Source: Puccinia triticina
Taxonomy: Eukaryota > Basidiomycota > Pucciniomycetes > Pucciniales > Pucciniaceae
Direction: 5' to 3'
DNA: 64,000 nt
NCBI RefSeq assembly: GCF_026914185.1
Contig: NC_070561.1
Location: forward strand, 1,240,001-1,304,000
The stretch's first letter is position 1, and every line of letters begins with the position of its first letter. A program made the translations under genes and the position numbers. Shown piece after piece: positions 1 through 64,000 of the stretch. The notes below the pieces were generated by a model, which saw nothing but the letters and a program-made list of their open reading frames with translations, did no database searches and was not told the origin of the DNA.

Positions 1-2754
1 ACAAAAGTAATATTATAAGACAACAGGAGGGGTTGAACACAGGATCTTACACAAGATCAAGATCAACCTTAAGGTAGCCTTTAGCCATTGGGTTACATGA
101 GATGTAATTGTCGTTGTAGGCACATGGACAATTGTCTCAGTGGCTGACAGGAGAGCTGAATAGAGATGGCAATCGGGTACTTGTTGCCGGGTACCCGGTA
201 CCCGTTGGCAGGTACCCGTTTGGCCCAACAGGTACCCGCCGGCGGGTGCCGGGTGCGGGTGCGGGTGTCCAGAAGTCTGGGGGTGAGGAAGGCGGGTACC
301 TGGACGGGTACCCGCCCAACTTTCCCAGCGCTGGGACGGGGGGAATCAAGGGCAGCCTTGGTTTTTGCGTGTCCCACGGTCTGGATCTCCAATTCGGCGC
401 CGGATATCAATTGACCCCTATTCCTAGTCCACGGCACCAACTCCTTATCCTCCCCAACCCACCTAACCTATCCCCATCCACCATGGCAGGAAACGTCGCA
501 AGGAATCGGAATCACAAGCACCTGAAACCTCGGGGTCTGAAAGGCCTGCTCAATCTCAAGACCAAACACGCCAGAAGAAACACACCAGTACAACTGTGGT
601 TGTCAACGATTCGGATGATGAACAACAAGGATCCAATGGTGACCGTGCAACGTCTCAGGGGCTGTCCGATGAACAAGAGCTGAGCAAGTCTCTCATAAAT
701 ATAATCCTCATCATCGGTCAGCTGAAAAAAATTAAAAGACTAACCTCATGTTCTTCATTAAAGATTAAAGGGCACTGAAAGTGCATTGAAATCAACTCAG
801 CTCGTGTTATGCTTCTTACAACCGCCCAGAGCTATCCGACCAGTTGGACAAAAATGGCCGAAAGATGATAGCTTACCCTTGTAAAATGTGAGTTATTTTT
901 CTTTTTCTCCAACGGGTTTTTTCAATTTAATCTACTGACACACTGTTTCCATGATAGCTGTGGGACTAAAATTCACCACCCCACATACGACACCTCTCCA
1001 ACAAACCTTTCCAAGCACATTGCTGCTTGCCTTAAGAAACGACAAGAAGTCGAGGAAACACAAAAATTGGCTTCCCTGGGGGTTTTGGGCACTGGAGACA
1101 TTGATCCACGGGAGGTAAGTCAACCAAAATCCTTCTCTCCCCCAGAAATAGTCAGGAGATCCACATATTTACATTGTCGATTACCACAGGTGCCCCAGCT
1201 ATGTGCGATATGGTGCGCAGAGGGTGCTCAGCCATTTTCGGCTCTTGGGGAACAGGCGCACAGATCCATATTGCACCCGGAGGTCTTGAAGAACCTACCT
1301 AAACGACGGGCTGTTTCCTCCGACATCACCCGTTTATATTGCGCAGTCCAAGAGAACTTCATCAAATCCCTTGCGGTGAGATTCCTTTTTCACTCATCAG
1401 AGTTCTCGTGTTTTTTCTTATGAATTGATTTTTTCTCACTAGAAACATAAGGGAGCAATGTATCTAGGGCTAGACGCTTGGCAGTCACCAAACGGTTACA
1501 ATGTTCTTGGAACGGTCATATATCGCTTGGTCAAGGATGGTACGGGTGGTTTTGAATTGGAGGCCATGCCTCTGGACTTTGTGATGTTAAAAGAAAGACA
1601 CACAGGTGTTTATCTAGCCGACACAGTACGTGTTATTGTCGAGAAATTTGGAGTTCAAAACCAGGTAAACACTCTCATGCTTCTGAATTGGCTTTCAATT
1701 TTTTTGGTTTTGTTTTGCATTTTTTCCACAGATCTGTGGTATTGTTACAGACAACGCTTCCAACAACAAGAGCATGATCAACGAGATCAAAAAATTTAAG
1801 TGGCCCCAATTCAAAGGCCAATCAAATTGGGTTCGATGTTTTGCACACATCTTGAATCTGATTGCCCAGGTTATAATGCGACCATTTGGAAGCCACAAGA
1901 AAAAGAAAACTAACAGCTATTTGGATGATGGAGAAGACTCGGAAAACTCCGATGACAATCAAAATGAGGTTGAACATCCAGACGAGCAAATTCTAGGGTA
2001 TGTTTCTTGTCTCCTCGCTAGTGATCCTCATGCTTCTCGTCTGCTTGGTAGTGTCTTATTTTTCTGATGGTGATGCGTTTGCACACAGGTTGAATAAAGA
2101 GGGTTCCGAAGATGAAGATGAAGAAAACAATTATGATGAGTCAGGGGAGGATAGAACCCTCGCATGCGAGCTGATCAATGACGACAACATGGAATTGGAG
2201 ACTACCGATGTGAACGGTTTCAGTGATGAAGATGATGACAACTCTTATACTTCCGAATCATGCAAGAAAACTCTTTCCAAGGTATGAATCAATTCTTAGC
2301 CGTTGTAGGGACTCGTGTGGGACACTAAATATAATTTGGTGAAATATCCGCTGAGGGGGAAATAAATTGCTTAATAGGTTGAAAGGCTATTACAACTTAC
2401 GGGTGGTTTGAAAGACCTGCCCCTCTAATAATACTATGCAAATATCTAAGAGTCTTGTAATCAATATTTATAAAGATATGGCTGATTCCAAGATAGATCT
2501 TACTTTCATATAGTAATCTCTATCAGACCTAGATCACTTGATTCAACAGGCTAGCAAATCTGTTATAACTTCTTCGCACGCAGGTAATATACTTACTTTG
2601 TTATACTCGTACTACACGTTACTAATATGCTGCTTAACTTGAATTTGTTGTTGTGTTATGATTGGTTCTACTACTGCCGACACACTTATACCACTACTAA
2701 ACTTCTACGGTACTTGTACTAATCACTAATACCGCTAATACCCACTGCTGACTA

Positions 2755-3010
2755 AACTAACTAACCACTTGTGACCAAACCTCTGTAGGCTGATTGTGAC
2801 ACTAACTAACTACCGTAACTAACTAACCACTGTGACCAAACCTCTGTAGGCTGATTGCGACACTAACTAACCACTGTGACCAAACCTCTGTAGGCTGATT
2901 GTGACACTAACTAACTACCGTAACTAACTAACCACTGTGACCAAACCTCTGTAGGCTGATCCTAACTAAACTAACTTAACCACTTGTGACCAAACCTCTG
3001 TAGGCTGATG
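2755..3010. repeat. minisatellite, unit about 42-62 bp
   Basis: The phrase GTGACCAAACCTCTGTAGGC recurs five times, with spacers made of ACTAACTAACTACCGTAACT. Units alternate between about 62 and about 42 bp, which suggests slippage or unequal exchange within a compound unit. It lies inside the LTR-like insert. Confidence 0.85.
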
Positions 3011-3157
3011 GCGAAACATCTGATGAGGGGAGAAAGGGCCTCCTTATATATTGAAGGGTGAGGGATTTTTGCTCCAGGGAAGTTCCTCATGAGGGATTAT
3101 TGCTGCAGGGGATCTCAACTACACAGCCTCTCATGCATGTACTTCGCTGCATGTACA

Positions 3158-3535
3158 AACAACGAGGGGTTTATGCTGCAGGAGACACTCAACTACACAG
3201 CATCTGCATGCATGTGCTGCACTGCCTTACAGACAATGAGGGATTTATGCTGCAGGAGACACCTCCTGTACATCTTATCTACCTGCATATGATGTGCTTT
3301 GTGTACAAACAATGAGGGATTTATGCTGCAAGAGACACTTCCTGTACAGCTTATCTGCCTGCATATGCTGTGCTACATTTACAAACAATGAGGGATTTAT
3401 GCTGCGGGAGACACTTCCTGTACAGCTTATCTACCTGCATATGCTGTACTATGCGTACAAACAATGAGGGATATATACTGCATGAGGCGCTTGAGCTACA
3501 CAGCACTTTCATGCATGTACTGCGCTGCATGATGT
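3158..3535. repeat. 76-bp tandem repeat, about five units
   Basis: Units begin with AACAATGAGGGATTTATGCT at about 3158, 3234, 3308, 3384 and 3460, a period close to 76 bp. Each contains CCTGTACAGCTTATCT and CTGCATATGCTGTGC or diverged forms. The word GAGGGATTTATGCTG also occurs in LTR-like sequences elsewhere in the window (46500-46610, 7436), so the array probably expanded from LTR leader sequence. Confidence 0.8.
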
Positions 3536-5395
3536 CATGTGTTGCTATGCAACCAAGCCATCTTCCATCCTCTTCCACACACTCTGCATCCATTGTCTAA
3601 CCTGTTCCACTCCCAATGTTGGGGGTCAAGGCCTCTCCTCCCCTCTTGCTCCTTCTTCCCTTCTTCCCCCGCACTGTATTACACACTCCCTCCACTATAA
3701 TACCTCTGCAATGAGCTTTTGGCATTGTCACGCATATGGAACACCACACCGTGTACAATGTGATTGGTAGCTTACATGAACAAATTTGGTTGTAGTTTTG
3801 AGCAATTGCCCAAAAACTCAATAAGTCACCTAATTCAAAGGCACTGTTCGTGAAGTTGTGTCGGGAGAAAAACTGCCTCAAGCCCCACAATGTCGAGCGC
3901 AATGTGAAGACTCGGTGGAATACAACATTGATGCAGTTGAACAGTATCCTGCAATGTTCGGGCGCGATGTGAGTTGATCTTTCCTATTCAAGACACCAAC
4001 CTGGAGCACTTATAAAACCCTGCCTAAAGTCTCGAATGGCAGAAAGATAAGCGACATGGGCTTCAACGAGAACATTTAATCAACCAGAATGATATAGACT
4101 TGGCCAAAGACCTCGCCGAGGTCCTTCAGCCTTTTTACGAAATCACCCTCCAGGTATTGACTCGGGGTGGTGCTCGAATAGCTGAAGTGGTCGTTTACAT
4201 TGACCAAATCACCGGTCATCTTTCAAATGTGATTTCCGACAAGGAAAGCAGATACCCGGCCGCTTTGAGGAATGCCTGCCGGGCGGGTATTCAATTGACC
4301 AATAAGTACTATACTCTTACAGACTGCTCCCCACTTTACCGAGTTGCTATGAGTTCGTCTTTCTCTTTATTTTACTGTTGGTCATTTGATTCTGATAGCA
4401 CACTTTTTTTAGTTCTTCATCCATCGTTCAAGGATGAATATTTTAAACTCGCCAAGTGGGAACCGGAATGGATTTCCGAAGCTATCCGACTTGCTCGTGA
4501 GATGTGGGAAACTCACTACAAAAGCGGAACTCAAGAAACTCAATCAATGTCACAAGAGCCTGCTCCTACGAAGGTTAGTATTTGCTATCTTCTCCTATCT
4601 ACTCTATGATTCAAGCTTGACTGGTCCGCACTTCACAGCGGCCTCAGACGGGTGTGCTTGCCATGCTGAGTGGTGCGTCTGAAGCGCAATCGGGGCAGAT
4701 CTCAACTGACCCGCTAAGCATGTGGCTTGCTGGGGGTTTGCATCTGGATTCGGGAGGACTCCCAGTCAACCCCCTTAAATGTTGGATTGCGCAAGGGTGC
4801 TGTGGAAACTCTTACGGCGGTCTCATTCAAATGGCTCTCGACGTGCTCAGCTGTCCAGTTCAGAAAATTACTCTTTCATTTTCACTATTAATTTGGTACT
4901 AACGGCTAATTGATCTACAATAGCAACCACTGTGGACGTGGAAAGATCATTTAGCTTTGGAAGGGATTATGTGTCCGACCGAAGGCACCGACTCAGCGCT
5001 TCATCTGTCACTACAGGGATGACCGTGGCGTTTTACTCCAAGAACGGTCTAATCAAAAGGGGAGTTTTGCGTCAATGGAAGCAAGAACAAAAGAAAAAAA
5101 GAAAGGAGGAGGATATCGAAGAATTAACAGTAGAATGATTGACTACAATAAGTTTTTTTTTGTTCAATGAATGAGAAGCGATTATAAAAAGGATATATTA
5201 GTACCAAATGTACTGCTGGTAAGCCCGGGTACCTGCACCTGGCACCCGGGTACCTCCCGCTCTGCACCTGGGTACCTCCCATGGCGGGTGCCGGGTGCGG
5301 GTGCGGGTGCGGGTGTGAGAAATTGGTCTAAAAACAGGGGGGTACCCGCACCCGCCACAGGTACCCGGGTGCCATTTGCCATCTCTAGAGCTGAA

Positions 5396-6442
5396 GGCTA
5401 GCAGGTAATAGCAGTGTGGAGCCGAGTCACCAATAATCACTCAGCCTGGACATATATCTTCTTGCAGAAGGCGGATAGTGGACATTTCTACCCACTGTCC
5501 ATCCTTTATTCTCACACCGGTCATAGAGAGGGTTGAGTACTCTCAATGACCAGTCTGACCTGTCATTGAGGGTCTTGTATGTGTATGTACTCTCCCCAAT
5601 GGCTGGGGCAGACCGGCCATCAAGGGGAGTGCTTTTTCTCAATGGCTTGCCTCCGCTGGCCCTAGACAGGGTATACAGGAGTGTCTAGGTGTTCACTCCA
5701 AACCAGCATGGAGTGCAGGGATTTGCACTCCAAAAAATGACCTGGTTTTGGAGTGAACCACATCCCACTCCAAAAACATTGGGGTGGTCGGAGGTTCACA
5801 CCTTTTTTGGTGTGCGGGTAGTAAATCATTGGTGTGCCTGAAGTCTTACCCTAAACTTGAGAATATTCATGAGGCAAGTGAGAATTGAACTCTTGCTGTG
5901 TATTCATAGTGAATATTCAGTGGCGAAATGAAGATGCATAGGATTCAACACGGTGTAATTTGCCCCCGGTGTAAGACTCAAAAGCGGTTGTGAAACCCTT
6001 TTACTGAATAGATAAGGGGATGATGGAGGTGCAAACTCTGCCCTTCTATACTATCAGAGAAAAAGACCCACCAAGCTAAGCTTGGCAAGTTTTAATAAAG
6101 TGATAGGTCTGGTCTAGTTCCAGATAAAGTTGTTTGATGACAGATTTGTGAAATATGTGAGAGTTTATGATGAGTGAAAAGGGTGAATGTTGACTTGATG
6201 ATTCTGGTGGGGTTTGAACACAGTTCCTCAAGGGGGTGATATATAAAGTTTAGAGGAGTTCCTAGGCTGAGAAGTGTATATGTCTCAGTTGGGAGTTGAA
6301 CCAAGAATGGGGTAACTTGTGACAGGCACGTGATATGTCAACCAAGAGATATGAGAGTATGAAAATGTGAGAGTGAGCTCAGTGGTTATTGCAGATAAGA
6401 GGGATGATATGGTATGTCATATGTTATAAATTGTAAGGATGA
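5396..6442. other. non-coding, degraded LTR-type sequence
   Basis: No convincing gene. From about 5930 to 6140 there is a segment (GGTGTAAGACTCAAAAGCGG, later ACCCACCAAGCTAAGCTTGG) that recurs in reverse complement at 28190-28460 and more distantly at 20325-20540. It is probably the 5' part of an LTR. Short tRNA-like words such as GGTTTGAACAC and GAGTTGAACCAAG also occur here but do not fold into a convincing tRNA. Confidence 0.55.
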
Positions 6443-7337
6443 GAGCATCTCCAACAGTCCCTGGATTGCGCAGACCCAGGGTCGTGGCCCTGGACCACAT
6501 GTAACGGGACATCCCAGGTTTGGTCCACAACGGACTCGCCAGAAATCAAGACCCAACAAGAGGCTGGACCAGCTTGTTGTTGGCAATACCACAACTTGCC
6601 CGTTGAGCTACACAGACAGATGACCAGCTCCTGGTCATCCTTCCAATTCTCAAACACCCGCCGGTCATCCTCTCAATGACCGGCCATGTGCATCATGCCC
6701 GGTCATCAATAGGGCATCCAGTCATGGTCATCTTTCTTGATGCCCGGTCATTGGTCTTGCATCAGTCTCAATGCCCGGTCATTGGTCTTGATGAACGGCC
6801 ATCAGTCTTGATGCCCGCTCATTGGTTTCGATGACCGGTCATCATTCTTGATGCTCGGTCATTGGCCTTGATGACCAGTCATCAGTCTTGATGCCCGGGT
6901 ATCGGCTTCAATGACCGGTCATCTGTCTTGATGCCCGGTAATCGGTCTCAATAACTGATCATCAGTCTTGATTCCCGGTGATTGGTCTCAATGTCCGGTC
7001 ATCCTATTGATGACCGGTCATGGGCATTGATGCCCAGTCATCCTCCTGATGATTGGTCATTGGCAGCAAGATCCAATTGAATGAAAAGAGGATCAGCCAG
7101 TAGGTGAGGTGGCGTGCGGTATAGGTGTGCATGGGGTGCAAGCTGGTGCGAGGTGTGGTCCAAGAGGCAAGTGTTGGGTTGGAGCAAACTCGCCACAAGT
7201 GGAGGGCTGTGGCGAGTTGAGGCGACTCAGGAGGCGTTTGGCGAGTTGTATAGCAAGTCCGTTGGAACCCAAAAACTCACCCGACTCGCTAGATTGGGGT
7301 CACAAGTCCCGCTTTAGCGAGTCCATTGGAGATGCTC
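6443..7337. mobile_element. non-autonomous DNA element with GAGCATCTCCAA termini
   Basis: The left end GAGCATCTCCAA at 6443 is matched by TTGGAGATGCTC ending at 7337. The flanks TGA at 6440-6442 and 7338-7340 form a 3-bp duplication (GATG with one more terminal base is an alternative reading). About 0.9 kb with no transposase; the interior is mostly the palindromic array at 6655-7065. A 3-bp duplication and such ends suit PIF/Harbinger or CACTA relatives; the superfamily is inferred. Confidence 0.7.
6655..7065. repeat. palindromic minisatellite ATGACCGGTCAT type
   Basis: About fifteen diverged copies of a unit of roughly 22 bp of the form GATGCCCGGTCATTGGTCTT or its variants. Many contain the self-complementary core ATGACCGGTCAT, so neighbouring units can pair as hairpins. 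It fills the middle of the 6443-7337 element. Confidence 0.85.
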
Positions 7338-9023
7338 TGATGATAATGGCTAATGGGTGATATCTGTATAACTGGTGGGTTCTGAACTGAGGGAAAAACA
7401 ACTGGTGGAAAGAGCTCCTTATATAGACAAATGTGAGGGATTTTAGCTACAAGGTGGACCCTGGATGAAGTATTTTAGCTGGTGGTCTGCGTACAAGTGG
7501 TGTCAGAAGATACTAAATACAGGCAAAAAGTGGGGTGAGAAATGAAAGATGATGTCATACTTATGCAAGGAGTGCATAAACAAAGAGGGGAAATTTCAAA
7601 TACAGGGGTACCTCATGCAAGGGTGCATGAAGGATGCCAGACTAATGCAAGGAGTGCAGAAATGAAGCAGGGACATGTCAAATACAGAAGAAGTGGGGTT
7701 GGTCCCCTGCATATGCAGTTGAGATAAGTAGGACAGCAAAGAGTATGTGTTTGGCTGCTTCTAAGGATGTATATACCTGGGAAGGGTGACTTGAGGGGTG
7801 TGACAGGTTAATGACTGAGGCTGGCCTTGTCTATGAAGGATCCAAGAGGGTGTAACTTCCAATCCACAGGGGTTCCAGTGATGCTTCCAGTGGGGACTAG
7901 GGGTAAAATTGGCCGTAGAATCCATTCCTGGTGTTTGTTTGACGGTATCTTGAGGCCTAGTATGAGCAGACATGCTTATAATAAAAAACTTTTGATTTTC
8001 CACTTTCCCGTCTACCACACCAGTATAGTTTCTTTCTCAGGCACAAGCTGGTCTCCTCTATCTTGAGTTTTATCCCTTTGTTGAGGAGATGTTATGAGCC
8101 GCTCCAGCGCACGCCATGGCCTACTCCAAGGACATGTCACACTTGTAGATACATGTCACGGCTCTCCTGGCTTAGGGAGAGCTGGGGGGGAGACCATCAA
8201 GCTTGCCTCATCTAGCAATCAACCTACTTAGATAGAGAACCCGGTTCCAGCCCTTCTCCCCCAGACCCTGACCTTAACAGGAAATGAAGAAATAGAAATC
8301 CATTCTTCTTTTTCTGTTGCCAATTGGTTTGCCCATCCACTAGGCTTATTGTATCAGGGACGGGTTGATTTGTTTTTTTCCCTAGCTCTTGTAGATGGAA
8401 TTGATTTGCTGGATCAAAGTTTGTTGGTATGGCATGGAGGATTACCAGAAAACTGCTTGAAAAGTTTTTGTTCTCTGAGTAGAAAACTTTGGTCCATATA
8501 TGCTTGTTTGAAATTAGCCCTTACCAGCTGCTTCAATGATTTGGGTGTAGAGGGTTGCATTGATGGATGCTAGAAAATTGTTGATCTTGGAAGTGATCTG
8601 CAGAGCCAAAATTGAGTGCTGTGAAAGCCAGAAGTGTGTGCATTACGGCAATAGCTTTCTTATATTCATGAATTTCTACATTTGTTGGTATATATTGATA
8701 ATTGAGCTGAGTTGTCATTTTGGTGGATTTGTCAAGAGTTGAATGTAGCAAGCAAATGTTGATGGATGTGAAATATTTCTTTGAGTTTAAAATCTGAGTT
8801 GGTTGTCACTTGAAGTTGACTTGTTAAGAAATCACACAGGATGTCCTTTTTTGTGGATGGCCTTCTGGAGGGGTGTCTCCTGGAGGAATTCAGTAGGTGA
8901 GGGTGTATGAAGACATGATGTTCTGGCTGTTTTTCAATCAATTCTTGGATAAAAGTGTGTGATTTGAGGCAACTGCATACTTGGCAACTTGCATAAGGGC
9001 ATACCTACCCATACTACATACTG
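7338..9023. other. non-coding repeat debris
   Basis: A CTCCTTATATAG motif at about 7414 followed by GTGAGGGATTTTAGCT resembles the promoter part of the LTR-like copies at 3040 and 46480, so this is another LTR relic. Short open frames exist on both strands, but none has a recognisable domain. From about 8100 to 8990 nothing identifiable was seen. Confidence 0.5.
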
Positions 9024-9168
9024 GGGGACTTCCTGTCAACCTGGGAACTCAGATTTTTTCAGATTTGACAGGGAAATCTGGGCTTGATCATCCCAAATCC
9101 TAGATCTGCCTAGATTTCCCTGTAAAATCTGAGACAATCTGGGTTTCCAGATTGACAGGAAGTCCTCC
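9024..9168. mobile_element. 145-bp inverted-repeat MITE
   Basis: GGGGGACTTCCTGTCAA at the left is mirrored by TTGACAGGAAGTCCTCC at the right. ACT flanks both sides (9021-9023, 9169-9171), consistent with a 3-bp duplication. The interior is also partly palindromic (AAATCTGGG, CCTAGATC). No coding capacity. Confidence 0.75.
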
Positions 9169-9648
9169 ACTCAGAAGCTTTGTAGCCTCATGACCTGCCA
9201 AACCACATAGACAGTGCGACTGCCTATGATCTACCCTTCTGAACCAAATCAAAACAAACTACAGATTGAAACTCAAATCCAGATTAACTCCCGAACAAAA
9301 CCTTTCTTCATCTCTTTTGGTGTGCACACACAATGTCAATAACTAATTACAAGCTTGGTTGTGTTTTTAACAATCAAACAGTCATGTCAATCCTGAAAGC
9401 AGGCAGATCTCAGTAAAGTTACTTTGTATTACCCATTAATAGCAAAAAACTACGTAATAAACAAATAAACAAAAAACAAATCATTGTTGACATGTCAAAA
9501 AAAGTGTATCGTCTGAGTATCAAACATGGATCCCGGAAAAAAAAAGAACAAAATAACATAGACCCATTTATCAGTAATATCGATGTCTAGTATATGTTTT
9601 TTTGGTTAAATGCGAGTAAAAGACGAGAATAAAGAGCAAGAGCGAGGA
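9169..9648. other. 3' flank of the Mpe1/RBBP6 gene
   Basis: No open frame of note. AT-rich and downstream of the minus-strand stop codon, so it should contain that gene's 3' UTR and cleavage site. No specific signal could be fixed with confidence. Confidence 0.45.
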
Positions 9649-12600
9649 TCACATATATCTTGGGACTTTTTCCCCGCTCTCAAGCTCGATCAAATCTTCA
9701 GGTCTTTTACGTTTAGTCGTATCACGATGAGAGTTAGTATGGGTGGACATTTGAGAATGATTCTGTAGATGTGGAGGTTGGAGATTATTAAGATGAGGGG
9801 GAGGTCGGCGGTTATAGTGGTTCTGTTGGTTAAGATTGTTCCCGGGTAGTCTTGGCAAGTTCGATGGGAGGGAGGGATGGTGATGTTTTTGGTGCTGATT
9901 GAATTGCGGGGCCATCTGGTTGACTTGCTTCATCCCTAAGCCGCCGCCTGCGTGTAACGCGTTTGGGGGGAATCCGAGCTGGTGGTTTCCGAGAAAGTTG
10001 CCCATCCCGAACGGGCCGAAAGAGTTGTTCTGGTTGAAGTCCGATTGCTGCTGCTGATGGTGAACTCCAAGCGAGTTGCCGAAGTGGTTGGCCGGGTGGT
10101 TCATGAGCATCCCGTTCCCGGCTCCCATATTCATCATGCTGTGGTCCATCATGTGATTCGTCGCCCCGGTTCCGTTGCCCATACGCTGGAGCATCGCAAT
10201 CTGTTGTTGTAGGTTCTGTTGCTGCATGAGGAGTTGCATCCGGATCGGCTCGTTGAGTTGAGGGTTCTGGAGCATCATTGTCACCTGGTTCAGTTGGACT
10301 CCAAGGATCCCTTCCGCTCCGCTTCCGTTACCGAGCTCCATCGACATCCCGTTCCCGGCATGCATCGCGCCACCGAAGCCGAGCTGATTCGAGTTCATCA
10401 CCACGTTGTGGCCTGGTCCGCCCATCCCGTTCATCATCATCGGCTCCATCATCTTACCCATCATCATCCCGTTCCCCCCATAGCCCATCCCCATCCCCAT
10501 CCCATTCATCCCCATTCCGTGCATCATCGGCATGTTCGCACCACCTCCGTTGAGTGGCATCCCATGCGACGGACCATACCCTTCGAACTCTACCATCCCA
10601 TTCATCAAGTTTGGTATGTGGGACGAGCCTGCGGATCCTGGTCCGGCCGAGCGTGCGTTCTTGGACTCGGTGGGCGATAGCTTGGCAACTTCGGTCGAAT
10701 TGGCCCCCTGAGGCTTCTGGATTTCCATACGAGCGAGTGATTAAAAACAGAAGGAACATCAGAACGTATTTTTGACCTAGTAATCACATAGGAAAAAAAA
10801 CACTCACCGCGTCTTGACCATTAGATTGGGTAGGTTTATCGGCCGGTAACGCCTTGGGGACATCCTTTGTTTGACTGGCTTGAGGAGTGCCGGCGGTGTG
10901 AGTTGATGGGGTCTCGTCGACCTGCGCCGGTTGAGATTTAGGATCATCGTCTCGTTTGGAGTCAGGTTGAGTATCTTGTGCGTCCGGTCCAGATTTTGAA
11001 GGAGCTTCCGCCGCTGCTTGATCTTCGTCCGATTTGGCTTGTTCTAATTGCGCAGCTTGACTAATCTTTAGGATCTCTTGGATATAGTCATCACTTCGTT
11101 TCCTTCGTTCGTCATCGATTATAAAAGCTTTATTGTTATTAGGAGTGGTGGCAGAGGTCGAAGAAGATGGGTTGAAAGATACTTTGGTCTCACACTCCGG
11201 ACAAACTGAGGAATGTGACTTTAAATAATTACTGATACAACTTTCACAAAAACTTGAACTACAACAGATCATCTTGACTGAATTTTTTAATAACTTTGAA
11301 CATATTGAACATACTAAATCTGGATCTGATGGTCTTTGATTTTCAATATCTGCTGCAGAAAGGTTCTTGACGACCACTGATTTGTGTTGTTTCCACGTCG
11401 CACTAGATTCAAGCATTCAATAGAGAAAGACATCAGTTGTTTGTTAACCGACCGAAATTGAAACCCTCAAGAAAATTGGCATTGGCCACTTTCAGCACGA
11501 TGTTATCCGATTTGATTTGCAGAAAAAACAGGGAAAAAAGAAACAAGGGTGTGGGGTTTGTTGGGTCAAGATAGTGAAAGAGGCGCTCAACTTGTCAGGT
11601 TTAGCGATAACGAAGCTACCATCTGAAGTGACCATGACATTCTGTCCATCGACCGGTTGACCACTTTCGACTTTCTGTAAAAAGCTTTTCGGGATTCCTG
11701 TAGTACGTTTTATCCTCGGACGACCTTCGAAATCCGGATTATCGTTTGTGGGACATGCTTGGATCCAATGCCCTATTGCAAAAAAGCGAGCCACAACATT
11801 GATCAGTATTTTTATGGCTATCGTCGATTCAATTACCAAAGTGGAGACATCTCAAACGATTGAAGATATGGACAGCCAAATAGTCTGGGGATGAAATCGC
11901 GAGAAGAGAGAAAAATCTGACCTTTCTGACCACATCTGTAGCAAATGTAACCTTGAGGAGGAGCAGCTTGAGAGTGAAGCTGGCCTTGGCCATTATTATT
12001 GTTGTTACTACCAGCAGAATTTGGGTTGGTAGATGATACCGGTCCACTTGGTCCATTGAGACCATTCTCTCTACCTTTATTCAACCGGTTTGGGCCACCG
12101 CCACGATCACGAAACCCCATATTTCTACCTACTCGGGTTGCACTGATGGGTTAGCATTTTTTAGGATCAAAAGCGGGTAGAAGTGAGAGAAAGAAATAGG
12201 GAAGATGGAGCGTCAAACGAAAAAAAAATCCCAAACCGTTTATTGTTTGATTGCGCAGGATTCGTTTCGGGTAACACAAGGATGTGGTACGGATGTTGGG
12301 ATCAACAGAATCAGATTAAATTGTTTTGTTAAACAGTGTGAAATGAAGAACAAAAGAAGCCGAGATCGAAGTTCATCGAGTAATGTTTGGTCGAAGATGA
12401 CGGAGAGCAACACATGCGAGAGGGTTTGAGTTTTTTAATGAGACAAGCAGCAAAGCGAGATCAGAAAAAAATGAAGAAAATTGATGAGCTGATATCCGAA
12501 AAACGAAATCGATCAAAAAAGATAAGGGGAAAAAGAGAGAATGACACGGGGATTTAAATCTGTACAAGGGCAAGAAGAGCTACAGAATAAATAAAAGAGT

Positions 12601-13508
12601 CTGATGTCTATGGTCTTGAGGATAATCTATCTGGGTCAGTTGGACAAATGAGGCTTTTTGACAAAAGGTGAGAGTCATATATCATCCGCAAGCAGATACC
12701 TGATCTTTTAGATGCATGGAGAAAAGGGGGTAGAAAAGTGCGAGAAAAAAGATAGAGAAGGAAAGTGAGAAGATAATCAATAATTGGAACGAACGTAGCC
12801 ATCGTTTCTTGGGTCTTCTGCCACTGCTGGTCCTGCGCAGCAAACATTGCAGCCATACTCTCTGCTTCCGAATCGCGTGCACCGCCCGTGAGCACGGGGG
12901 TAAAAGTCTGTGGATGAGGATGAGAGAGAAGATAGGTTTGGTCAGGAGCAGCGGGAAGAGAGATGGGAGATATAATATATAGATAGGGGTATGCAAGCAC
13001 TTGCCCCAGCCGGGGGAGTGTTGGAGGGGGTCTCGTTCCGATGTCTGAAATCTTTCGAGATCGCCCCTCCCCCTCGCCAATCTACATGAGCAGTCAGAGG
13101 CGGGTTGTTACGACTGTTGGAGCCTGTCAAATTAACCCCAACATACTGCTGCGCGTTGCCGTGTCCGGGTCTTTTGGGCGGCAGTCGACGGGCAATGACC
13201 GAGCTCGAGCGCGGAATGATGGCATGGTCATTTGCGTACTCTGGAGGTGATGCACGAAGGGATTCAATAAGTTGATTAGCATTCTTTCAAGCCTGATTAT
13301 TATCAAGGTCTGTATGGATAGATGTGAATTCAATACCTTCGTCGGTGTCGGCGTTGTAGATAGCAAAGTCGAAGTCGGTTCCTTTTCCCATCTTGCTCTC
13401 TTGGATGATTTCGCGCTTCAAGTCCCATACTGAGATCCCGATCCCTTCGAAGATGATTCTCTGGAAGTCTTTCTGAGATTTGAAACGGTAGTAGACGTGA
13501 CCAGACAT
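9649..13508 (-). CDS. MPE1: Mpe1/RBBP6-type 3'-end processing factor (DWNN, zinc knuckle, RING)
   Basis: Exons (minus strand): 13337-13508, 13005-13240, 12795-12907, 11922-12142, 11592-11772, 10808-11402, 9649-10716. The phases close exactly, giving 861 aa. The N-terminal DWNN domain (MSGHVYYRFKSQKDF, then FAIYNADTDEEYANDHAIIP) covers about residues 1-75. SEAESMAAMF and a CCHC knuckle (CYRCGQKGHWIQAC, about 240-253) follow, then PRIKRTTGIPKSFL. A RING/U-box-like finger (CSICSKLL to CPEC, about 339-378) and a long Met/Gly/Asn/Gln-rich C-terminal half, ending basic, complete it. Known family role: Mpe1 in the yeast cleavage and polyadenylation factor and human RBBP6 act in pre-mRNA 3'-end formation in the nucleus. 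Intron 2 fits only as GC-AG (GCAAGT donor at 12999-13004); intron 3 is unusually long, about 650 bp. The start is the first Met of the DWNN domain. Confidence 0.93.
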
Positions 13509-14964
13509 GGCTAGGCTTGCGGTTTTGCTGTGGAGAGTGCGGCTGAGAGTGGGAGGGAGGGGGGGCGTATTGAGGGGGGAGAGGGCAGCTGAAGAGAAGG
13601 GGGCAGGGTGATGGGCGATGGGCGACGGCTGGGCTGGGACTGTGGTTGAGGGGAGAAGAAAAGCGTGGGGGTGTGGACACTCCGGATGGGGAAGCTGTGC
13701 AAAAAATTCAACAAAAGCACGGATTAGGGAAGCCGTACTCCCCGAGTCCTTTCCCCGAAAGTCGAAACAAACACTTCAGCAGTAGTCTTCTTCCACCAAG
13801 CACATTGCATCTTACCCTACTAGTACTGGAAAGGATAACCTCCAGTGATTTTATATCACAAGCTCACCAATTGATTGCTTCGATAAGAGTTCAACTATGT
13901 TTGCCTCTACTTCATGATTATCAGAAATGAAAATTCATGAGAAGAACATTAAGGAAAATTAAGATCACCATGAACCCCAATTTTTGTGATAAAATTTGAA
14001 TGCAGGCAGGTTGAGGCCATGTCATGGAATTGTTTTACCAAATCCTGCAAACCAAATATGGAATACAAGTTGATGTAAGCTTAATAATGCCTGAGCTGCC
14101 TGTGTAACTGAACTCATTTATTTTAGCCCAAGAAACTTGAAACCAGGTTACATGTCCTTTCCACTGGTATTCCTGTCAGGTTTTTTCCCCAAATTCTCTC
14201 AACAGCACAAATTCAATTGTTTAACTTGTGAAGATTGGTATCCCTTTTTCATCTCCGCATAATTTCTCAAATGCAAATATTGTTGATTCAACAATGAAAG
14301 AATCTACGTTTCCAAGTTTTTTGTTATGGCATTTTTACCCTTCCAAAACACCATTTCAATTTTTCAACAATGTTTATAATATCATCCAACCCAGACATCC
14401 TGAGTAGTGGGGGTGTTGAAAAATGCTTTATGTATTATTATTATCCAGCCCACAATTGACCCCCTTTTGGGAAAAAAAACCGGAGCAAAGACAAGAAGCA
14501 TGTGTCAGTTTATTAGGGGGTTTCAAAGCTGGCCAGGTGCGACTTGCATGCACTTTTGCAAGTTGGCATTCAAGTCAGATCTTGAACAGAGTTACCATGC
14601 AAGCCACATTTTCCAGCTTGGCCTTTGAAGCCTTCTTGAATGTTTTTTTTGCCAGTTGATTCTCAAGAAAATTTGTGAACACCAGCTTGCAAAAGTCTAT
14701 GCAATTTGAACCCAACCAACTTTGAATCCCCCTTTTAATGAGGTTCTGATGAACAGTGTGAGCGGGGGCAAGGTCTGTTGCGGTTCCCCGGGGCCCCCTG
14801 CGGCTTCCCCGTACCCCGCCTTCCGCCCGGGTGTGGGAGTGTGCCCACCCGAAACCCTCACGCCGAGCCAGCCAGCCAGCCTCAGTCATTCGTTCCACCC
14901 CACCAGCAACCCACCACGCCCACGCCCACCCTCGCAAGACTCCAGCAAGACTCCGTCACGAACG
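13509..14964. other. intergenic, divergent upstream regions
   Basis: Lies between the start codons of the minus-strand Mpe1 gene and the plus-strand secreted-protein gene, so it should carry both promoters. 13509-13690 is G-rich on the plus strand (pyrimidine-rich upstream of the Mpe1 start). No clear TATA box was found. A MITE sits at 14516-14732. Confidence 0.45.
14516..14732. mobile_element. 217-bp inverted-repeat MITE
   Basis: GGGGGTTTCAAAGCTGG at the left pairs imperfectly with CCAACTTTGAATCCCCC at the right, and the match continues inward (ACTTTTGCAAG on both arms). The flanks are TTA-rich (TTATTA left, TTTTAAT right), so a TTA-like target is possible but not exact. It lies about 230 bp upstream of the secreted-protein start codon. 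Confidence 0.65.
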
Positions 14965-16253
14965 ATGCGCCACCCCTCAGCTTGGCTCGCCAGCCTCATC
15001 ATATCCTCGCTCGCCGTCACCCGGCCCGTCTCCGCCCAGGCCGCCGCGGGCAACACGACCAGTCCCAACACTCTTCGTTCGTCTCTCTCTCTCTCTTTTG
15101 AGCTTCCGAGAAGAATCGTCTGACTTGACCCGTCATGTAATCTATCTTGGCAGCTTCTAACCTTGCCAACCTACCCGGATTCGACCCGGCCAACAATGGG
15201 ACGAACGCATCCAACCATTCCCTGGCGGGATACAACACCACCAACACCACCACCACCCCCGCCGTTCAATCGAACCCGGGCGCGAACGTCCGAATCCCGA
15301 CGACGATCTCGCAGGGCTGCCAGGCCTTCCTCGGCCAGCTGAATGCCAACCCGAACATCACCTCTTGCACGGCCCCTCTGCTGAATGCGACGGCCTCGTT
15401 TGCCAGCGGCCCCAAGTCGGTGACCCACGACCAAGTGCAGAAGGCCTTCGACGGGCTGTGCGGCTCGAACAGCGGCTCGGGATGCGCCCCGCACATGATG
15501 TACACGATCCTCAACCAGTTCTCGAGTGCCTGCAACGCCGAGCTCCAGACGGGGGTCGAGGCGGTCCGGATGACCTACGACGTGCTCTACATCCTCACCC
15601 CCTATCGGGTCGCACTCTGCTCCAAGGACCCCACCACGAGCCAGTACTGTCCCTCCGTCATCGCAGCCGCCGTCGTCAACGGTACTACCTCCCCCTCGAG
15701 CGCCAAGTCCGCTAACTCATCCGCCTCCGACTTCGGCGCCATGGTCAGCTCGGTCTTTGGCGACAAGCTCGTCTCCCAGGTCGGCGGCAGTCCGCCCAGC
15801 CATCCCGTCCTGCACACCCGGGACAGCCTTCCGCTCAACTCGACCGCAGCATCCAACCAACAACAACAACAGGTCTACAACCCGAACCCAGACACTTACA
15901 CCAACACCAACCTGGCCTTCCTCTTCCTGAGCCCCTACCTGCCCGACGCCGCCCTCTGCAAGCCCTGCACCCAGTCCGTCCTGGCCGCCTACATCGGCTT
16001 CGAACAGGCCACACCCCACTTCGGCGGCCTCTCCTCCTCGGGGTACCTCTCCGGCCAGCTCAAGCTCTGGCAGGCCGTCAGCGAGCGCTGCGGCGCACCT
16101 TTCATCGAGGCTATCAACCAGGAGGCCGGCATCATGTCCATCCTCACTACCTCCGCTGCCGCCGCCATCAACCTCCTTCTCACCAACTCCTACTCCTCAT
16201 TGGCTCTGGCTTCCATTCTCTTCATCTCAATCAAGTCTCTCAACCTCTTCTAA
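14965..16253 (+). CDS. secreted, probably GPI-anchored protein (DUF7729-like)
   Basis: Two exons, 14965-15076 and 15154-16253. The intron joins in phase to give 403 aa. Residues 1 to about 24 form a signal peptide (charged start, WLASLIISSLAV core, VSA-QA cleavage). Many NxS/T sequons follow, for example NTT, NGT, NAS, NHS. The conserved part resembles the fungal DUF7729 type: IPTTISQGCQAFLGQL, then spaced cysteines (SCTAP, GLCG, GCAP, ACNAE, LCSKD, QYCPS), a serine/asparagine/glutamine-rich linker, and a second cysteine block (LCKPCTQSV, ERCGAPF). The C-terminus is hydrophobic (INLLLTNSY to SLNLF), which fits a GPI-attachment signal. Likely cell-surface or wall-associated; molecular role unknown. 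The start is the first Met giving a signal peptide. The family name is from memory of motif style; secretion is well supported. Confidence 0.87.
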
Positions 16254-17439
16254 CCGCCTTCCTCCCTCCCGTCATCAAAAAAATACCTACGTCCACTCTT
16301 TTTTTCTTTACTCACCCATAATCTCTCTCACCCTCATCACTTATCCTTCCTCCAACTCTTCTGGCCCTCCTATATATTCATACCTTTCCCCCCCTGCCCC
16401 TTTCGAGTTCATTCAATCAACTCTGATGCCGTCCCTTCTCACTTTCTCTATGTTACCCCTTTGTTGTGATATACTGTCATTTATACTTTCATTTCCTTTT
16501 TCTTCAACGGAACGACAAAATAGTACGAGGAGAAAGAGGGAGGATCTCGGAACCGAATTGTTTGTTCAGATGTTTATGTTTAGGACTCCACACGATCAAC
16601 ACACCTTCATCTTTTTGGCCCACCGCTACTAGGATCCACATCCATACCATCTCACGTCCTTCCATCGCCATTGCTCATCCATGTCGTCCACTCTCTCGAT
16701 TCTCCTCCTGTTCATTTGCCTGCATACACACATAATGACACCAGTACAAACTCATGTCTCTTGGGATATCGTTTTTTTCTCCTCTTCTGCTCCTTTTTCT
16801 CTTGGCTTTGGATACCTTCAATCAAGTTTTGTGGTATTTTATCTTCCCTTGGAGAGGACGGTTGGGCAATGATGGAGGGGGGATCTTAGCCTCTCTTAAG
16901 AGCTGAATAATCACGCTGTTGGTGGCTTGGTAAACTCAAAGGCACCAACCATATTCACCTCGCCTCGAGCATACAACAGCCCAGAGGACGACGCCCGCGC
17001 GTGTTCCGGGACCCCGTACTTGGGTAATGAGGAGGGTCGAAGTGGGTGCGGGTATCATTGAAAATGGTTTCAATTTTTTTTCAATTTTTATCATTCCTGT
17101 CACATGCCATACTGTACTCTCTGATTTTCTCTTCTTGGTTTGAAAAATAATAAAGATTCTGAGCAATTTGCATTAAATTATTAAATTTTCACACTGTTCA
17201 TTTTTTCATTTTTTTTTTCTTTCATAATCATTCTTGGTGACTTATTCTCCACCGCTGTAGCCGACCCCATGACTTCAGGTTACTTGCCTGAGGTTCTGCA
17301 ATGAAAAGTTTGAGGGTAAAAACATCAGCTCACCCACTGTACAGCCAAAACCAAAAAGCTTGCGGGTCCAGCAGCATGAAAATCCAACCAACAAAATTTT
17401 TCATTTAAGCCACCTGCCCTGTATCCTTCCAAACGTTCT
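16254..17439. other. 3' flank and intergenic sequence
   Basis: Pyrimidine-rich sequence follows the stop codon (probable 3' UTR). Several short frames up to about 90 codons occur at 16426-16890, but they look compositional, with no domains. No RNA gene was seen. Confidence 0.5.
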
Positions 17440-17768
17440 CATCTTTGGACTTCTTCCCTCTCTCCATCTCTCCCATACCCCCTACCCCCTCCCCATCAAA
17501 AATGCCCCCAACCCAGCTCCCCCCCCCGCTCAACCGGACCCACCCACAACCCAGCCGCCGGAACCATCCACCAGCCAGCCCAACCAGAACCATCCACCAG
17601 CCAGCCCAACCAGAACCCAAACCGCATCCAAATTTCCAATTCCAATACCGGTGAGTCCCTCACCACCCTCTCCCTTCCCTCCAAGCCTTCCCCCCCGCTT
17701 CCCTGCTCTCTGATCACCCAGCCAGCTGATCCAATCATTTTTTCTTCTCCCCCCCAGTTGGTCCCATC

Positions 17769-17880
17769 CACCAGGAAAAAACAATGATCACTTGCCTACA
17801 AGTGACATGAAAAATTACAAAGGCCCCTTTGTACTTTGCTATGTCACTTGCAGACAAGTGATCATTGTTTTTTCCTGGTG
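17769..17880. mobile_element. 112-bp palindromic MITE
   Basis: Nearly perfect hairpin: CACCAGGAAAAAACAATGAT on the left, its complement on the right, with GTGACAT/ATGTCAC near the loop. ATC on both sides (17766-17768, 17881-17883) suggests a 3-bp duplication. No coding capacity. Confidence 0.8.
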
Positions 17881-17992
17881 ATCTGGAAGCCCAACCGCCA
17901 AAAAGACCCTTTCTGATACCGTTATCCGCCAACCAGCCCTTCCAGAACCCCGACTGCAAGCATTTAGCTATCCAATACCAGTGAGTCCATTG

Positions 17993-18957
17993 TGATGAGC
18001 AGAAAGTGTTCCCTGCGTAGAATTGCCAGGACCACTGCTGCTCCAAGATGATTCCCGGGTCAAGTCAGGTGATCTGGAGGAACTCCACTCCGCAGCTCCG
18101 CCGCGTTGTAGGGCTCTGAGTGGGATAAATAAATTAAAGCACGGAAAATAATAAAGCTTTGCAAAAGTAAACTGTAAAATAAAGCTCTGCCGCATATAGA
18201 AGATAACTCCGCAAAACCACAAGAAAACAGCCGTAAAGCAAGCACAAAACTCCGCAAGGCACAACCGTGACACATAAAGCAAGTCTGCAATGCAAAACTC
18301 TGCTCTGCAACATACACAAGGTAAGAGAAGCACAAAAGGAGTCTGTGGGGAGTATCCTACAGAATCCTCCCTCCCCCACTGTGTTTTTATAGAGAAAAGA
18401 TATCCTCCACCCACCTCCCACGCACGCCATCCGCTAACTCCGTTCACACGCGCACACTTGTCATCCCCCAAGCGCTATACACAAACGCATGTCATCCGCC
18501 AAGCTCCACTCTCACGCTAACTCCTGTCGTCCCCGCTGCTTGCCTTTGAACGCCATCAAACTCCTCTCCCTAGCCTCCACGCCCCTGTCTAGCCTATGAT
18601 GTCAGGATCCCACACGCCGCCCTTTTGGCTGCCACAGCTTCCCCCAATCCCCACCTCCGCTATCCAGTCCGCGCTGGCCTGCTCAGTTTGAGTCCAGTTC
18701 CGCTGTCGAGCTCCACGCGCCTCTGCCTTCAGTTGTGCGCTCCGCTCTGCTCCGTTCCGCACTGGTTCCGCACTTTTTCTTCACCGCCTCTCTGTGGACA
18801 ATTTTTTTGGAGAGTGAGCTCAACAGATGTGATACTTTTCTTTGATAGAATGAGAAACAAGCTAAATAGTCTATGTACAACTCTGTGACAGGTGTTGCAG
18901 TTGAGATATACCGCAGTGCCACAACAAATTTGACACGTGTTCCAGAATTGATCACCA
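17993..18957. mobile_element. probable solo LTR
   Basis: A 965-bp block starting TGATGAGCAG and ending TGATCACCA, flanked by CATTG (17988-17992) and CACTG (18958-18962), 4 of 5 bases equal. The flanking sequence on both sides matches the leader of the Tc1-like element (compare 17655-17700 with 18960-19015), which supports an insertion. It contains many CTCCGC/GCTCTGC words and no coding sequence. Confidence 0.6.
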
Positions 18958-19109
18958 CACTGTTGCCACTCTCTCCCTTCCCTCCAATCCATCCCCCCCT
19001 CTTCCTTGCCGTCCAATCACCTGGAGAGCTCATTTTTCATTTTTTCTTGCACTCTTCCCTTTCTTTGCTTTCAATCCCCGCAGCCCAATCAATTCCACTT
19101 CAGTACGTC

Positions 19110-20020
19110 ATGGTATATGTTAAGTATGCCCCGGAGGTCAAGGCAATTGCTGTCAGACTCAGCCAGGGTGGGATACAGCTCGCCGATATCAATGCAACAA
19201 TTGGCTACAATTTTTCCCCAGACTCCCTCAGCCATTGGAACAATTTATACTGCCGCAAAAGGAGTGTCTTTAGAGATCCGGCCCTCTATCTGGAGTGTGG
19301 CCACCCATTAGAATTTTCTTGTGAGGAGGCCAAGTTTTTATTGATGGAACTCGAGGCCAACACAACGCTATACTTGGATGAAATTGAAAGTCACATCCAG
19401 GCAATTACCAGCACTTACCATCCAATCAGTACCATTTTGGCAGAGTTGAGAACCTGGCTCCAACGTTGTAAACGCTGCGCTGCGCTAAAAAAAGCGGTCA
19501 TTTAGCGCAGCGCAGCGGTCACATGGCTACGTCCCAGAGGCAAGTAGCGGAAGCTGTTGAAAAAACCGCTGCGCTACTCGCTACGCGCAGCGGTTGACCG
19601 CTACCCACCCAGGGCAATTAGCGATAGCGCAGCGGAAGTGGAAATCCGCTGCGCTATCCGCTAATTTAGCGGATAGCGGAATTTAACTGCATGTTAAACC
19701 TCTTTTAACATGATTTAGACCATTTTCTTTCTTCTTTTTCAAACCACTGCGCTACTGCTGAAGCGCAGCGGTTCAGCGCTATGTGACCGCTTTTTTCAGC
19801 GCGCCAAAATTATCTTTTTTTTTCCAGGAAAACAAAAAGCGGTTAGCGCAGCGGTCTGGCCGCTGCGCGCAGCGTTTAGCGCAGCGGCACAAAAAACCGC
19901 TGCGCTAACCGCTTCGCTGCGCTAAAAGCAGCGCAGCTGTTACAACGTTGCCGGCTCCTCTTAACCAAAAAGGTGGCCCGAACCTATAACACCAATCAAG
20001 ATGAGGTGGCCCGTTTCTGA
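19110..20020 (+). pseudogene. Tc1/mariner-like transposase, truncated and interrupted
   Basis: From ATG at 19110 the frame reads MVYVKYAPEVKAIAVRLSQG, a helix-turn-helix DNA-binding start. It continues through INATIGYNFSPDSLSHW, the RDPALYLECGHP linker, the second HTH (EEAKFLLMELEANTTLYLDEI) and TYHPISTILAELRTWL. There element A is inserted. Ignoring the insert and one target copy, the frame continues directly as LLTKKVARTYNTNQDEVARF to a stop at 20018-20020. The DDE catalytic half is absent, so the copy is dead. Family recognition rests on the tandem HTH layout typical of Tc1-like transposases in rust genomes. Confidence 0.75.
19461..19950. mobile_element. element A: CAAC/GTTG termini, 7-bp TSD, AGCGC-word interior
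   Basis: 490 bp, starting CAACGTTGTAA and ending TTACAACGTTG. The flanks CTGGCTC (19454-19460) and CCGGCTC (19951-19957) agree in 6 of 7 bases. The body is almost wholly AGCGC/GCGCT words on both strands. Removing the element plus one flank copy restores the Tc1-like transposase frame, which fixes the borders independently. Confidence 0.88.
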
Positions 20021-20194
20021 TTCACTGACCACATTGACCATTTCCCTTGTATACTCTGCTCAATGACCAGCTTGTTGAAGTGTCAATCTAGCACTGCTTA
20101 ACACATTGTTGCTTATACATCCAATCATCATTGGAGGCAACATCACACCATCTCATAAGCATACATCTACTGTATTCAACTGCAACATAGCAAT

Positions 20195-20265
20195 GTGTAC
20201 TTAGCTCAATGGTTATAGCATCACTCATGAATGCTGAGTATGTGAGTTTGACTCTCACAGTACAC
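20195..20265 (+). other. tRNA-like cloverleaf, probably not a functional tRNA
   Basis: GTGTACT pairs fully with AGTACAC (7 bp). The D-arm region is TAGCTCAATGGTTATAGC, an A-box match. The anticodon stem is ACTCA/TGAGT and the T-stem GTGAG/CTCAC. The anticodon-loop position would be AAT, but the base before it is G rather than T and the variable loop is only about 2 nt. A second T-arm-like hairpin (GTGGG/CCCAC) follows at about 20272. Probably a SINE-like or pseudo-tRNA sequence. Confidence 0.45.
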
Positions 20266-20324
20266 GAGGTTGTGGGTTCAACACCCACTTCATTCGGACC
20301 TTTCGTTTCACTTGTTCAATAGCT

Positions 20325-20560
20325 TGTGCCAGTGTGAGACTCCAAAAGCGGTTTGCACCTCTTACGGCTGAATTTAGTGAAATGTGTGTGGGGAAACCCC
20401 TGCCTCTCTGAAAGACAAAGACTGACAACACCCCCAGCTAGGCTGGAAGCAAGAAGACAGTGGTCTAGTGTAGTTGAATACTTTTCTCACAAGTGGCTCA
20501 CAATGGACTGTGTATTGCAAAATACAAAGCTAGTATTTTATTATGTGGCAGAGAGTGTGA
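20325..20560 (+). repeat. LTR-like fragment
   Basis: GTGTGAGACTCCAAAAGCGG and AGTGGTCTAGTGTAGTTGAA parallel GTGTAAGACTCAAAAGCGG and GGTCTGGTCTAGTTCCAGAT at 5965-6125. It is a diverged member of the same LTR-like family. Element B is inserted at its right edge. Confidence 0.5.
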
Positions 20561-20563
20561 GGG

Positions 20564-20919
20564 CAACAAAGGGTAGTTACGCTACGCAAAACACGTAGAT
20601 AACAGTAACGTAACGGAATTTTTGTTGTTATCTACGCGTAACGGCGGTGCGATTACGTTAGCGCACCACATTAAGCCCTTTTTTTTTATGCTTGTTGCGT
20701 TATCCGGGCGCGCGGAGCCCCTGAGAGCGGGCAAAAAATGAGGCTAAAAAAGCCTTAAATGATCCGTTATTGCGTTATCCGGGGGATAACGCGATAACGG
20801 GCCTCAAAAATGAGGCCCGTTACGTTACGCGCGGGGCCTGAAATGTCCCCGTTAGTCGGGGGTAGTTACGTTACCAAAATCGCGCGGACAAGGCAACATA
20901 ACATAACTACCCTTTGTTG
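20564..20919. mobile_element. element B: CAAC/GTTG termini, perfect 7-bp TSD
   Basis: 356 bp. CAACAAAGGGTAGTTA at the left, the complement TAACTACCCTTTGTTG at the right. GTGAGGG on both sides (20557-20563, 20920-20926) is a perfect 7-bp duplication. The interior is TTACGTTACGCG-like words on both strands. No coding capacity. Confidence 0.92.
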
Positions 20920-21033
20920 GTGAGGGTGACGATTTATTTGAATCTTGTGGGGGAAGGATCTCCTGGATTCAATGGGGGAGAAAGGAAGAGAGAGCAGAGG
21001 CAAATGTGAGGCATTTGTGCTGGTAGTCTATGT

Positions 21034-21807
21034 ACATGAGGGGTTTTGGCTGGTGTGCCTTTTACAAATGAGATATCTTGGCTGGTCTGCTGTGCAGAAA
21101 ACAGCTATGTACAGTGTGGCAGTGTAGACATGAGGGAATTCAGCTGGTGACTTAGTTACAAGTGTGGCTTACACAGCCCTCTGGTTGCTATGGAGTCTTC
21201 TCAAGTGACCTGCACAGCTTTCTGTATTGCTGTGTAGTCTGCTTGAGTGACTTGCATAGCCCCATGGTTACTATGCCGCTTTATTGATGTGGCTTGTGGT
21301 TTCTAGGTTACTGTAATAAGTGGCTTGTGGTTGCTACACAGCCACATCTGAGGCTGGCTGGTTGCTATGTAGCCGCATATATACACACAGATATATGTAA
21401 AAGGGTAGTGTGTAAGCTATACATGAGGGGTTTTGGCTGGTGTGCCTTTTACAAATGAGATATCTTGGCTGGTCTGCTGTGCAGAAAACAGCTATGTACA
21501 GTGTGGCAGTGTAGACATGAGGGAATTCAGCTGGTGACTTAGTTACAAGTGTGGCTTACACAGCCCTCTGGTTGCTATGGAGTCTTCTCAAGTGACCTGC
21601 ACAGCTTTCTGTATTGCTGTGTAGTCTGCTTGAGTGACTTGCATAGCCCCATGGTTACTATGCCGCTTTATTGATGTGGCTTGTGGTTTCTAGGTTACTG
21701 TAATAAGTGGCTTGTGGTTGCTACACAGCCACATCTGAGGCTGGCTGGTTGCTATGTAGCCGCATATATACACACAGATATATGTAAAAGGGTAGTGTGT
21801 AAGCTAT
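21034..21807. repeat. identical 387-bp tandem duplication
   Basis: The block 21034-21420 is followed directly by a copy, 21421-21807, in which I could find no difference. Contents are LTR-leader-like (GAGGGGTTTTGGCTGG, TTTACAAATGAGATATCTTG) without a gene. Identity implies a very recent duplication or an assembly artefact. Confidence 0.9.
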
Positions 21808-21962
21808 AGTATTATAAATGCAGTTGTTTACAACTGTGTATGTAAACTGAAGGGGGTGTGTGTATCAAAAGAGGGTGTAATGTAACACCACACATGTAAA
21901 CTATAATTTTTTGAATTTTTCCATCTGGAACAAAAGCATCTACCACACCGGCCATTGGAACA
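21808..21962. other. short non-coding spacer
   Basis: Joins the 387-bp duplication to the R-family copy; nothing recognisable. Confidence 0.4.
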
Positions 21963-23018
21963 GTGTGGTGGCCCATTTCGTGGTCAGCTAGTCAGGTGCA
22001 CTCCTGCTGCCAGCCAGATCATCAAGATTCAAGGTTCATTCTAACTCTTCAAGGACCCTCAAGATCCCCCCCCCCCCCCCCCCCCCCAAGGCATCAAGAT
22101 CCTCAAGATTCAAGAACACTTCTACCCTTCCATCCCCTATCCTCCTGTGTTCCCCATTATTTCCCCCCCCCCCCCCCCCCTCTATTCCTTTCATGTTTCT
22201 TGGTCCTCACACAGCACTTGCTGTGGGTTTATTCATGTTTTGCGTGTGGTTTCCATTTTTGTTTTGATTTTATTCTCTCCCCTATTTTCTTCTCATGAGG
22301 TTTTGATTGGCCTCTTTCTGTCTCATCTCACTGTGTTTCCTTTTTTTTTGTTGTGTTGTGTTTTCTGCTTTTGTTTTCTTTCTCTCTGCTGTTTTGTTGT
22401 GTGCGCGCGCGTGTAGCGCGCGGAGGAGATGATGAAATTCATGTGACATGTGTCCTCCCGGAGTCCAAGTTTGCTGAACTTGGAGTATGGGAGGAGCATG
22501 GCATTCTGATCCCCAGAATATGGTCCATCCTGAGTCTATTGATCAGATCATCAGAGTTCAAAACCTTTGATCCCTTCCATCCAGATCTGCATCCATCTCC
22601 TCCTTCCCTTCTTAAGATCACCTTCCTCTTCTTTCCAAACACAAACAACCACTGGCAAGGATTCAACACCCCGGCGGACATCTCAAAGCCACCCCCACCA
22701 CCAGCTATCTGTGATCTCACCTGTGCTCATCTCTACGGACCATCACCCCAAGCAACGCTGAAACAAGTACAACACATGGATTGTATCTGGTAAACATTTT
22801 TCATTGAAGATGGACAGGAGACCTACATGTCCTGTTTTTTGTTTTCAGCCAACCTATACATAATCAGGGCTAAAAACAAAAAATAGGACTTGTAGGTCTG
22901 TATCTTCAATGAAAAAAGTTTACCAGATACTCTCCATGTATTGTACTTGTTTCAGTGTTGCCCCAAGGGCAGCCTAAACAGCAACCCATCCCCTCACACG
23001 ACTGCCACCGCTTAGCAC
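21963..23018 (-). mobile_element. R-family interspersed repeat, copy 3 (reverse)
   Basis: On the minus strand it begins GTGCTAAGCGGTGGCAG (23018) and ends with GGGCCACCACAC (about 21963). It parallels the two plus-strand copies at 41307-42073 and 42372-43136, including ATGGTCCG after the start, a CTCCAAGTT block near the centre, a GTGTGAGGACCAAGAAA-type motif and repeated ATCTTGAGG near the end. Element F interrupts it at 22753. It contains runs of C (22063-22087, 22166-22180). No protein domain; the repeat class is unknown. Confidence 0.7.
22753..22960. mobile_element. element F: fold-back with CAAC/GTTG termini, perfect 7-bp TSD
   Basis: 208 bp, starting CAACGCTGAAACAAGTACAA and ending TTGTACTTGTTTCAGTGTTG, with arms pairing nearly to the centre. 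CCCCAAG flanks both sides (22746-22752, 22961-22967). Unlike elements A-D it has no AGCG-word array, but the terminal tetranucleotide and duplication length are the same. Confidence 0.92.
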
Positions 23019-24756
23019 GGTCAGGAGTCCCTCAACGGCAGCTTTCTTCTGCCCCCAAACTTTGTTTTTGAGGGACGGTGTACCCAAACGACCAAGTTTT
23101 GGCAGGTTAAATATCCTTGGGGTGGTGCTGCAGGGGCCTAGGAGCCTGTTGGGCAATTTTTGGAATTAATATTTCAAATTTTTTTGTATCATAAGGATGA
23201 GTCCAGAAATTCTGAAATTTTTTGGAGGGGGCAAGCAAGACCCCCTCTTTTAATTTTTCCAAACAAAATGAGGAAAACCCCTCCGCTTCTTTTGGGGGAG
23301 ATCACTGTGCGCAAAGTTTTTTAGGCTTGCGCGCACAGCGGGCTCAACGTCAGGGGACAGTCAATTCTGTGCGCAAAGAGTTTTTTGCTGCTGCACAAAG
23401 TAGGTCTGAAAATATATCTTTTCCCTCTTGATGAACCTCAACATTATAGCCTGTTTGCATTTCAGATATGTATGTCTGACCAATGTCTTGTAGTCATGAA
23501 CCCTGACATTATTGGCTTACCAACTCACCAAGTGGAACTTGTCTTCTTCATGTGTGTATTTTTATTCATTACTAGAGGCCAAGGCAGCTATGCCGCTGCG
23601 GAGCCCCCATGCCCAGCTCCACGGCCAGCAGCAGCAATTATTTTTACTCAGCAGCAATATTTCTTTAGGGGGTTAATAAACATACCCGGTTTTTCCGCGC
23701 CTGTACCCCCTTTTCTGCGTACATACCCGGGTTTTTTCTACTCATTTCTATGTGACACAAATAATATCAAAATTTATCTAAAATGATGAAAATAGTTATC
23801 ATGCAATCAGAACTTCAAAAAAACTATTTTTTAATTAATTAATTATTTTTTGCATACCCCCTTTTCTGGGGTACATGTTAAGGAATACCTTTTTTGTTAC
23901 ACATCCCAGACGCACAAAAAAATCAGGGCACTTCTAATTGTAAATATTATGCATTCCCTGAAATTTTTAGGACTTTCAGGGAGTGCGTGGCGGGCTTAGT
24001 AGGAAAATTCTTGCTATCTGAATAACTTTCTTGTTACAGTTTCAAACAGTCTAAAAATTTCAGGGATTTTTAAACTCTGTATTTTATCTGTCCCCTGAAA
24101 TTTTGAGCAACAGTCTGGCAGACAGAAAAGTGGAAAAATAAAAAGTTTTTTCTATGCCACATAATTACTCATACTAGGCCTCAAGATACCACCAAATGGA
24201 CCCCAGAAATGAATTCTACGGCCAATCTCACCCCTAGTCACCACTGGAAGCACCCCTGGGCCCAGTGTGGAAGTTATACCTCATGGACACCTATCACACG
24301 GCCAGCCCCAGTAACCCAGCTGTCACCTGCCTCAACCCAATTTTCACAGTAGTACACTTATACATATCACAGGATACAAACATACATCTCCCTGTCAGGC
24401 TACACTCATAACATATTAGCTAAATACACTCCTTTATATACATAGTATGCCATCATTTACACTGTTTCTGAAGCCTCAGACTTTGTGTATACATTAATTA
24501 CCCCTGTATGATAGCTCATGCAGTCTACTGTCACCTTATGCATGTGTTAGAATGTTCTGTTGTATATTTAGACATCATATATGCACCCCTGGCATGTTTA
24601 GAATGTTTTGCTGTATATTCTGACACCATTCATGCGCCCCTGAGAGGTCATGACATCATTTGGATCTACTCCCACCAGCTAAAATCACCCTGTTGTCTAG
24701 ATTAGCTGAAAACCTAACCCACTAGCCCCTTTGGGGCTCCACTTTTGTCTATAAAA
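23019..24756. other. non-coding repeat sequence
   Basis: No gene recognised. 23660-23880 repeats CATACCCGG/ACCCCCTTTTCTG words. 23900-24130 (TTAGTAGGAAAATTC, CTTGTTACA, CTAAAAATTTCAGGGA) has a relative at 28487-28650. 24536-24650 holds two copies of a roughly 60-bp unit (TTAGAATGTT, GCACCCCTG). Confidence 0.5.
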
Positions 24757-25059
24757 CACTATGAAAAAAACTCAAGAAAGTGCTGTCAGTTGACATGCAG
24801 CATACCTGAGTTCATTCCTAGTTGAGACCAGGCCCATACAAATAAATCCCAGGGTGGTACACCCTGGAAAGTTTGGAATTCCCTCAGCTTAAGTCCATAG
24901 TGCAAAATGCACTAGGCTGAGGTACAGGAAGCTTGGTCTGAGGTGCACAGACTCAGTCCTGAGTCAAATGCTCAGCTGCCCCTGACTCATCCAAAGTCCC
25001 CCACATTGGAGGTCACGTGTACATGCTTGACCTCCCCATCCCTCCGGGTCAACAAGAGT

Positions 25060-25870
25060 AAGCACCCTTGTTGAAAAAGAGGAATCCCACCTGGTCAAAA
25101 GCTATATACAACGACTTTGACCAGGAGGAATCCCCCCCAGTCGATAACGTTACTGGGAGGAGTCCCTCCTGGTCAACTGCCATACACAGCAGTCCACCGG
25201 GAGGAGTCCCTCTTGGTCGGCTGCCATATCAAGCAGTCAACTGGGAGGAGTCCCTCCCGGTCAACTGCCATACCCAGCAGTTGACTGGGAGGAGTCCCTC
25301 CCGGTTGACTGCCATACACATCAGTCCACCGGGAGGAGTCCCTCCCGGTTGACTGCCATACACAGCAGTCGACTGGGAGGAGTCCCTCCCGGTTGACTGC
25401 TGTATATAGTTGTCGACCAGGAGGGACTCTCCCGGTTGCATACCCAGCAGTCGACTGGGAGGAGTCCCTCCCGGTCGACTGCCATACACAGCAGTCGACT
25501 GGGAGGAGTCCCTCCGGTCGACTGCCATACACAGCAGTCGACTGGGAGGAGTCCCTCCCGGTTGACTGCCATACCCAGCAGTCCACCAGGAGGAGTCCCT
25601 CCCAGTCGACTGCCATATCAAGCAGCCAACTGGGAGGAGGGGAGGAGTCCCTCCCGGTCAACTGCTGTATATAGTTGTTGACCAGGAGGGACTCTCCCGG
25701 TCGACAGGTTTATATTGTGGTCGACCGGGAGAGACTCCTCCTGGTCAACAGTCACATATATCAGTCAATCGGGAGGAGTCCCTCCGGGTCAACCCCAATA
25801 TGAACCAGCCGACCAGGAGGAGTCCCTCCTGGTTGACAGCCATATCAAGCAGTCAACCGGGAGGAGTCCC
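25060..25870. repeat. left subterminal palindromic array of the CACTA element
   Basis: About eighteen units, typically 44 bp, combining GGAGTCCCTCCCGGT with GTCGACTGCCATACACAGCA and AGTCGACTGGGA. Each unit contains two nested inverted repeats (CAGTCGACTG-type and GGGAGGAGTCCCTCC). Apparent open frames here (for example antisense 25173-25661) are products of the repeat. Confidence 0.9.
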
Positions 25871-26713
25871 TGTAAAATTTATGACAACTAAGATTGATTT
25901 CAGATCAGAAAACTTGTATCCAGAATTATATACAATGAAAATGAAATGGTCTTGTAGTCTTGACTGATTTAAGAAGTGAAAAGACTATTCACCTAAGAGC
26001 AGGCGAAATTACCGCGCTTCTGAGTTATTAAGATGAAAGAAGAAAATTAAACTGAAAAGTTGGACACAAAGTCTTTGCGAGGGAGAATGGAAAAGGGATC
26101 GGCTAGGAACAATGAGAATGGATGACTGCAATGGCGTATGCATTGCGTTAGCTTAATGCCTTGACATGTTTTATTGTTGCAAGAGGATAAGTACCTCTTG
26201 TGTTCTGCACGCTTGCTTTAACGGTGTTGAACGTCTTGACGATACGTCGAGTTAGTCCTGTTACGGCTGTTATAAGACAACATCTCTTTATCAGCGATTT
26301 GCTTTACTGCTGTTTGGATTAACGCTGCTATGCTTACTCGTTAGTCGAGGGACTTATTCGAGATGCTAGGTCTGTAGGGCTGGTGGATATTCTGTGCGAT
26401 AGTGAGCTGTGATATCAAGCGAGTGTTAGTCTGATGCTTTGTCTCAAGCCTGGGAGCTGCCTCTTAAATACTCACGAGATCAAAGATTCGGAACTCGGAG
26501 CTGCCCTGATGTTGCTACGTTGTCTGACTATGCCTTGCGCCCTTGGGGAGTTGCTGCTCGTTTCATCTGTTGTAGGGATGACGATACAGAAGGGTTAGCT
26601 TGTGTGGCTTAAGTCTGAAGGGATGAAACTCGGGGCTTACGATGCGTTGCATCAGAGTTTGTTTTTCCCCTGCGCCTTTTGGCGTCTAAAGCATCAGCCT
26701 CTGTATTCTGACA
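25871..26713. mobile_element. solo LTR with perfect 5-bp TSD
   Basis: Starts TGTAAAATTTATGACAAC and ends CTGTATTCTGACA, with GTCCC on both sides (25866-25870, 26714-26718). 843 bp, no coding sequence. TG...CA ends with a 5-bp duplication define a solo LTR left by recombination of a retrotransposon inserted into the CACTA array. Confidence 0.9.
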
Positions 26714-27860
26714 GTCCCTACCGGTTGACAGCCATATTGAGCAGTTGACCGGGAGGAGTCCCTCCCGGTCGACTGCTGTATATAGTTGTCGACCAGGAGG
26801 GACTTTCCTGGTCAACAGGTTTATATTGTGGTCGACCAGGAGGGACTCCTCCCAATCAACTGATATATATGACTGTTGACCGGGAGGAGTCCCTCCCGGT
26901 CGACCACAATATAAACCTGTCGAAGTCCCTCCCGGTTGACAGGTTTATATTGTGGTCAACCGGGAGGGACTCCTCCCGGTCAACAGGTTCATATTATGGT
27001 TGACCAGGAGGGACTCCTCCCGGTCAACAGTCACATATATCAGTCAATTGGGAGGGACTCCTCCCGTTCAACTGCTAGGAGTCCCTCCTGGTTGACTGCC
27101 ATATCAAGCAGTCGGCTGGGAGGAGGGGAGGAGTCCCTCCCGGTTGGCTGCCATACACTGCAGTCGACTGGGAGGAGTCCCTCCCGGTCAACTGCTGCAT
27201 ATAGTTGTCGGCCAGGAGGGACTCCTCCCGGTCAACAGTCACATATATCAGCTGATTGGGAGGGACTCCTCCCGGTCAACTGCTTGATATGGCTGTTGAC
27301 CGGGAGGGACTCCTCCCGGTCGGCTGGTTCATATTGGGGTCAACCGGGAGGGACTCCTCCCAATTGACTGATATATGTGACTGTCAACAAAGAGGAGTCT
27401 CTCCCGGTCAACCACAATATAAACCTGTCGACCGGGAGAGTCCCTCCCTGTCAACAGCTATATACAGCAGTCGACCGAGAGGGACTCCTCCCGGTCGACA
27501 GGTTGTATTGTGTTGATGACCGGGAGGGCTTCCTCCCGGTTGACAAGGTTGTGTTTGTTGTGTTGTTGACCAGGAGGGCTTCCTCCCACTTGACATGTGT
27601 GTTGATGACCTGGTGGGCTTCCTCCCGGTCGACACTGTTGTGTTTGTTGTGTTGTCGACCAGGAGGGCTTCCTCCCACTCGACATGTGTGTTGATGGCCT
27701 GGAGGGCTTCCTCCCGGTCAACACTGTTGTGTTTGTTGTGTTGTTGACCGGGAGGGATTGACGCGCGTGAAGGTATGCCCTTGTTGACCAGGGGGGATTC
27801 CTCCTAGTCAACACCGGCGCGTATTCTTGCCGACATAGGGGGCATTCTTCCCAGGGGGCC
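26714..27860. repeat. right subterminal palindromic array of the CACTA element
   Basis: The same unit family as the left array but mostly in the other orientation (CCGGGAGGGACTCCTCCCGG, TTGACAGGTTTATATTGTGG). From about 27500 a derived unit with GGGCTTCCTCCC and TTGTGTTTGTTGTGTTG appears, showing progressive divergence towards the right end. Confidence 0.88.
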
Positions 27861-28109
27861 GTTGACAAGCCAGTATGGATTTGTATGGATGACCAGTCAG
27901 CACCAGTACTGTGCAGGTGTTGATGTGTATGGCTCAGGACACACTTAGCACATGCAAATACTGTGCTAAGTCCAAAGCTGAGCTACAGATCTTCTTTTGA
28001 TGCTGAGCTAACCTGTGATTAAACTTGGAATGACCATGGATGTACTTGAAGTTTCAACCTGGAATGCACATGTCAACTGACAGCACTTTCTCAAGTTTTT
28101 TTCATAGTG

Positions 28110-29190
28110 AAAGGAGCTCTCTCCACCCCCAGTGGTCTGCTCCCCAGTTCCTCACCCAGAACTCACAAGTCACCCAACACTCATCTGCACTCAAATCCTA
28201 AAACCCTTATAACAGAAATTAAACCCTTATAATAAAGGAATTCAACCCTTATAACAAAGTAATTACATAAAACACTTACACGTTGCCAGTCAAACAGATT
28301 TCATCTGGAACAGACTAGACCTATCACTTATTAAAACTTGCCAAGCTGAGCTTGGTGGGTCTTGTTGACTGATAACAGAAGGGCAGAGCTTGCAACTCCA
28401 TCATACCCTTCAAAATTCAGCAAAAGGGTTTCATTTCCACTTTTAAGTCTTACAACGGGGTGGCAGAAAACATGAGATATAAGGGGTGTGTGGCAGTCTT
28501 AATAGGAAAAATATGTCTAATTGGATAGTTTTTTTGTTACATGTCACAGAAGTCTAAAAACTTCAGGGAGCTTCCAAATATGCATATTCTACATACTCTG
28601 AAATTTTTAGCAATGTTCTGGCTTCAGAACCTGAGATTTAAGGGATGTGCAGTAGTCATAATACCTACTAGTGCACACCCAATAGAACTCATGACAACTG
28701 TTGACAGAGCAACGTTTGGTAGTGTGAGGCTCACGTTCAGTTGCACCGGAAATTCATCCAGCATGGTGGTGGGTTTATAATTTACACTTGGTTTGAAACA
28801 GGTTGGAAACTGTTTTGGCCCCTGTATCTGCACCACCAAGATTTTTTTTTTTTTTTGATTTCAAACTTATTTGAAAACAATCCCAAAATTATCCCAAAAC
28901 TGGTTTATAATTGGGCTTGGCCTTCTGGAATGAGCTTTTGGGGGACCCATACCAATGTATCTGTCCAGTGACTGTACAGATGCCAGGTTGGGAAGACAGG
29001 GGAAGACCAACTGGCACCTTTGGATACAAATTGTGAAACCCGATGTCCAAAACAAAAACCAAATGCCAAAACCCGTGGTGCAATTGGTGGCCGCCCAGGG
29101 CTTCCGGCGTACCTCTCCTTGAACTTCTACATAAAATTCTCCGCACCAATCAATACCTCTCACGGCTACCACGCAAGCCCCAGCTCGACC
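28110..29190. other. non-coding repeat sequence
   Basis: 28190-28460 is the reverse complement of the LTR-like fragment at 5930-6140 (CCAAGCTGAGCTTGGTGGGT). 28487-28650 is related to 23950-24130. 28840-28925 ends in GTTTATAATTGGG, like the termini of the 58823-60749 element. 28930-29190 leads into the secreted-protein duplication. No gene seen. Confidence 0.5.
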
Positions 29191-29234
29191 CCTGTCGGCC
29201 ATCCGAACAGCCGGAATAGTTTTCTTGTTTCGAC

Positions 29235-29666
29235 ATGATATCAGGGATTTATTTCATCGCGATATTTTTGTCAGCCGCGTATTCGTCGGCGGTTGAAGAC
29301 ATCCGATTCCCACAGCTGCTTTGTAACCGCTGTCTGGTTCATAGGCCATTTACGGTGCACACCAGGAGCACTCGGCTATGTCAGGAAAGCATTTTTTGTT
29401 GCTTTCATAACAAAGTTGTACGTTACTGTGGACAAACGCAGCATGCTCGCTTCGCACGATGCAATGTATGCACATGGGAAACGGCCACGGAATGGGGTGC
29501 ATGCCCTGAAGGGGCTCACGGGCCTTTGGATTGCACTGAACACGGACACCTGCAAACTGGAAACAGACCATACGCTACTCCCCGCTGGCGCTATGTATTC
29601 GACGAGGAAGCCTTATCGCGCTGGGGAGGCACATCGCCTATTTTTACCGACTCGGATTCTGACTAA
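29235..29666 (+). CDS. small secreted cysteine-rich protein, paralogue 1
   Basis: 143 aa, one exon. N-terminal signal peptide MISGIYFIAIFLSAAYSSAV. The mature part has a CNRC pair, further cysteines (LCQES, FCCFH, YCGQ), a second pair CNVC followed by TWETATEWGACPEG and a DC. The tail is acidic/serine-rich (TDSDSD). It aligns with the product at 30649-31140 over the signal peptide, both CxxC pairs, the ACP-G-H-P-DC motif and the acidic end. No known domain. Small size, secretion and tandem duplication fit a candidate effector or surface protein of a plant-associated fungus; that role is inference. The start is the first Met giving a signal peptide. Confidence 0.78.
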   Translation: MISGIYFIAIFLSAAYSSAVEDIRFPQLLCNRCLVHRPFTVHTRSTRLCQESIFCCFHNKVVRYCGQTQHARFARCNVCTWETATEWGACPEGAHGPLDCTEHGHLQTGNRPYATPRWRYVFDEEALSRWGGTSPIFTDSDSD

Positions 29667-30648
29667 TGTACGCATATCCCCCTCACAACATCACAGTCGT
29701 CACACATTTGACAAGCACAGTCGAGACACTCATCCTTACCTATGTATCATCTGCCAAGCCGAACGACTAATGGACCTTCAGTCCCCCGCGTGCCCAGACA
29801 ACAAGAAAACCATCCATCTCTTCAACTTATGATCTAAACTCCAATCTCATCGACCAGCCCGGATCACACCCGCAAACCAATTCAAGACCAGAGTGAACCC
29901 GGATCGACCGTGCCTCCTCTTCAACCATCTCCAAAGTCGTCCCCTGGTGGCCACGTCACGCTCCCAGATCGACTACACCCACTTTCCGACCACCGTGCGG
30001 TCACCTTCCTCAATAATTTTGCATCCATCTTCCACTAATGACTATAATCCTTTTGCTCTCATTTTCTATCAACCTTAGTTGCTTCTCTAGTTAATCCCCC
30101 TTACTACCGTACCTCTGCCTCATTCTCATCCCCTTTCTTCTCTTTCGCCAGTGTGATTCTACTGCAAGCTATTCCTCATTGCTCTTCAATCAAGCGTTGA
30201 TCACTTTGCGCCTTGTATAGTTACCAGTATATGCGTTTTAATGATCTGTCATGTTAACTTCATGATGGTATGCCTCTTAGAAAAACCTTGGCCACCTGGT
30301 GCAGCAACTAGTCCCAGAAGTTGAACCCGTGTTTATTTTGCCTTATCCGGTGTTGCATGCCGGTTTTCTGAAACATATGCACACTCGAGAGCTACTGCTG
30401 TGCGCCAGGAAGTTGTCCTAAACGTCTCAGGCGCCTGGAAGGAGCTGATATGCGATGTTTGTTGAAGCCTGCAGGGTATGAAACACCACCCAGCTATTAG
30501 TGTTCGCAACTATGTATCACCAAGCCAGCCCGAGCCCCATATCCCTAGGCCACCCAGATAAAAAGTATCGCTTAAATATAGAGACCAACTCACCGTAACC
30601 CCAGCTCTGTACGATTAACCGAAGGCTGCGCATAATTTCCTTTTTGTC

Positions 30649-31140
30649 ATGTCATTCGGGTTTTATTTCATCGCTATACTGCTGTTATCCGCGTATTCGT
30701 TGGCGGTTGATGAGTTCGAACATCTTATGTGTGCCCGCTGCCAGGTTCCAACGGCATTTACGATAGTGGAAACCATGGAAACATGCCCGGTACCCATTCG
30801 TTGTCATCATGGAAGGCTTGTAGGTCAATGTGGTATTCTGCTCGATGTTTCGACCGCAGAATGCGATGAATGTCATTGGATATCGCCTGCGCATTGGGAA
30901 GCATGTCCTGATGGAGGTCACCCGCCTTGGGATTGCAATCCGCATCGCCACCCTGGAGATGATGGAAGCGACCATTCATTGCACGGGCATTTCTCCCGCG
31001 AAGCTTCACCGGAACAAGATGTCTATTCATTCCACTCTGGAAGCGCGCCTGGCAGTCCTTCCAGCTCGGAAACCTCAGCGCAGTCGGTAGTCACATCGCA
31101 AAGTTTTACCGATTCGCAAGCTTCATCGGATTTGGACTGA
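30649..31140 (+). CDS. small secreted cysteine-rich protein, paralogue 2
   Basis: 163 aa, one exon. Signal peptide MSFGFYFIAILLLSAYSLAV. The cysteine pattern follows paralogue 1: CARC, TCPV, RCHH, QCG, CDEC followed by HWISPAHWEACPDG and WDC. The C-terminal third is low-complexity and rich in Ser, His and Asp (SPSSSETSAQS, QASSDLD), about 20 residues longer than in paralogue 1. Coding sequence and 3' flank both resemble the upstream gene, so they arose by segmental duplication. Function unknown; secretion is well supported, effector status is not. Confidence 0.8.
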   Translation: MSFGFYFIAILLLSAYSLAVDEFEHLMCARCQVPTAFTIVETMETCPVPIRCHHGRLVGQCGILLDVSTAECDECHWISPAHWEACPDGGHPPWDCNPHRHPGDDGSDHSLHGHFSREASPEQDVYSFHSGSAPGSPSSSETSAQSVVTSQSFTDSQASSDLD

Positions 31141-31717
31141 TGTACGCATATTCCACTTTCACTGTCACACAAAGTCTCGCCGATTCAAGTCGAGACACTG
31201 ATCCTCTTACCCATGTCTCTTCCAGACCAAACGACCAATGGACCCTCGATCCCCCTTCTGCCTAGACAAAAAGACCACCGATCAACTCGGATAACATCCG
31301 CGAAGTCAAGTTCAAAGTGGACCCGCATCGATCACACCTCCTCAGACAGTTACTCCCTTGTGGTCACGTTAATTTCATATCCAGCTTCCTCTCATGACTA
31401 GAATACTTTTGCTCTCATTTTCTATCACGCACCCTGTCTGCCGTACGTATCTCTTCCTCATACTCTTTCTTTTCTTTTGCGTGTTTGATCGCGACAGGCT
31501 ATGTGTGCTTAGGCGCTTCTGGAGCGCCCACAATGTTACTCCTTCCCTCATCTCGCTCGCAATATCCTGATCACAACATTTCATAAGTAGTACTCCATAC
31601 GGTCTAATGTTCCAGACACACTCAGTCAAACTGCAAAAAAAAAAAAAAAAAAAAAAAAAACCGTAGTGCGCATCAACATGTGTGAACTGATTTACTGGTG
31701 TGCAGATCAGCAGCATC

Positions 31718-31721
31718 AAAA
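31718..31721 (-). terminator. Pol III TTTT terminator of tRNA-Pro
   Basis: Four T on the minus strand, three bases after the tRNA 3' end (31725). This is a minimal Pol III stop; a 30-bp A run on the plus strand (about 31633-31662) lies further downstream. Confidence 0.6.
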
Positions 31722-31724
31722 GGT

Positions 31725-31819
31725 GGGCCAAACCGGGAATTGAACCCGGGACCTCGCCCAAGTACGCCTCGGAGGCGGGAGAACCCGAAGGGCGAATCAT
31801 ACTACTAGACCATTTGGCC
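31725..31819 (-). tRNA. tRNA-Pro(CGG) with 23-nt intron
   Basis: Acceptor stem GGCCAAA/TTTGGCC, D-arm TGGTCTAGTAGTATGATT (A box), anticodon stem CGCCC/GGGCG with loop TTCGGG + T, T-arm CCGGG TTCAATT CCCGG (B box). The 23-nt intron (31761-31783) sits after position 37, the usual eukaryotic site. All stems pair and T33 is present, so this looks functional. Anticodon CGG reads CCG proline codons. Confidence 0.93.
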
Positions 31820-32445
31820 GCTGGGAGACTGCCACCACATTGACGTTTCGATTCAAAATCAGATGAATTCCCCAAATTGACTAGGTGAAAGCGTTGTCGT
31901 TTCCATAACCACACCAGCTCCTTTGAGTCTATGAGGCTGTGAGGTTGTTAAAACTTGTAAAGTTACATAGGATTATGGGCCTGTGGGTGAGATCCTTATC
32001 ATCCGACTTGACAAGAAATGTTGGATTCTTAAGCCGATGATGATCACATGAAGAGGGAATGTCGAGGGCAAGAACTTTGTCAGCAATCAATCGACTGGGT
32101 GAACATGACTTGTCACCTTACTTTTTAAATCGGATCAGACCAATCTGTGGGTTTATTGAGGAAAGGAAGAGGATTGGTAGATTCGTCCTAGCGTTTGAAG
32201 CAAGTCGATCATATTGGATGAGGATTTGGCTCCTGCGCCATAACAAGCCAAGCTGTCCGTTTCTCTGCAGTATGTATACATCATCGATTGAAATTATTTC
32301 CTGTTCACACACTGCATTGAGGCAAACACATCGGTGCTTCCACATCGCTGTACCTTGGCAATCACACTGGCTTTGAGAAGTTATAATTAACAAATATTAC
32401 AGATGCTGACAGTTGTAGGAAAGGGAACATTAAGATTGTTCTTGT
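31820..32445. other. intergenic, 3' flank of AP endonuclease gene
   Basis: No gene domain recognised. The short frames at 32059-32376 and its antisense have no family match. It should include the 3' UTR of the minus-strand AP endonuclease. Confidence 0.5.
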
Positions 32446-34438
32446 CTAAGGTGATAAGCCGATTTCTATGACCACGGGGACGTGATCAGAGGCACCGTAA
32501 CATTCTTGGCGGATCTCACATGCTTTCACGTTCTCGAAAACTCGTTTAGATACCTAGATCATTTCCGCGCAGGCAGAATTATCAGACCAGAAGATGTCAT
32601 ATCAGGCCACTAGTTCTTAAAAGTTTCTTGCACAGAGAAGATGAAATGAAAGGGCCACTTACAATGAATGAATCAATTCGCCATCCGATCCCTTTTTCTC
32701 GACATTTAAACCGATAACTGGAGGGGTAAAGCCATCAATGGAGAGTTCGAAAGAAATGAGTGTGGTACATTGCACGCCGTCAGATTGTGATAAGCTGGTG
32801 ATAAGTTCATTTTGGAGGCATTAGGAAATACCTAAAATAACTGATGAAAAGGATCAAAAAGAATGCTCAGTTGAATATTCTTAGTAGTAGATTAGAAGTA
32901 CGATGAAGAGGAAAAAAAGGAGAAGCAAGCAACAGACGTGTAGTGACCCTCCAGATCAGGATTAAGTTCCCGCCAAACATCAACTAGTTTTTCGTGCTCG
33001 CTCTCTTCAGGTGGGCTGAGCTGACTGTTCAGACCATCGCACTCTGCTTGAGTATATCCTGCGGTTTTATTCCAATTGCTCTCCGCGTTTCGGATGTCTG
33101 TTATTTTTGTCCAATATAGTTTGCGTTCGAAGTTTTGATATTGTTAGTTGTCAATGTTCTATCAGCCTCCTTTGGCTGATGGAAAAATAGAGTTTCGCGG
33201 TGCGCTATACATTTGAAACTTGCCTTTCTCTGATGGTGCACAATTGATATCACCTTTGTAGCACAAATAGAAACTTTGATCATCTGGTTTCGGTTTTTCC
33301 CACGGAGGACGAGGACTTAGTTAAGTGATGAATTTACCTCCCCAGACAACCGGTTTGTTGGCGTCTAATTCACGAAGGTATTTCTCAAATGCTTCATTCC
33401 ATTCTTTCTTGCGATCCATGAACTTGTTGAGGATACGTTTATCACCAGATCGCCCAAGTTTCGAAACGTCATTTAGAATGTCAAGTTTTTTAAATTAGTC
33501 ACATATTCAATTTGAACCAAAGGGTATAAAAAAATCAAGCTCCGAAGAAGTACCTTAAGGTTATCACCGGCATTCGGTGTGTAAGTGCCGATGAGGAAGA
33601 ACGTGGAGAATTCTAATGTAATAATACCTGGCAGATAAAAATTGAAGGAAAAGGTGATACGTCATCTTGTTTTCTTTTTCTTTCCTTTTTTCAATGCTTA
33701 TTGGAAATGTGAAAAAAAACTTACGTCCCTTGGTCGAAGATTGGTCATCAGCGGTTGGTAGACCGTAAACTACCTCTAGCGGTTTGTGTTTCGACAGGAT
33801 GGCCACTCCGGCTTTCGTCCACAATTTGATCAAGCCGATTTCAAGTAGCCACAGTATCAGATATATCAATTCCAAACTTTCCGAAATTCATCACGTCGCA
33901 CGGACCGTATCCTTTGGTGTTGTCTCCACCCCAGTACCGATACTGCGAATCAGGCCACAATTTCAGTAAAATCAAAATTCAATGGATCAGATAAAATCGT
34001 TGAGAGGGGAAATGCATTCTCACTTTGAACTGATGCTTGATGTGCAAGATGTCTGGCTCGGCTTGCATCTTAGTCTCGCTAAGGATCATTATATCCGGGT
34101 CCTCGGCCATGAGATACGTCTTCAGCCCCTTTTTCTCGCAGGCGTTGATACCACACACGTTCCTACACGGAGGGTGAGATTTGGTTGATCGCGAGAAGCG
34201 AAGTTTGAATGGGATGGAATCCAACATACCAAGCCGAAATCCTGAGCGCGTCTTCTTTTTTGTCCGGGAATTCGAGCTTGGAAGGGAATGTCCTATTATT
34301 AGGTAAATGAGCATGCAATGGTACCGTCGGACCTTTAGCCTTTTTGGTCGGAACGGGTTTGGAGGATGACGGGTCGTCAGGCTGATCTTCAGTTTTGCGC
34401 TTCGTGGCAGTTTTCTTCTTGGTCGTCGAAGCAGCCAT
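32446..34438 (-). CDS. AP endonuclease, ExoIII/APE1 family
   Basis: Ten exons (minus strand): 34230-34438, 34024-34162, 33906-33942, 33725-33811, 33554-33627, 33338-33422, 33224-33253, 32938-33097, 32663-32717, 32446-32553. The phases close to 327 aa. The N-terminus is lysine-rich (KKKTATKRK), a likely nuclear signal. Family motifs in order: ISAWNVCGINA (about 67-77, metal-binding Asn), ILSETKMQ (catalytic Glu about 99), KAGVAILSKH-type, LIGTYTPNAG, GDINCAP (about 211-217), GWRIDSF (about 285-291) and the terminal GASDHVPVV with the Asp-His pair (about 315-316). It hydrolyses the DNA backbone 5' of abasic sites in base-excision repair. Intron 7 fits only with a GC donor (GCAAGT at 33223 downwards). 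The short T-Y-R-F junction between exons 8 and 9 lacks a few residues usual in relatives, so a micro-exon may have been missed. Confidence 0.93.
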
Positions 34439-36739
34439 GGTTGTTGGGATTTTATCTCGAAGCGAGTGAGCCAATGGTAGTCGCCTGGTGCTCGATGTGA
34501 TATTCGTCAGTCCTTGGGTTCTACTCCGAAGAATCGATATCATCGAGGGCCACGTGTGGCCTCTCCCACTGGTCTGACGCGTCGCGACCCGGCCATGTCA
34601 CAGCTCGCATGCGGGTTTCTCGGGGCCTAAACATCATTAGGACAATTTACTTTGATGACATCACTAATTTTTAGTATAACACAAACACTGTTTGTTCTGG
34701 TGACTTGGTGACCTGAATTAAATTGATGATAAATTTTACAGCTTTTTTTTTACATCAGTTTGCTGATATGCCATCAGCAGAGTTGCTACTCTAGAAACCC
34801 AGATGTGAACCATCCTATGTAATCACATCCAGCAAATGGTGGCTTTTTCAATTGAAATTTACAAAACTTTAACGGCTGGTCCATTTTGCTATGAAAAATC
34901 AATCTTTTGGAATACATGTCTCTCAGTTATTTGGAAGATCAACAATCTCATTTTGAGTGATCCCAATCTTGAGGGACTCAACACTAAAGCAGAGCTGCAG
35001 AAATTGAGTTGCCTTGAAAATGTGAAGGTGACATGACGATATGATTCTGAACATGGACTTCTTTAATGACTGGCCGCCTTAGATATCTGTCCCTTTTAAT
35101 ATGAAGCGGTTAGCTTTTCACTGCCCCTAATAAAACATACACTAGAGCTTCCTCTAGTCTCCCTACACATAATGTTCCTGGGTGTTCCAAAATGAAAAAA
35201 TTGGGATATTTTAATCTATTACATAGATATTTGGAGCATCCCCATTCCATGGGCAGAATTTGAAACCTAGTACTACACAAAATCTTGCAGTAGATGTAGC
35301 AGTGCCAGAAGCAATGAAGCATGTTGACTCCACATTAGAATCAGAATCAGACAAATTGTCAGCTGTGGGTTACTCCAAGGTGGATCAGAATCTACTCAAT
35401 AGAAGTTTACTGGTATTGATCAGTGGCTCTAGATCATAGGAAGGGTTGAATCCGGTCCAAGGTGTTCACACCCAGTGTCAGCCTTAGAGTCATCACAGCT
35501 GACCTAAAAGCTGCCTGTTCTACCTTTGTTACATATAAATTACTTTATGTCTTTTTCATCTTAAGAGATAACCTTGTTTTGACTTCATATTCTGTTTCCT
35601 CATGCAATTTTAACCCTAATTACAACTTATCAATTCATTGTAACTATACTCCTTCCCTGAGTTATTGAGTTGTGGCACGCTTGCGCAGTTGTGACGTGTC
35701 AGCGCTACCAGGCGCGCCAAACCACATGTACATATGTAAATTACATAAGCAAACTGTGAAAATTTTTGTAGTCAGGATCCCTCTTGCCTGAGGCGGATCT
35801 ACAGACTCCAGCACACCAGAACCACCACCCAGATAACTCCAGGATCACCACCAAAGAGCCTACTATACTCCCAGTATACCTACCGTCACAGGCGCCTAGG
35901 ATATTGACAGTAAGTAACCTCTTTCACTGAACCTTGTTTATCTCAGAGGTACAACTCTGTGTCTTGCTTGATCTGCTCTTTCTTCTGGTTTTGCCTCCTT
36001 CTTGATCACAGGACTGTCCCTCCAAATCCACAGGCCTTTGCCTCTATCTTGATCACAGGGCTGTCCCTTATTATCACTTGGCCTTTGCCTCAAATCTAGG
36101 TTACAGGGCTGTCCCTCAGGTTTCCCTTTAAGAACCTTGAGCATCCAGAAGGAAGCTAAAAAATTGTGGCTGGATTAAACTTATCTAATCCAGATACCCT
36201 CCTGAGAGGAAGCTGTAGCACTTCTAGCACAGATTAGCAGCACTCTTCTGAAGAGTAGCATTGCCAGTGGACGTGCATTCCCACTAGAATAACCTAGTAC
36301 TTCTCTTTTTCCTTATCCTGCTTGGTTTCTCTCTCTCTTTCTCTTTTTCTCTTATAGTTGTAGTTTCTTTATCCCAAGAAATCCAACTATTGCCCCCCCA
36401 TTTCTTGTGTCCTGTTGTCACTATAGAGACTCAGGCTCACACCCAGAAGCTGATAAGCTTTGAGAAGTTCAGGCTTGACATGTAGATATGTGCTGGTCAA
36501 GCAAGCTGGAATTAGTGATATGTAGATATATCTTCAAGCTCAAGAGGAATGAGTAAATAAAACGAGGTTATTAGTTTTGTCTCTTCTGAAAGTCTGGGGA
36601 ACAATAGAGGGGTTCAAAATTGGATTTTTGGTTGCTGGTGGCCCCATAAAATTTTGCTTGCTGGTGCACATTTGGGCCATAAAATTACCACCAGAAATGG
36701 TAAAACTTTGCTGGTCATCCAACAGATACCAGCAAAACT
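34439..36739. other. intergenic, promoter side of AP endonuclease, then repeat sequence
   Basis: 34439-34640 should hold the AP endonuclease promoter; no clear TATA box. Beyond it no gene was recognised. At 35985-36120 three units of roughly 57 bp repeat ACAGGGCTGTCCCT with GGCCTTTGCCTC. The rest is AT-rich non-coding. Confidence 0.5.
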
Positions 36740-38200
36740 TTACGGCATCCCTTCCGATGACCGGTCAATACCAGTCATCACCTGGAATGCATACCTCCAT
36801 CTGATGGCTGGTCGACACAGGTCATTGGGTCAAGTACACGCTCAACTCTTCCCCAACACTGGTGATTGGACACACGCACACACCCCACTCAATGACCAAC
36901 CCAGTCATTGAGTGGATACACACTCCACTTGATGACCAACCCAGTCATCAAGTGCACACACTCCACTCAATGACCTAGCCAGTCATCAAGTGGATAACTA
37001 CTTGACTTGATGGCCGGACTCAACACTGGGTCGCTACGCTACGCTAAGCTATTTCAGCGCTACGCGTGAGCGTAGCGGCAAAAAGCGCCCATCTATTTTG
37101 CATAGCGTTAGCGCGCTGTTAGCGCCGCTACGCTGCGCTAATTTTCAGCGGCGCTAACAGCGCGCCAATTCTTTGTTAGCGTTAGCGCGCCGCTACAGTC
37201 GCTACGCTACGCTGCGCTGCGCTACAGCGCTTTTAGCGGAAAAAAAGCCCTTTTTTCCCGCTAAAGGCGCTGTAGCGCAGCGTAGCGCGCGCTCTTTTGC
37301 GCTCTGCATGTGTAGCGTTAGCGCAATTGCGCGCATCTGCGCTAACGCTACGCTATCAGCTAAAATAGCTGCGCACCGCGTGCGCGTAGCGTTAGCGCAT
37401 ATGCGTGCAATTGCGCTAACGCTACGCTAAAAAATAGCGCATTTTCGCTGTGCTACGCTACGCTAACCGCTATGGTTAGCGTAGCGACCCAGTGTTGCCG
37501 GACTGGTTCATTGAGTGGGTACACACTCCACTCAATGACCTGATTGGGTCATCCATACCAACTCAATGGCCGGACCAGGTCATTGAGTGGACACATAAAC
37601 TTCACTTAATTGCCGGACCGGGTGATCAAGTGGATACAACTCCACTCAATGACCAACCCAGTCATCAAGTACACACACTCCACTCAATGACCAACCCGGT
37701 CATCAAGTGGATAACTACTCCTCTCTATTACCGGGTTTGTCATCAAGTGGATAACTACTCCACTTGATGAGGGTTGGTCATTGTGTGGGCTACCCACTCC
37801 ACTCGATGAACCAAACAGGACATCAAGTGGAGTGAATATCCACCTGATGACCGGATCAGCCATCAAGTGGATAACTACTTCACTCAATTGACCCGGTCCA
37901 GCCATCAAGTGGAATGTGTATCCACTCAATGACCAGGTTGGTCATTGAGTGGAGTGTGTATCCACTCAATGACTGGGTTGGTCATTGAGTGGAGTGTGTA
38001 TCCACTCAATGACTGGGTTGGTTATTGAGTGGAGTGTGTATCCACTCAATGACTGGGTTGGTCATTGAGTGGAGTAGTTATCCACTCAATGACCAACCCG
38101 ATCATTGAGTGGGGTGTGTGCACTCAATGACTGGGTTGGTCATCAAGTGGAGTGTGTATCCACTTGATGACTCTGTCCCCCCATCAAGTGGAGTGTATGC
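36740..38200. repeat. palindromic tandem array CACTCAATGACC type
   Basis: Units of about 40 bp, strictly 40 bp between 37921 and 38080, of the form TCCACTCAATGACTGGGTTG followed by GTCATTGAGTGGAGTGTGTA. Each unit is an inverted repeat (CCACTCAATGAC/GTCATTGAGTGG). Both strands' forms alternate, and element C interrupts the array at 37021-37497. It is probably the subterminal region of a DNA transposon whose ends I could not find. Confidence 0.85.
37021..37497. mobile_element. element C: CAAC/GTTG termini, perfect 7-bp TSD
   Basis: 477 bp. CAACACTGGGTCGCTACGCT at the left is mirrored by AGCGTAGCGACCCAGTGTTG at the right (20-bp ends). CCGGACT flanks both sides (37014-37020, 37498-37504). The interior is GCGCTA/TAGCGC words on both strands. 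The open frame 37173-37430 is a by-product of the repeat. Confidence 0.94.
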
Positions 38201-38224
38201 AAAGAAGAAGAAAAGTGCAAAAAA

Positions 38225-38658
38225 GCGCCTGTGTAGCGTTAGCAGGGTTTTTTTAACAGGCACTAACACTAGATACTTTTGTGGGTAGCGTTAGCGTATA
38301 ATCAAGCTACACTAACATTTAGCATAGCTTTTGTCTTTTCCAACGCCTCCTGGGCATAAAAGTTGGCAGAAATAGCCCAGTTGTTTTCTTTTTGCAGCCC
38401 TAGAATAGCGGGGAATTTATTCCGTGACACTACCAGGTGGCAAAAATTCTGTTAGCAATCATCTGTTAGCAGTCAATCCGCTACGCTAACACTAGTTAGT
38501 GTAGCAATGTTTTTTCTGTGCTAACACTTTTTTAGCGTCAACGCAGAAACAACAAGCTACACTACATGTCTAGTTTAGCAGCGTAAAGTCCCGCTAACGC
38601 TGCAAGTTTTTGCTCTAAAGAAATTGCCGCTACGCTAACGTGTAGCAGCCCACCGTTG
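38225..38658. mobile_element. degenerate AGCG-word element with GTTG end
   Basis: GTAGCGTTAGC, TAACGCTGC and CGCTACGCTAACG words resemble elements A-D, and the right end reads CCACCGTTG at 38658. No left CAAC end or flanking duplication was found, so it is a decayed or truncated relative. Confidence 0.5.
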
Positions 38659-39559
38659 ATACTATTATGTATTTCTTCTTTATCACTAGGGGGAAACTGT
38701 CACACGCTTGAGAGAGTGCCAGACCATCATTTTATCATCCTTCTTGTCTGAAGTCAGTTGAATTCCAACTTGGAAGTAAGCAGCAATTTGTTCTGAAATC
38801 ATTGCTAAGTTGGGTCACACTTGTGATGGATTGATCTTTAAATCATGCATGTAACCTGATGAAAGCATGTTTACCTGCAATTTATACTAATATAACCTCC
38901 AAACGTGCTTCTATTTACCGGATAATCTTCCCCAAAAATATCCAGAATTTACCACCCAGTTTCTCTCTCCCTGTTCAAGAAAGGAGTGACACATTTCTGC
39001 CATCATGAATGTGAGCAACTGCTCAGAAGTCAAGCCCTAGTTTTTTACGCTCTATCTTTGGAGCATCATGCATTTCAGAATTTACACACTTCTCTGAATG
39101 CATGTTGCTGCTAAAATTTGTGTCGGCTTGTAAAGCCTGCACATACTGTGAACTTCACAAGGTTTCATAGTACATTTCCCTTAAGCCTGTCACTATTGAC
39201 TGTATGGCTGATAAGAGCATTCACATTTGTTTGCTAAATTCTTGGGTTGAGTGAGCCCAGTTTTGTGGTCAGGTTAGCTGAAAAAGGCTATTTCAAGCGG
39301 TCAGGTGCATTTGTTAGGTCAGCTGCAGGCTAGCTGACGTGAGAAATGCCGTAGCCTGAGGTGAAATTTCAGGTTTAGGTTTGCTAATGGTAGCAAGCCC
39401 AAACCTGAAATCAGGCCTGGGCTTGTTGACCCGGGATGTAGCCCGGACCAATATGATTTCCAGTTGGGTTAAGTTGCCAAAAATTGGCAATTTAACCTAT
39501 AAACAAATGCAAATGATTTAAAAGAAAGACCAGAACTAAAAGATGTACTACAATCAAAA
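38659..39559. other. non-coding sequence
   Basis: No gene seen. 39230-39440 contains a weak inverted repeat (CAGGTTTAGGTTTGC and GCAAGCCCAAACCTG). Confidence 0.45.
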
Positions 39560-40330
39560 TAGAAATGTCAATTGGTAACCAGGTACCACCTGCTTTTTTG
39601 GCCCAAAACAGATACATGTACCTGTACTTGGTACCCGCAGCTGCAGTACCCTGGTCTTTTTGGTGGGTACCGGCCAAGTTGTTTTTTGTAGGTATGTACC
39701 TGCTCACCAAGAGGGATCCCTCTTGGGCCTCAGCAAGCTGGTTTGTGTATACCAGCTTGCCAAGAGGAATTCCTCTTGGCAAGCACTGGTATACACATCT
39801 CCATATTGAATGTATTGTATTTGTAGTGGAATGTCATAAGATACAATTACATAATACTCAAACAGTGTGTATCAGGCAAAAATTACAACACATGTATCTC
39901 CATATACAATACATGTATCCTAATTTTTGCACCATTGGTACAGTCCATTGAGGGTAGTCACAACCCCCCTGGACAACCGGTCAAGAGGGTCATTGAGCAG
40001 AGTTTTAACTCCCTTCAATGGCCAGCTGTACCAGTCATCAAGGGGATTTAACTCTCCTCAATGGCCAGTACAGCTGGTCATGAAGAGGACATCAAGAGGA
40101 GAGCCAACTCCCCTTGATGACCTGTACTTTTCAGGGTACTGTCCATTGTTGATGTTTGGCCAAACATCACAATGTACATGTCACACAAGTGAAAGTCCAC
40201 CTGTTTGCCAACCTTCCAAGAGCAATCCCCTCTTGGAGGGCTGGCATACATATACCAGCTTGCCAAGAGGGATTACTTGCAGTAGGCTGGTATACATAAA
40301 ACAGCCAGCAAAGGGGGATCTGAGATGTCA
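39560..40330. repeat. hAT-like terminus followed by palindromic AAGAGGGATCCCTCTT array
   Basis: TAGAAATGTCAATTGG at 39560 resembles the hAT end TAGAGATGGCAATCGG at 161, and GGTACC words follow as in that element. Then come units with CCAAGAGGGATCCCTCTTGG-type palindromes alternating with GGTATACAC/TATACCAGC. No matching right terminus or duplication was found, so this is a partial, diverged relative. Confidence 0.5.
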
Positions 40331-40730
40331 TTACAGGGATGTTATTTAATTTTGGGCTTTGTGAGGTTCAATTAAACCTCTATTCAATTAAAACCCATGC
40401 ACTGGAACAGGCTGGATTTACAACTCAGTCTCCTGCTGCACTTATGTGGCTAAAATCTTGGATCTGCTGTCATAGTATTTTGTGGAAGAATCACAGTTGT
40501 CCCATCCACAAGTTGTGACAGTAAGCCATGATGTGAGTCAAGCGCCAACTGAGCTTTAAAGTACGATAGTTGAGTTGCACTGGAGTCATGAATTGGTGAA
40601 GGCAAAAGTCTGTTTTTTTTTTCATTGTATTAAGTTATAGATGAGATCAGCTTTAGTTGGACACAACATCAACATTGTTAAAAGCCACTAACCGTGTGTC
40701 GAATTCATTTCTTGGGAGACCAACAACTGA
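40331..40730. other. non-coding sequence upstream of the copia gag
   Basis: A 5' LTR would be expected here, but nothing matches the 3' LTR start TGTTGGGAGCC at 47478. The element is therefore truncated or replaced at its 5' side. Confidence 0.5.
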
Positions 40731-41306
40731 ATGGTCGTAAGAGGAGGAAAGATAAAAGAAATTCAAGAGACTTTAGAAAAGCAGCAAATCGAACGAGAAA
40801 AAGAAGAAGAAGAAAGACTACAAGAAATCAGAGAATTTGAAGAAAAACAGAAAAGATCGTACAAACGATTCAACCAACCCACACAATCATCATCCTTGGT
40901 AGACGTCAAAATGGCTGGACAACCATCTGCAGAAGACTACTTTTGTCTGAAAGCCAAGATCGATCGACTGTCTCTACTGATTCCTACCCAGGCCCCACAA
41001 CCTGAAGGAAACAGTGTCCTCAACAGCTTCCACAAGAAGCCCCTCAACCTTCACTACATGCATAACCCAAAGAAGACTTGACTTGAAAAAGGAAAGGCAA
41101 ATTTCAAGGTCTGGGATCAAGAAATCAATTGAACCCTCAAACACGTGTTCGAAAACACCGATACGTTCACTGCCGCAGAGTCGAACTTCAAGTCGAGGTC
41201 CGCCAAAGATCAAGCAGCTATTGCATGTCTTCTGCGTTCCACGATTGAGACATCCCTGCTCGACATTGTGGATGGAACTAACTCTGAAGATATGGAGCTC
41301 CGCTCG

Positions 41307-42073
41307 GTGCTAGGCCGGCGGCAGCGCTGGGAGGGGAATGGTGTCGTGCAGACTGCCCTCACGGATGGTCCGAAAGATGAGTTGTTGGGATTCGAGTTGA
41401 TAGCTGTTGTGGAGTGGTTTTGAGAGTTCGCCGGGGTTGGATCCTTGGCGGCGGTTTGGTTTTGTTGGAAAGGTGGGTTCTGGATGGTGATCGGACTCTG
41501 GGACTCTGACTCTTGGGACTCGGAAAAGATTCTTGAATTGATAACTCCTGACTTGGATCAGAACAGGATGCTATGGCCTCCTATCCTCCAAGTTCGCTGG
41601 GAACTTGGATTCCTGGAGGCCTGTCACAAGCATGTCATCATCTCTCCGCGCGCCGTGCGCGCGCACACAACACAGACAAAAGAAAAGAGGAAAGGAAAAC
41701 ACAACACAAAAAAATGAAACAGAAAACAGTCAAGTATGTGAGACATGATAAATAGAAGAGAGAGAGAAGCAAATCATCCAGAAATAAGAACCCTGACAGA
41801 GAGAAAAGAGGAGGAAACAGAGCCAGAAGAAACAAGACAAGCAAACCAAACAAAAATAAACCCACAGATACTCTGTGTTAGGACCAAGAAAGAGAAAGAT
41901 GAAAAAGGAAAAGGGAATTGGAAGTGAAAATGAGGAGAGTGGGGGGAAAGAAAAAAAAAAAAGAGGAAACAGAGAATCTTGAGGGTTGGACCTTGAAGCT
42001 TGAGTCTTGATCTTGAGGATCTTGAGGGCTGATCTCGAAATTTGAAGCTGACTACCGTTTTGGCCACCACAAC
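41307..42073 (+). mobile_element. R-family repeat, copy 1, inserted in copia gag
   Basis: Begins GTGCTAGGCCGGCGGCAG and ends GGCCACCACAAC. Central GCGCGC-rich stretch, GTTAGGACCAAGAAAGA and repeated CTTGAGGATCTTGAGG near the end. It shares layout and words with 42372-43136 and, reversed, 21963-23018. No inverted ends or clear target duplication seen. Confidence 0.7.
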
Positions 42074-42371
42074 AACCCGTGGACAATTTTCACAAGCCTC
42101 AAGAGCCAGTGTGATTGATCCAATCGACAACACAAACTCAACCTCATTAACCAGTTCGCAGAGTTAATGGCTAACAGATCGACTCCAGGAACCGACGTTG
42201 ATCTAGCAAAGTGGAGCAAAGTTTGGGCTGAAATGAGTCAACTCAAGATATTGTTTGAAGAAATGGGCGGCCTAAGCTTACAAAGCAGCTTCTCAGCGCC
42301 GGCGGGGATCAATACAAAAACGTTTGAATTTGTCGTCAGTCAAAAACTTGAGACGGTGTGGAACTCCTACC

Positions 42372-43136
42372 GTGCCAGGCGGTAGGCAGAGCGTCGAGGG
42401 GAAAGGTGCTGTTGAGGCTGCCCTCGTGGTGGTCCGGATGAAGAGCAATGAGGATCAGAAAGTGATAGCGTTGGGGGGGATTTTTGAGAGACAACGGGGA
42501 TGGAATACCGTCGGCGGTGGTTGGTTTGTTAAGGATCAGATGATGATAAGGGATCAGGATCAGAGATAAAGGATCAAGAATAGTGCTGGGGATACTGCCA
42601 GCGGATCAGAAAAGGGTGATGGAATTTCTCTTGGATCAGAGCAAGTCCCATGCCGTCCCATCCTCCAAGTTCGAACTCAAACTTGGACTCTGGGGAGTGA
42701 CATGTCACAGGACATGTCATCACATCCCTAACTACAAACATCAAACAGGAAAAGAGAAAAAAGAAGAAAGAGAAGAAAACACCACAAAAATCAAAGATAA
42801 AGCAACACCAATGAGAATAAGGAAGAAAAGAAACACACAATCAAATAATAAAGAATCTAAAAAAAGAAAACAAAACAAGACAAAAGAAACAAAATAAAAC
42901 CCACATGACTCATGTGTTAGGACCAAGAAAGGAAAAGAAAGAATCTGGGAGGGATTTAGAATCTTGAGGAAGTGAGAAAGTGAGGGAGGGGATCATCTTG
43001 AGGATGAATCTTGAGGATCTTGAGGCTGAAGGGTCTTGAGAGGCTGGATAATTCTTCTCTTGAGGATTTTCTGATGAGTGATCTAAAATCTTGAAATCTT
43101 GATCTTGAGGCCCTGTACCAGTTTGACCACCACAAC
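42372..43136 (+). mobile_element. R-family repeat, copy 2, inserted in copia gag
   Basis: Begins GTGCCAGGCGGTAGGCAG and ends TGACCACCACAAC. Same internal landmarks as copy 1 (GCTGCCCTC, GGTCCGGATGA, CCTCCAAGTTCGAAC, TGTTAGGACCAAGAAAG, TCTTGAGGATCTTGAGG). Only about 300 bp of gag separates it from copy 1. Confidence 0.7.
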
Positions 43137-43787
43137 GGCAACGGCAGTTTTGATGAATGATTTCATGACGGTAATCCAAGCGGCAACCAGAAAATCTCAG
43201 CAGAAGTCTAGTCCAACCGTTGAAGATCACTATACCCCGATGGACCTGGATGCTATCAATGCTGTACGCACAAATGCCGGTAGATATGCCCCGCCAAACC
43301 GTTGATTTCCTCAGCAAACCCCACAACACAGTTGCCAGCCAGGCCCCCAGCAAAATGGATTACCAACGTCTCAACCAAAACCTCAACTGTTGGTCGAGAA
43401 AGCGACGGCTTTCCGCGGTGTTCCACTCAATAGCAATCTCACGGGCAAATGGGGGATCCAATGCCACTACTGCAAGCAGAACGGGCATTGGTACAACAAC
43501 TGCCGCTTGTTTTGGGAAGATGTTGCGTCTGGTGAAATTGGGCCTCCTCCCAATGGACACAATGCCCCAGGTTCAAACTATTTACCTCCGGATCACAATT
43601 TTGGCAAACACAACCGCTTGCGCCAATTGGACGTCCCAGAGGTTAGCAACGGCAAAATCTTGTTAGACTCGGGAGCCTCGACCCACGTGAGTGGCTCACT
43701 TGACTTGTACATATCACGTGAAGAGCTCGCCATACCTAGGCGAATCCTACTTGCAGTAGCTGACTGCTCAGTTGATGTCAGATTCAA

Positions 43788-43839
43788 GGGGATGATCTCC
43801 ATCCCGACGTCAAGGGGATGATCTCCATCCCGACGTCAA
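43788..43839 (+). repeat. 26-bp tandem duplication shifting the copia frame
   Basis: GGGGATGATCTCCATCCCGA and the next six bases occur twice in a row, 26 bp apart. Twenty-six is not a multiple of three, so protease and integrase fall into different frames; both frames read the same MISIPTS. Confidence 0.92.
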
Positions 43840-46064
43840 AGGGAACGGTGACGATTGAAGACGTGTACTACTGCCCTGGTGTCAACGGTATCATCCTCTC
43901 AGTTGGTCGTCTAACGGCAGTAGGATGGAAATTTAATTGTCAAGCTAGATCCGCAACGTTAACTAGTCCAGAAAATGTTACCTTCAACACATTGTATAGG
44001 AATTTCTGCTGGTTTTTGTCACACCTAAACCAATCATTGAAATTGAATAAATTCACTCAGTGTCCAACATTTTATCCTTTTTTATGGCATTGGAGATTGG
44101 GACATGTTTCCGAGGAGGTGGTTTGGAAATACCTCAAGGATCACTACCCAGATGAAGTACAAGACAAAAAGTGGGAGTCATTCTTCTGTACTCAATGTGC
44201 CAAATCAAAAAGTATTGACAAGAAATCCCTGGGCGGCAACTCCTTAATCCCGCGCAACAAACCGCTGGACCTGCTTGTCTCCAATGTGGCTGGACCTTTT
44301 CCCCACAACATGTCTGGAAAACGGTACGTGTTAACCATGAGGGACCATGCTTTGACATACATCTGGTGCAACGTGATGACGGAGAGAAGTGAAGTCCTGG
44401 CCAAAATCATGTCTTGGCTTGATCACATCAAGAACTCGTTTGGCCGTTTTCCCAAATATATCTGCTGCGACAATGCACCTGAATACACGGCATTGTTGAA
44501 GAAACTCCTGATCCCAATTGGAGTAAGATTGGCACCTGTACCTCCGTATAGTCCCGAACAAAACGGAGAAGTGGAGAGAGTCAACCGCACCCTCGGCAAT
44601 ATGGCAAGGACAATGCTGCATAAATTGAAGATGCCTCAACCATGTTGGAGCTATGCATATCAACTTGCTGCGCACATCCACAACCGGATCCCAAACAAGA
44701 AGGTCGACTCTTGTCCAGTTACCGCGCTGTACAGAATCCCAACAGACCCCAACAATCTATACCCTTTTGGTGCGCAAGCAATCGTGCATGTGCCTAAAGA
44801 GAAACAAGATAATCTGTCTCAACAAGCAATTGAGGGACAACTTATTGGGTATCCGGCTTCAGGAGCTGGTTGGCTCATACACTCAAATCACGACGGACGG
44901 ATTCTCCACTTGACATCGGTTATATTCCCGGAATTTCAGAACCTACCTGTAAAAAAGAAAGAGCCGAAGAAAGGAGACCTAGATTTGATCCTAAATCAGA
45001 TTGTGTTGAAACTTGGCAAAGAAGAAACGGAAGTAAACGCTAAAGCTGAACAAGAAGCAATGTTGAATCTTCCGGTGACTCAGGACAGGCAGCTACCCAA
45101 TACCATCAGAGCAGCGCTAGCAAATCCAGAGGCAACCAAGTGGATTCAAGCAGCAAACTACGAGATCGACAAATTTTTCGAACTCGATGCGTGGGACGTT
45201 GTAGAACTGTTTGGTGGTGTGAAACCTTTGGGTTGTCAATGGGTATTTGTCATCAAACCAGGCAAGAGAGAGGGTGACCCAGAGATCTTCCACGCTTGGT
45301 ACATCGCGAAAGGTTTTAACCAGGTGATGGGCCAAGATTGTAATGAGACATATGCGCCCACAGCTTCCCTAGTCACGCTACGCATGCTAATATCCCTGGC
45401 GATGAAGTATCATTACCCGATGGCAACTTTCGACGTCAGCTTGGCATATCTCTATAGCCCGATCAATGAAGAAGTGTACATCCAACCTCCTGTGGAAGTC
45501 CGTCCAGACCTCAAAGGGAAGATTTCAAAACTCAAGAAGGCCATGTACTGTACGCGGCAAGCGGCGCGATGCTGGTGGCTGCTCTTCAAGAGTAAAATGG
45601 AAGCCCTGGGATTCACAGTTTTGGAACTCGAGCAATCTCTTTACACGTATCGCAGAGGTGAAGATTTCATCATCATTTGGCTACATGTTGATGACGGCCT
45701 GGTAGTAGCATCTCGTGACGGGTTGATGACGGAGTTGAAGGATGCAATCACCAGAGAACTGAAGATCAAATGGTCCAACAAGATCTCCGGTCTAGTGGGA
45801 TTGAACATCAAGATTTCCGGTCGTGTTGTTGAATTAGATCAAGAGAAACTAGCACAACAAATCGTCAACGACTATCCGCGCACAATTTTCACTCAGCGTA
45901 GTACCCTTCCAGATGCAAATCTCAAGATAAATGCAGGAGAACCAGTAGACCAAACCCAGTACAGGTCTATCATTGGATCTCTAATGTACCTGGCAGCAGG
46001 GACTCGGCCAGATCTATCTTATGGCGTCAATCTGCTAGCTCGGTATTTGCAAGCCCCGTCATAA
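43818..46064 (+). pseudogene. copia integrase-reverse transcriptase
   Basis: A 748-codon open stretch. GAG-pre-integrase zinc site (HWRLGH ... CTQCAKSK, about residues 90-136), integrase core (LDLLVSNVAGPFP, CCDNAPEY, SPEQNGEVERVNRTL), then reverse transcriptase: GCQWVFVIKPG, ARW-type AWYIAKGFNQ, ETYAPTASLVTLRML, ATFDVSLAYLYS, and the catalytic HVDD (IIWLHVDDGLVVAS, about residue 620). It ends LMYLAAGTRPDLSYGVNLLA with a TAA at 46062-46064, after which NHWKALDFLVGYV continues in frame, so the stop is a point lesion. The catalytic Asp pair is intact. It cannot be expressed as a polyprotein because of the upstream frameshift. Confidence 0.9.
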
Positions 46065-46129
46065 AATCACTGGAAAGCTCTTGACTTCCTGGTAGGGTAC
46101 GTTGTGAGAACTCCTTTGGGACAGGTGGC

Positions 46130-46930
46130 AGTTCTGTGAGGGGGAGATAACAAATATGATATTTGCAGTTAAGCAATATTTATGTTACGGGTGGTTTGAA
46201 GGACCTGCCCCTCTATTGTACTACACAAGGATTCCAACAACAAAATTTATTTATTGTTGTGGCAAAACCTTGATAGAGATCACCATGTGTAGTAGTCTCT
46301 ATCAGACTTAGATCAAACAATACAGATGATGTGCAATGACACAAGCTATTTAAGAACCTGATTATGATCACAGGTGTTGGGTGAGTGGATGTTTGAGATC
46401 ACACTGTTAAATGAATGAGTGACTGGTTGGTTGGTGGCTGCTATTCACATGCTGAATTCAAATGAGGGGGGAGGAAGGGCTCCTTATATAGTAAAATGTG
46501 AGGGATTTTTGCTGGTGGGGAAGTCAGTTGAGGGATTTATGCTGGTGTGACTTCTCCTGTGAGGGATTTTTGCTGCATGGAAGCTTCCGTTGAGGGATTT
46601 TAGCTAGTGAGCCTTCTGATAAATGTGTGATCCAACATGTGACTGATGATGTCATGCGACCATACAGGGGTACGTGTGTGCACCTGTAGAAGCTACACCC
46701 TAACTATGTACTTGTACCTGATTCTATACTATGTACTACCAAATATAATTCTATAGTATTTGATTATGTTCTGTCACAAACCATTTAACCAAAATAACTT
46801 TTGACTGAGTGGAGCTATCCTAGTGGTTCAAGTGAGTGACTAGGGGTTAAATGACCTTCAGAATCTAATTATGCAATAATAAATCTAAGAATATATCTCC
46901 TTCTCATGTATTCAACCATCACTTTATGTA
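46130..46930. mobile_element. LTR-like remnant inserted in the copia pol
   Basis: The coding frame is lost after about 46125 and returns near 46945 (HTTTSMKLVLKG). The inserted sequence is a sibling of 2289-3790 (TGAGGGGGAGATAA, ACGGGTGGTTTGAAGGACCT, CTCCTTATATAG followed by GTGAGGGATTTTTGCT). A SINE- or tRNA-like stretch (GAGCTATCCTAGTGGTTCAA) lies at 46811. Exact borders and target duplication were not resolved. Confidence 0.6.
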
Positions 46931-46939
46931 ATTTGATAC

Positions 46940-47455
46940 TTGAAACAGATTTGGCACACCACAACATCAATGAAACTGGTTTTGAAAGGTAGAGGCGACT
47001 CGTTGGACTTGTGGTCGGATGCAAATTGGGGCAGCAAGCATGAAAGGTCGACTTCGGGGTTTGTTATCAAAAATTTGGGAGACTCGGTGGCGTGGGGTGC
47101 AAAAAGGCAAACGGTGGTGGCACTCTCAACGTGCGCGGCGGAATATGTGGCGTTGTCTGAGGGGGCTCAACATTTGGCGGGACTTTTGATGGTGCTTGAA
47201 GAACTCAATCATACGGTCAAGATGAGGATTTTCTGCAACAATGAAGCAGCGGTATTAATTGCGGGTGATAATGCGTCAAAGAAGAAGACAAGATATCTAA
47301 TTAGGGCGTTCTATTTCATTAATGATTTTGTACGGGAAAACAACATCAAGATCCAATGGACCAGCACAAAAACACCACAAGCCAACATTTTTACCAAGAA
47401 ACTTGGACCCAACAAGATGGACGCGGCGTTGGAAAACCTAGGCATGAGGGCGTAA
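46940..47455 (+). pseudogene. copia RNase H domain
   Basis: 171-codon frame: LDLWSDANWG (first catalytic Asp), TSGFVIKNLGDSVAWGAKRQ, VALSTCAAEYVALSEG (catalytic Glu region), CNNEAAVLIAGD and the end IKIQWTSTKTPQANIFTKKL. Normally this is the C-terminal part of the polyprotein; here it is cut off from reverse transcriptase by the stop and the insertion. Confidence 0.88.
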
Positions 47456-47477
47456 GGTTTGCAATCTTGGGGGGGGA

Positions 47478-47680
47478 TGTTGGGAGCCGGGGGTACCAAG
47501 ATCGCAAACCAGGGTAATCAATTCAGAGTTACACAACCTTAATCATCTCATTGTCATGCATATATTCATCTCTATAGTCTACTGCGGCTGCGGCCAAGTT
47601 GTATGTAGTCTAGCTCGCCGCCCGGTACCGGTTCTACACGCCGGGGGTACTTCCTGGCGAGCAGGTTCGTGGATCCAACA
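47478..47680 (+). mobile_element. candidate copia 3' LTR
   Basis: Follows the purine tract GGGGGGGGA after the RNase H stop. Starts TGTTGGGAGCC and ends GGATCCAACA, so the termini TGTTGG/CCAACA are inverted. 203 bp. Supported by position and ends only, since no second LTR is present for comparison. Confidence 0.6.
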
Positions 47681-48071
47681 AGGAGCTGTTGATCCGTGGA
47701 ACCAACGAGGATCAGCTCGGTAAGTGCTTGGTAAGCTCGTCGGTTCCACAGATCATCATTTTCCCCGTGGAACCGACGGGTTTGTCACTTTTCCCCATCG
47801 GTTCCACGAAGCACACTCCTGTAACTTGTGGAGACCACGTTGGCTTGTTGCTCACGTTGGTTCCACCACCACAACTTTTTTTTTTCACTTCCAACCAGGA
47901 CTAGCTCAGGCTGGTCCTGAAGTGTTGAAAGTTCGAGAAAATAAGTAATTGAAAGGAAGAAAAAAAAAAAGTTGAAAAAAAAACTTTGATGGAAAATTGA
48001 CTCGCAAACGGCTTCCTGAGTGGGTATAATACTTTTGAACGAGGCACACCTTCACCATCTCGAATAGGCTA
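47681..48071. other. non-coding sequence
   Basis: Flank of the copia element: short direct repeats of GGTTCCAC/GTGGAACC words and a purine-rich A tract near 47955-47990. No gene. Confidence 0.4.
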
Positions 48072-48183
48072 CACAGCGGGCAATCGGATGTCGCACGCAG
48101 CCCGCAGCGACACCCGAGCCAAGGGGACCCCCTTTACGCGGGTGTCGCTGCGGGCTGCGTGCGACACCCGATTGCCCGCTGTG
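48072..48183. mobile_element. 112-bp GC-rich palindromic MITE
   Basis: CACAGCGGGCAATCGG and GTGTCGCTGCGGGCTGCGTG form arms of about 45 bp pairing around a short GGGG/CCCC loop. CTA on both sides (48069-48071, 48184-48186) suggests a 3-bp duplication. Confidence 0.8.
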
Positions 48184-48620
48184 CTAGCTGCTTATAAGCA
48201 ACGCTGCTAGGTTCAACCTGGTATGTAGCTGGGTTCGAATCCCACCAATATCATTTTGTCGGTGCAGGTCTTTTTTCACCAGCTCCGTACCGTGTTCCAT
48301 GTGGATTTCACGGCGGGCGGAATCGGTATCCTCGGATGCTCATCACGAGGAGCCCCCGTGATCCACTTGGTGGAGAACACGTGAACGTGTGGACCAGCAG
48401 CCGCTGGTCCAACCTCGCGCAGGGGCACTACGGGGAATCCACGAGGATTCCTCGAGATATCCTCGTCGAAGGACTCCCCGGGTGTACTCTTTCTTCACCA
48501 AGGGTTGGATCGATACCGGGCGTGCTCAGAGCTGATCGGCGGCGTGTCTCTTGTCGTCAGATTCACAATCCATCAGCTTCTTATACGCATCTTCTGGTTC
48601 ACGAACAAACTGGATTTCGT
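48184..48620. other. non-coding with tRNA-like B box
   Basis: GGGTTCGAATCCC at about 48233 is an exact Pol III B box in a small T-arm-like hairpin, but no complete cloverleaf can be drawn upstream. Possibly a tRNA-derived SINE fragment. The rest shows nothing recognisable. Confidence 0.4.
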
Positions 48621-49139
48621 TCAACTGTGTATTAGACGTTGCACTTCGAGCATTTTTTTTTTTCCCTCAAGCGCGAGTCTCTTCTCGTCAATCTCCAAGA
48701 GCCGTTTGGAGATGCAGAGTTCCTCTTTCAGCATCGCATTCAATTTGTTTAGGGCCACCAGTAGCTCCTTGAAAAGCGATGCGAATGCTTCGGCTTGAGA
48801 TGGTATCTGATGGTCGTTGGAGTTTTCAAATCGGCGCTTCTTGGATGCCTCTTGGTCCAATATAGCGCCAGAGACCAATGAAGCTGGGCGCGCCATCGGG
48901 GTGCAGATACCATTAGTGGTGGCGATGATGGCGTTTAGTATGGGGTCTTTCAGATGGACGCGACCAAAAGAGGGACCTGGGGCAGTTAGATCGGTTTGGG
49001 GAACTCGGAGTCGCCATTTGGAAGCCTGCTGCTTACCTTTGCTCGCTGGCGGACATGGTGGTGCCGCGGAGATGGCCTCAGCTGCCGAGCTGCGCGGGAG
49101 CGCTGCCCATGCGCTGGATGCCCCTTTGACAATTTCCAA
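48621..49139 (-). CDS. hypothetical protein fragment with coiled coil
   Basis: A 173-codon open stretch without an ATG at its 5' end (an in-frame stop precedes a TTG), so if real it is spliced or truncated; the first in-frame Met is within GICTPMARPASL. The C-terminal 50 residues are a predicted-looking coiled coil (LFKELLVALNKLNAMLKEEL, then RLLEIDEKRLALEGKKK). Such endings occur in small transposon-associated DNA-binding proteins, but no domain can be named. Confidence 0.35.
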   Translation of the reverse strand: MEIVKGASSAWAALPRSSAAEAISAAPPCPPASKGKQQASKWRLRVPQTDLTAPGPSFGRVHLKDPILNAIIATTNGICTPMARPASLVSGAILDQEASKKRRFENSNDHQIPSQAEAFASLFKELLVALNKLNAMLKEELCISKRLLEIDEKRLALEGKKKMLEVQRLIHS

Positions 49140-49424
49140 TCATTCGCCCTTTGACCTTCGGCCAGACTACATATATCGCGACACCCCTAATCTTTCTCAA
49201 CTTTTTACCTGATTCAAGCGCAGACTTTCGATCGAAGCCAGACATCAGAGAGTGCCGTCGTCACGTCATGTTCGGTGTGGTTCGTCTGTTAACGCTTTCA
49301 TTCTAAGGACCACCCAGCTGATGCCTTGATGAATCATTTTCTTCGGCTTCTAGGTGCGAAGACGTAAGGGCTCCAGACTGATTACCCAGTCAACAGCTCC
49401 ACACTGAACTATTTCTATTTCCCT

Positions 49425-52400
49425 ATGACTAGTATTCGGAGCGGCACCCGCCAAAGGTACCTGTTCTTATTATTTTTAGACAAAAAAGAAACCCGATGGA
49501 AGGAAGCACAATCCTAACTAGTCTGCTCTGTTATCCGAATTTCAGAAGAGCCGGAATTCGAAAAAGCAGTCGAACTCATAAGCCTCCCAGCTGGTCGGCT
49601 GAATTTAATTCGGCCAAAGCATGTCACCAAGGTCGAAAAGGAATGCATGCAAGTGTTCTTTTTTCCTCCAGACACTGTGTTGGTGTCAACGATCAAAGTC
49701 GAGTAGTACTAATATGCGAAATCCGACACACTAGTTTCTTGGAAGCCGGTCTGATAATTCGGCGAACTCCAAGACCATTTCATTATCAAGTGGTCATTAC
49801 GAGGTTGGGCGAAGACGATGAAGAATCGTCAGAAACTGAGGATACGCTAGACGGTGCGTTAGTATCCAATAAAACAACACCCTTCCTCGAGAAAAAAAAC
49901 TGAATAAGAAGGCGAGAACGTACGATAACCTAGACGATCATGAAAAGGCCTTTTTGTTGGAGGAGGCGCTCGATTTCCGAGTGTACGAGACAGTGGATGA
50001 AAGCGATGAAGAAGAAAGACCTACGATGGCGTTTTCCTGGCTTGATCTCACATCCCCCGGCTTATCAGAAAGATTTGAATTCGTCATAAGCAGCCAACAT
50101 GAAAACTGCTCCGCGCCCGAAATCGAACGGGTTCAAGATGCTATTATGCAATGCATTGTGAGATATCGCCCGCTACCTTTCGGGCATGTGTGCTAAGCAA
50201 CTGACATCGCTTTCTATCACTGACATTTATTGCTGAATTGTAGTGGGAAGGCGAGAATGGGAAAGATAGTTCGGAAGCACCAGATGAAGATCTACTGGCA
50301 ATCAGGCAAGGGTGAGCAAAGATCACCTCGATTACTTTTCACTACCTAACTGGGCAAGCGACAAACTAACTTTATCGAAATGATTTCTTTGTCCGGGTGA
50401 TAAAAGCTTCAATTTGCCTTATCCACAACCAGAGATCACCTACCCAGTACAACCATCGAATCTATTGCGCGCACCCAGTACTCCTCCAAGTGATGAATCG
50501 GATGTTGAACATTCTACCGACACCACTCTAGATTATTCTCAAACCTCGCGCGTATTCCGCCCACCCAGTCTTCAAAGCGAGCAGTCAGATGTGGAGAACT
50601 CATTAGAAACTCAATCCAACTTGGGAACGAATGTCGAGGAGCAGGATGGTGACGATGATAGCGATTCCTCTGCTGACGAAATAGTCAACCAACTCATGGG
50701 CACCACTCTAGCTGATAAACCTAAGGACCCCCCTTCTCGGGCAAATTCACAGCCATCAGCTCCCTCCCCCCAACGGAAGCCAGGCCCGTCATTCGTAACA
50801 GATCAAGTTTCTCCAGCAAAGGTACAATCTCCCTCGCCCTCGTCACAGCGCAGTCCTTCCGTCGAAACCACTTCATCCAGACATTCTTCCCGCTCGCAAG
50901 AATCGATAGCCGACGAGGACGTTCAGATCGCTCCCCACAATCCGACCAGCCCTAGTGACGAAGCTCTGGCAGATTCATCGTCATTTGACGACGGCCATCG
51001 AGACCTTCAAGCAGATCAAGACCCACACAGCATCTCAATGACTGATGATAGAAGCATGACATTTACTGGCGAAACCGTCGTAGCTTGGGAATCGATTTGT
51101 AATCTTTATCTATTCAAGGCCGATGAAGCGAGGTTTGACAGGTGGGAGACTGGGGCTCTGGCAGAACTTTATGTATCGGCCCCCGATAATCCCCAATCTG
51201 ACATATGTTGGCTAACGGTGAAACAACCGGGAGCGAAAGTGAATGATGAACGTGTGGTGATTTCTACCCCCATAGGGAGTGAACAAAATCTCAGTTTCAG
51301 TGGCGTCAGTCTTCCCATCCTACATATTTTATTCTTGTCGACATTACGAGACATGTGTTTAGTGGACTCATCACATTGATCTATTTTAGGGCAATATTCT
51401 GTTCCACTACAAGTACGGGGAAGCTGACTACCGAACATGGGCATTACGATTCCCGGGCGACGAAGTCTCGCGTGACCAATATACTGCTGCTCAAGAAGCA
51501 TTCGCTAAGGCTTTATACGATCGAGATAATGGCCTAGGTAGTTACGAGGCCCAAGACCGTGCCACAAAAGAATGGAGTCGTTTGACCTATGGCGTCCCTG
51601 TCGATGGAGATTGCTATGAGGAAGACGACGCACAATCTGATGATACCGAAGAAGAAGTCGAAGATAGTGAGGAGGAAGAAGGTATGTAGCTCTGATTGCC
51701 ATTGTAGAAATTCGTATAACTTTCCCTGAACTATATCTTCCTTGTATCTGGTCTGGGCAGAGTACGCAAGTAGCGATGATGATGATGACGCACAGTTACA
51801 AAGATTCCGATCCTTGAATTCCACTAAAAACTCTTGCCATGCTCTCGGGGCGAAAGAAAACTTGTCCTGCGTTATCAGGGGTAATATGATGGGGATATTT
51901 CGGAATGAGTCCACAAGCGACAAAAAATTGAAGTATGGTTTTCCTTGAATTACTCTCAGATTCCAAAGCTTATATGTTTCCCGCGCTCCTTTAGATTTAT
52001 TGCTTCGATCCCCGACCTGACAACGCTCGATGGAACAAGAGCCGTTCACCCAACCAAGATAATGGTGAGTTTGGGATCGGTTAAGTATGCATCTGACGAT
52101 AATTGTCGACTAATCAATCAACTCTCAATTTCCACATCCGCCCTACCGATACTAAAGCTATATATGCAAGATGACATTGTGATTATCAAAGATAGGAGTA
52201 TCCCAAATTATTTATTCAAGCTCGACCTAGGAGTTGGCAAAATAGTCGAAGAATGGGAACTCAATGACGACCCGCTGACGGATTTTTTCGCACTAAACAA
52301 ATTCAGTGCAATGGAGAACGAAAGTACCTTGATAGGGACCTCTCGTAACGAATTCTTCAAGATCGACCCGCGAGTCAATGGCCGTAAGGCCGTGGATAAG

Positions 52401-53346
52401 CAAACCCAAACTTACAAGACGAATGTAGACTTTTCATGTGGTGTGACTTCCGCCTCTGGATTCATCGCACTCGGATCGGATACGGGAATGATTAGATTAT
52501 TCGACCCTAACATTGGCAAGAAAGCTAAGACTTTACTGCCTGAAGTGAGGGATGCAATCAAGCATCTTGATGTCACTAACAACGGAAGATATCTCGTCGC
52601 TACTTGTGAAAAGTATTTGCTACTCTATGATTGCCAAATGAAGAGCGGTAAATTGGGATTCGAAAAAAGCTTTCCGAAGGCTGAGAAACCCGCAGGGATA
52701 AGAATCGAGCTTACCCCGGAACATCGAGGGCGGATTATTCACGAGAAGATTCCATACTGTTTCAATCAAGCAAAGTAGGTAGTTTGTTTTTCCGGCAAAT
52801 CACAAGCTTGCATATTCACTCTTTTCTTATGGCCATTGCGCAATACGATTTAATCTAGGTTCAATCAAGGCGATGGAGAAGTAGAAAGGAAGATTATTAC
52901 CGCAATGGGTCCTTATATCATTGAATTCGATCTGAAGTCGATCTTGGATAAGAGCAGAAGGACTCAATATGTCCTCAAAAGGTATCAGGAACGCGTCGTT
53001 GCCGATAACTTCCGGTGGGGCGATGCTAAAGAAATTGTCAGTGATTCTCTTTCCGACCATCATCATTTCCAGTGTCCATTGAATTGTTCAAGGAACTTGA
53101 AGCTAACGAACCAATTATTATTTTATTTCATCTTCGAAAAACTTATTGCTGGCCGGTTGAAAAATGAATGCTGCATATTTACAATAGGTTGTTACTCTTG
53201 AAAGTGATGTGCTCATGGAGAAACACAATAGATTGTTGAAGCCGAGTCGACAATCTATCGTCGGACTGGAGCCTATCCAGCCATCATCTAGTCGAATCCG
53301 AACCGGCGGTTCTACCTTGGGCATTGTTCAAGAATGGGAGGGTTGA
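49425..53346 (+). CDS. VID27: VID27 family protein, full-length paralogue
   Basis: Exons after the first: 49546-49648, 49735-49853, 49934-50157, 50244-50311, 50407-51304, 51390-51681, 51761-51932, 51995-52064, 52158-52774, 52859-53036, 53188-53346. With a tentative 7-nt first exon (49425-49431) the phases close to 968 aa. N-terminal part: ISLPAGRLNLIRPKH, ECIFLEAGLIIRRT, FHYQVVITR. A long acidic/serine-rich middle (residues about 180-400), a PH-like stretch (AWESICNLYLFKAD, GNILFHYKYG), acidic EEEVEDSEEEE, then the conserved C-terminal beta-propeller-like domain: KIVEEWELNDDPLTDF, TLIGTSRNEFFKIDPR, SGFIALGSDTGMIRLFD, GRYLVATCEKYLLLYD, VVADNFRWGD. VID27 is named from yeast vacuolar import and degradation; its molecular role is poorly known. 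Intron 2 fits only as GC-AG. The start codon is the weakest point. Confidence 0.88.
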
Positions 53347-55030
53347 TGAATCAAGGAGCTTTGTTCTTTGGGGCTCGGTCCTTCACATCATCAGATCGAA
53401 TATACCTTGTTCTCTCCTCCACTTTGCCCTTTATTCATCTGGTTTTCCTCAAAACGCTTTGGATAATGTAATTTTACTTGTCACCCTCTGGTCAAACAAC
53501 CAAAAAAAAAAAAAACATGAATACTCCAATATCCTCTTCCTCCTTCTTTGCTTCCATTTTCTCTTGAATTTTTCAGTTATTAATGTACCTATCTACGTAC
53601 TTCAACATACACGAGGGCTGTTCAGTTTCTCATACGGGCTTGACTTTTCAGTACCATATCAATATCTTGTTTTCTCTATTTGTTTCCACCTTTGCTAACA
53701 GTTATGACCATCATCATCCATTATCAGTATCATGAAATCCTACATCTGTACGCGCCTTGGATATCAATTACATATGTAGTTAACCAATCATCCAAAATAT
53801 CTTACATTGTGCTCAACGATTTATCCTTTCCCTTCTCTCCTCTGGCTTTTCTTTTTGGATGGCCCATACTCTCGTGTTTGCTACCAACATTGCAAGTTGA
53901 AAACCCGTTCTACTCATTCTTTGCTTTGTGTGCTTGGTCACCCCGGCCTTTAGTTACACCTAGGCCTTCTTCCTATACATTCATTTGATGGCCGGAAAGC
54001 TCAATGTTCACGAGGTAGCTCGGGATGCCGTAGTACATATTCATGTCGCTAGTGCGACATCTCTTTATGTTTCTGGCAAGCAAGACGCGTCGAAGTGACT
54101 CTATGGCAAAGGATACAGCTATCTTGTACCCGGTCACTTCTGCGTTGAGAAACGTCGCACATAAATCAATAACTCAAGAAATTTGAGGCTAGTCACCGCT
54201 TTATTTCAACCTGGTCTTCCAGGGCAAAGCTCAATACAAGCAGGTGGTAAGATTGATACTGTAACAAAGTGCTAAGTTCCTCAGAGCTTTAAAAGAAGCA
54301 CCATTATTTCGACCAACATTGATGCCAACTCGTGCGTTGGTCAGCCGGCGTCCTCTACCCTAATTTCCAATTTTCCTCAAGTTATCACTTGTTACATAAG
54401 GGAATGAGATGCTATACATGTAAATAGTCTCGGCAGACTTATCTGGCTACATTCTCCCACAAAGTTTCGGCCAGCATCCAATGCGCCAACTGGAGTGGAC
54501 CTCAGGAGTCAGCGCCGTGTGGTTTTTGATGGGGCTCGCAATAGCCATATCGAGCTTGTCTCTCGATTGGTCGCGCTTCGCGCCACCGGGCGTCGTGCTT
54601 TCGGGATTGTATAGAAAAGCCAACCCTCAGACGGCTATCGTAGTCTATCGTACGTAGTACGAAGATTCTGACCTGTTCTGACGCGCCCTACAGATCCTTT
54701 GACCTTTGAATTCATTTATTTATGTAAATAATACGTTTATTTACCTTTGTTGTCTATTGGTCCCATCACCCAAATAAAGAAGTGTATTGCCTTAGTGATA
54801 GATCTCAGGAGAGGCTGATTCTGGAGTCCTTAGCCCATCTACCGTTCATGCTATTGGAGAGTCAGGTCGGAGCCTTTACTTTTCTGCAAGATATCGTTAG
54901 CCTTCGCGTTTGTTTCATCGGCCAGCCAACACCTAGATATTCAGAATCTGGTTTCCACTCTTCCCACCAGTCGGCCAGTCCTGAATTCATTGTCACACCA
55001 ATCCCTCCCATCATCAATACGCTGGTTCCA
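53347..55030. other. intergenic between VID27 paralogues
   Basis: 53347-54000 is pyrimidine-rich (3' UTR of the first gene and beyond). No domain-bearing frame. The second gene's promoter should lie towards the right end. Confidence 0.5.
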
Positions 55031-55038
55031 TATAAATA
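55031..55038 (+). promoter_or_regulatory. TATA box of VID27 paralogue 2
   Basis: TATAAATA lies 28 bases before the ATG at 55066, so the 5' UTR would be very short. The ATG context CCACCATGG is a strong Kozak match, which supports this start. Confidence 0.5.
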
Positions 55039-55065
55039 ACCTCTTGTTCCATTTTGATCTCCACC

Positions 55066-57244
55066 ATGGGCACTTTCGGACTAAGACCATCCGACTGCAG
55101 CTCACCCTCTGAAGTTGACAACGAAAGCAATCAGCCTGATGTGCAAAATCTCTTGGTAGAAAAGGATAACCAGATCACCCAACTACTCAACAGGATCCAA
55201 CAGCTTGAGATCGAAAAAAACAAAACTGGAGACGCGCGCTATTTTTCTTCGGACAATGACCCTGCAACTTCCTTGGCAGCAGCAACCAATCAAGCTCTAA
55301 CCTCTTTAAATCAAACCAATCAACTCCAGATTTCACCAGCCGGTCACTCTGAAAGCTCCTTATCTAGATTACATCAGTCTGGAGTGGACTTCGAGAATAA
55401 CCATGGAAATTCCGTAGCCAACCCGTCGACAATCAGAACGTCTTCGACTAGAAATTCTTTAATCGCGACCATTTCTCGACCTTCCTTGAGCGGAACAAAT
55501 CACGCGTCCATCGAATACCGATCAGAAACCACCTTGACTAGTTGGAGCTGTGTGACGCGTAGTGAGATGATTCCAGAAAAGTATGGAGAGGAATCTAACA
55601 GCCGTTTTCCTCTCATTGAAGAAGTCGAAGAAACTGGGCAAGGAGGTATGAAATTTCCATTTCAATCGATTTCTCCGATACATAAACGACATGCTTTTCT
55701 AAATCTTCAACTATCATTTCTCCTTGCCAGACTCCACAAGTGACGATGATGAGGATTATGAGCCTGCAGTGCAGAGCTTCGGGTCCAGGCGAGGCGAGCC
55801 CGCCAACGATCACTATGCGATGGGATATAGAGGCGTATCGTGTGTTGTTGGAGGAAATACTGTCAAAACGTTTGACGATGAGGCCAGTGGTAGTGGAAAA
55901 TTAAAGTAAATGCGCTTTGTTACTGTAGTATTAATTTCGAAAACACGATCTTACTGAGCTTGTCTCTTCCCCTCACTCCTCAGATTATTGGCCACGATGC
56001 CTGGCCTGTCTACCCCTGATGGAAAGCGATCTCTGGTCCCATCCAAGGTCATGGTCAGTAATGATAGTTATCAGAGACCAGCTGAATGCTGATTGGATGG
56101 ACAAGTGCTGACTCACTGATTGACCGTTGAATCGGCTATTCTTTTTGAATATATAGTTGCATAGACAAGACAGCAACTTGATCATGCAAGATAAGTATAG
56201 CCGAGACTTGCTGTACAGCTTTGACATGGAGTATGGTAAAGTGGTCGATGAATGGCATATCGGTCCTGAACAACTCGTGGACTTCTGTCCGGGTAAAAAA
56301 TTCAATCAGATGCTCGCGGAGCCGACCTTCGTAGGGGCCTCGTCAAACTCGCTTTATATAATCGATCCACGATTGCATGGCTACAAGGGAGTTGCATTGA
56401 AAACGTACAGTCCCTTTACCAGGACCAACTTCTCCTGTGTTGCGACTACCGAATATGGATGGGTGGCGGTCGGATCCAAAAATGGAGACATCCGATTGTA
56501 TGACTCGTTGGGCAAGAATGCTAAAACTCACCTTCGTGGTTGTAAGGGCCCAGTTTTGGCGCTCGATGTTTCTAAGGACGGGGCGTATTTGGTCGCTACT
56601 TACGAAGCTCACTTGGTGCTCTACGACTGCCACATGGGCTTTAATAGAAGCATTGCTAGTTCTGCGAATGCTTCCGGTATCCGGGTCAATCTTACCCGAG
56701 AACATGCGAAGTATCTCCATGATGAGGGTGTTCCGCTCGTCTACAAATCAGCGACGTGAGTGCGTCTCTATCCCCTTGAGCAGATTTGTTCTCTTCATCC
56801 AGCTGATCTCATTGTTTCTTCTTAATGATGATGATAATGATGATGTTCTATTCAGGTTCAACTTAGGACCAAATACGACAGAGAAATACATCACCGCCTA
56901 TGTCGGCCCTTATTTGATCGCATTCAACTTGCGCTCGATACTGGCCAACAAGCCCGAATATGAGATCAAGAGATATCAGGATAACGTAGTTGCCAGTAGT
57001 TTTCGATGGAATAATGATAAAGATATTGTCAGTCTTTATTTTAGGGTGGCTACAAGAATCACGCATTATTCTTCTTCTGACTGTTTCTTTTGGCATTTCC
57101 ATGATGATTCTACGTTGTCTCTAGGTTGTCACGGTGCCAAGTGACGTGTTCGTCCAGGATCGAGCCAAGTTATCTCGACCCCGCCGCCATTCGCTAGATC
57201 ATTACCGATCAAGGAACATTATAAGAGGTAGACCTTCTGTTTAA
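55066..57244 (+). CDS. VID27-like protein with divergent N-terminus, paralogue 2
   Basis: Exons 55066-55645, 55731-55905, 55984-56053, 56157-56755, 56856-57027, 57125-57244; the phases close to 571 aa. The N-terminal 190 residues are unlike the first paralogue: a short coiled-coil (VEKDNQITQLLNRIQQLEIE) then a Ser/Thr-rich segment. From exon 2 on it follows paralogue 1: DSTSDDDEDYEPAVQSF, LLATMPGLSTPDGKRSLVPS, GKVVDEWHIGPEQLVDF, TFVGASSNSLYIIDPR, GWVAVGSKNGDIRLYD, GAYLVATYEAHLVLYD, NVVASSFRWNNDKDI. Intron positions and phases match paralogue 1 from the acidic exon onwards, so it arose by tandem duplication, with loss or replacement of the N-terminal and PH-like parts. Function unknown. Confidence 0.9.
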
Positions 57245-57583
57245 GGTAGCTTGCAACAACGTCTGGTTTGTACTGGGGAAAAATCTTTTCAGCTGGTCAC
57301 TGGCCGGCTTGAGTCTTGTTCTGTTGTCTTTTCTGTCCAGTTATCTTCTAGTTTGATCTTATCAAATTGCCGGGTAAATTTAATACTCATGTAGTTGAGA
57401 ATGATTTAAATATTGGAAGACTTACTGTAGGATCTACGCCCCCCGTACAGACTAAAATTTCACAGATCTAAACCTTACTGGCTGGTGAAAAGTGATTGAG
57501 ATTAAGTTCTCACCAGCCAGTAAGGTTTAACCTGGCCTGACAGATCTGGCTTTTTAGCCCACGGGAAGTCATCCATTGACAAT
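57245..57583. other. 3' flank of VID27 paralogue 2 with a hairpin
   Basis: Contains an inverted repeat at 57469-57529, TAAACCTTACTGGCTGGTGA and its complement around a loop of about 22 nt. This may be a small MITE or a transcriptional hairpin; no duplication was seen at its edges. Confidence 0.55.
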
Positions 57584-57745
57584 AGCCCGGTTCACGTTGG
57601 GGTTTGACTAGCAAGAGTTTAATTACAAACATGCGTGTTTAATGTCAGCTCTTGCTGAAAGTCAGACTCCCACGGCCATTTTTCAGCTTTTTAAGCTTAC
57701 TTTTTGATTGATCAGCAACACCAATTTTAGTTGGCGGCATAAAAT

Positions 57746-58677
57746 CAACGTTGTAACAGCTAAGCTTCGAAAAGCTCAGCGCAGCGGTTTTGTGCACCGC
57801 TGCGCTGCGCTGAAGGATAGCGCTCAAACCGCTACCGCTTCCCCTATTCAAATTCCCTAAGAAAAAATTTGTATTTTAGCGAGCTAAAAATAGCGGCCAC
57901 GTAGCGGCAAACCGCTAAAATCAGCGGTAGCGCAGCGCTTTTCCGCTGATTTTAGCGGTAGCGCAGCGGTCGAAAGGTTCATTTTTGTTTTCATCTCCTG
58001 AGGCAACAGTAGCTGTAGTGTTGTTGTTCTTTGGAACACGGGGCCGTCTAGTGGCAGGAGCAGGAGTTTCAGGCACCAGCGAACGACGAGAATCGCCGTG
58101 GGTCGATATGAATCCTGGCCGAGTGAGTGGGGTACGAAGACGAGTAGACTCCCGGCGTTCCGATTGAGGCGGAATGTTTCCATTTCCAGTATCAGGGGGG
58201 GTAGATGGTTGATTGCTGTCGGAGTCTGGGACTGGGTCCGCACGTATACCAGAATTTAGATGCCAAACCATGATAAGAACGGCGGAGAACGGCGGAGACG
58301 GATTCTGGTGACCACGTATTGATCAAGCTCAAGGGCAACCGGTGAGTTGTACATACATCTAGGCTGCAGTGGGCCGCAAGTGCGCAGCTTTTGGCGGCCG
58401 GCGCAGAGTTTAGCGGTGTGTGCAGCCTTTAGCGGCCAGGAAGCGCTCACGTAGCGGTATTTGCGCTGCGCTGCGCTATCTTGCAGCTTTAGCGCCTAAA
58501 TTTCTGCTGCGCTAACGCTGAGGCCTCTGAAAGAAAATCAGCTCACCGCTAAATTTAGCGTTAGCGGAAGCGGTTTCTGGACAGCTTCTGCTAAATGCCG
58601 TGGGGGTGTAGCGGTGTGACCGCTGCGCTGCGCTAAATGACCGCTTTTTTTAGCGTAGCGCAGCTGTTACAACGTTG
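57746..58677. mobile_element. element D: CAAC/GTTG termini, perfect 7-bp TSD, with coding remnant
   Basis: 932 bp, starting CAACGTTGTAACAGCT and ending AGCTGTTACAACGTTG. ATAAAAT flanks both sides (57739-57745, 58678-58684). The outer parts are AGCGC/GCGCT words like element A, with which it shares the terminal 11 bases. The centre (about 57975-58380) is ordinary, non-repetitive sequence holding a minus-strand frame, so D looks like an internal-deletion derivative of a larger element. Confidence 0.93.
57921..58271 (-). pseudogene. coding remnant inside element D
   Basis: A frame starting MVWHLNSGIRADPVPDSDSN, then Pro/Ser/Thr/Arg-rich residues (RRESTRLRTPLTRPG, RRSLVPETPAPATRRPRVPK), running into the AGCG-word region. 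The composition resembles the disordered N-terminus of many fungal transposases, but no domain is present. Any link to the mobilising enzyme is inference. Confidence 0.35.
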
Positions 58678-58969
58678 ATAAAATGCCCAACGTGAACCGG
58701 GCTAATGGAATGAGATATGAATTCCCTCTCAAATTTCAGCTTTTACATTAGAAATATGAGAGGTACAATCTGATGTAACATTTGACTAGCACCAATACTA
58801 CAAGACAACTCTGCAACACTCAGGCCCCAATTATAAACACTATTTTGAGATAATTTTGAAATGGTTTTGAAATCAAAACCAACTTTGTTTTGATTTATTT
58901 TCATTTCAAAAACGGTTCAAAACTCTTCAAACACACCTGGGAGGGGTGTTTGAACTTTCAAAATCCAAA

Positions 58970-59712
58970 CGGACTTACTTCGCGCACTGCAAAAAACACT
59001 TCGCGCACTGCACAGTGCGCGGATTCCCAAACACTTCGCGCACTGCGGGTAAAATAAGCAACTTTTTGAAGGTTTTTCTTGACCAATCAATAGACAGGCT
59101 TCCCATTGGCCTCTCTGAATTTTTTGGAAGTTTTATGAAGCATTCTTCTATGTTAAAAAAATCTTTAAAACCAAGAAGAAATGTAGGATTTGGGCGCCTA
59201 AAAAACAAGGTTCTCATAGCCCCAAAATTCCAAATCATTTATTGAGTAATGGAACATGTAAGAAAACCTACTTCAGAATTTTTTAGCCACTTTTTGCAAG
59301 GATACAGGTCTGAAAAATGAGGATAATTTAGATGCAATGAGCTAATATGTGGTGAATTTTCTTATTTTTCAGACCTGTATGCTTGCAAAAAGTGGCTGAA
59401 AATTTTCAAAGTAGCTGTTCTTACATGTTTCATTACTCAATAAATTATTTGAAATTTTTGGGCCATGGGAACCTTGTTTTTTAGGCGCCCAAATCCTACA
59501 TTTCTTCTTGGTTTTAATCATTTTTTTAATATAGAAGAATGCTTCAAAAAACTCCCAAAAAATTCAGAGAGGCCAATGGGAAGCCTTTCTATTGATTGGT
59601 CAAGAAAAACCTTCAAAAAGTTGCGTATTTTACCCGCAGTGCGCGAAGTGTTTGGGAATCCGCGCACTGTGCAGTGCGCGAAGTGTTTTTTGCAGTGCGC
59701 GAAGTAAGTCCG
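58970..59712. mobile_element. 743-bp fold-back element with perfect 8-bp TSD (hAT-like)
   Basis: CGGACTTACTTCGCGCACTG at the left, its complement at the right. The arms of roughly 360 bp pair almost to the centre near 59340. AATCCAAA flanks both sides (58962-58969, 59713-59720). The ends hold several copies of TTCGCGCACTGC. Both arms read the same peptide (minus 58975-59238 and plus 59465-59707, with NSERPMGSLSIDWSRK), a result of the inverted repeat or a remnant of a captured exon. Confidence 0.92.
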
Positions 59713-59833
59713 AATCCAAAATGCAAGGAATCAAAGTTTTGAAATGGAAGTATGCCTGTATGGTTGCTGGGCCACTGGTGCCTCAGACACTCCCCATTCA
59801 AATTTCTGTACTTGGTTGGCAGAGGTTGCAAAT

Positions 59834-60297
59834 AGGGGGGTTCACAATAGGCTAAAAATAAAACTTTAGAGCCAATTTTAAGGCCTTTATCAACAAATTT
59901 TTAAAAATATGGCAAGATGTATGGGATTGAGGCCCCAATTATAAACACTTTTTTGAAATATTTTTGAAAAGTTTTTGAACTTGCCCAAAAAAGAAATTGA
60001 ACTTTTTTTTGAAATCTTTTTAATTTCAAAAGTGCTGCAGATGCACTCAAATACACCCAGGAGGTGTTTTGAACCATTTTTGGAAGAAAAAATGTTTTCA
60101 TTTTTTTTTCATTTTGTTTTCAAATATTTTTCAGTTCATTTTCAAAAACCTTTCAAAAATATCTCAAAAAAGTCTTTATAATTGGGGCCGAGTGTCCCTT
60201 GACAGTCAGAAAAAGTTCTTCATTTTTAAAAAAGTTGTTCATAAAGGGCTTGAAATTGGCTCTAAAGTTTTATTTTTATCCTATTGTGAACCCCCCT
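59834..60297. mobile_element. inverted-repeat element AGGGGGGTTCACAATAGG
   Basis: AGGGGGGTTCACAATAGG at the left, CCTATTGTGAACCCCCCT at the right, arms of about 90 bp. AAT on both sides (59831-59833, 60298-60300). The GGCCCCAATT element 59931-60189 sits in its loop. Confidence 0.8.
59931..60189. mobile_element. innermost GGCCCCAATTATAAAC element
   Basis: GGCCCCAATTATAAAC at the left, TTTATAATTGGGGCC at the right, 259 bp. It has the same ends as the outer element at 58823-60749, so a second member of the family. GA occurs on both sides (59929-59930, 60190-60191); a 3-bp match is not evident. Confidence 0.75.
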
Positions 60298-60749
60298 AAT
60301 GGGACGTACATGTAACCACCAATTCTGGGACCGGCATGGACGACTCCTCTCGCCAACCTATCCAAGAAGTTCTGGGATATGGTGGTCCAACAAGAGGTCA
60401 GACTTGCCTGTCCAAGCAGATGGGCCAATTGGTGATGGCCATGTCCAAGAACTGCTTGGACAGGCCGCTCCAAGGACTCTCCTGGAGCTGTATTCCAGCT
60501 TTCCTGGCCGGTGTCACAGACATCTTGCCCCTGCCTAACCCCTTGGGCAGGTTACTTGGTAGGGATGCACTTATGTTTATATGTGCACCCTATTGTTTGA
60601 AGCTTGCCCAAGATATTTTTGAAATCAAAATTCTTTCATTTTGATTTCATTTTTGGTTCAAAATTCTTTCATTTTGATTTCATTTTTGGTTCAAAATTCT
60701 TTTTGATTGGTTCAAAATAAAACTTGGAAGCCTGTTTATAATTGGGGCC

Positions 60750-61135
60750 TCAGGAAAGGCATAAGCTTCATTCCTGAGCTCCTCCATTTTTTCAAGACCT
60801 GCCATTTGCTGCCCTTTTCTGTTTCTCCACCACTTTTCAACACCTCCATTCCATCCACAAGCTTTCAGATCTGATCCTGGCTGTTTTGCATCCTTTGCCC
60901 TTCTTGTTTTGGCATTTGCAGGGGATGTGGCCTTGGTGTGAAGCCCCACACTCTCAGCGGTTTTCACAAGGTGACATGTCACCTATCACATGAATTCCAA
61001 TAGCCAGGAGCCCAGTTACAGCTCCTCCCTCCACCCTCCTAGCCTGACAGAGAGCCCTAAAAGAATACAAGCAACTAAGAGTTAGATTGCTAGTTATTTT
61101 ATATATAGTAACTACAATTTAACTCATGAACAAAT
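60750..61135. other. non-coding spacer
   Basis: A minus-strand frame of about 100 codons (60680-60982) overlaps it but shows no domain and crosses the end of the neighbouring element. Nothing else seen. Confidence 0.4.
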
Positions 61136-62078
61136 TGTTGTACCTAAGAGCGGATCTAAGTCCGTGCAGTATTGAGAAAGAAGAATATAAGAGGAAAAGG
61201 CTGAAGGATCTAATATGATCCAGGATAATTGGGACAATTTGAGTCAGGTACCTCAATGTTTTCCAATGCACTCACATAGACAGTTGACAGTGTAAGATTC
61301 TCCTGCCAGTGCCGGGGTGATTCTTCCTCTGAGGCTGGAGCCAAGTAGTCCTTGGTGTGCATTGTGGTGATTTACATAGGCTAGCGGTGTAGAATGTCCA
61401 CTCACCACAGCACAAGAGAAAATGCAGTGGGGCGGCTGAGCAAATGCTCAGTCTACATATCCACACAGATGACAAGCATGCATGCTTATGTGTCTCATAT
61501 GTAGTCTGAGGAAAAAACTTGAATGTACAGCTAAGAAAGCACACGGAAAGTTGGCAAACGGGGGAGCTGCGGGAGCGGGGACAAGGGAACCGGGGTTCAA
61601 GCCACACTCCGGATGTGTGGATTAGCGGAACGGTTAGAGTAGGAATTTGGCGGGGCTCACAGATGGACTGAATAGCGCAGACCAGCAGCAGGTGAACTGG
61701 GGCAGCAGAAGCGGATGACGTTGGGGTAGACACGCCAGGTAGAGACTGGGGTTGGAGACTAGTCAGAAGGTGCGGGAGAACATGTTTTGGAGAGGTGCTA
61801 GGATGGGAAGTGATGCATGCGGAGTTTGGCAAGCACTGGTGATGTTGGCTGGGAGCAGAGTTATGCGGGTGGAGGGAGTGGAGGAGAGGGACCTTTTGGG
61901 GGGGCTTTTCTCTCACTTCTTCATCTATCATTCTAGAATACTATTACTACTCATCTTAAAGTATTATTGGAGTTAGAGCTGTTGTAGTCGGAATCCTTAA
62001 GGTTCATTGCTCCTCCCCACCCGCCTCTTTTCTCTTGTATACTCCAATTGTGGAGTTTGCCCACCCCTCATCTCAACA
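61136..62078 (-). mobile_element. 3' LTR of the second copia element
   Basis: On the minus strand it starts TGTTGAGATGAGGGG directly after the purine tract and ends GGTACAACA. The termini TGTTG/CAACA are inverted. 943 bp. The open frame 61272-61931 inside it has no domain and is taken as chance. Confidence 0.7.
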
Positions 62079-62725
62079 CTCCCCCTCAAACTCCACACAA
62101 CTAAATACAACCATGATGAAATAGAAAACAATGAAGTGATTGGTCTAGAGAAAAACACAAACAAAAAAGTTATTTGAAGATTTTATTCATGATTTTGCCA
62201 TGAAATGTTGCCATGAATGTTTGCCCTGACCGGTTTAGTAAGGAAATCCGCTATGTTGTTGTTTGTGAAAACCTATTCAAGTTTGATGTTGTGTTCTCTG
62301 ATCATGTCATTCACAAAAAAGAAGTTGCATTTGAGGCTCTTCATCTTGCCTTTTGAAGCATTGTTGTCCAAAATCAATACCGCCGCCCGATTATCACATT
62401 TGATGGTGATTTGAGGATTCTTGTCCAACAACTGAATGATTGGAGTCAGAAAAAGTAAGAAGTCTACCAAGGATCCTAGAGAGATGAAATCGGCGGCGCA
62501 GGTTGACGTTGCCACGACTTTCTGCCGTCTTGAACCCCCAAGCTATCGGACTATTGTAGAGAGTGATTACAAAGCCTGATGTCAATCACTGAAATTTGCC
62601 GCCCCAGTTGGCATCAACCCAAGCCACCATGTTATCCCCAGATGGGTGCAGTCAAAGTTGTTTTGATTTTGTCATGTTGATGTATTGAACAAGGTGCAAT
62701 AAAGATTTCCAGTGTGTTTTGTTTG

Positions 62726-62853
62726 TAGAGCAATTAAAAGGAATAGTGCGGACAGGGGGAATCAAACCCGCATCTCCCCGATGCATGCTGGGATGCTCTA
62801 CCGTTGAGCTATATCCACAGGTGTGAGGTGTACCAACATATACTACCTCTACA
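62726..62853 (-). mobile_element. 128-bp tRNA-bearing insertion with 7-bp TSD (SINE-like)
   Basis: Flanked by TTGTTTG on both sides (62719-62725, 62854-62860). Removing it with one flank restores the copia reverse transcriptase frame (NPN-K-THWKSLL on the minus strand). The ends TAGAG/CTCTA are weakly inverted. It contains a tRNA-like gene (62748-62818) with 5' and 3' extensions of about 30 and 20 bp; no poly-A tail. Confidence 0.82.
62748..62818 (-). tRNA. tRNA-like gene, probably a tRNA-Ala-derived pseudogene
   Basis: Acceptor GTGGATA/TGTCCGC pairs with G-T wobbles, D-arm TAGCTCAACGGTAGAGC is intact (A box), T-arm GCGGG TTTGATT CCCCC has one mismatch. The anticodon arm is damaged: one stem mismatch and C instead of T before the anticodon. 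The words AGCATGC suit an alanine AGC origin with a one-base loss. Unlikely to be a working tRNA. Confidence 0.6.
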
Positions 62854-64000
62854 TTGTTTGGGTTGGAGCTGAACCAAGCCAGATAGTTGACGGCAAAACT
62901 GATGTTGGGTCTTGTGCCCAGTGCAAGGTAGTTGATTGATCCTATTAGAGATTGATAAAGAGTTGCTGACACAGGTTAACCCCAAGATGTTGTGAGATTG
63001 TCACCTGTCAGAGGAGTATGGGTTGAAATTAGGTTGTTGGATACTTTGGTTTTGTATTTTGATACGAGTTGGTTGACAAGGAGATGTTGACTAAGAAAGA
63101 TCAATTCGTCCTCATATTCAAGGTGTATGCCTACCAGCTTATCCGGTTTAGAATCCCATTTGACTCGCAGGTTAGATTCCATTTTTTGTTGGAGAAGGTT
63201 GATTTTTTCTTGATTCGAACCAAAAACAATGCCGTTATTGATGTGTATCCACACAATGATTACCGAGTCGTTTTTCTTGTATCGGTACAAGCATTCTTCT
63301 ACTTCATCACACGCAAAACCCCATCCATGTAGAAGGCCTTTGAAGTGCTTACACCAGCATTGGCTGGCTTATTGGGTCCCATATAGGGTTTTCTTCAGTC
63401 AGAGTACTTTGCCGGATAGGTGTGGGAAGAGTTCAACTGGAGGATCCACGTAGATTGTTTCTTCAATTGGGCTGTGAACAAAAGCCCTTGTGATGTCAAA
63501 CAAATTAATGATCCATTTATTCTTGAGCGCAAGGTTGAGTAGAACCTGGAGAGTAGACAGGGATGCAGTAGGTGCAAAAGTTGACCAGACATCCTTTCCT
63601 AGGCATTGCTTGAACCCGCGCACAACAAACCTTGCTTTGAGATTCATGATTGACCCATCTGCGTTCCACTTGATATCAAAGACAAATTGAGTGCCAATTG
63701 AGTGCTTGCCCTCTTTTTCGAGGATTTCAAAGGTGTTGATATTGAGCAGTTGATCCCATTTGGATATGCATGCCTTTTGCCATTCTGACAATGCCGGCAA
63801 TTGTAGTGCATTTTTGAGTGATGTTGGGATTTCTGAATCAGATATTGCCTGCAGGTTGTTGATATGGGAGTCTTGTTCTTTGAATATCTCTTTGGTCTGT
63901 TCTTGTCCCAGGGTCAGAACTCTAAGAACGGTTTGATTGTTAGCTAATGTGTCAGGTTCAGGGAAGAGAGGTATCCCTTGAAAATCCAGAAAAGTTGCAT

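What the first reader, a model, noticed from the sequence alone, without database searches (positions are those of the whole stretch)
19461..58677. Family of short elements with CAAC...GTTG termini and 7-bp target duplications
Five insertions (A 19461-19950, B 20564-20919, F 22753-22960, C 37021-37497, D 57746-58677) share terminal CAAC/GTTG. Their flanks are GTGAGGG, CCCCAAG, CCGGACT and ATAAAAT (perfect) and CTGGCTC/CCGGCTC (6/7). Five independent cases with the same length in 64 kb exclude chance. A strict 7-bp duplication does not fit hAT (8), CACTA/Harbinger (3), Tc1 (TA) or LTR (5); P- or Dada-like groups are possible but show no sequence tie here. No transposase is present, so the mobilising enzyme is unknown and may define an undescribed superfamily or subgroup.
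Basis: partly seen in the sequence, partly recalled or inferred. Interest (0 to 1): 0.88.

Follow-up and report, generated by a model that had tools for sequence, protein, structure and literature searches.

The report
Miniature hAT7 transposons in leaf rust
Five short pieces of "jumping DNA" in the wheat leaf rust genome are stripped-down passengers of a recently described transposon lineage (hAT7) that duplicates seven bases where it lands, rather than members of an unknown class.

Summary
In detail: all five elements have CAAC...GTTG ends; B, C, D and F have perfect 7-bp duplications, A 6/7. Genome-wide, 69 of 83 copies scored have a perfect 7-bp duplication.

The novelty does not hold. Copies of about 4 kb with A/D ends and perfect 7-bp duplications encode a hAT transposase. 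F-like ends (15-16/20) bound a 4.3-kb hAT element. B/C-like ends (15-17/20) lie beside an open hAT frame and bound elements with a hAT remnant. These transposases form one clade apart from 29 other hAT sequences of the genome. hAT elements with 7-bp duplications were described from Puccinia, including P. triticina, in December 2025 as "hAT7" (PMC12730594). The window is P. triticina. D keeps 116 codons of the hAT element's first frame.

So these are non-autonomous hAT7 derivatives: direct for A and D, by TIR similarity for B, C and F. Extra: the 7-bp target favours nTnSnAn, like hAT's nTnnnnAn minus one central base.

The parts
19461..19950 (.). Element A, 490-bp hAT7 MITE (A/D family); TIRs 19461-19483 and 19928-19950
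   Evidence: 40 scored copies, 39 of them over the whole length
19454..19460 (.). Left 7-bp duplication of A (CTGGCTC; 6/7)
19951..19957 (.). Right 7-bp duplication of A (CCGGCTC; 6/7)
20564..20919 (.). Element B, 356-bp hAT7-type MITE (B/C-type TIR)
   Evidence: 40 scored copies; 339 B-type ends at up to 1 mismatch, reversed control 0
20557..20563 (.). Left duplication of B (GTGAGGG)
20920..20926 (.). Right duplication of B (GTGAGGG)
22753..22960 (.). Element F, 208-bp foldback hAT7-type MITE, nearly palindromic
   Evidence: 40 scored copies
22746..22752 (.). Left duplication of F (CCCCAAG)
22961..22967 (.). Right duplication of F (CCCCAAG)
37021..37497 (.). Element C, 477-bp hAT7-type MITE (B/C-type TIR)
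   Evidence: 40 scored copies; 497 C-type ends at up to 1 mismatch, reversed control 0
37014..37020 (.). Left duplication of C (CCGGACT)
37498..37504 (.). Right duplication of C (CCGGACT)
57746..58677 (.). Element D, 932-bp internal-deletion derivative of a ~4-kb hAT7 element
   Evidence: 98.9% over 702 bp and 90% over 249 bp to the two ends of the 4024-bp copy L069
57739..57745 (.). Left duplication of D (ATAAAAT)
58678..58684 (.). Right duplication of D (ATAAAAT)
57975..58322 (-). Remnant of the first open frame of the hAT7 element inside D (116 aa, 97% identical to the frame L069:556-1134)
   Evidence: tblastn

Best explanation
A, B, C, D and F are non-autonomous (MITE-like) derivatives of hAT7 transposons in Puccinia triticina. 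Shown: the ends, the 7-bp duplications, hAT transposase in full-length A/D copies and in relatives with similar ends for F, B and C, and D as an internal deletion of a full-length element. Inferred: transposase made by full-length hAT7 copies binds the TIRs (and possibly the subterminal GCGCTACGC-type repeats) in trans, excises the element and joins it to a target cut with a 7-bp stagger, which repair turns into the 7-bp duplication. As sampled there are three TIR subgroups: CAACGTTGTAAC (A, D), CAACRSTGAAACAA (F) and CAACAMWGGGTM (B, C). Each has a hAT-coding relative. The clade seems to keep the hAT target contacts (T at position 2, A at the mirror position) with one central base fewer.
For: (1) Copies L069-L072 of 4024, 3973, 3980 and 4082 bp carry A/D ends and perfect 7-bp duplications. 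C-terminal frames of L069 and L070 match PF05699 Dimer_Tnp_hAT at 45.3 and 42.7 bits, cut-off 21.4; L071 and L072 match an L069 transposase exon at 72% and 70%. A scan for TIR/TSD pairs around the transposase found only the outer ends and weak pairs in the subterminal repeats. (2) D is 98.9% (702 bp) and 90% (249 bp) identical to the two ends of L069 and holds 116 codons of its first frame. (3) L133:994-5281 is a 4288-bp element with identical 20-bp TIRs and a perfect duplication GTTGAAG and PF05699 at 50.7 bits; F ends match its TIR at 15-16/20. (4) An open 271-aa hAT frame in L138 (PF05699, 55.8 bits) ends 256 bp from a terminus matching B at 16/20 and C at 17/20; nested 871-872-bp elements in L139 and L134 have perfect duplications, B/C-like ends (15-17/20) and a hAT remnant. 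With CAAC kept and the rest shuffled, the observed best match was reached in 0-21 of 20,000 trials per end. (6) 69 of 83 copies have perfect 7-bp duplications. (7) Target preference over 62 insertions: T at position 2 in 39 (p 4.5e-10), A at 6 in 32 (p 8.6e-5), C or G at 4 in 47 (p 1.1e-5), compared with nTnnnnAn for Hermes. (8) hAT7 with 7-bp TSDs is reported from P. triticina and other Puccinia species.
Against: Movement was not shown; no empty site in another isolate was available. Of the long B pairs, frames of L129 and L130 gave no hAT domain; L131 and L132 were not scanned. The lists of B, C and F ends were capped at 100 rows. Two apparent links proved false: the hAT genes in L133 and L134 lie in nested elements, not in the C and F copies themselves. 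One A copy has an 8-bp duplication and two copies (L112, L124) have unmatched flanks. The target preference is uneven: D has T at position 2 in only 3/9 (T or C 9/9), and C has A or G at position 6 in only 5/10. The published hAT7 sequences (Data S1, Figure 1) could not be read, so identity with named families is untested.
Confidence: 0.93

Rival explanations
1. An undescribed DDE superfamily with a 7-bp stagger mobilises these elements.
For: 7-bp duplications are uncommon (recalled); no complete transposase was seen in the window copies.
Against: Full-length A/D copies encode a hAT transposase; hAT7 is published.
Confidence: 0.02
2. A, D and F are hAT7, but B and/or C are moved by a different enzyme that converged on CAAC ends and 7 bp.
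For: No full-length copy with the exact B or C TIR was found (lists capped at 100 rows, one B variant, whole list of 49); the L133 lead for C proved to be a nested element.
Against: B and C TIRs match the hAT-bearing L138 end and the L134/L139 nested elements at 15-17 of 20; same 7-bp duplication; T or C at target position 2 in 13/16 B and 9/10 C, though A or G at position 6 in 14/16 B but only 5/10 C.
Confidence: 0.04
3. Kyakuja (KDZ) elements, which also make 7-bp duplications and have CA..TG ends in Laccaria.
For: 7-bp TSD and CA..TG termini are reported for Kyakuja (PMC12730594, passage).
Against: Kyakuja has no TIRs; here outer 20-bp TIRs are 18-20/20 and the transposases match hAT.
Confidence: 0.01

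Closest known systems
hAT7 transposons of Pucciniales (Kojima 2025, PMC12730594)
   Same: hAT transposase, 7-bp duplications, Puccinia including P. triticina
   Different: The sections and passages I read describe transposase- and TET-bearing families; the window elements are short non-autonomous derivatives. Termini of the published families were not visible to me (figures and supplement not held).
Hermes and other canonical hAT elements
   Same: C-terminal dimerisation domain (PF05699; L138 matches the Hermes chains at E 1.6e-5), short TIRs, T/A contacts in the target
   Different: Hermes duplicates 8 bp with nTnnnnAn; here 7 bp with nTnSnAn
Ac/Ds-type internal-deletion derivatives and MITEs (recalled)
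   Same: Short and TIR-bearing; D keeps both ends of its parent and part of its gene; A, B, C and F are in many copies
   Different: Trans-mobilisation was not tested here

Membership tests
hAT superfamily | Transposase with hAT C-terminal dimerisation domain in elements with the same ends | tested here: met
   A/D family direct: PF05699 above cut-off in L069 and L070. For F, B and C only in relatives with similar TIRs
hAT superfamily | RNase-H-like catalytic core | tested here: inconclusive
   PF14372 below cut-off: 22.2 bits (L133) and 19.9 bits (L138), cut-off 27
hAT superfamily | 8-bp duplication (canonical) | tested here: not met
   7 bp in 69 of 83 copies, 8 bp in 1; hAT groups with 5, 6 and 7 bp are published
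hAT superfamily | Target pattern nTnnnnAn | tested here: inconclusive
   A one-base-shorter version, nTnSnAn, is present
hAT7 subgroup | 7-bp duplications | tested here: met
hAT7 subgroup | hAT transposase from a Pucciniales genome, one clade | tested here: met
   P. triticina contig; clade of 10 tips, support 1.0, 75 columns of the dimerisation region
hAT7 subgroup | Falls in the published hAT7 clade with the reference sequences | not testable with these tools
   Reference sequences are in a supplement; look-ups in supplements are capped at 0
MITE | Short, TIRs, many copies, no complete transposase gene | tested here: met
   208-932 bp; 40 scored copies each for A, B, C and F. D has one other match over its whole length and is better called a deletion derivative
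Kyakuja (KDZ) | 7-bp TSD, CA..TG ends, no TIRs | tested here: not met
   TIRs present; hAT domain
P element / Dada | P- or Dada-type transposase in long copies | tested here: not met
   Pfam scans of frames of long copies gave hAT domains and no P-element match; I had no separate test for Dada

The most novel reading that the evidence does not exclude
The hAT7 clade shortened the hAT strand-transfer stagger from 8 to 7 bp by losing one central base pair of the target while keeping the flanking T/A contacts, and all CAAC-ended subgroups inherited this from one ancestor. This makes it a natural case for what sets duplication length in hAT transposases.
Probability: 0.5. Interest if true: 0.45.

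Novelty: new member of a known kind. Interest (0 to 1): 0.3.

Why it matters
It removes a proposed new transposon superfamily and assigns hundreds of small repeats in the leaf rust genome (339 B-type, 497 C-type and 213 F-type ends) to hAT7 or its close kin. CAAC...GTTG ends plus 7-bp duplications give a simple rule for annotating unclassified rust repeats. The palindromic nTnSnAn target offers a concrete question about how hAT enzymes set stagger length.

Tried and rejected
Undescribed superfamily: rejected, because long A/D copies encode hAT. Kyakuja: rejected, TIRs present.

Leads that failed. The 9663-bp C pair (L133) seemed to be the autonomous C element, but its hAT gene is in a nested 4288-bp element (F-like TIR) inside a long direct-repeat pair (probably LTRs) inside a C copy. 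The hAT remnant in the long F copy L134 lies in a nested B/C-like element. Long B pairs: L129 holds nested copia and L130 gave no domain; L131 and L132 were not scanned. A B end near a hAT gene on C2 was only a short B copy about 3 kb away. A second B end near a PF05699 match on C14 could not be fetched. L074, a 7876-bp A/D-type pair, holds frames that look like copia (by eye). A window frame (VID27-like by recall) gave no hits, probably because of the length filter. The 30 PF05699 loci with 1.5-kb flanks carried no TIR match with fewer than 5 mismatches. I did not test whether those other hAT genes make 8-bp duplications.

Rows left out. P0013 (its C-terminus does not align) and one duplicate; the other hAT tips come from the top 30 of 150 scored PF05699 matches; 14 of 76 insertions without a perfect duplication at the assumed ends; 5 of 20 D-type copies with an end not located (L078, L083, L084, L085, L087); L083 and L087 have perfect 7-bp duplications in the scan. 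L086 was fetched and not counted.

Copies fetched for the count, of 39 non-window copies listed in each case: A the top 20; B 20 (one with a trimmed end skipped); C 10 (one skipped); F 10 (three with a trimmed end skipped) plus 3 long pairs.

Full report
What was claimed.

Observation. The sequence shows all five as described. Four duplications are perfect and A has one C/T difference. The combination of CAAC/GTTG ends, at least 15/20 inverted identity and a perfect 7-bp flank occurs four times in the window and never in 40 mononucleotide shuffles; of the other 255 four-base termini, TCCC gives seven pairs and three others give one each.

Where this is. The window is C4:1240001-1304000 of a 122.8-Mb, 18-contig assembly. 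C4 has 8,485,360 bases, the same as the contig listed for protein PtA15_4A129 of Puccinia triticina, and a window frame is 100% identical to PTTG_06143 of that species over 99% of its length. The genome is therefore wheat leaf rust; chromosome 4A is read from the protein name.

Copies and duplications. DNA searches scored 40 copies each for A, B, C and F, out of 505, 285, 971 and 155 first-look candidates. Of 88 copies examined for duplications, both ends were located in 83: perfect 7-bp duplications in A 19/21, B 16/21, C 10/12, D 13/15 and F 11/14, in all 69/83, with 8 more at 6/7. Perfect matches at 5, 6, 8, 9 and 10 bp number 1, 0, 1, 1 and 0. The 5- and 9-bp cases are one copy in a GT repeat (L025); the 8-bp case is one A copy (L024), which is unexplained. 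L112 (C) and L124 (F) have no matching flanks and L121 (F) has two mismatches. L073 and L088 (D) were counted as misses because the script placed the right end wrongly; one search finds them perfect and 6/7. The sample is from the top of the lists and so favours intact copies.

The enzyme, A/D family. A search with D found split matches about 4 kb apart. The fetched copies L069-L072 have A/D ends and perfect 7-bp duplications, at 4024, 3973, 3980 and 4082 bp. Open frames of L069 and L070 include a C-terminal hAT dimerisation domain, 45.3 and 42.7 bits, cut-off 21.4; L071 and L072 match an L069 transposase exon at 72% and 70%. A scan for alternative TIR/TSD pairs around the transposase found only the outer ends, shifted registers of them, and weak pairs in subterminal repeats. 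D matches L069 at 98.9% over 702 bp and 90% over 249 bp at the two ends, with about 3 kb missing between, and keeps 116 codons of the first open frame at 97% identity. D is thus a deletion derivative. A shares 84.5-86% identity over 110 bp at one end with L069-L072 and 66.5-71% over about 210 bp at the other.

The enzyme, F. The first apparent link, a hAT remnant in the long F copy L134, was false: the remnant lies in a nested element (L134:2161-3032, perfect duplication GTGCTAC, B/C-like TIR). A better relative lies in L133: 994-5281 is 4288 bp with identical 20-bp TIRs CAACGGTGAAACAATTACGT and a perfect duplication GTTGAAG, and has a hAT dimerisation domain at 50.7 bits. F ends match this TIR at 15-16 of 20.

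The enzyme, B and C. I first took L133 (9663 bp between C ends, flanks 6/7) for the autonomous C element; it is a C copy holding a long direct-repeat pair (probably LTRs), which holds the hAT element just described. That lead was withdrawn. B and C TIRs match each other at 20/24. They match, at 16 and 17 of 20, a terminus (L138:675) 256 bp beyond an open 271-aa hAT frame (PF05699 at 55.8 bits), and at 15-17 of 20 the ends of the nested elements in L134 and L139, which carry a hAT C-terminal remnant and perfect duplications. The remnant matches L069 at 33% over 66 residues. The far end of the L138 element was not read. When each window TIR was shuffled after CAAC, the best match to the nine hAT ends was equalled in 0-21 of 20,000 shuffles.

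One clade. In a tree of the dimerisation region (75 columns), the A/D, F-like and B/C-like transposases and five Puccinia database proteins form a clade of 10 tips, separate from 29 other hAT tips of this genome, support 1.0. P0013 and one duplicate were removed, and the other tips are from the top 30 of 150 scored PF05699 matches. This domain is short and the branch is long. Hermes chains are matched by L138 at E 1.6e-5.

Literature. Kojima 2025 (PMC12730594; I read the abstract, section 3.1, the legends and found passages) describes hAT families with 7-bp duplications in six Puccinia species including P. triticina, plus P. striiformis and Melampsora larici-populina, named hAT7. In its main text 'MITE' does not occur and 'non-autonomous' occurs once. 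A search for hAT7 with Puccinia and transposon found only this paper. Searches for Puccinia with MITE and TSD or TIR terms listed 7 and 5 papers; judging by titles and abstract starts, and by passages of PMC12210899, I saw none that describes these families. The library holds open-licence papers only.

Mechanism. Shown: structure, duplications, enzyme type in long copies and relatives. Inferred: excision and insertion in trans by hAT7 transposase with a 7-bp stagger. The target is palindromic: C at position 1 (29/62, p 1.4e-5), T at 2 (39/62, p 4.5e-10), C or G at 4 (47/62, p 1.1e-5), A at 6 (32/62, p 8.6e-5), against local background, uncorrected for 27 positions; flank positions reach p 0.014 at best (62 insertions, 14 dropped). 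By family, T at position 2 is A 15/18, B 9/16, C 6/10, D 3/9, F 6/9, and A at position 6 is 8/18, 8/16, 4/10, 4/9, 8/9. Hermes prefers nTnnnnAn in 8 bp (PMC10368747, passage). The 7-bp pattern looks like the same contacts with one central base fewer. That is my inference.

Verdict. A real and coherent set, belonging to a known kind. The elements are non-autonomous hAT7 derivatives; the case for a new superfamily is refuted for A and D and very unlikely for B, C and F.

Noticed in passing
window 58970-59712: 743-bp foldback element with long TIRs (CGGACTTACTTCGCGC...), repeats of TTCGCGCACTG and a perfect 8-bp duplication AATCCAAA, about 300 bp from D: a different TIR family with 8 bp.
   Followed up: no
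window 21024-21795: Tandem duplication with a 387-bp period, 98% identical.
   Followed up: no
window 25160-27480: Dense array of short inverted and direct motifs (TCCCGGTCAACTG / GGAGTCCC) that produces many false TIR/TSD pairs.
   Followed up: no
window 36900-38100: C is inserted in an array of GTCATTGAGTGG-like repeats.
   Followed up: no
window 43776-46064: 762-aa open frame that looks like a copia-type polyprotein (by eye).
   Followed up: no
window 22060-22185: Two poly-C runs of about 20 bases.
   Followed up: no
window 20195-20290: tRNA-like A and B box motifs by eye, possibly a SINE; ARAGORN reports no tRNA there and only tRNA-Ala at 62746-62818.
   Followed up: partly
L024 (G000:C4:2024359-2025448): One A copy with an 8-bp instead of 7-bp duplication, CAAAAACC, in an A-rich site.
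   Followed up: no
L133: Triple nesting: hAT7 element (994-5281) inside a long direct-repeat pair inside a C MITE.
   Followed up: partly
L074: 7876-bp A/D-type pair with perfect 7-bp duplication enclosing frames that look copia-like by eye, probably a retrotransposon inside a MITE.
   Followed up: no
window 15141-16253: Frame of a DUF7729 (PF24855) protein, 100% identical to P. triticina PTTG_06143; it served to identify the species.
   Followed up: yes
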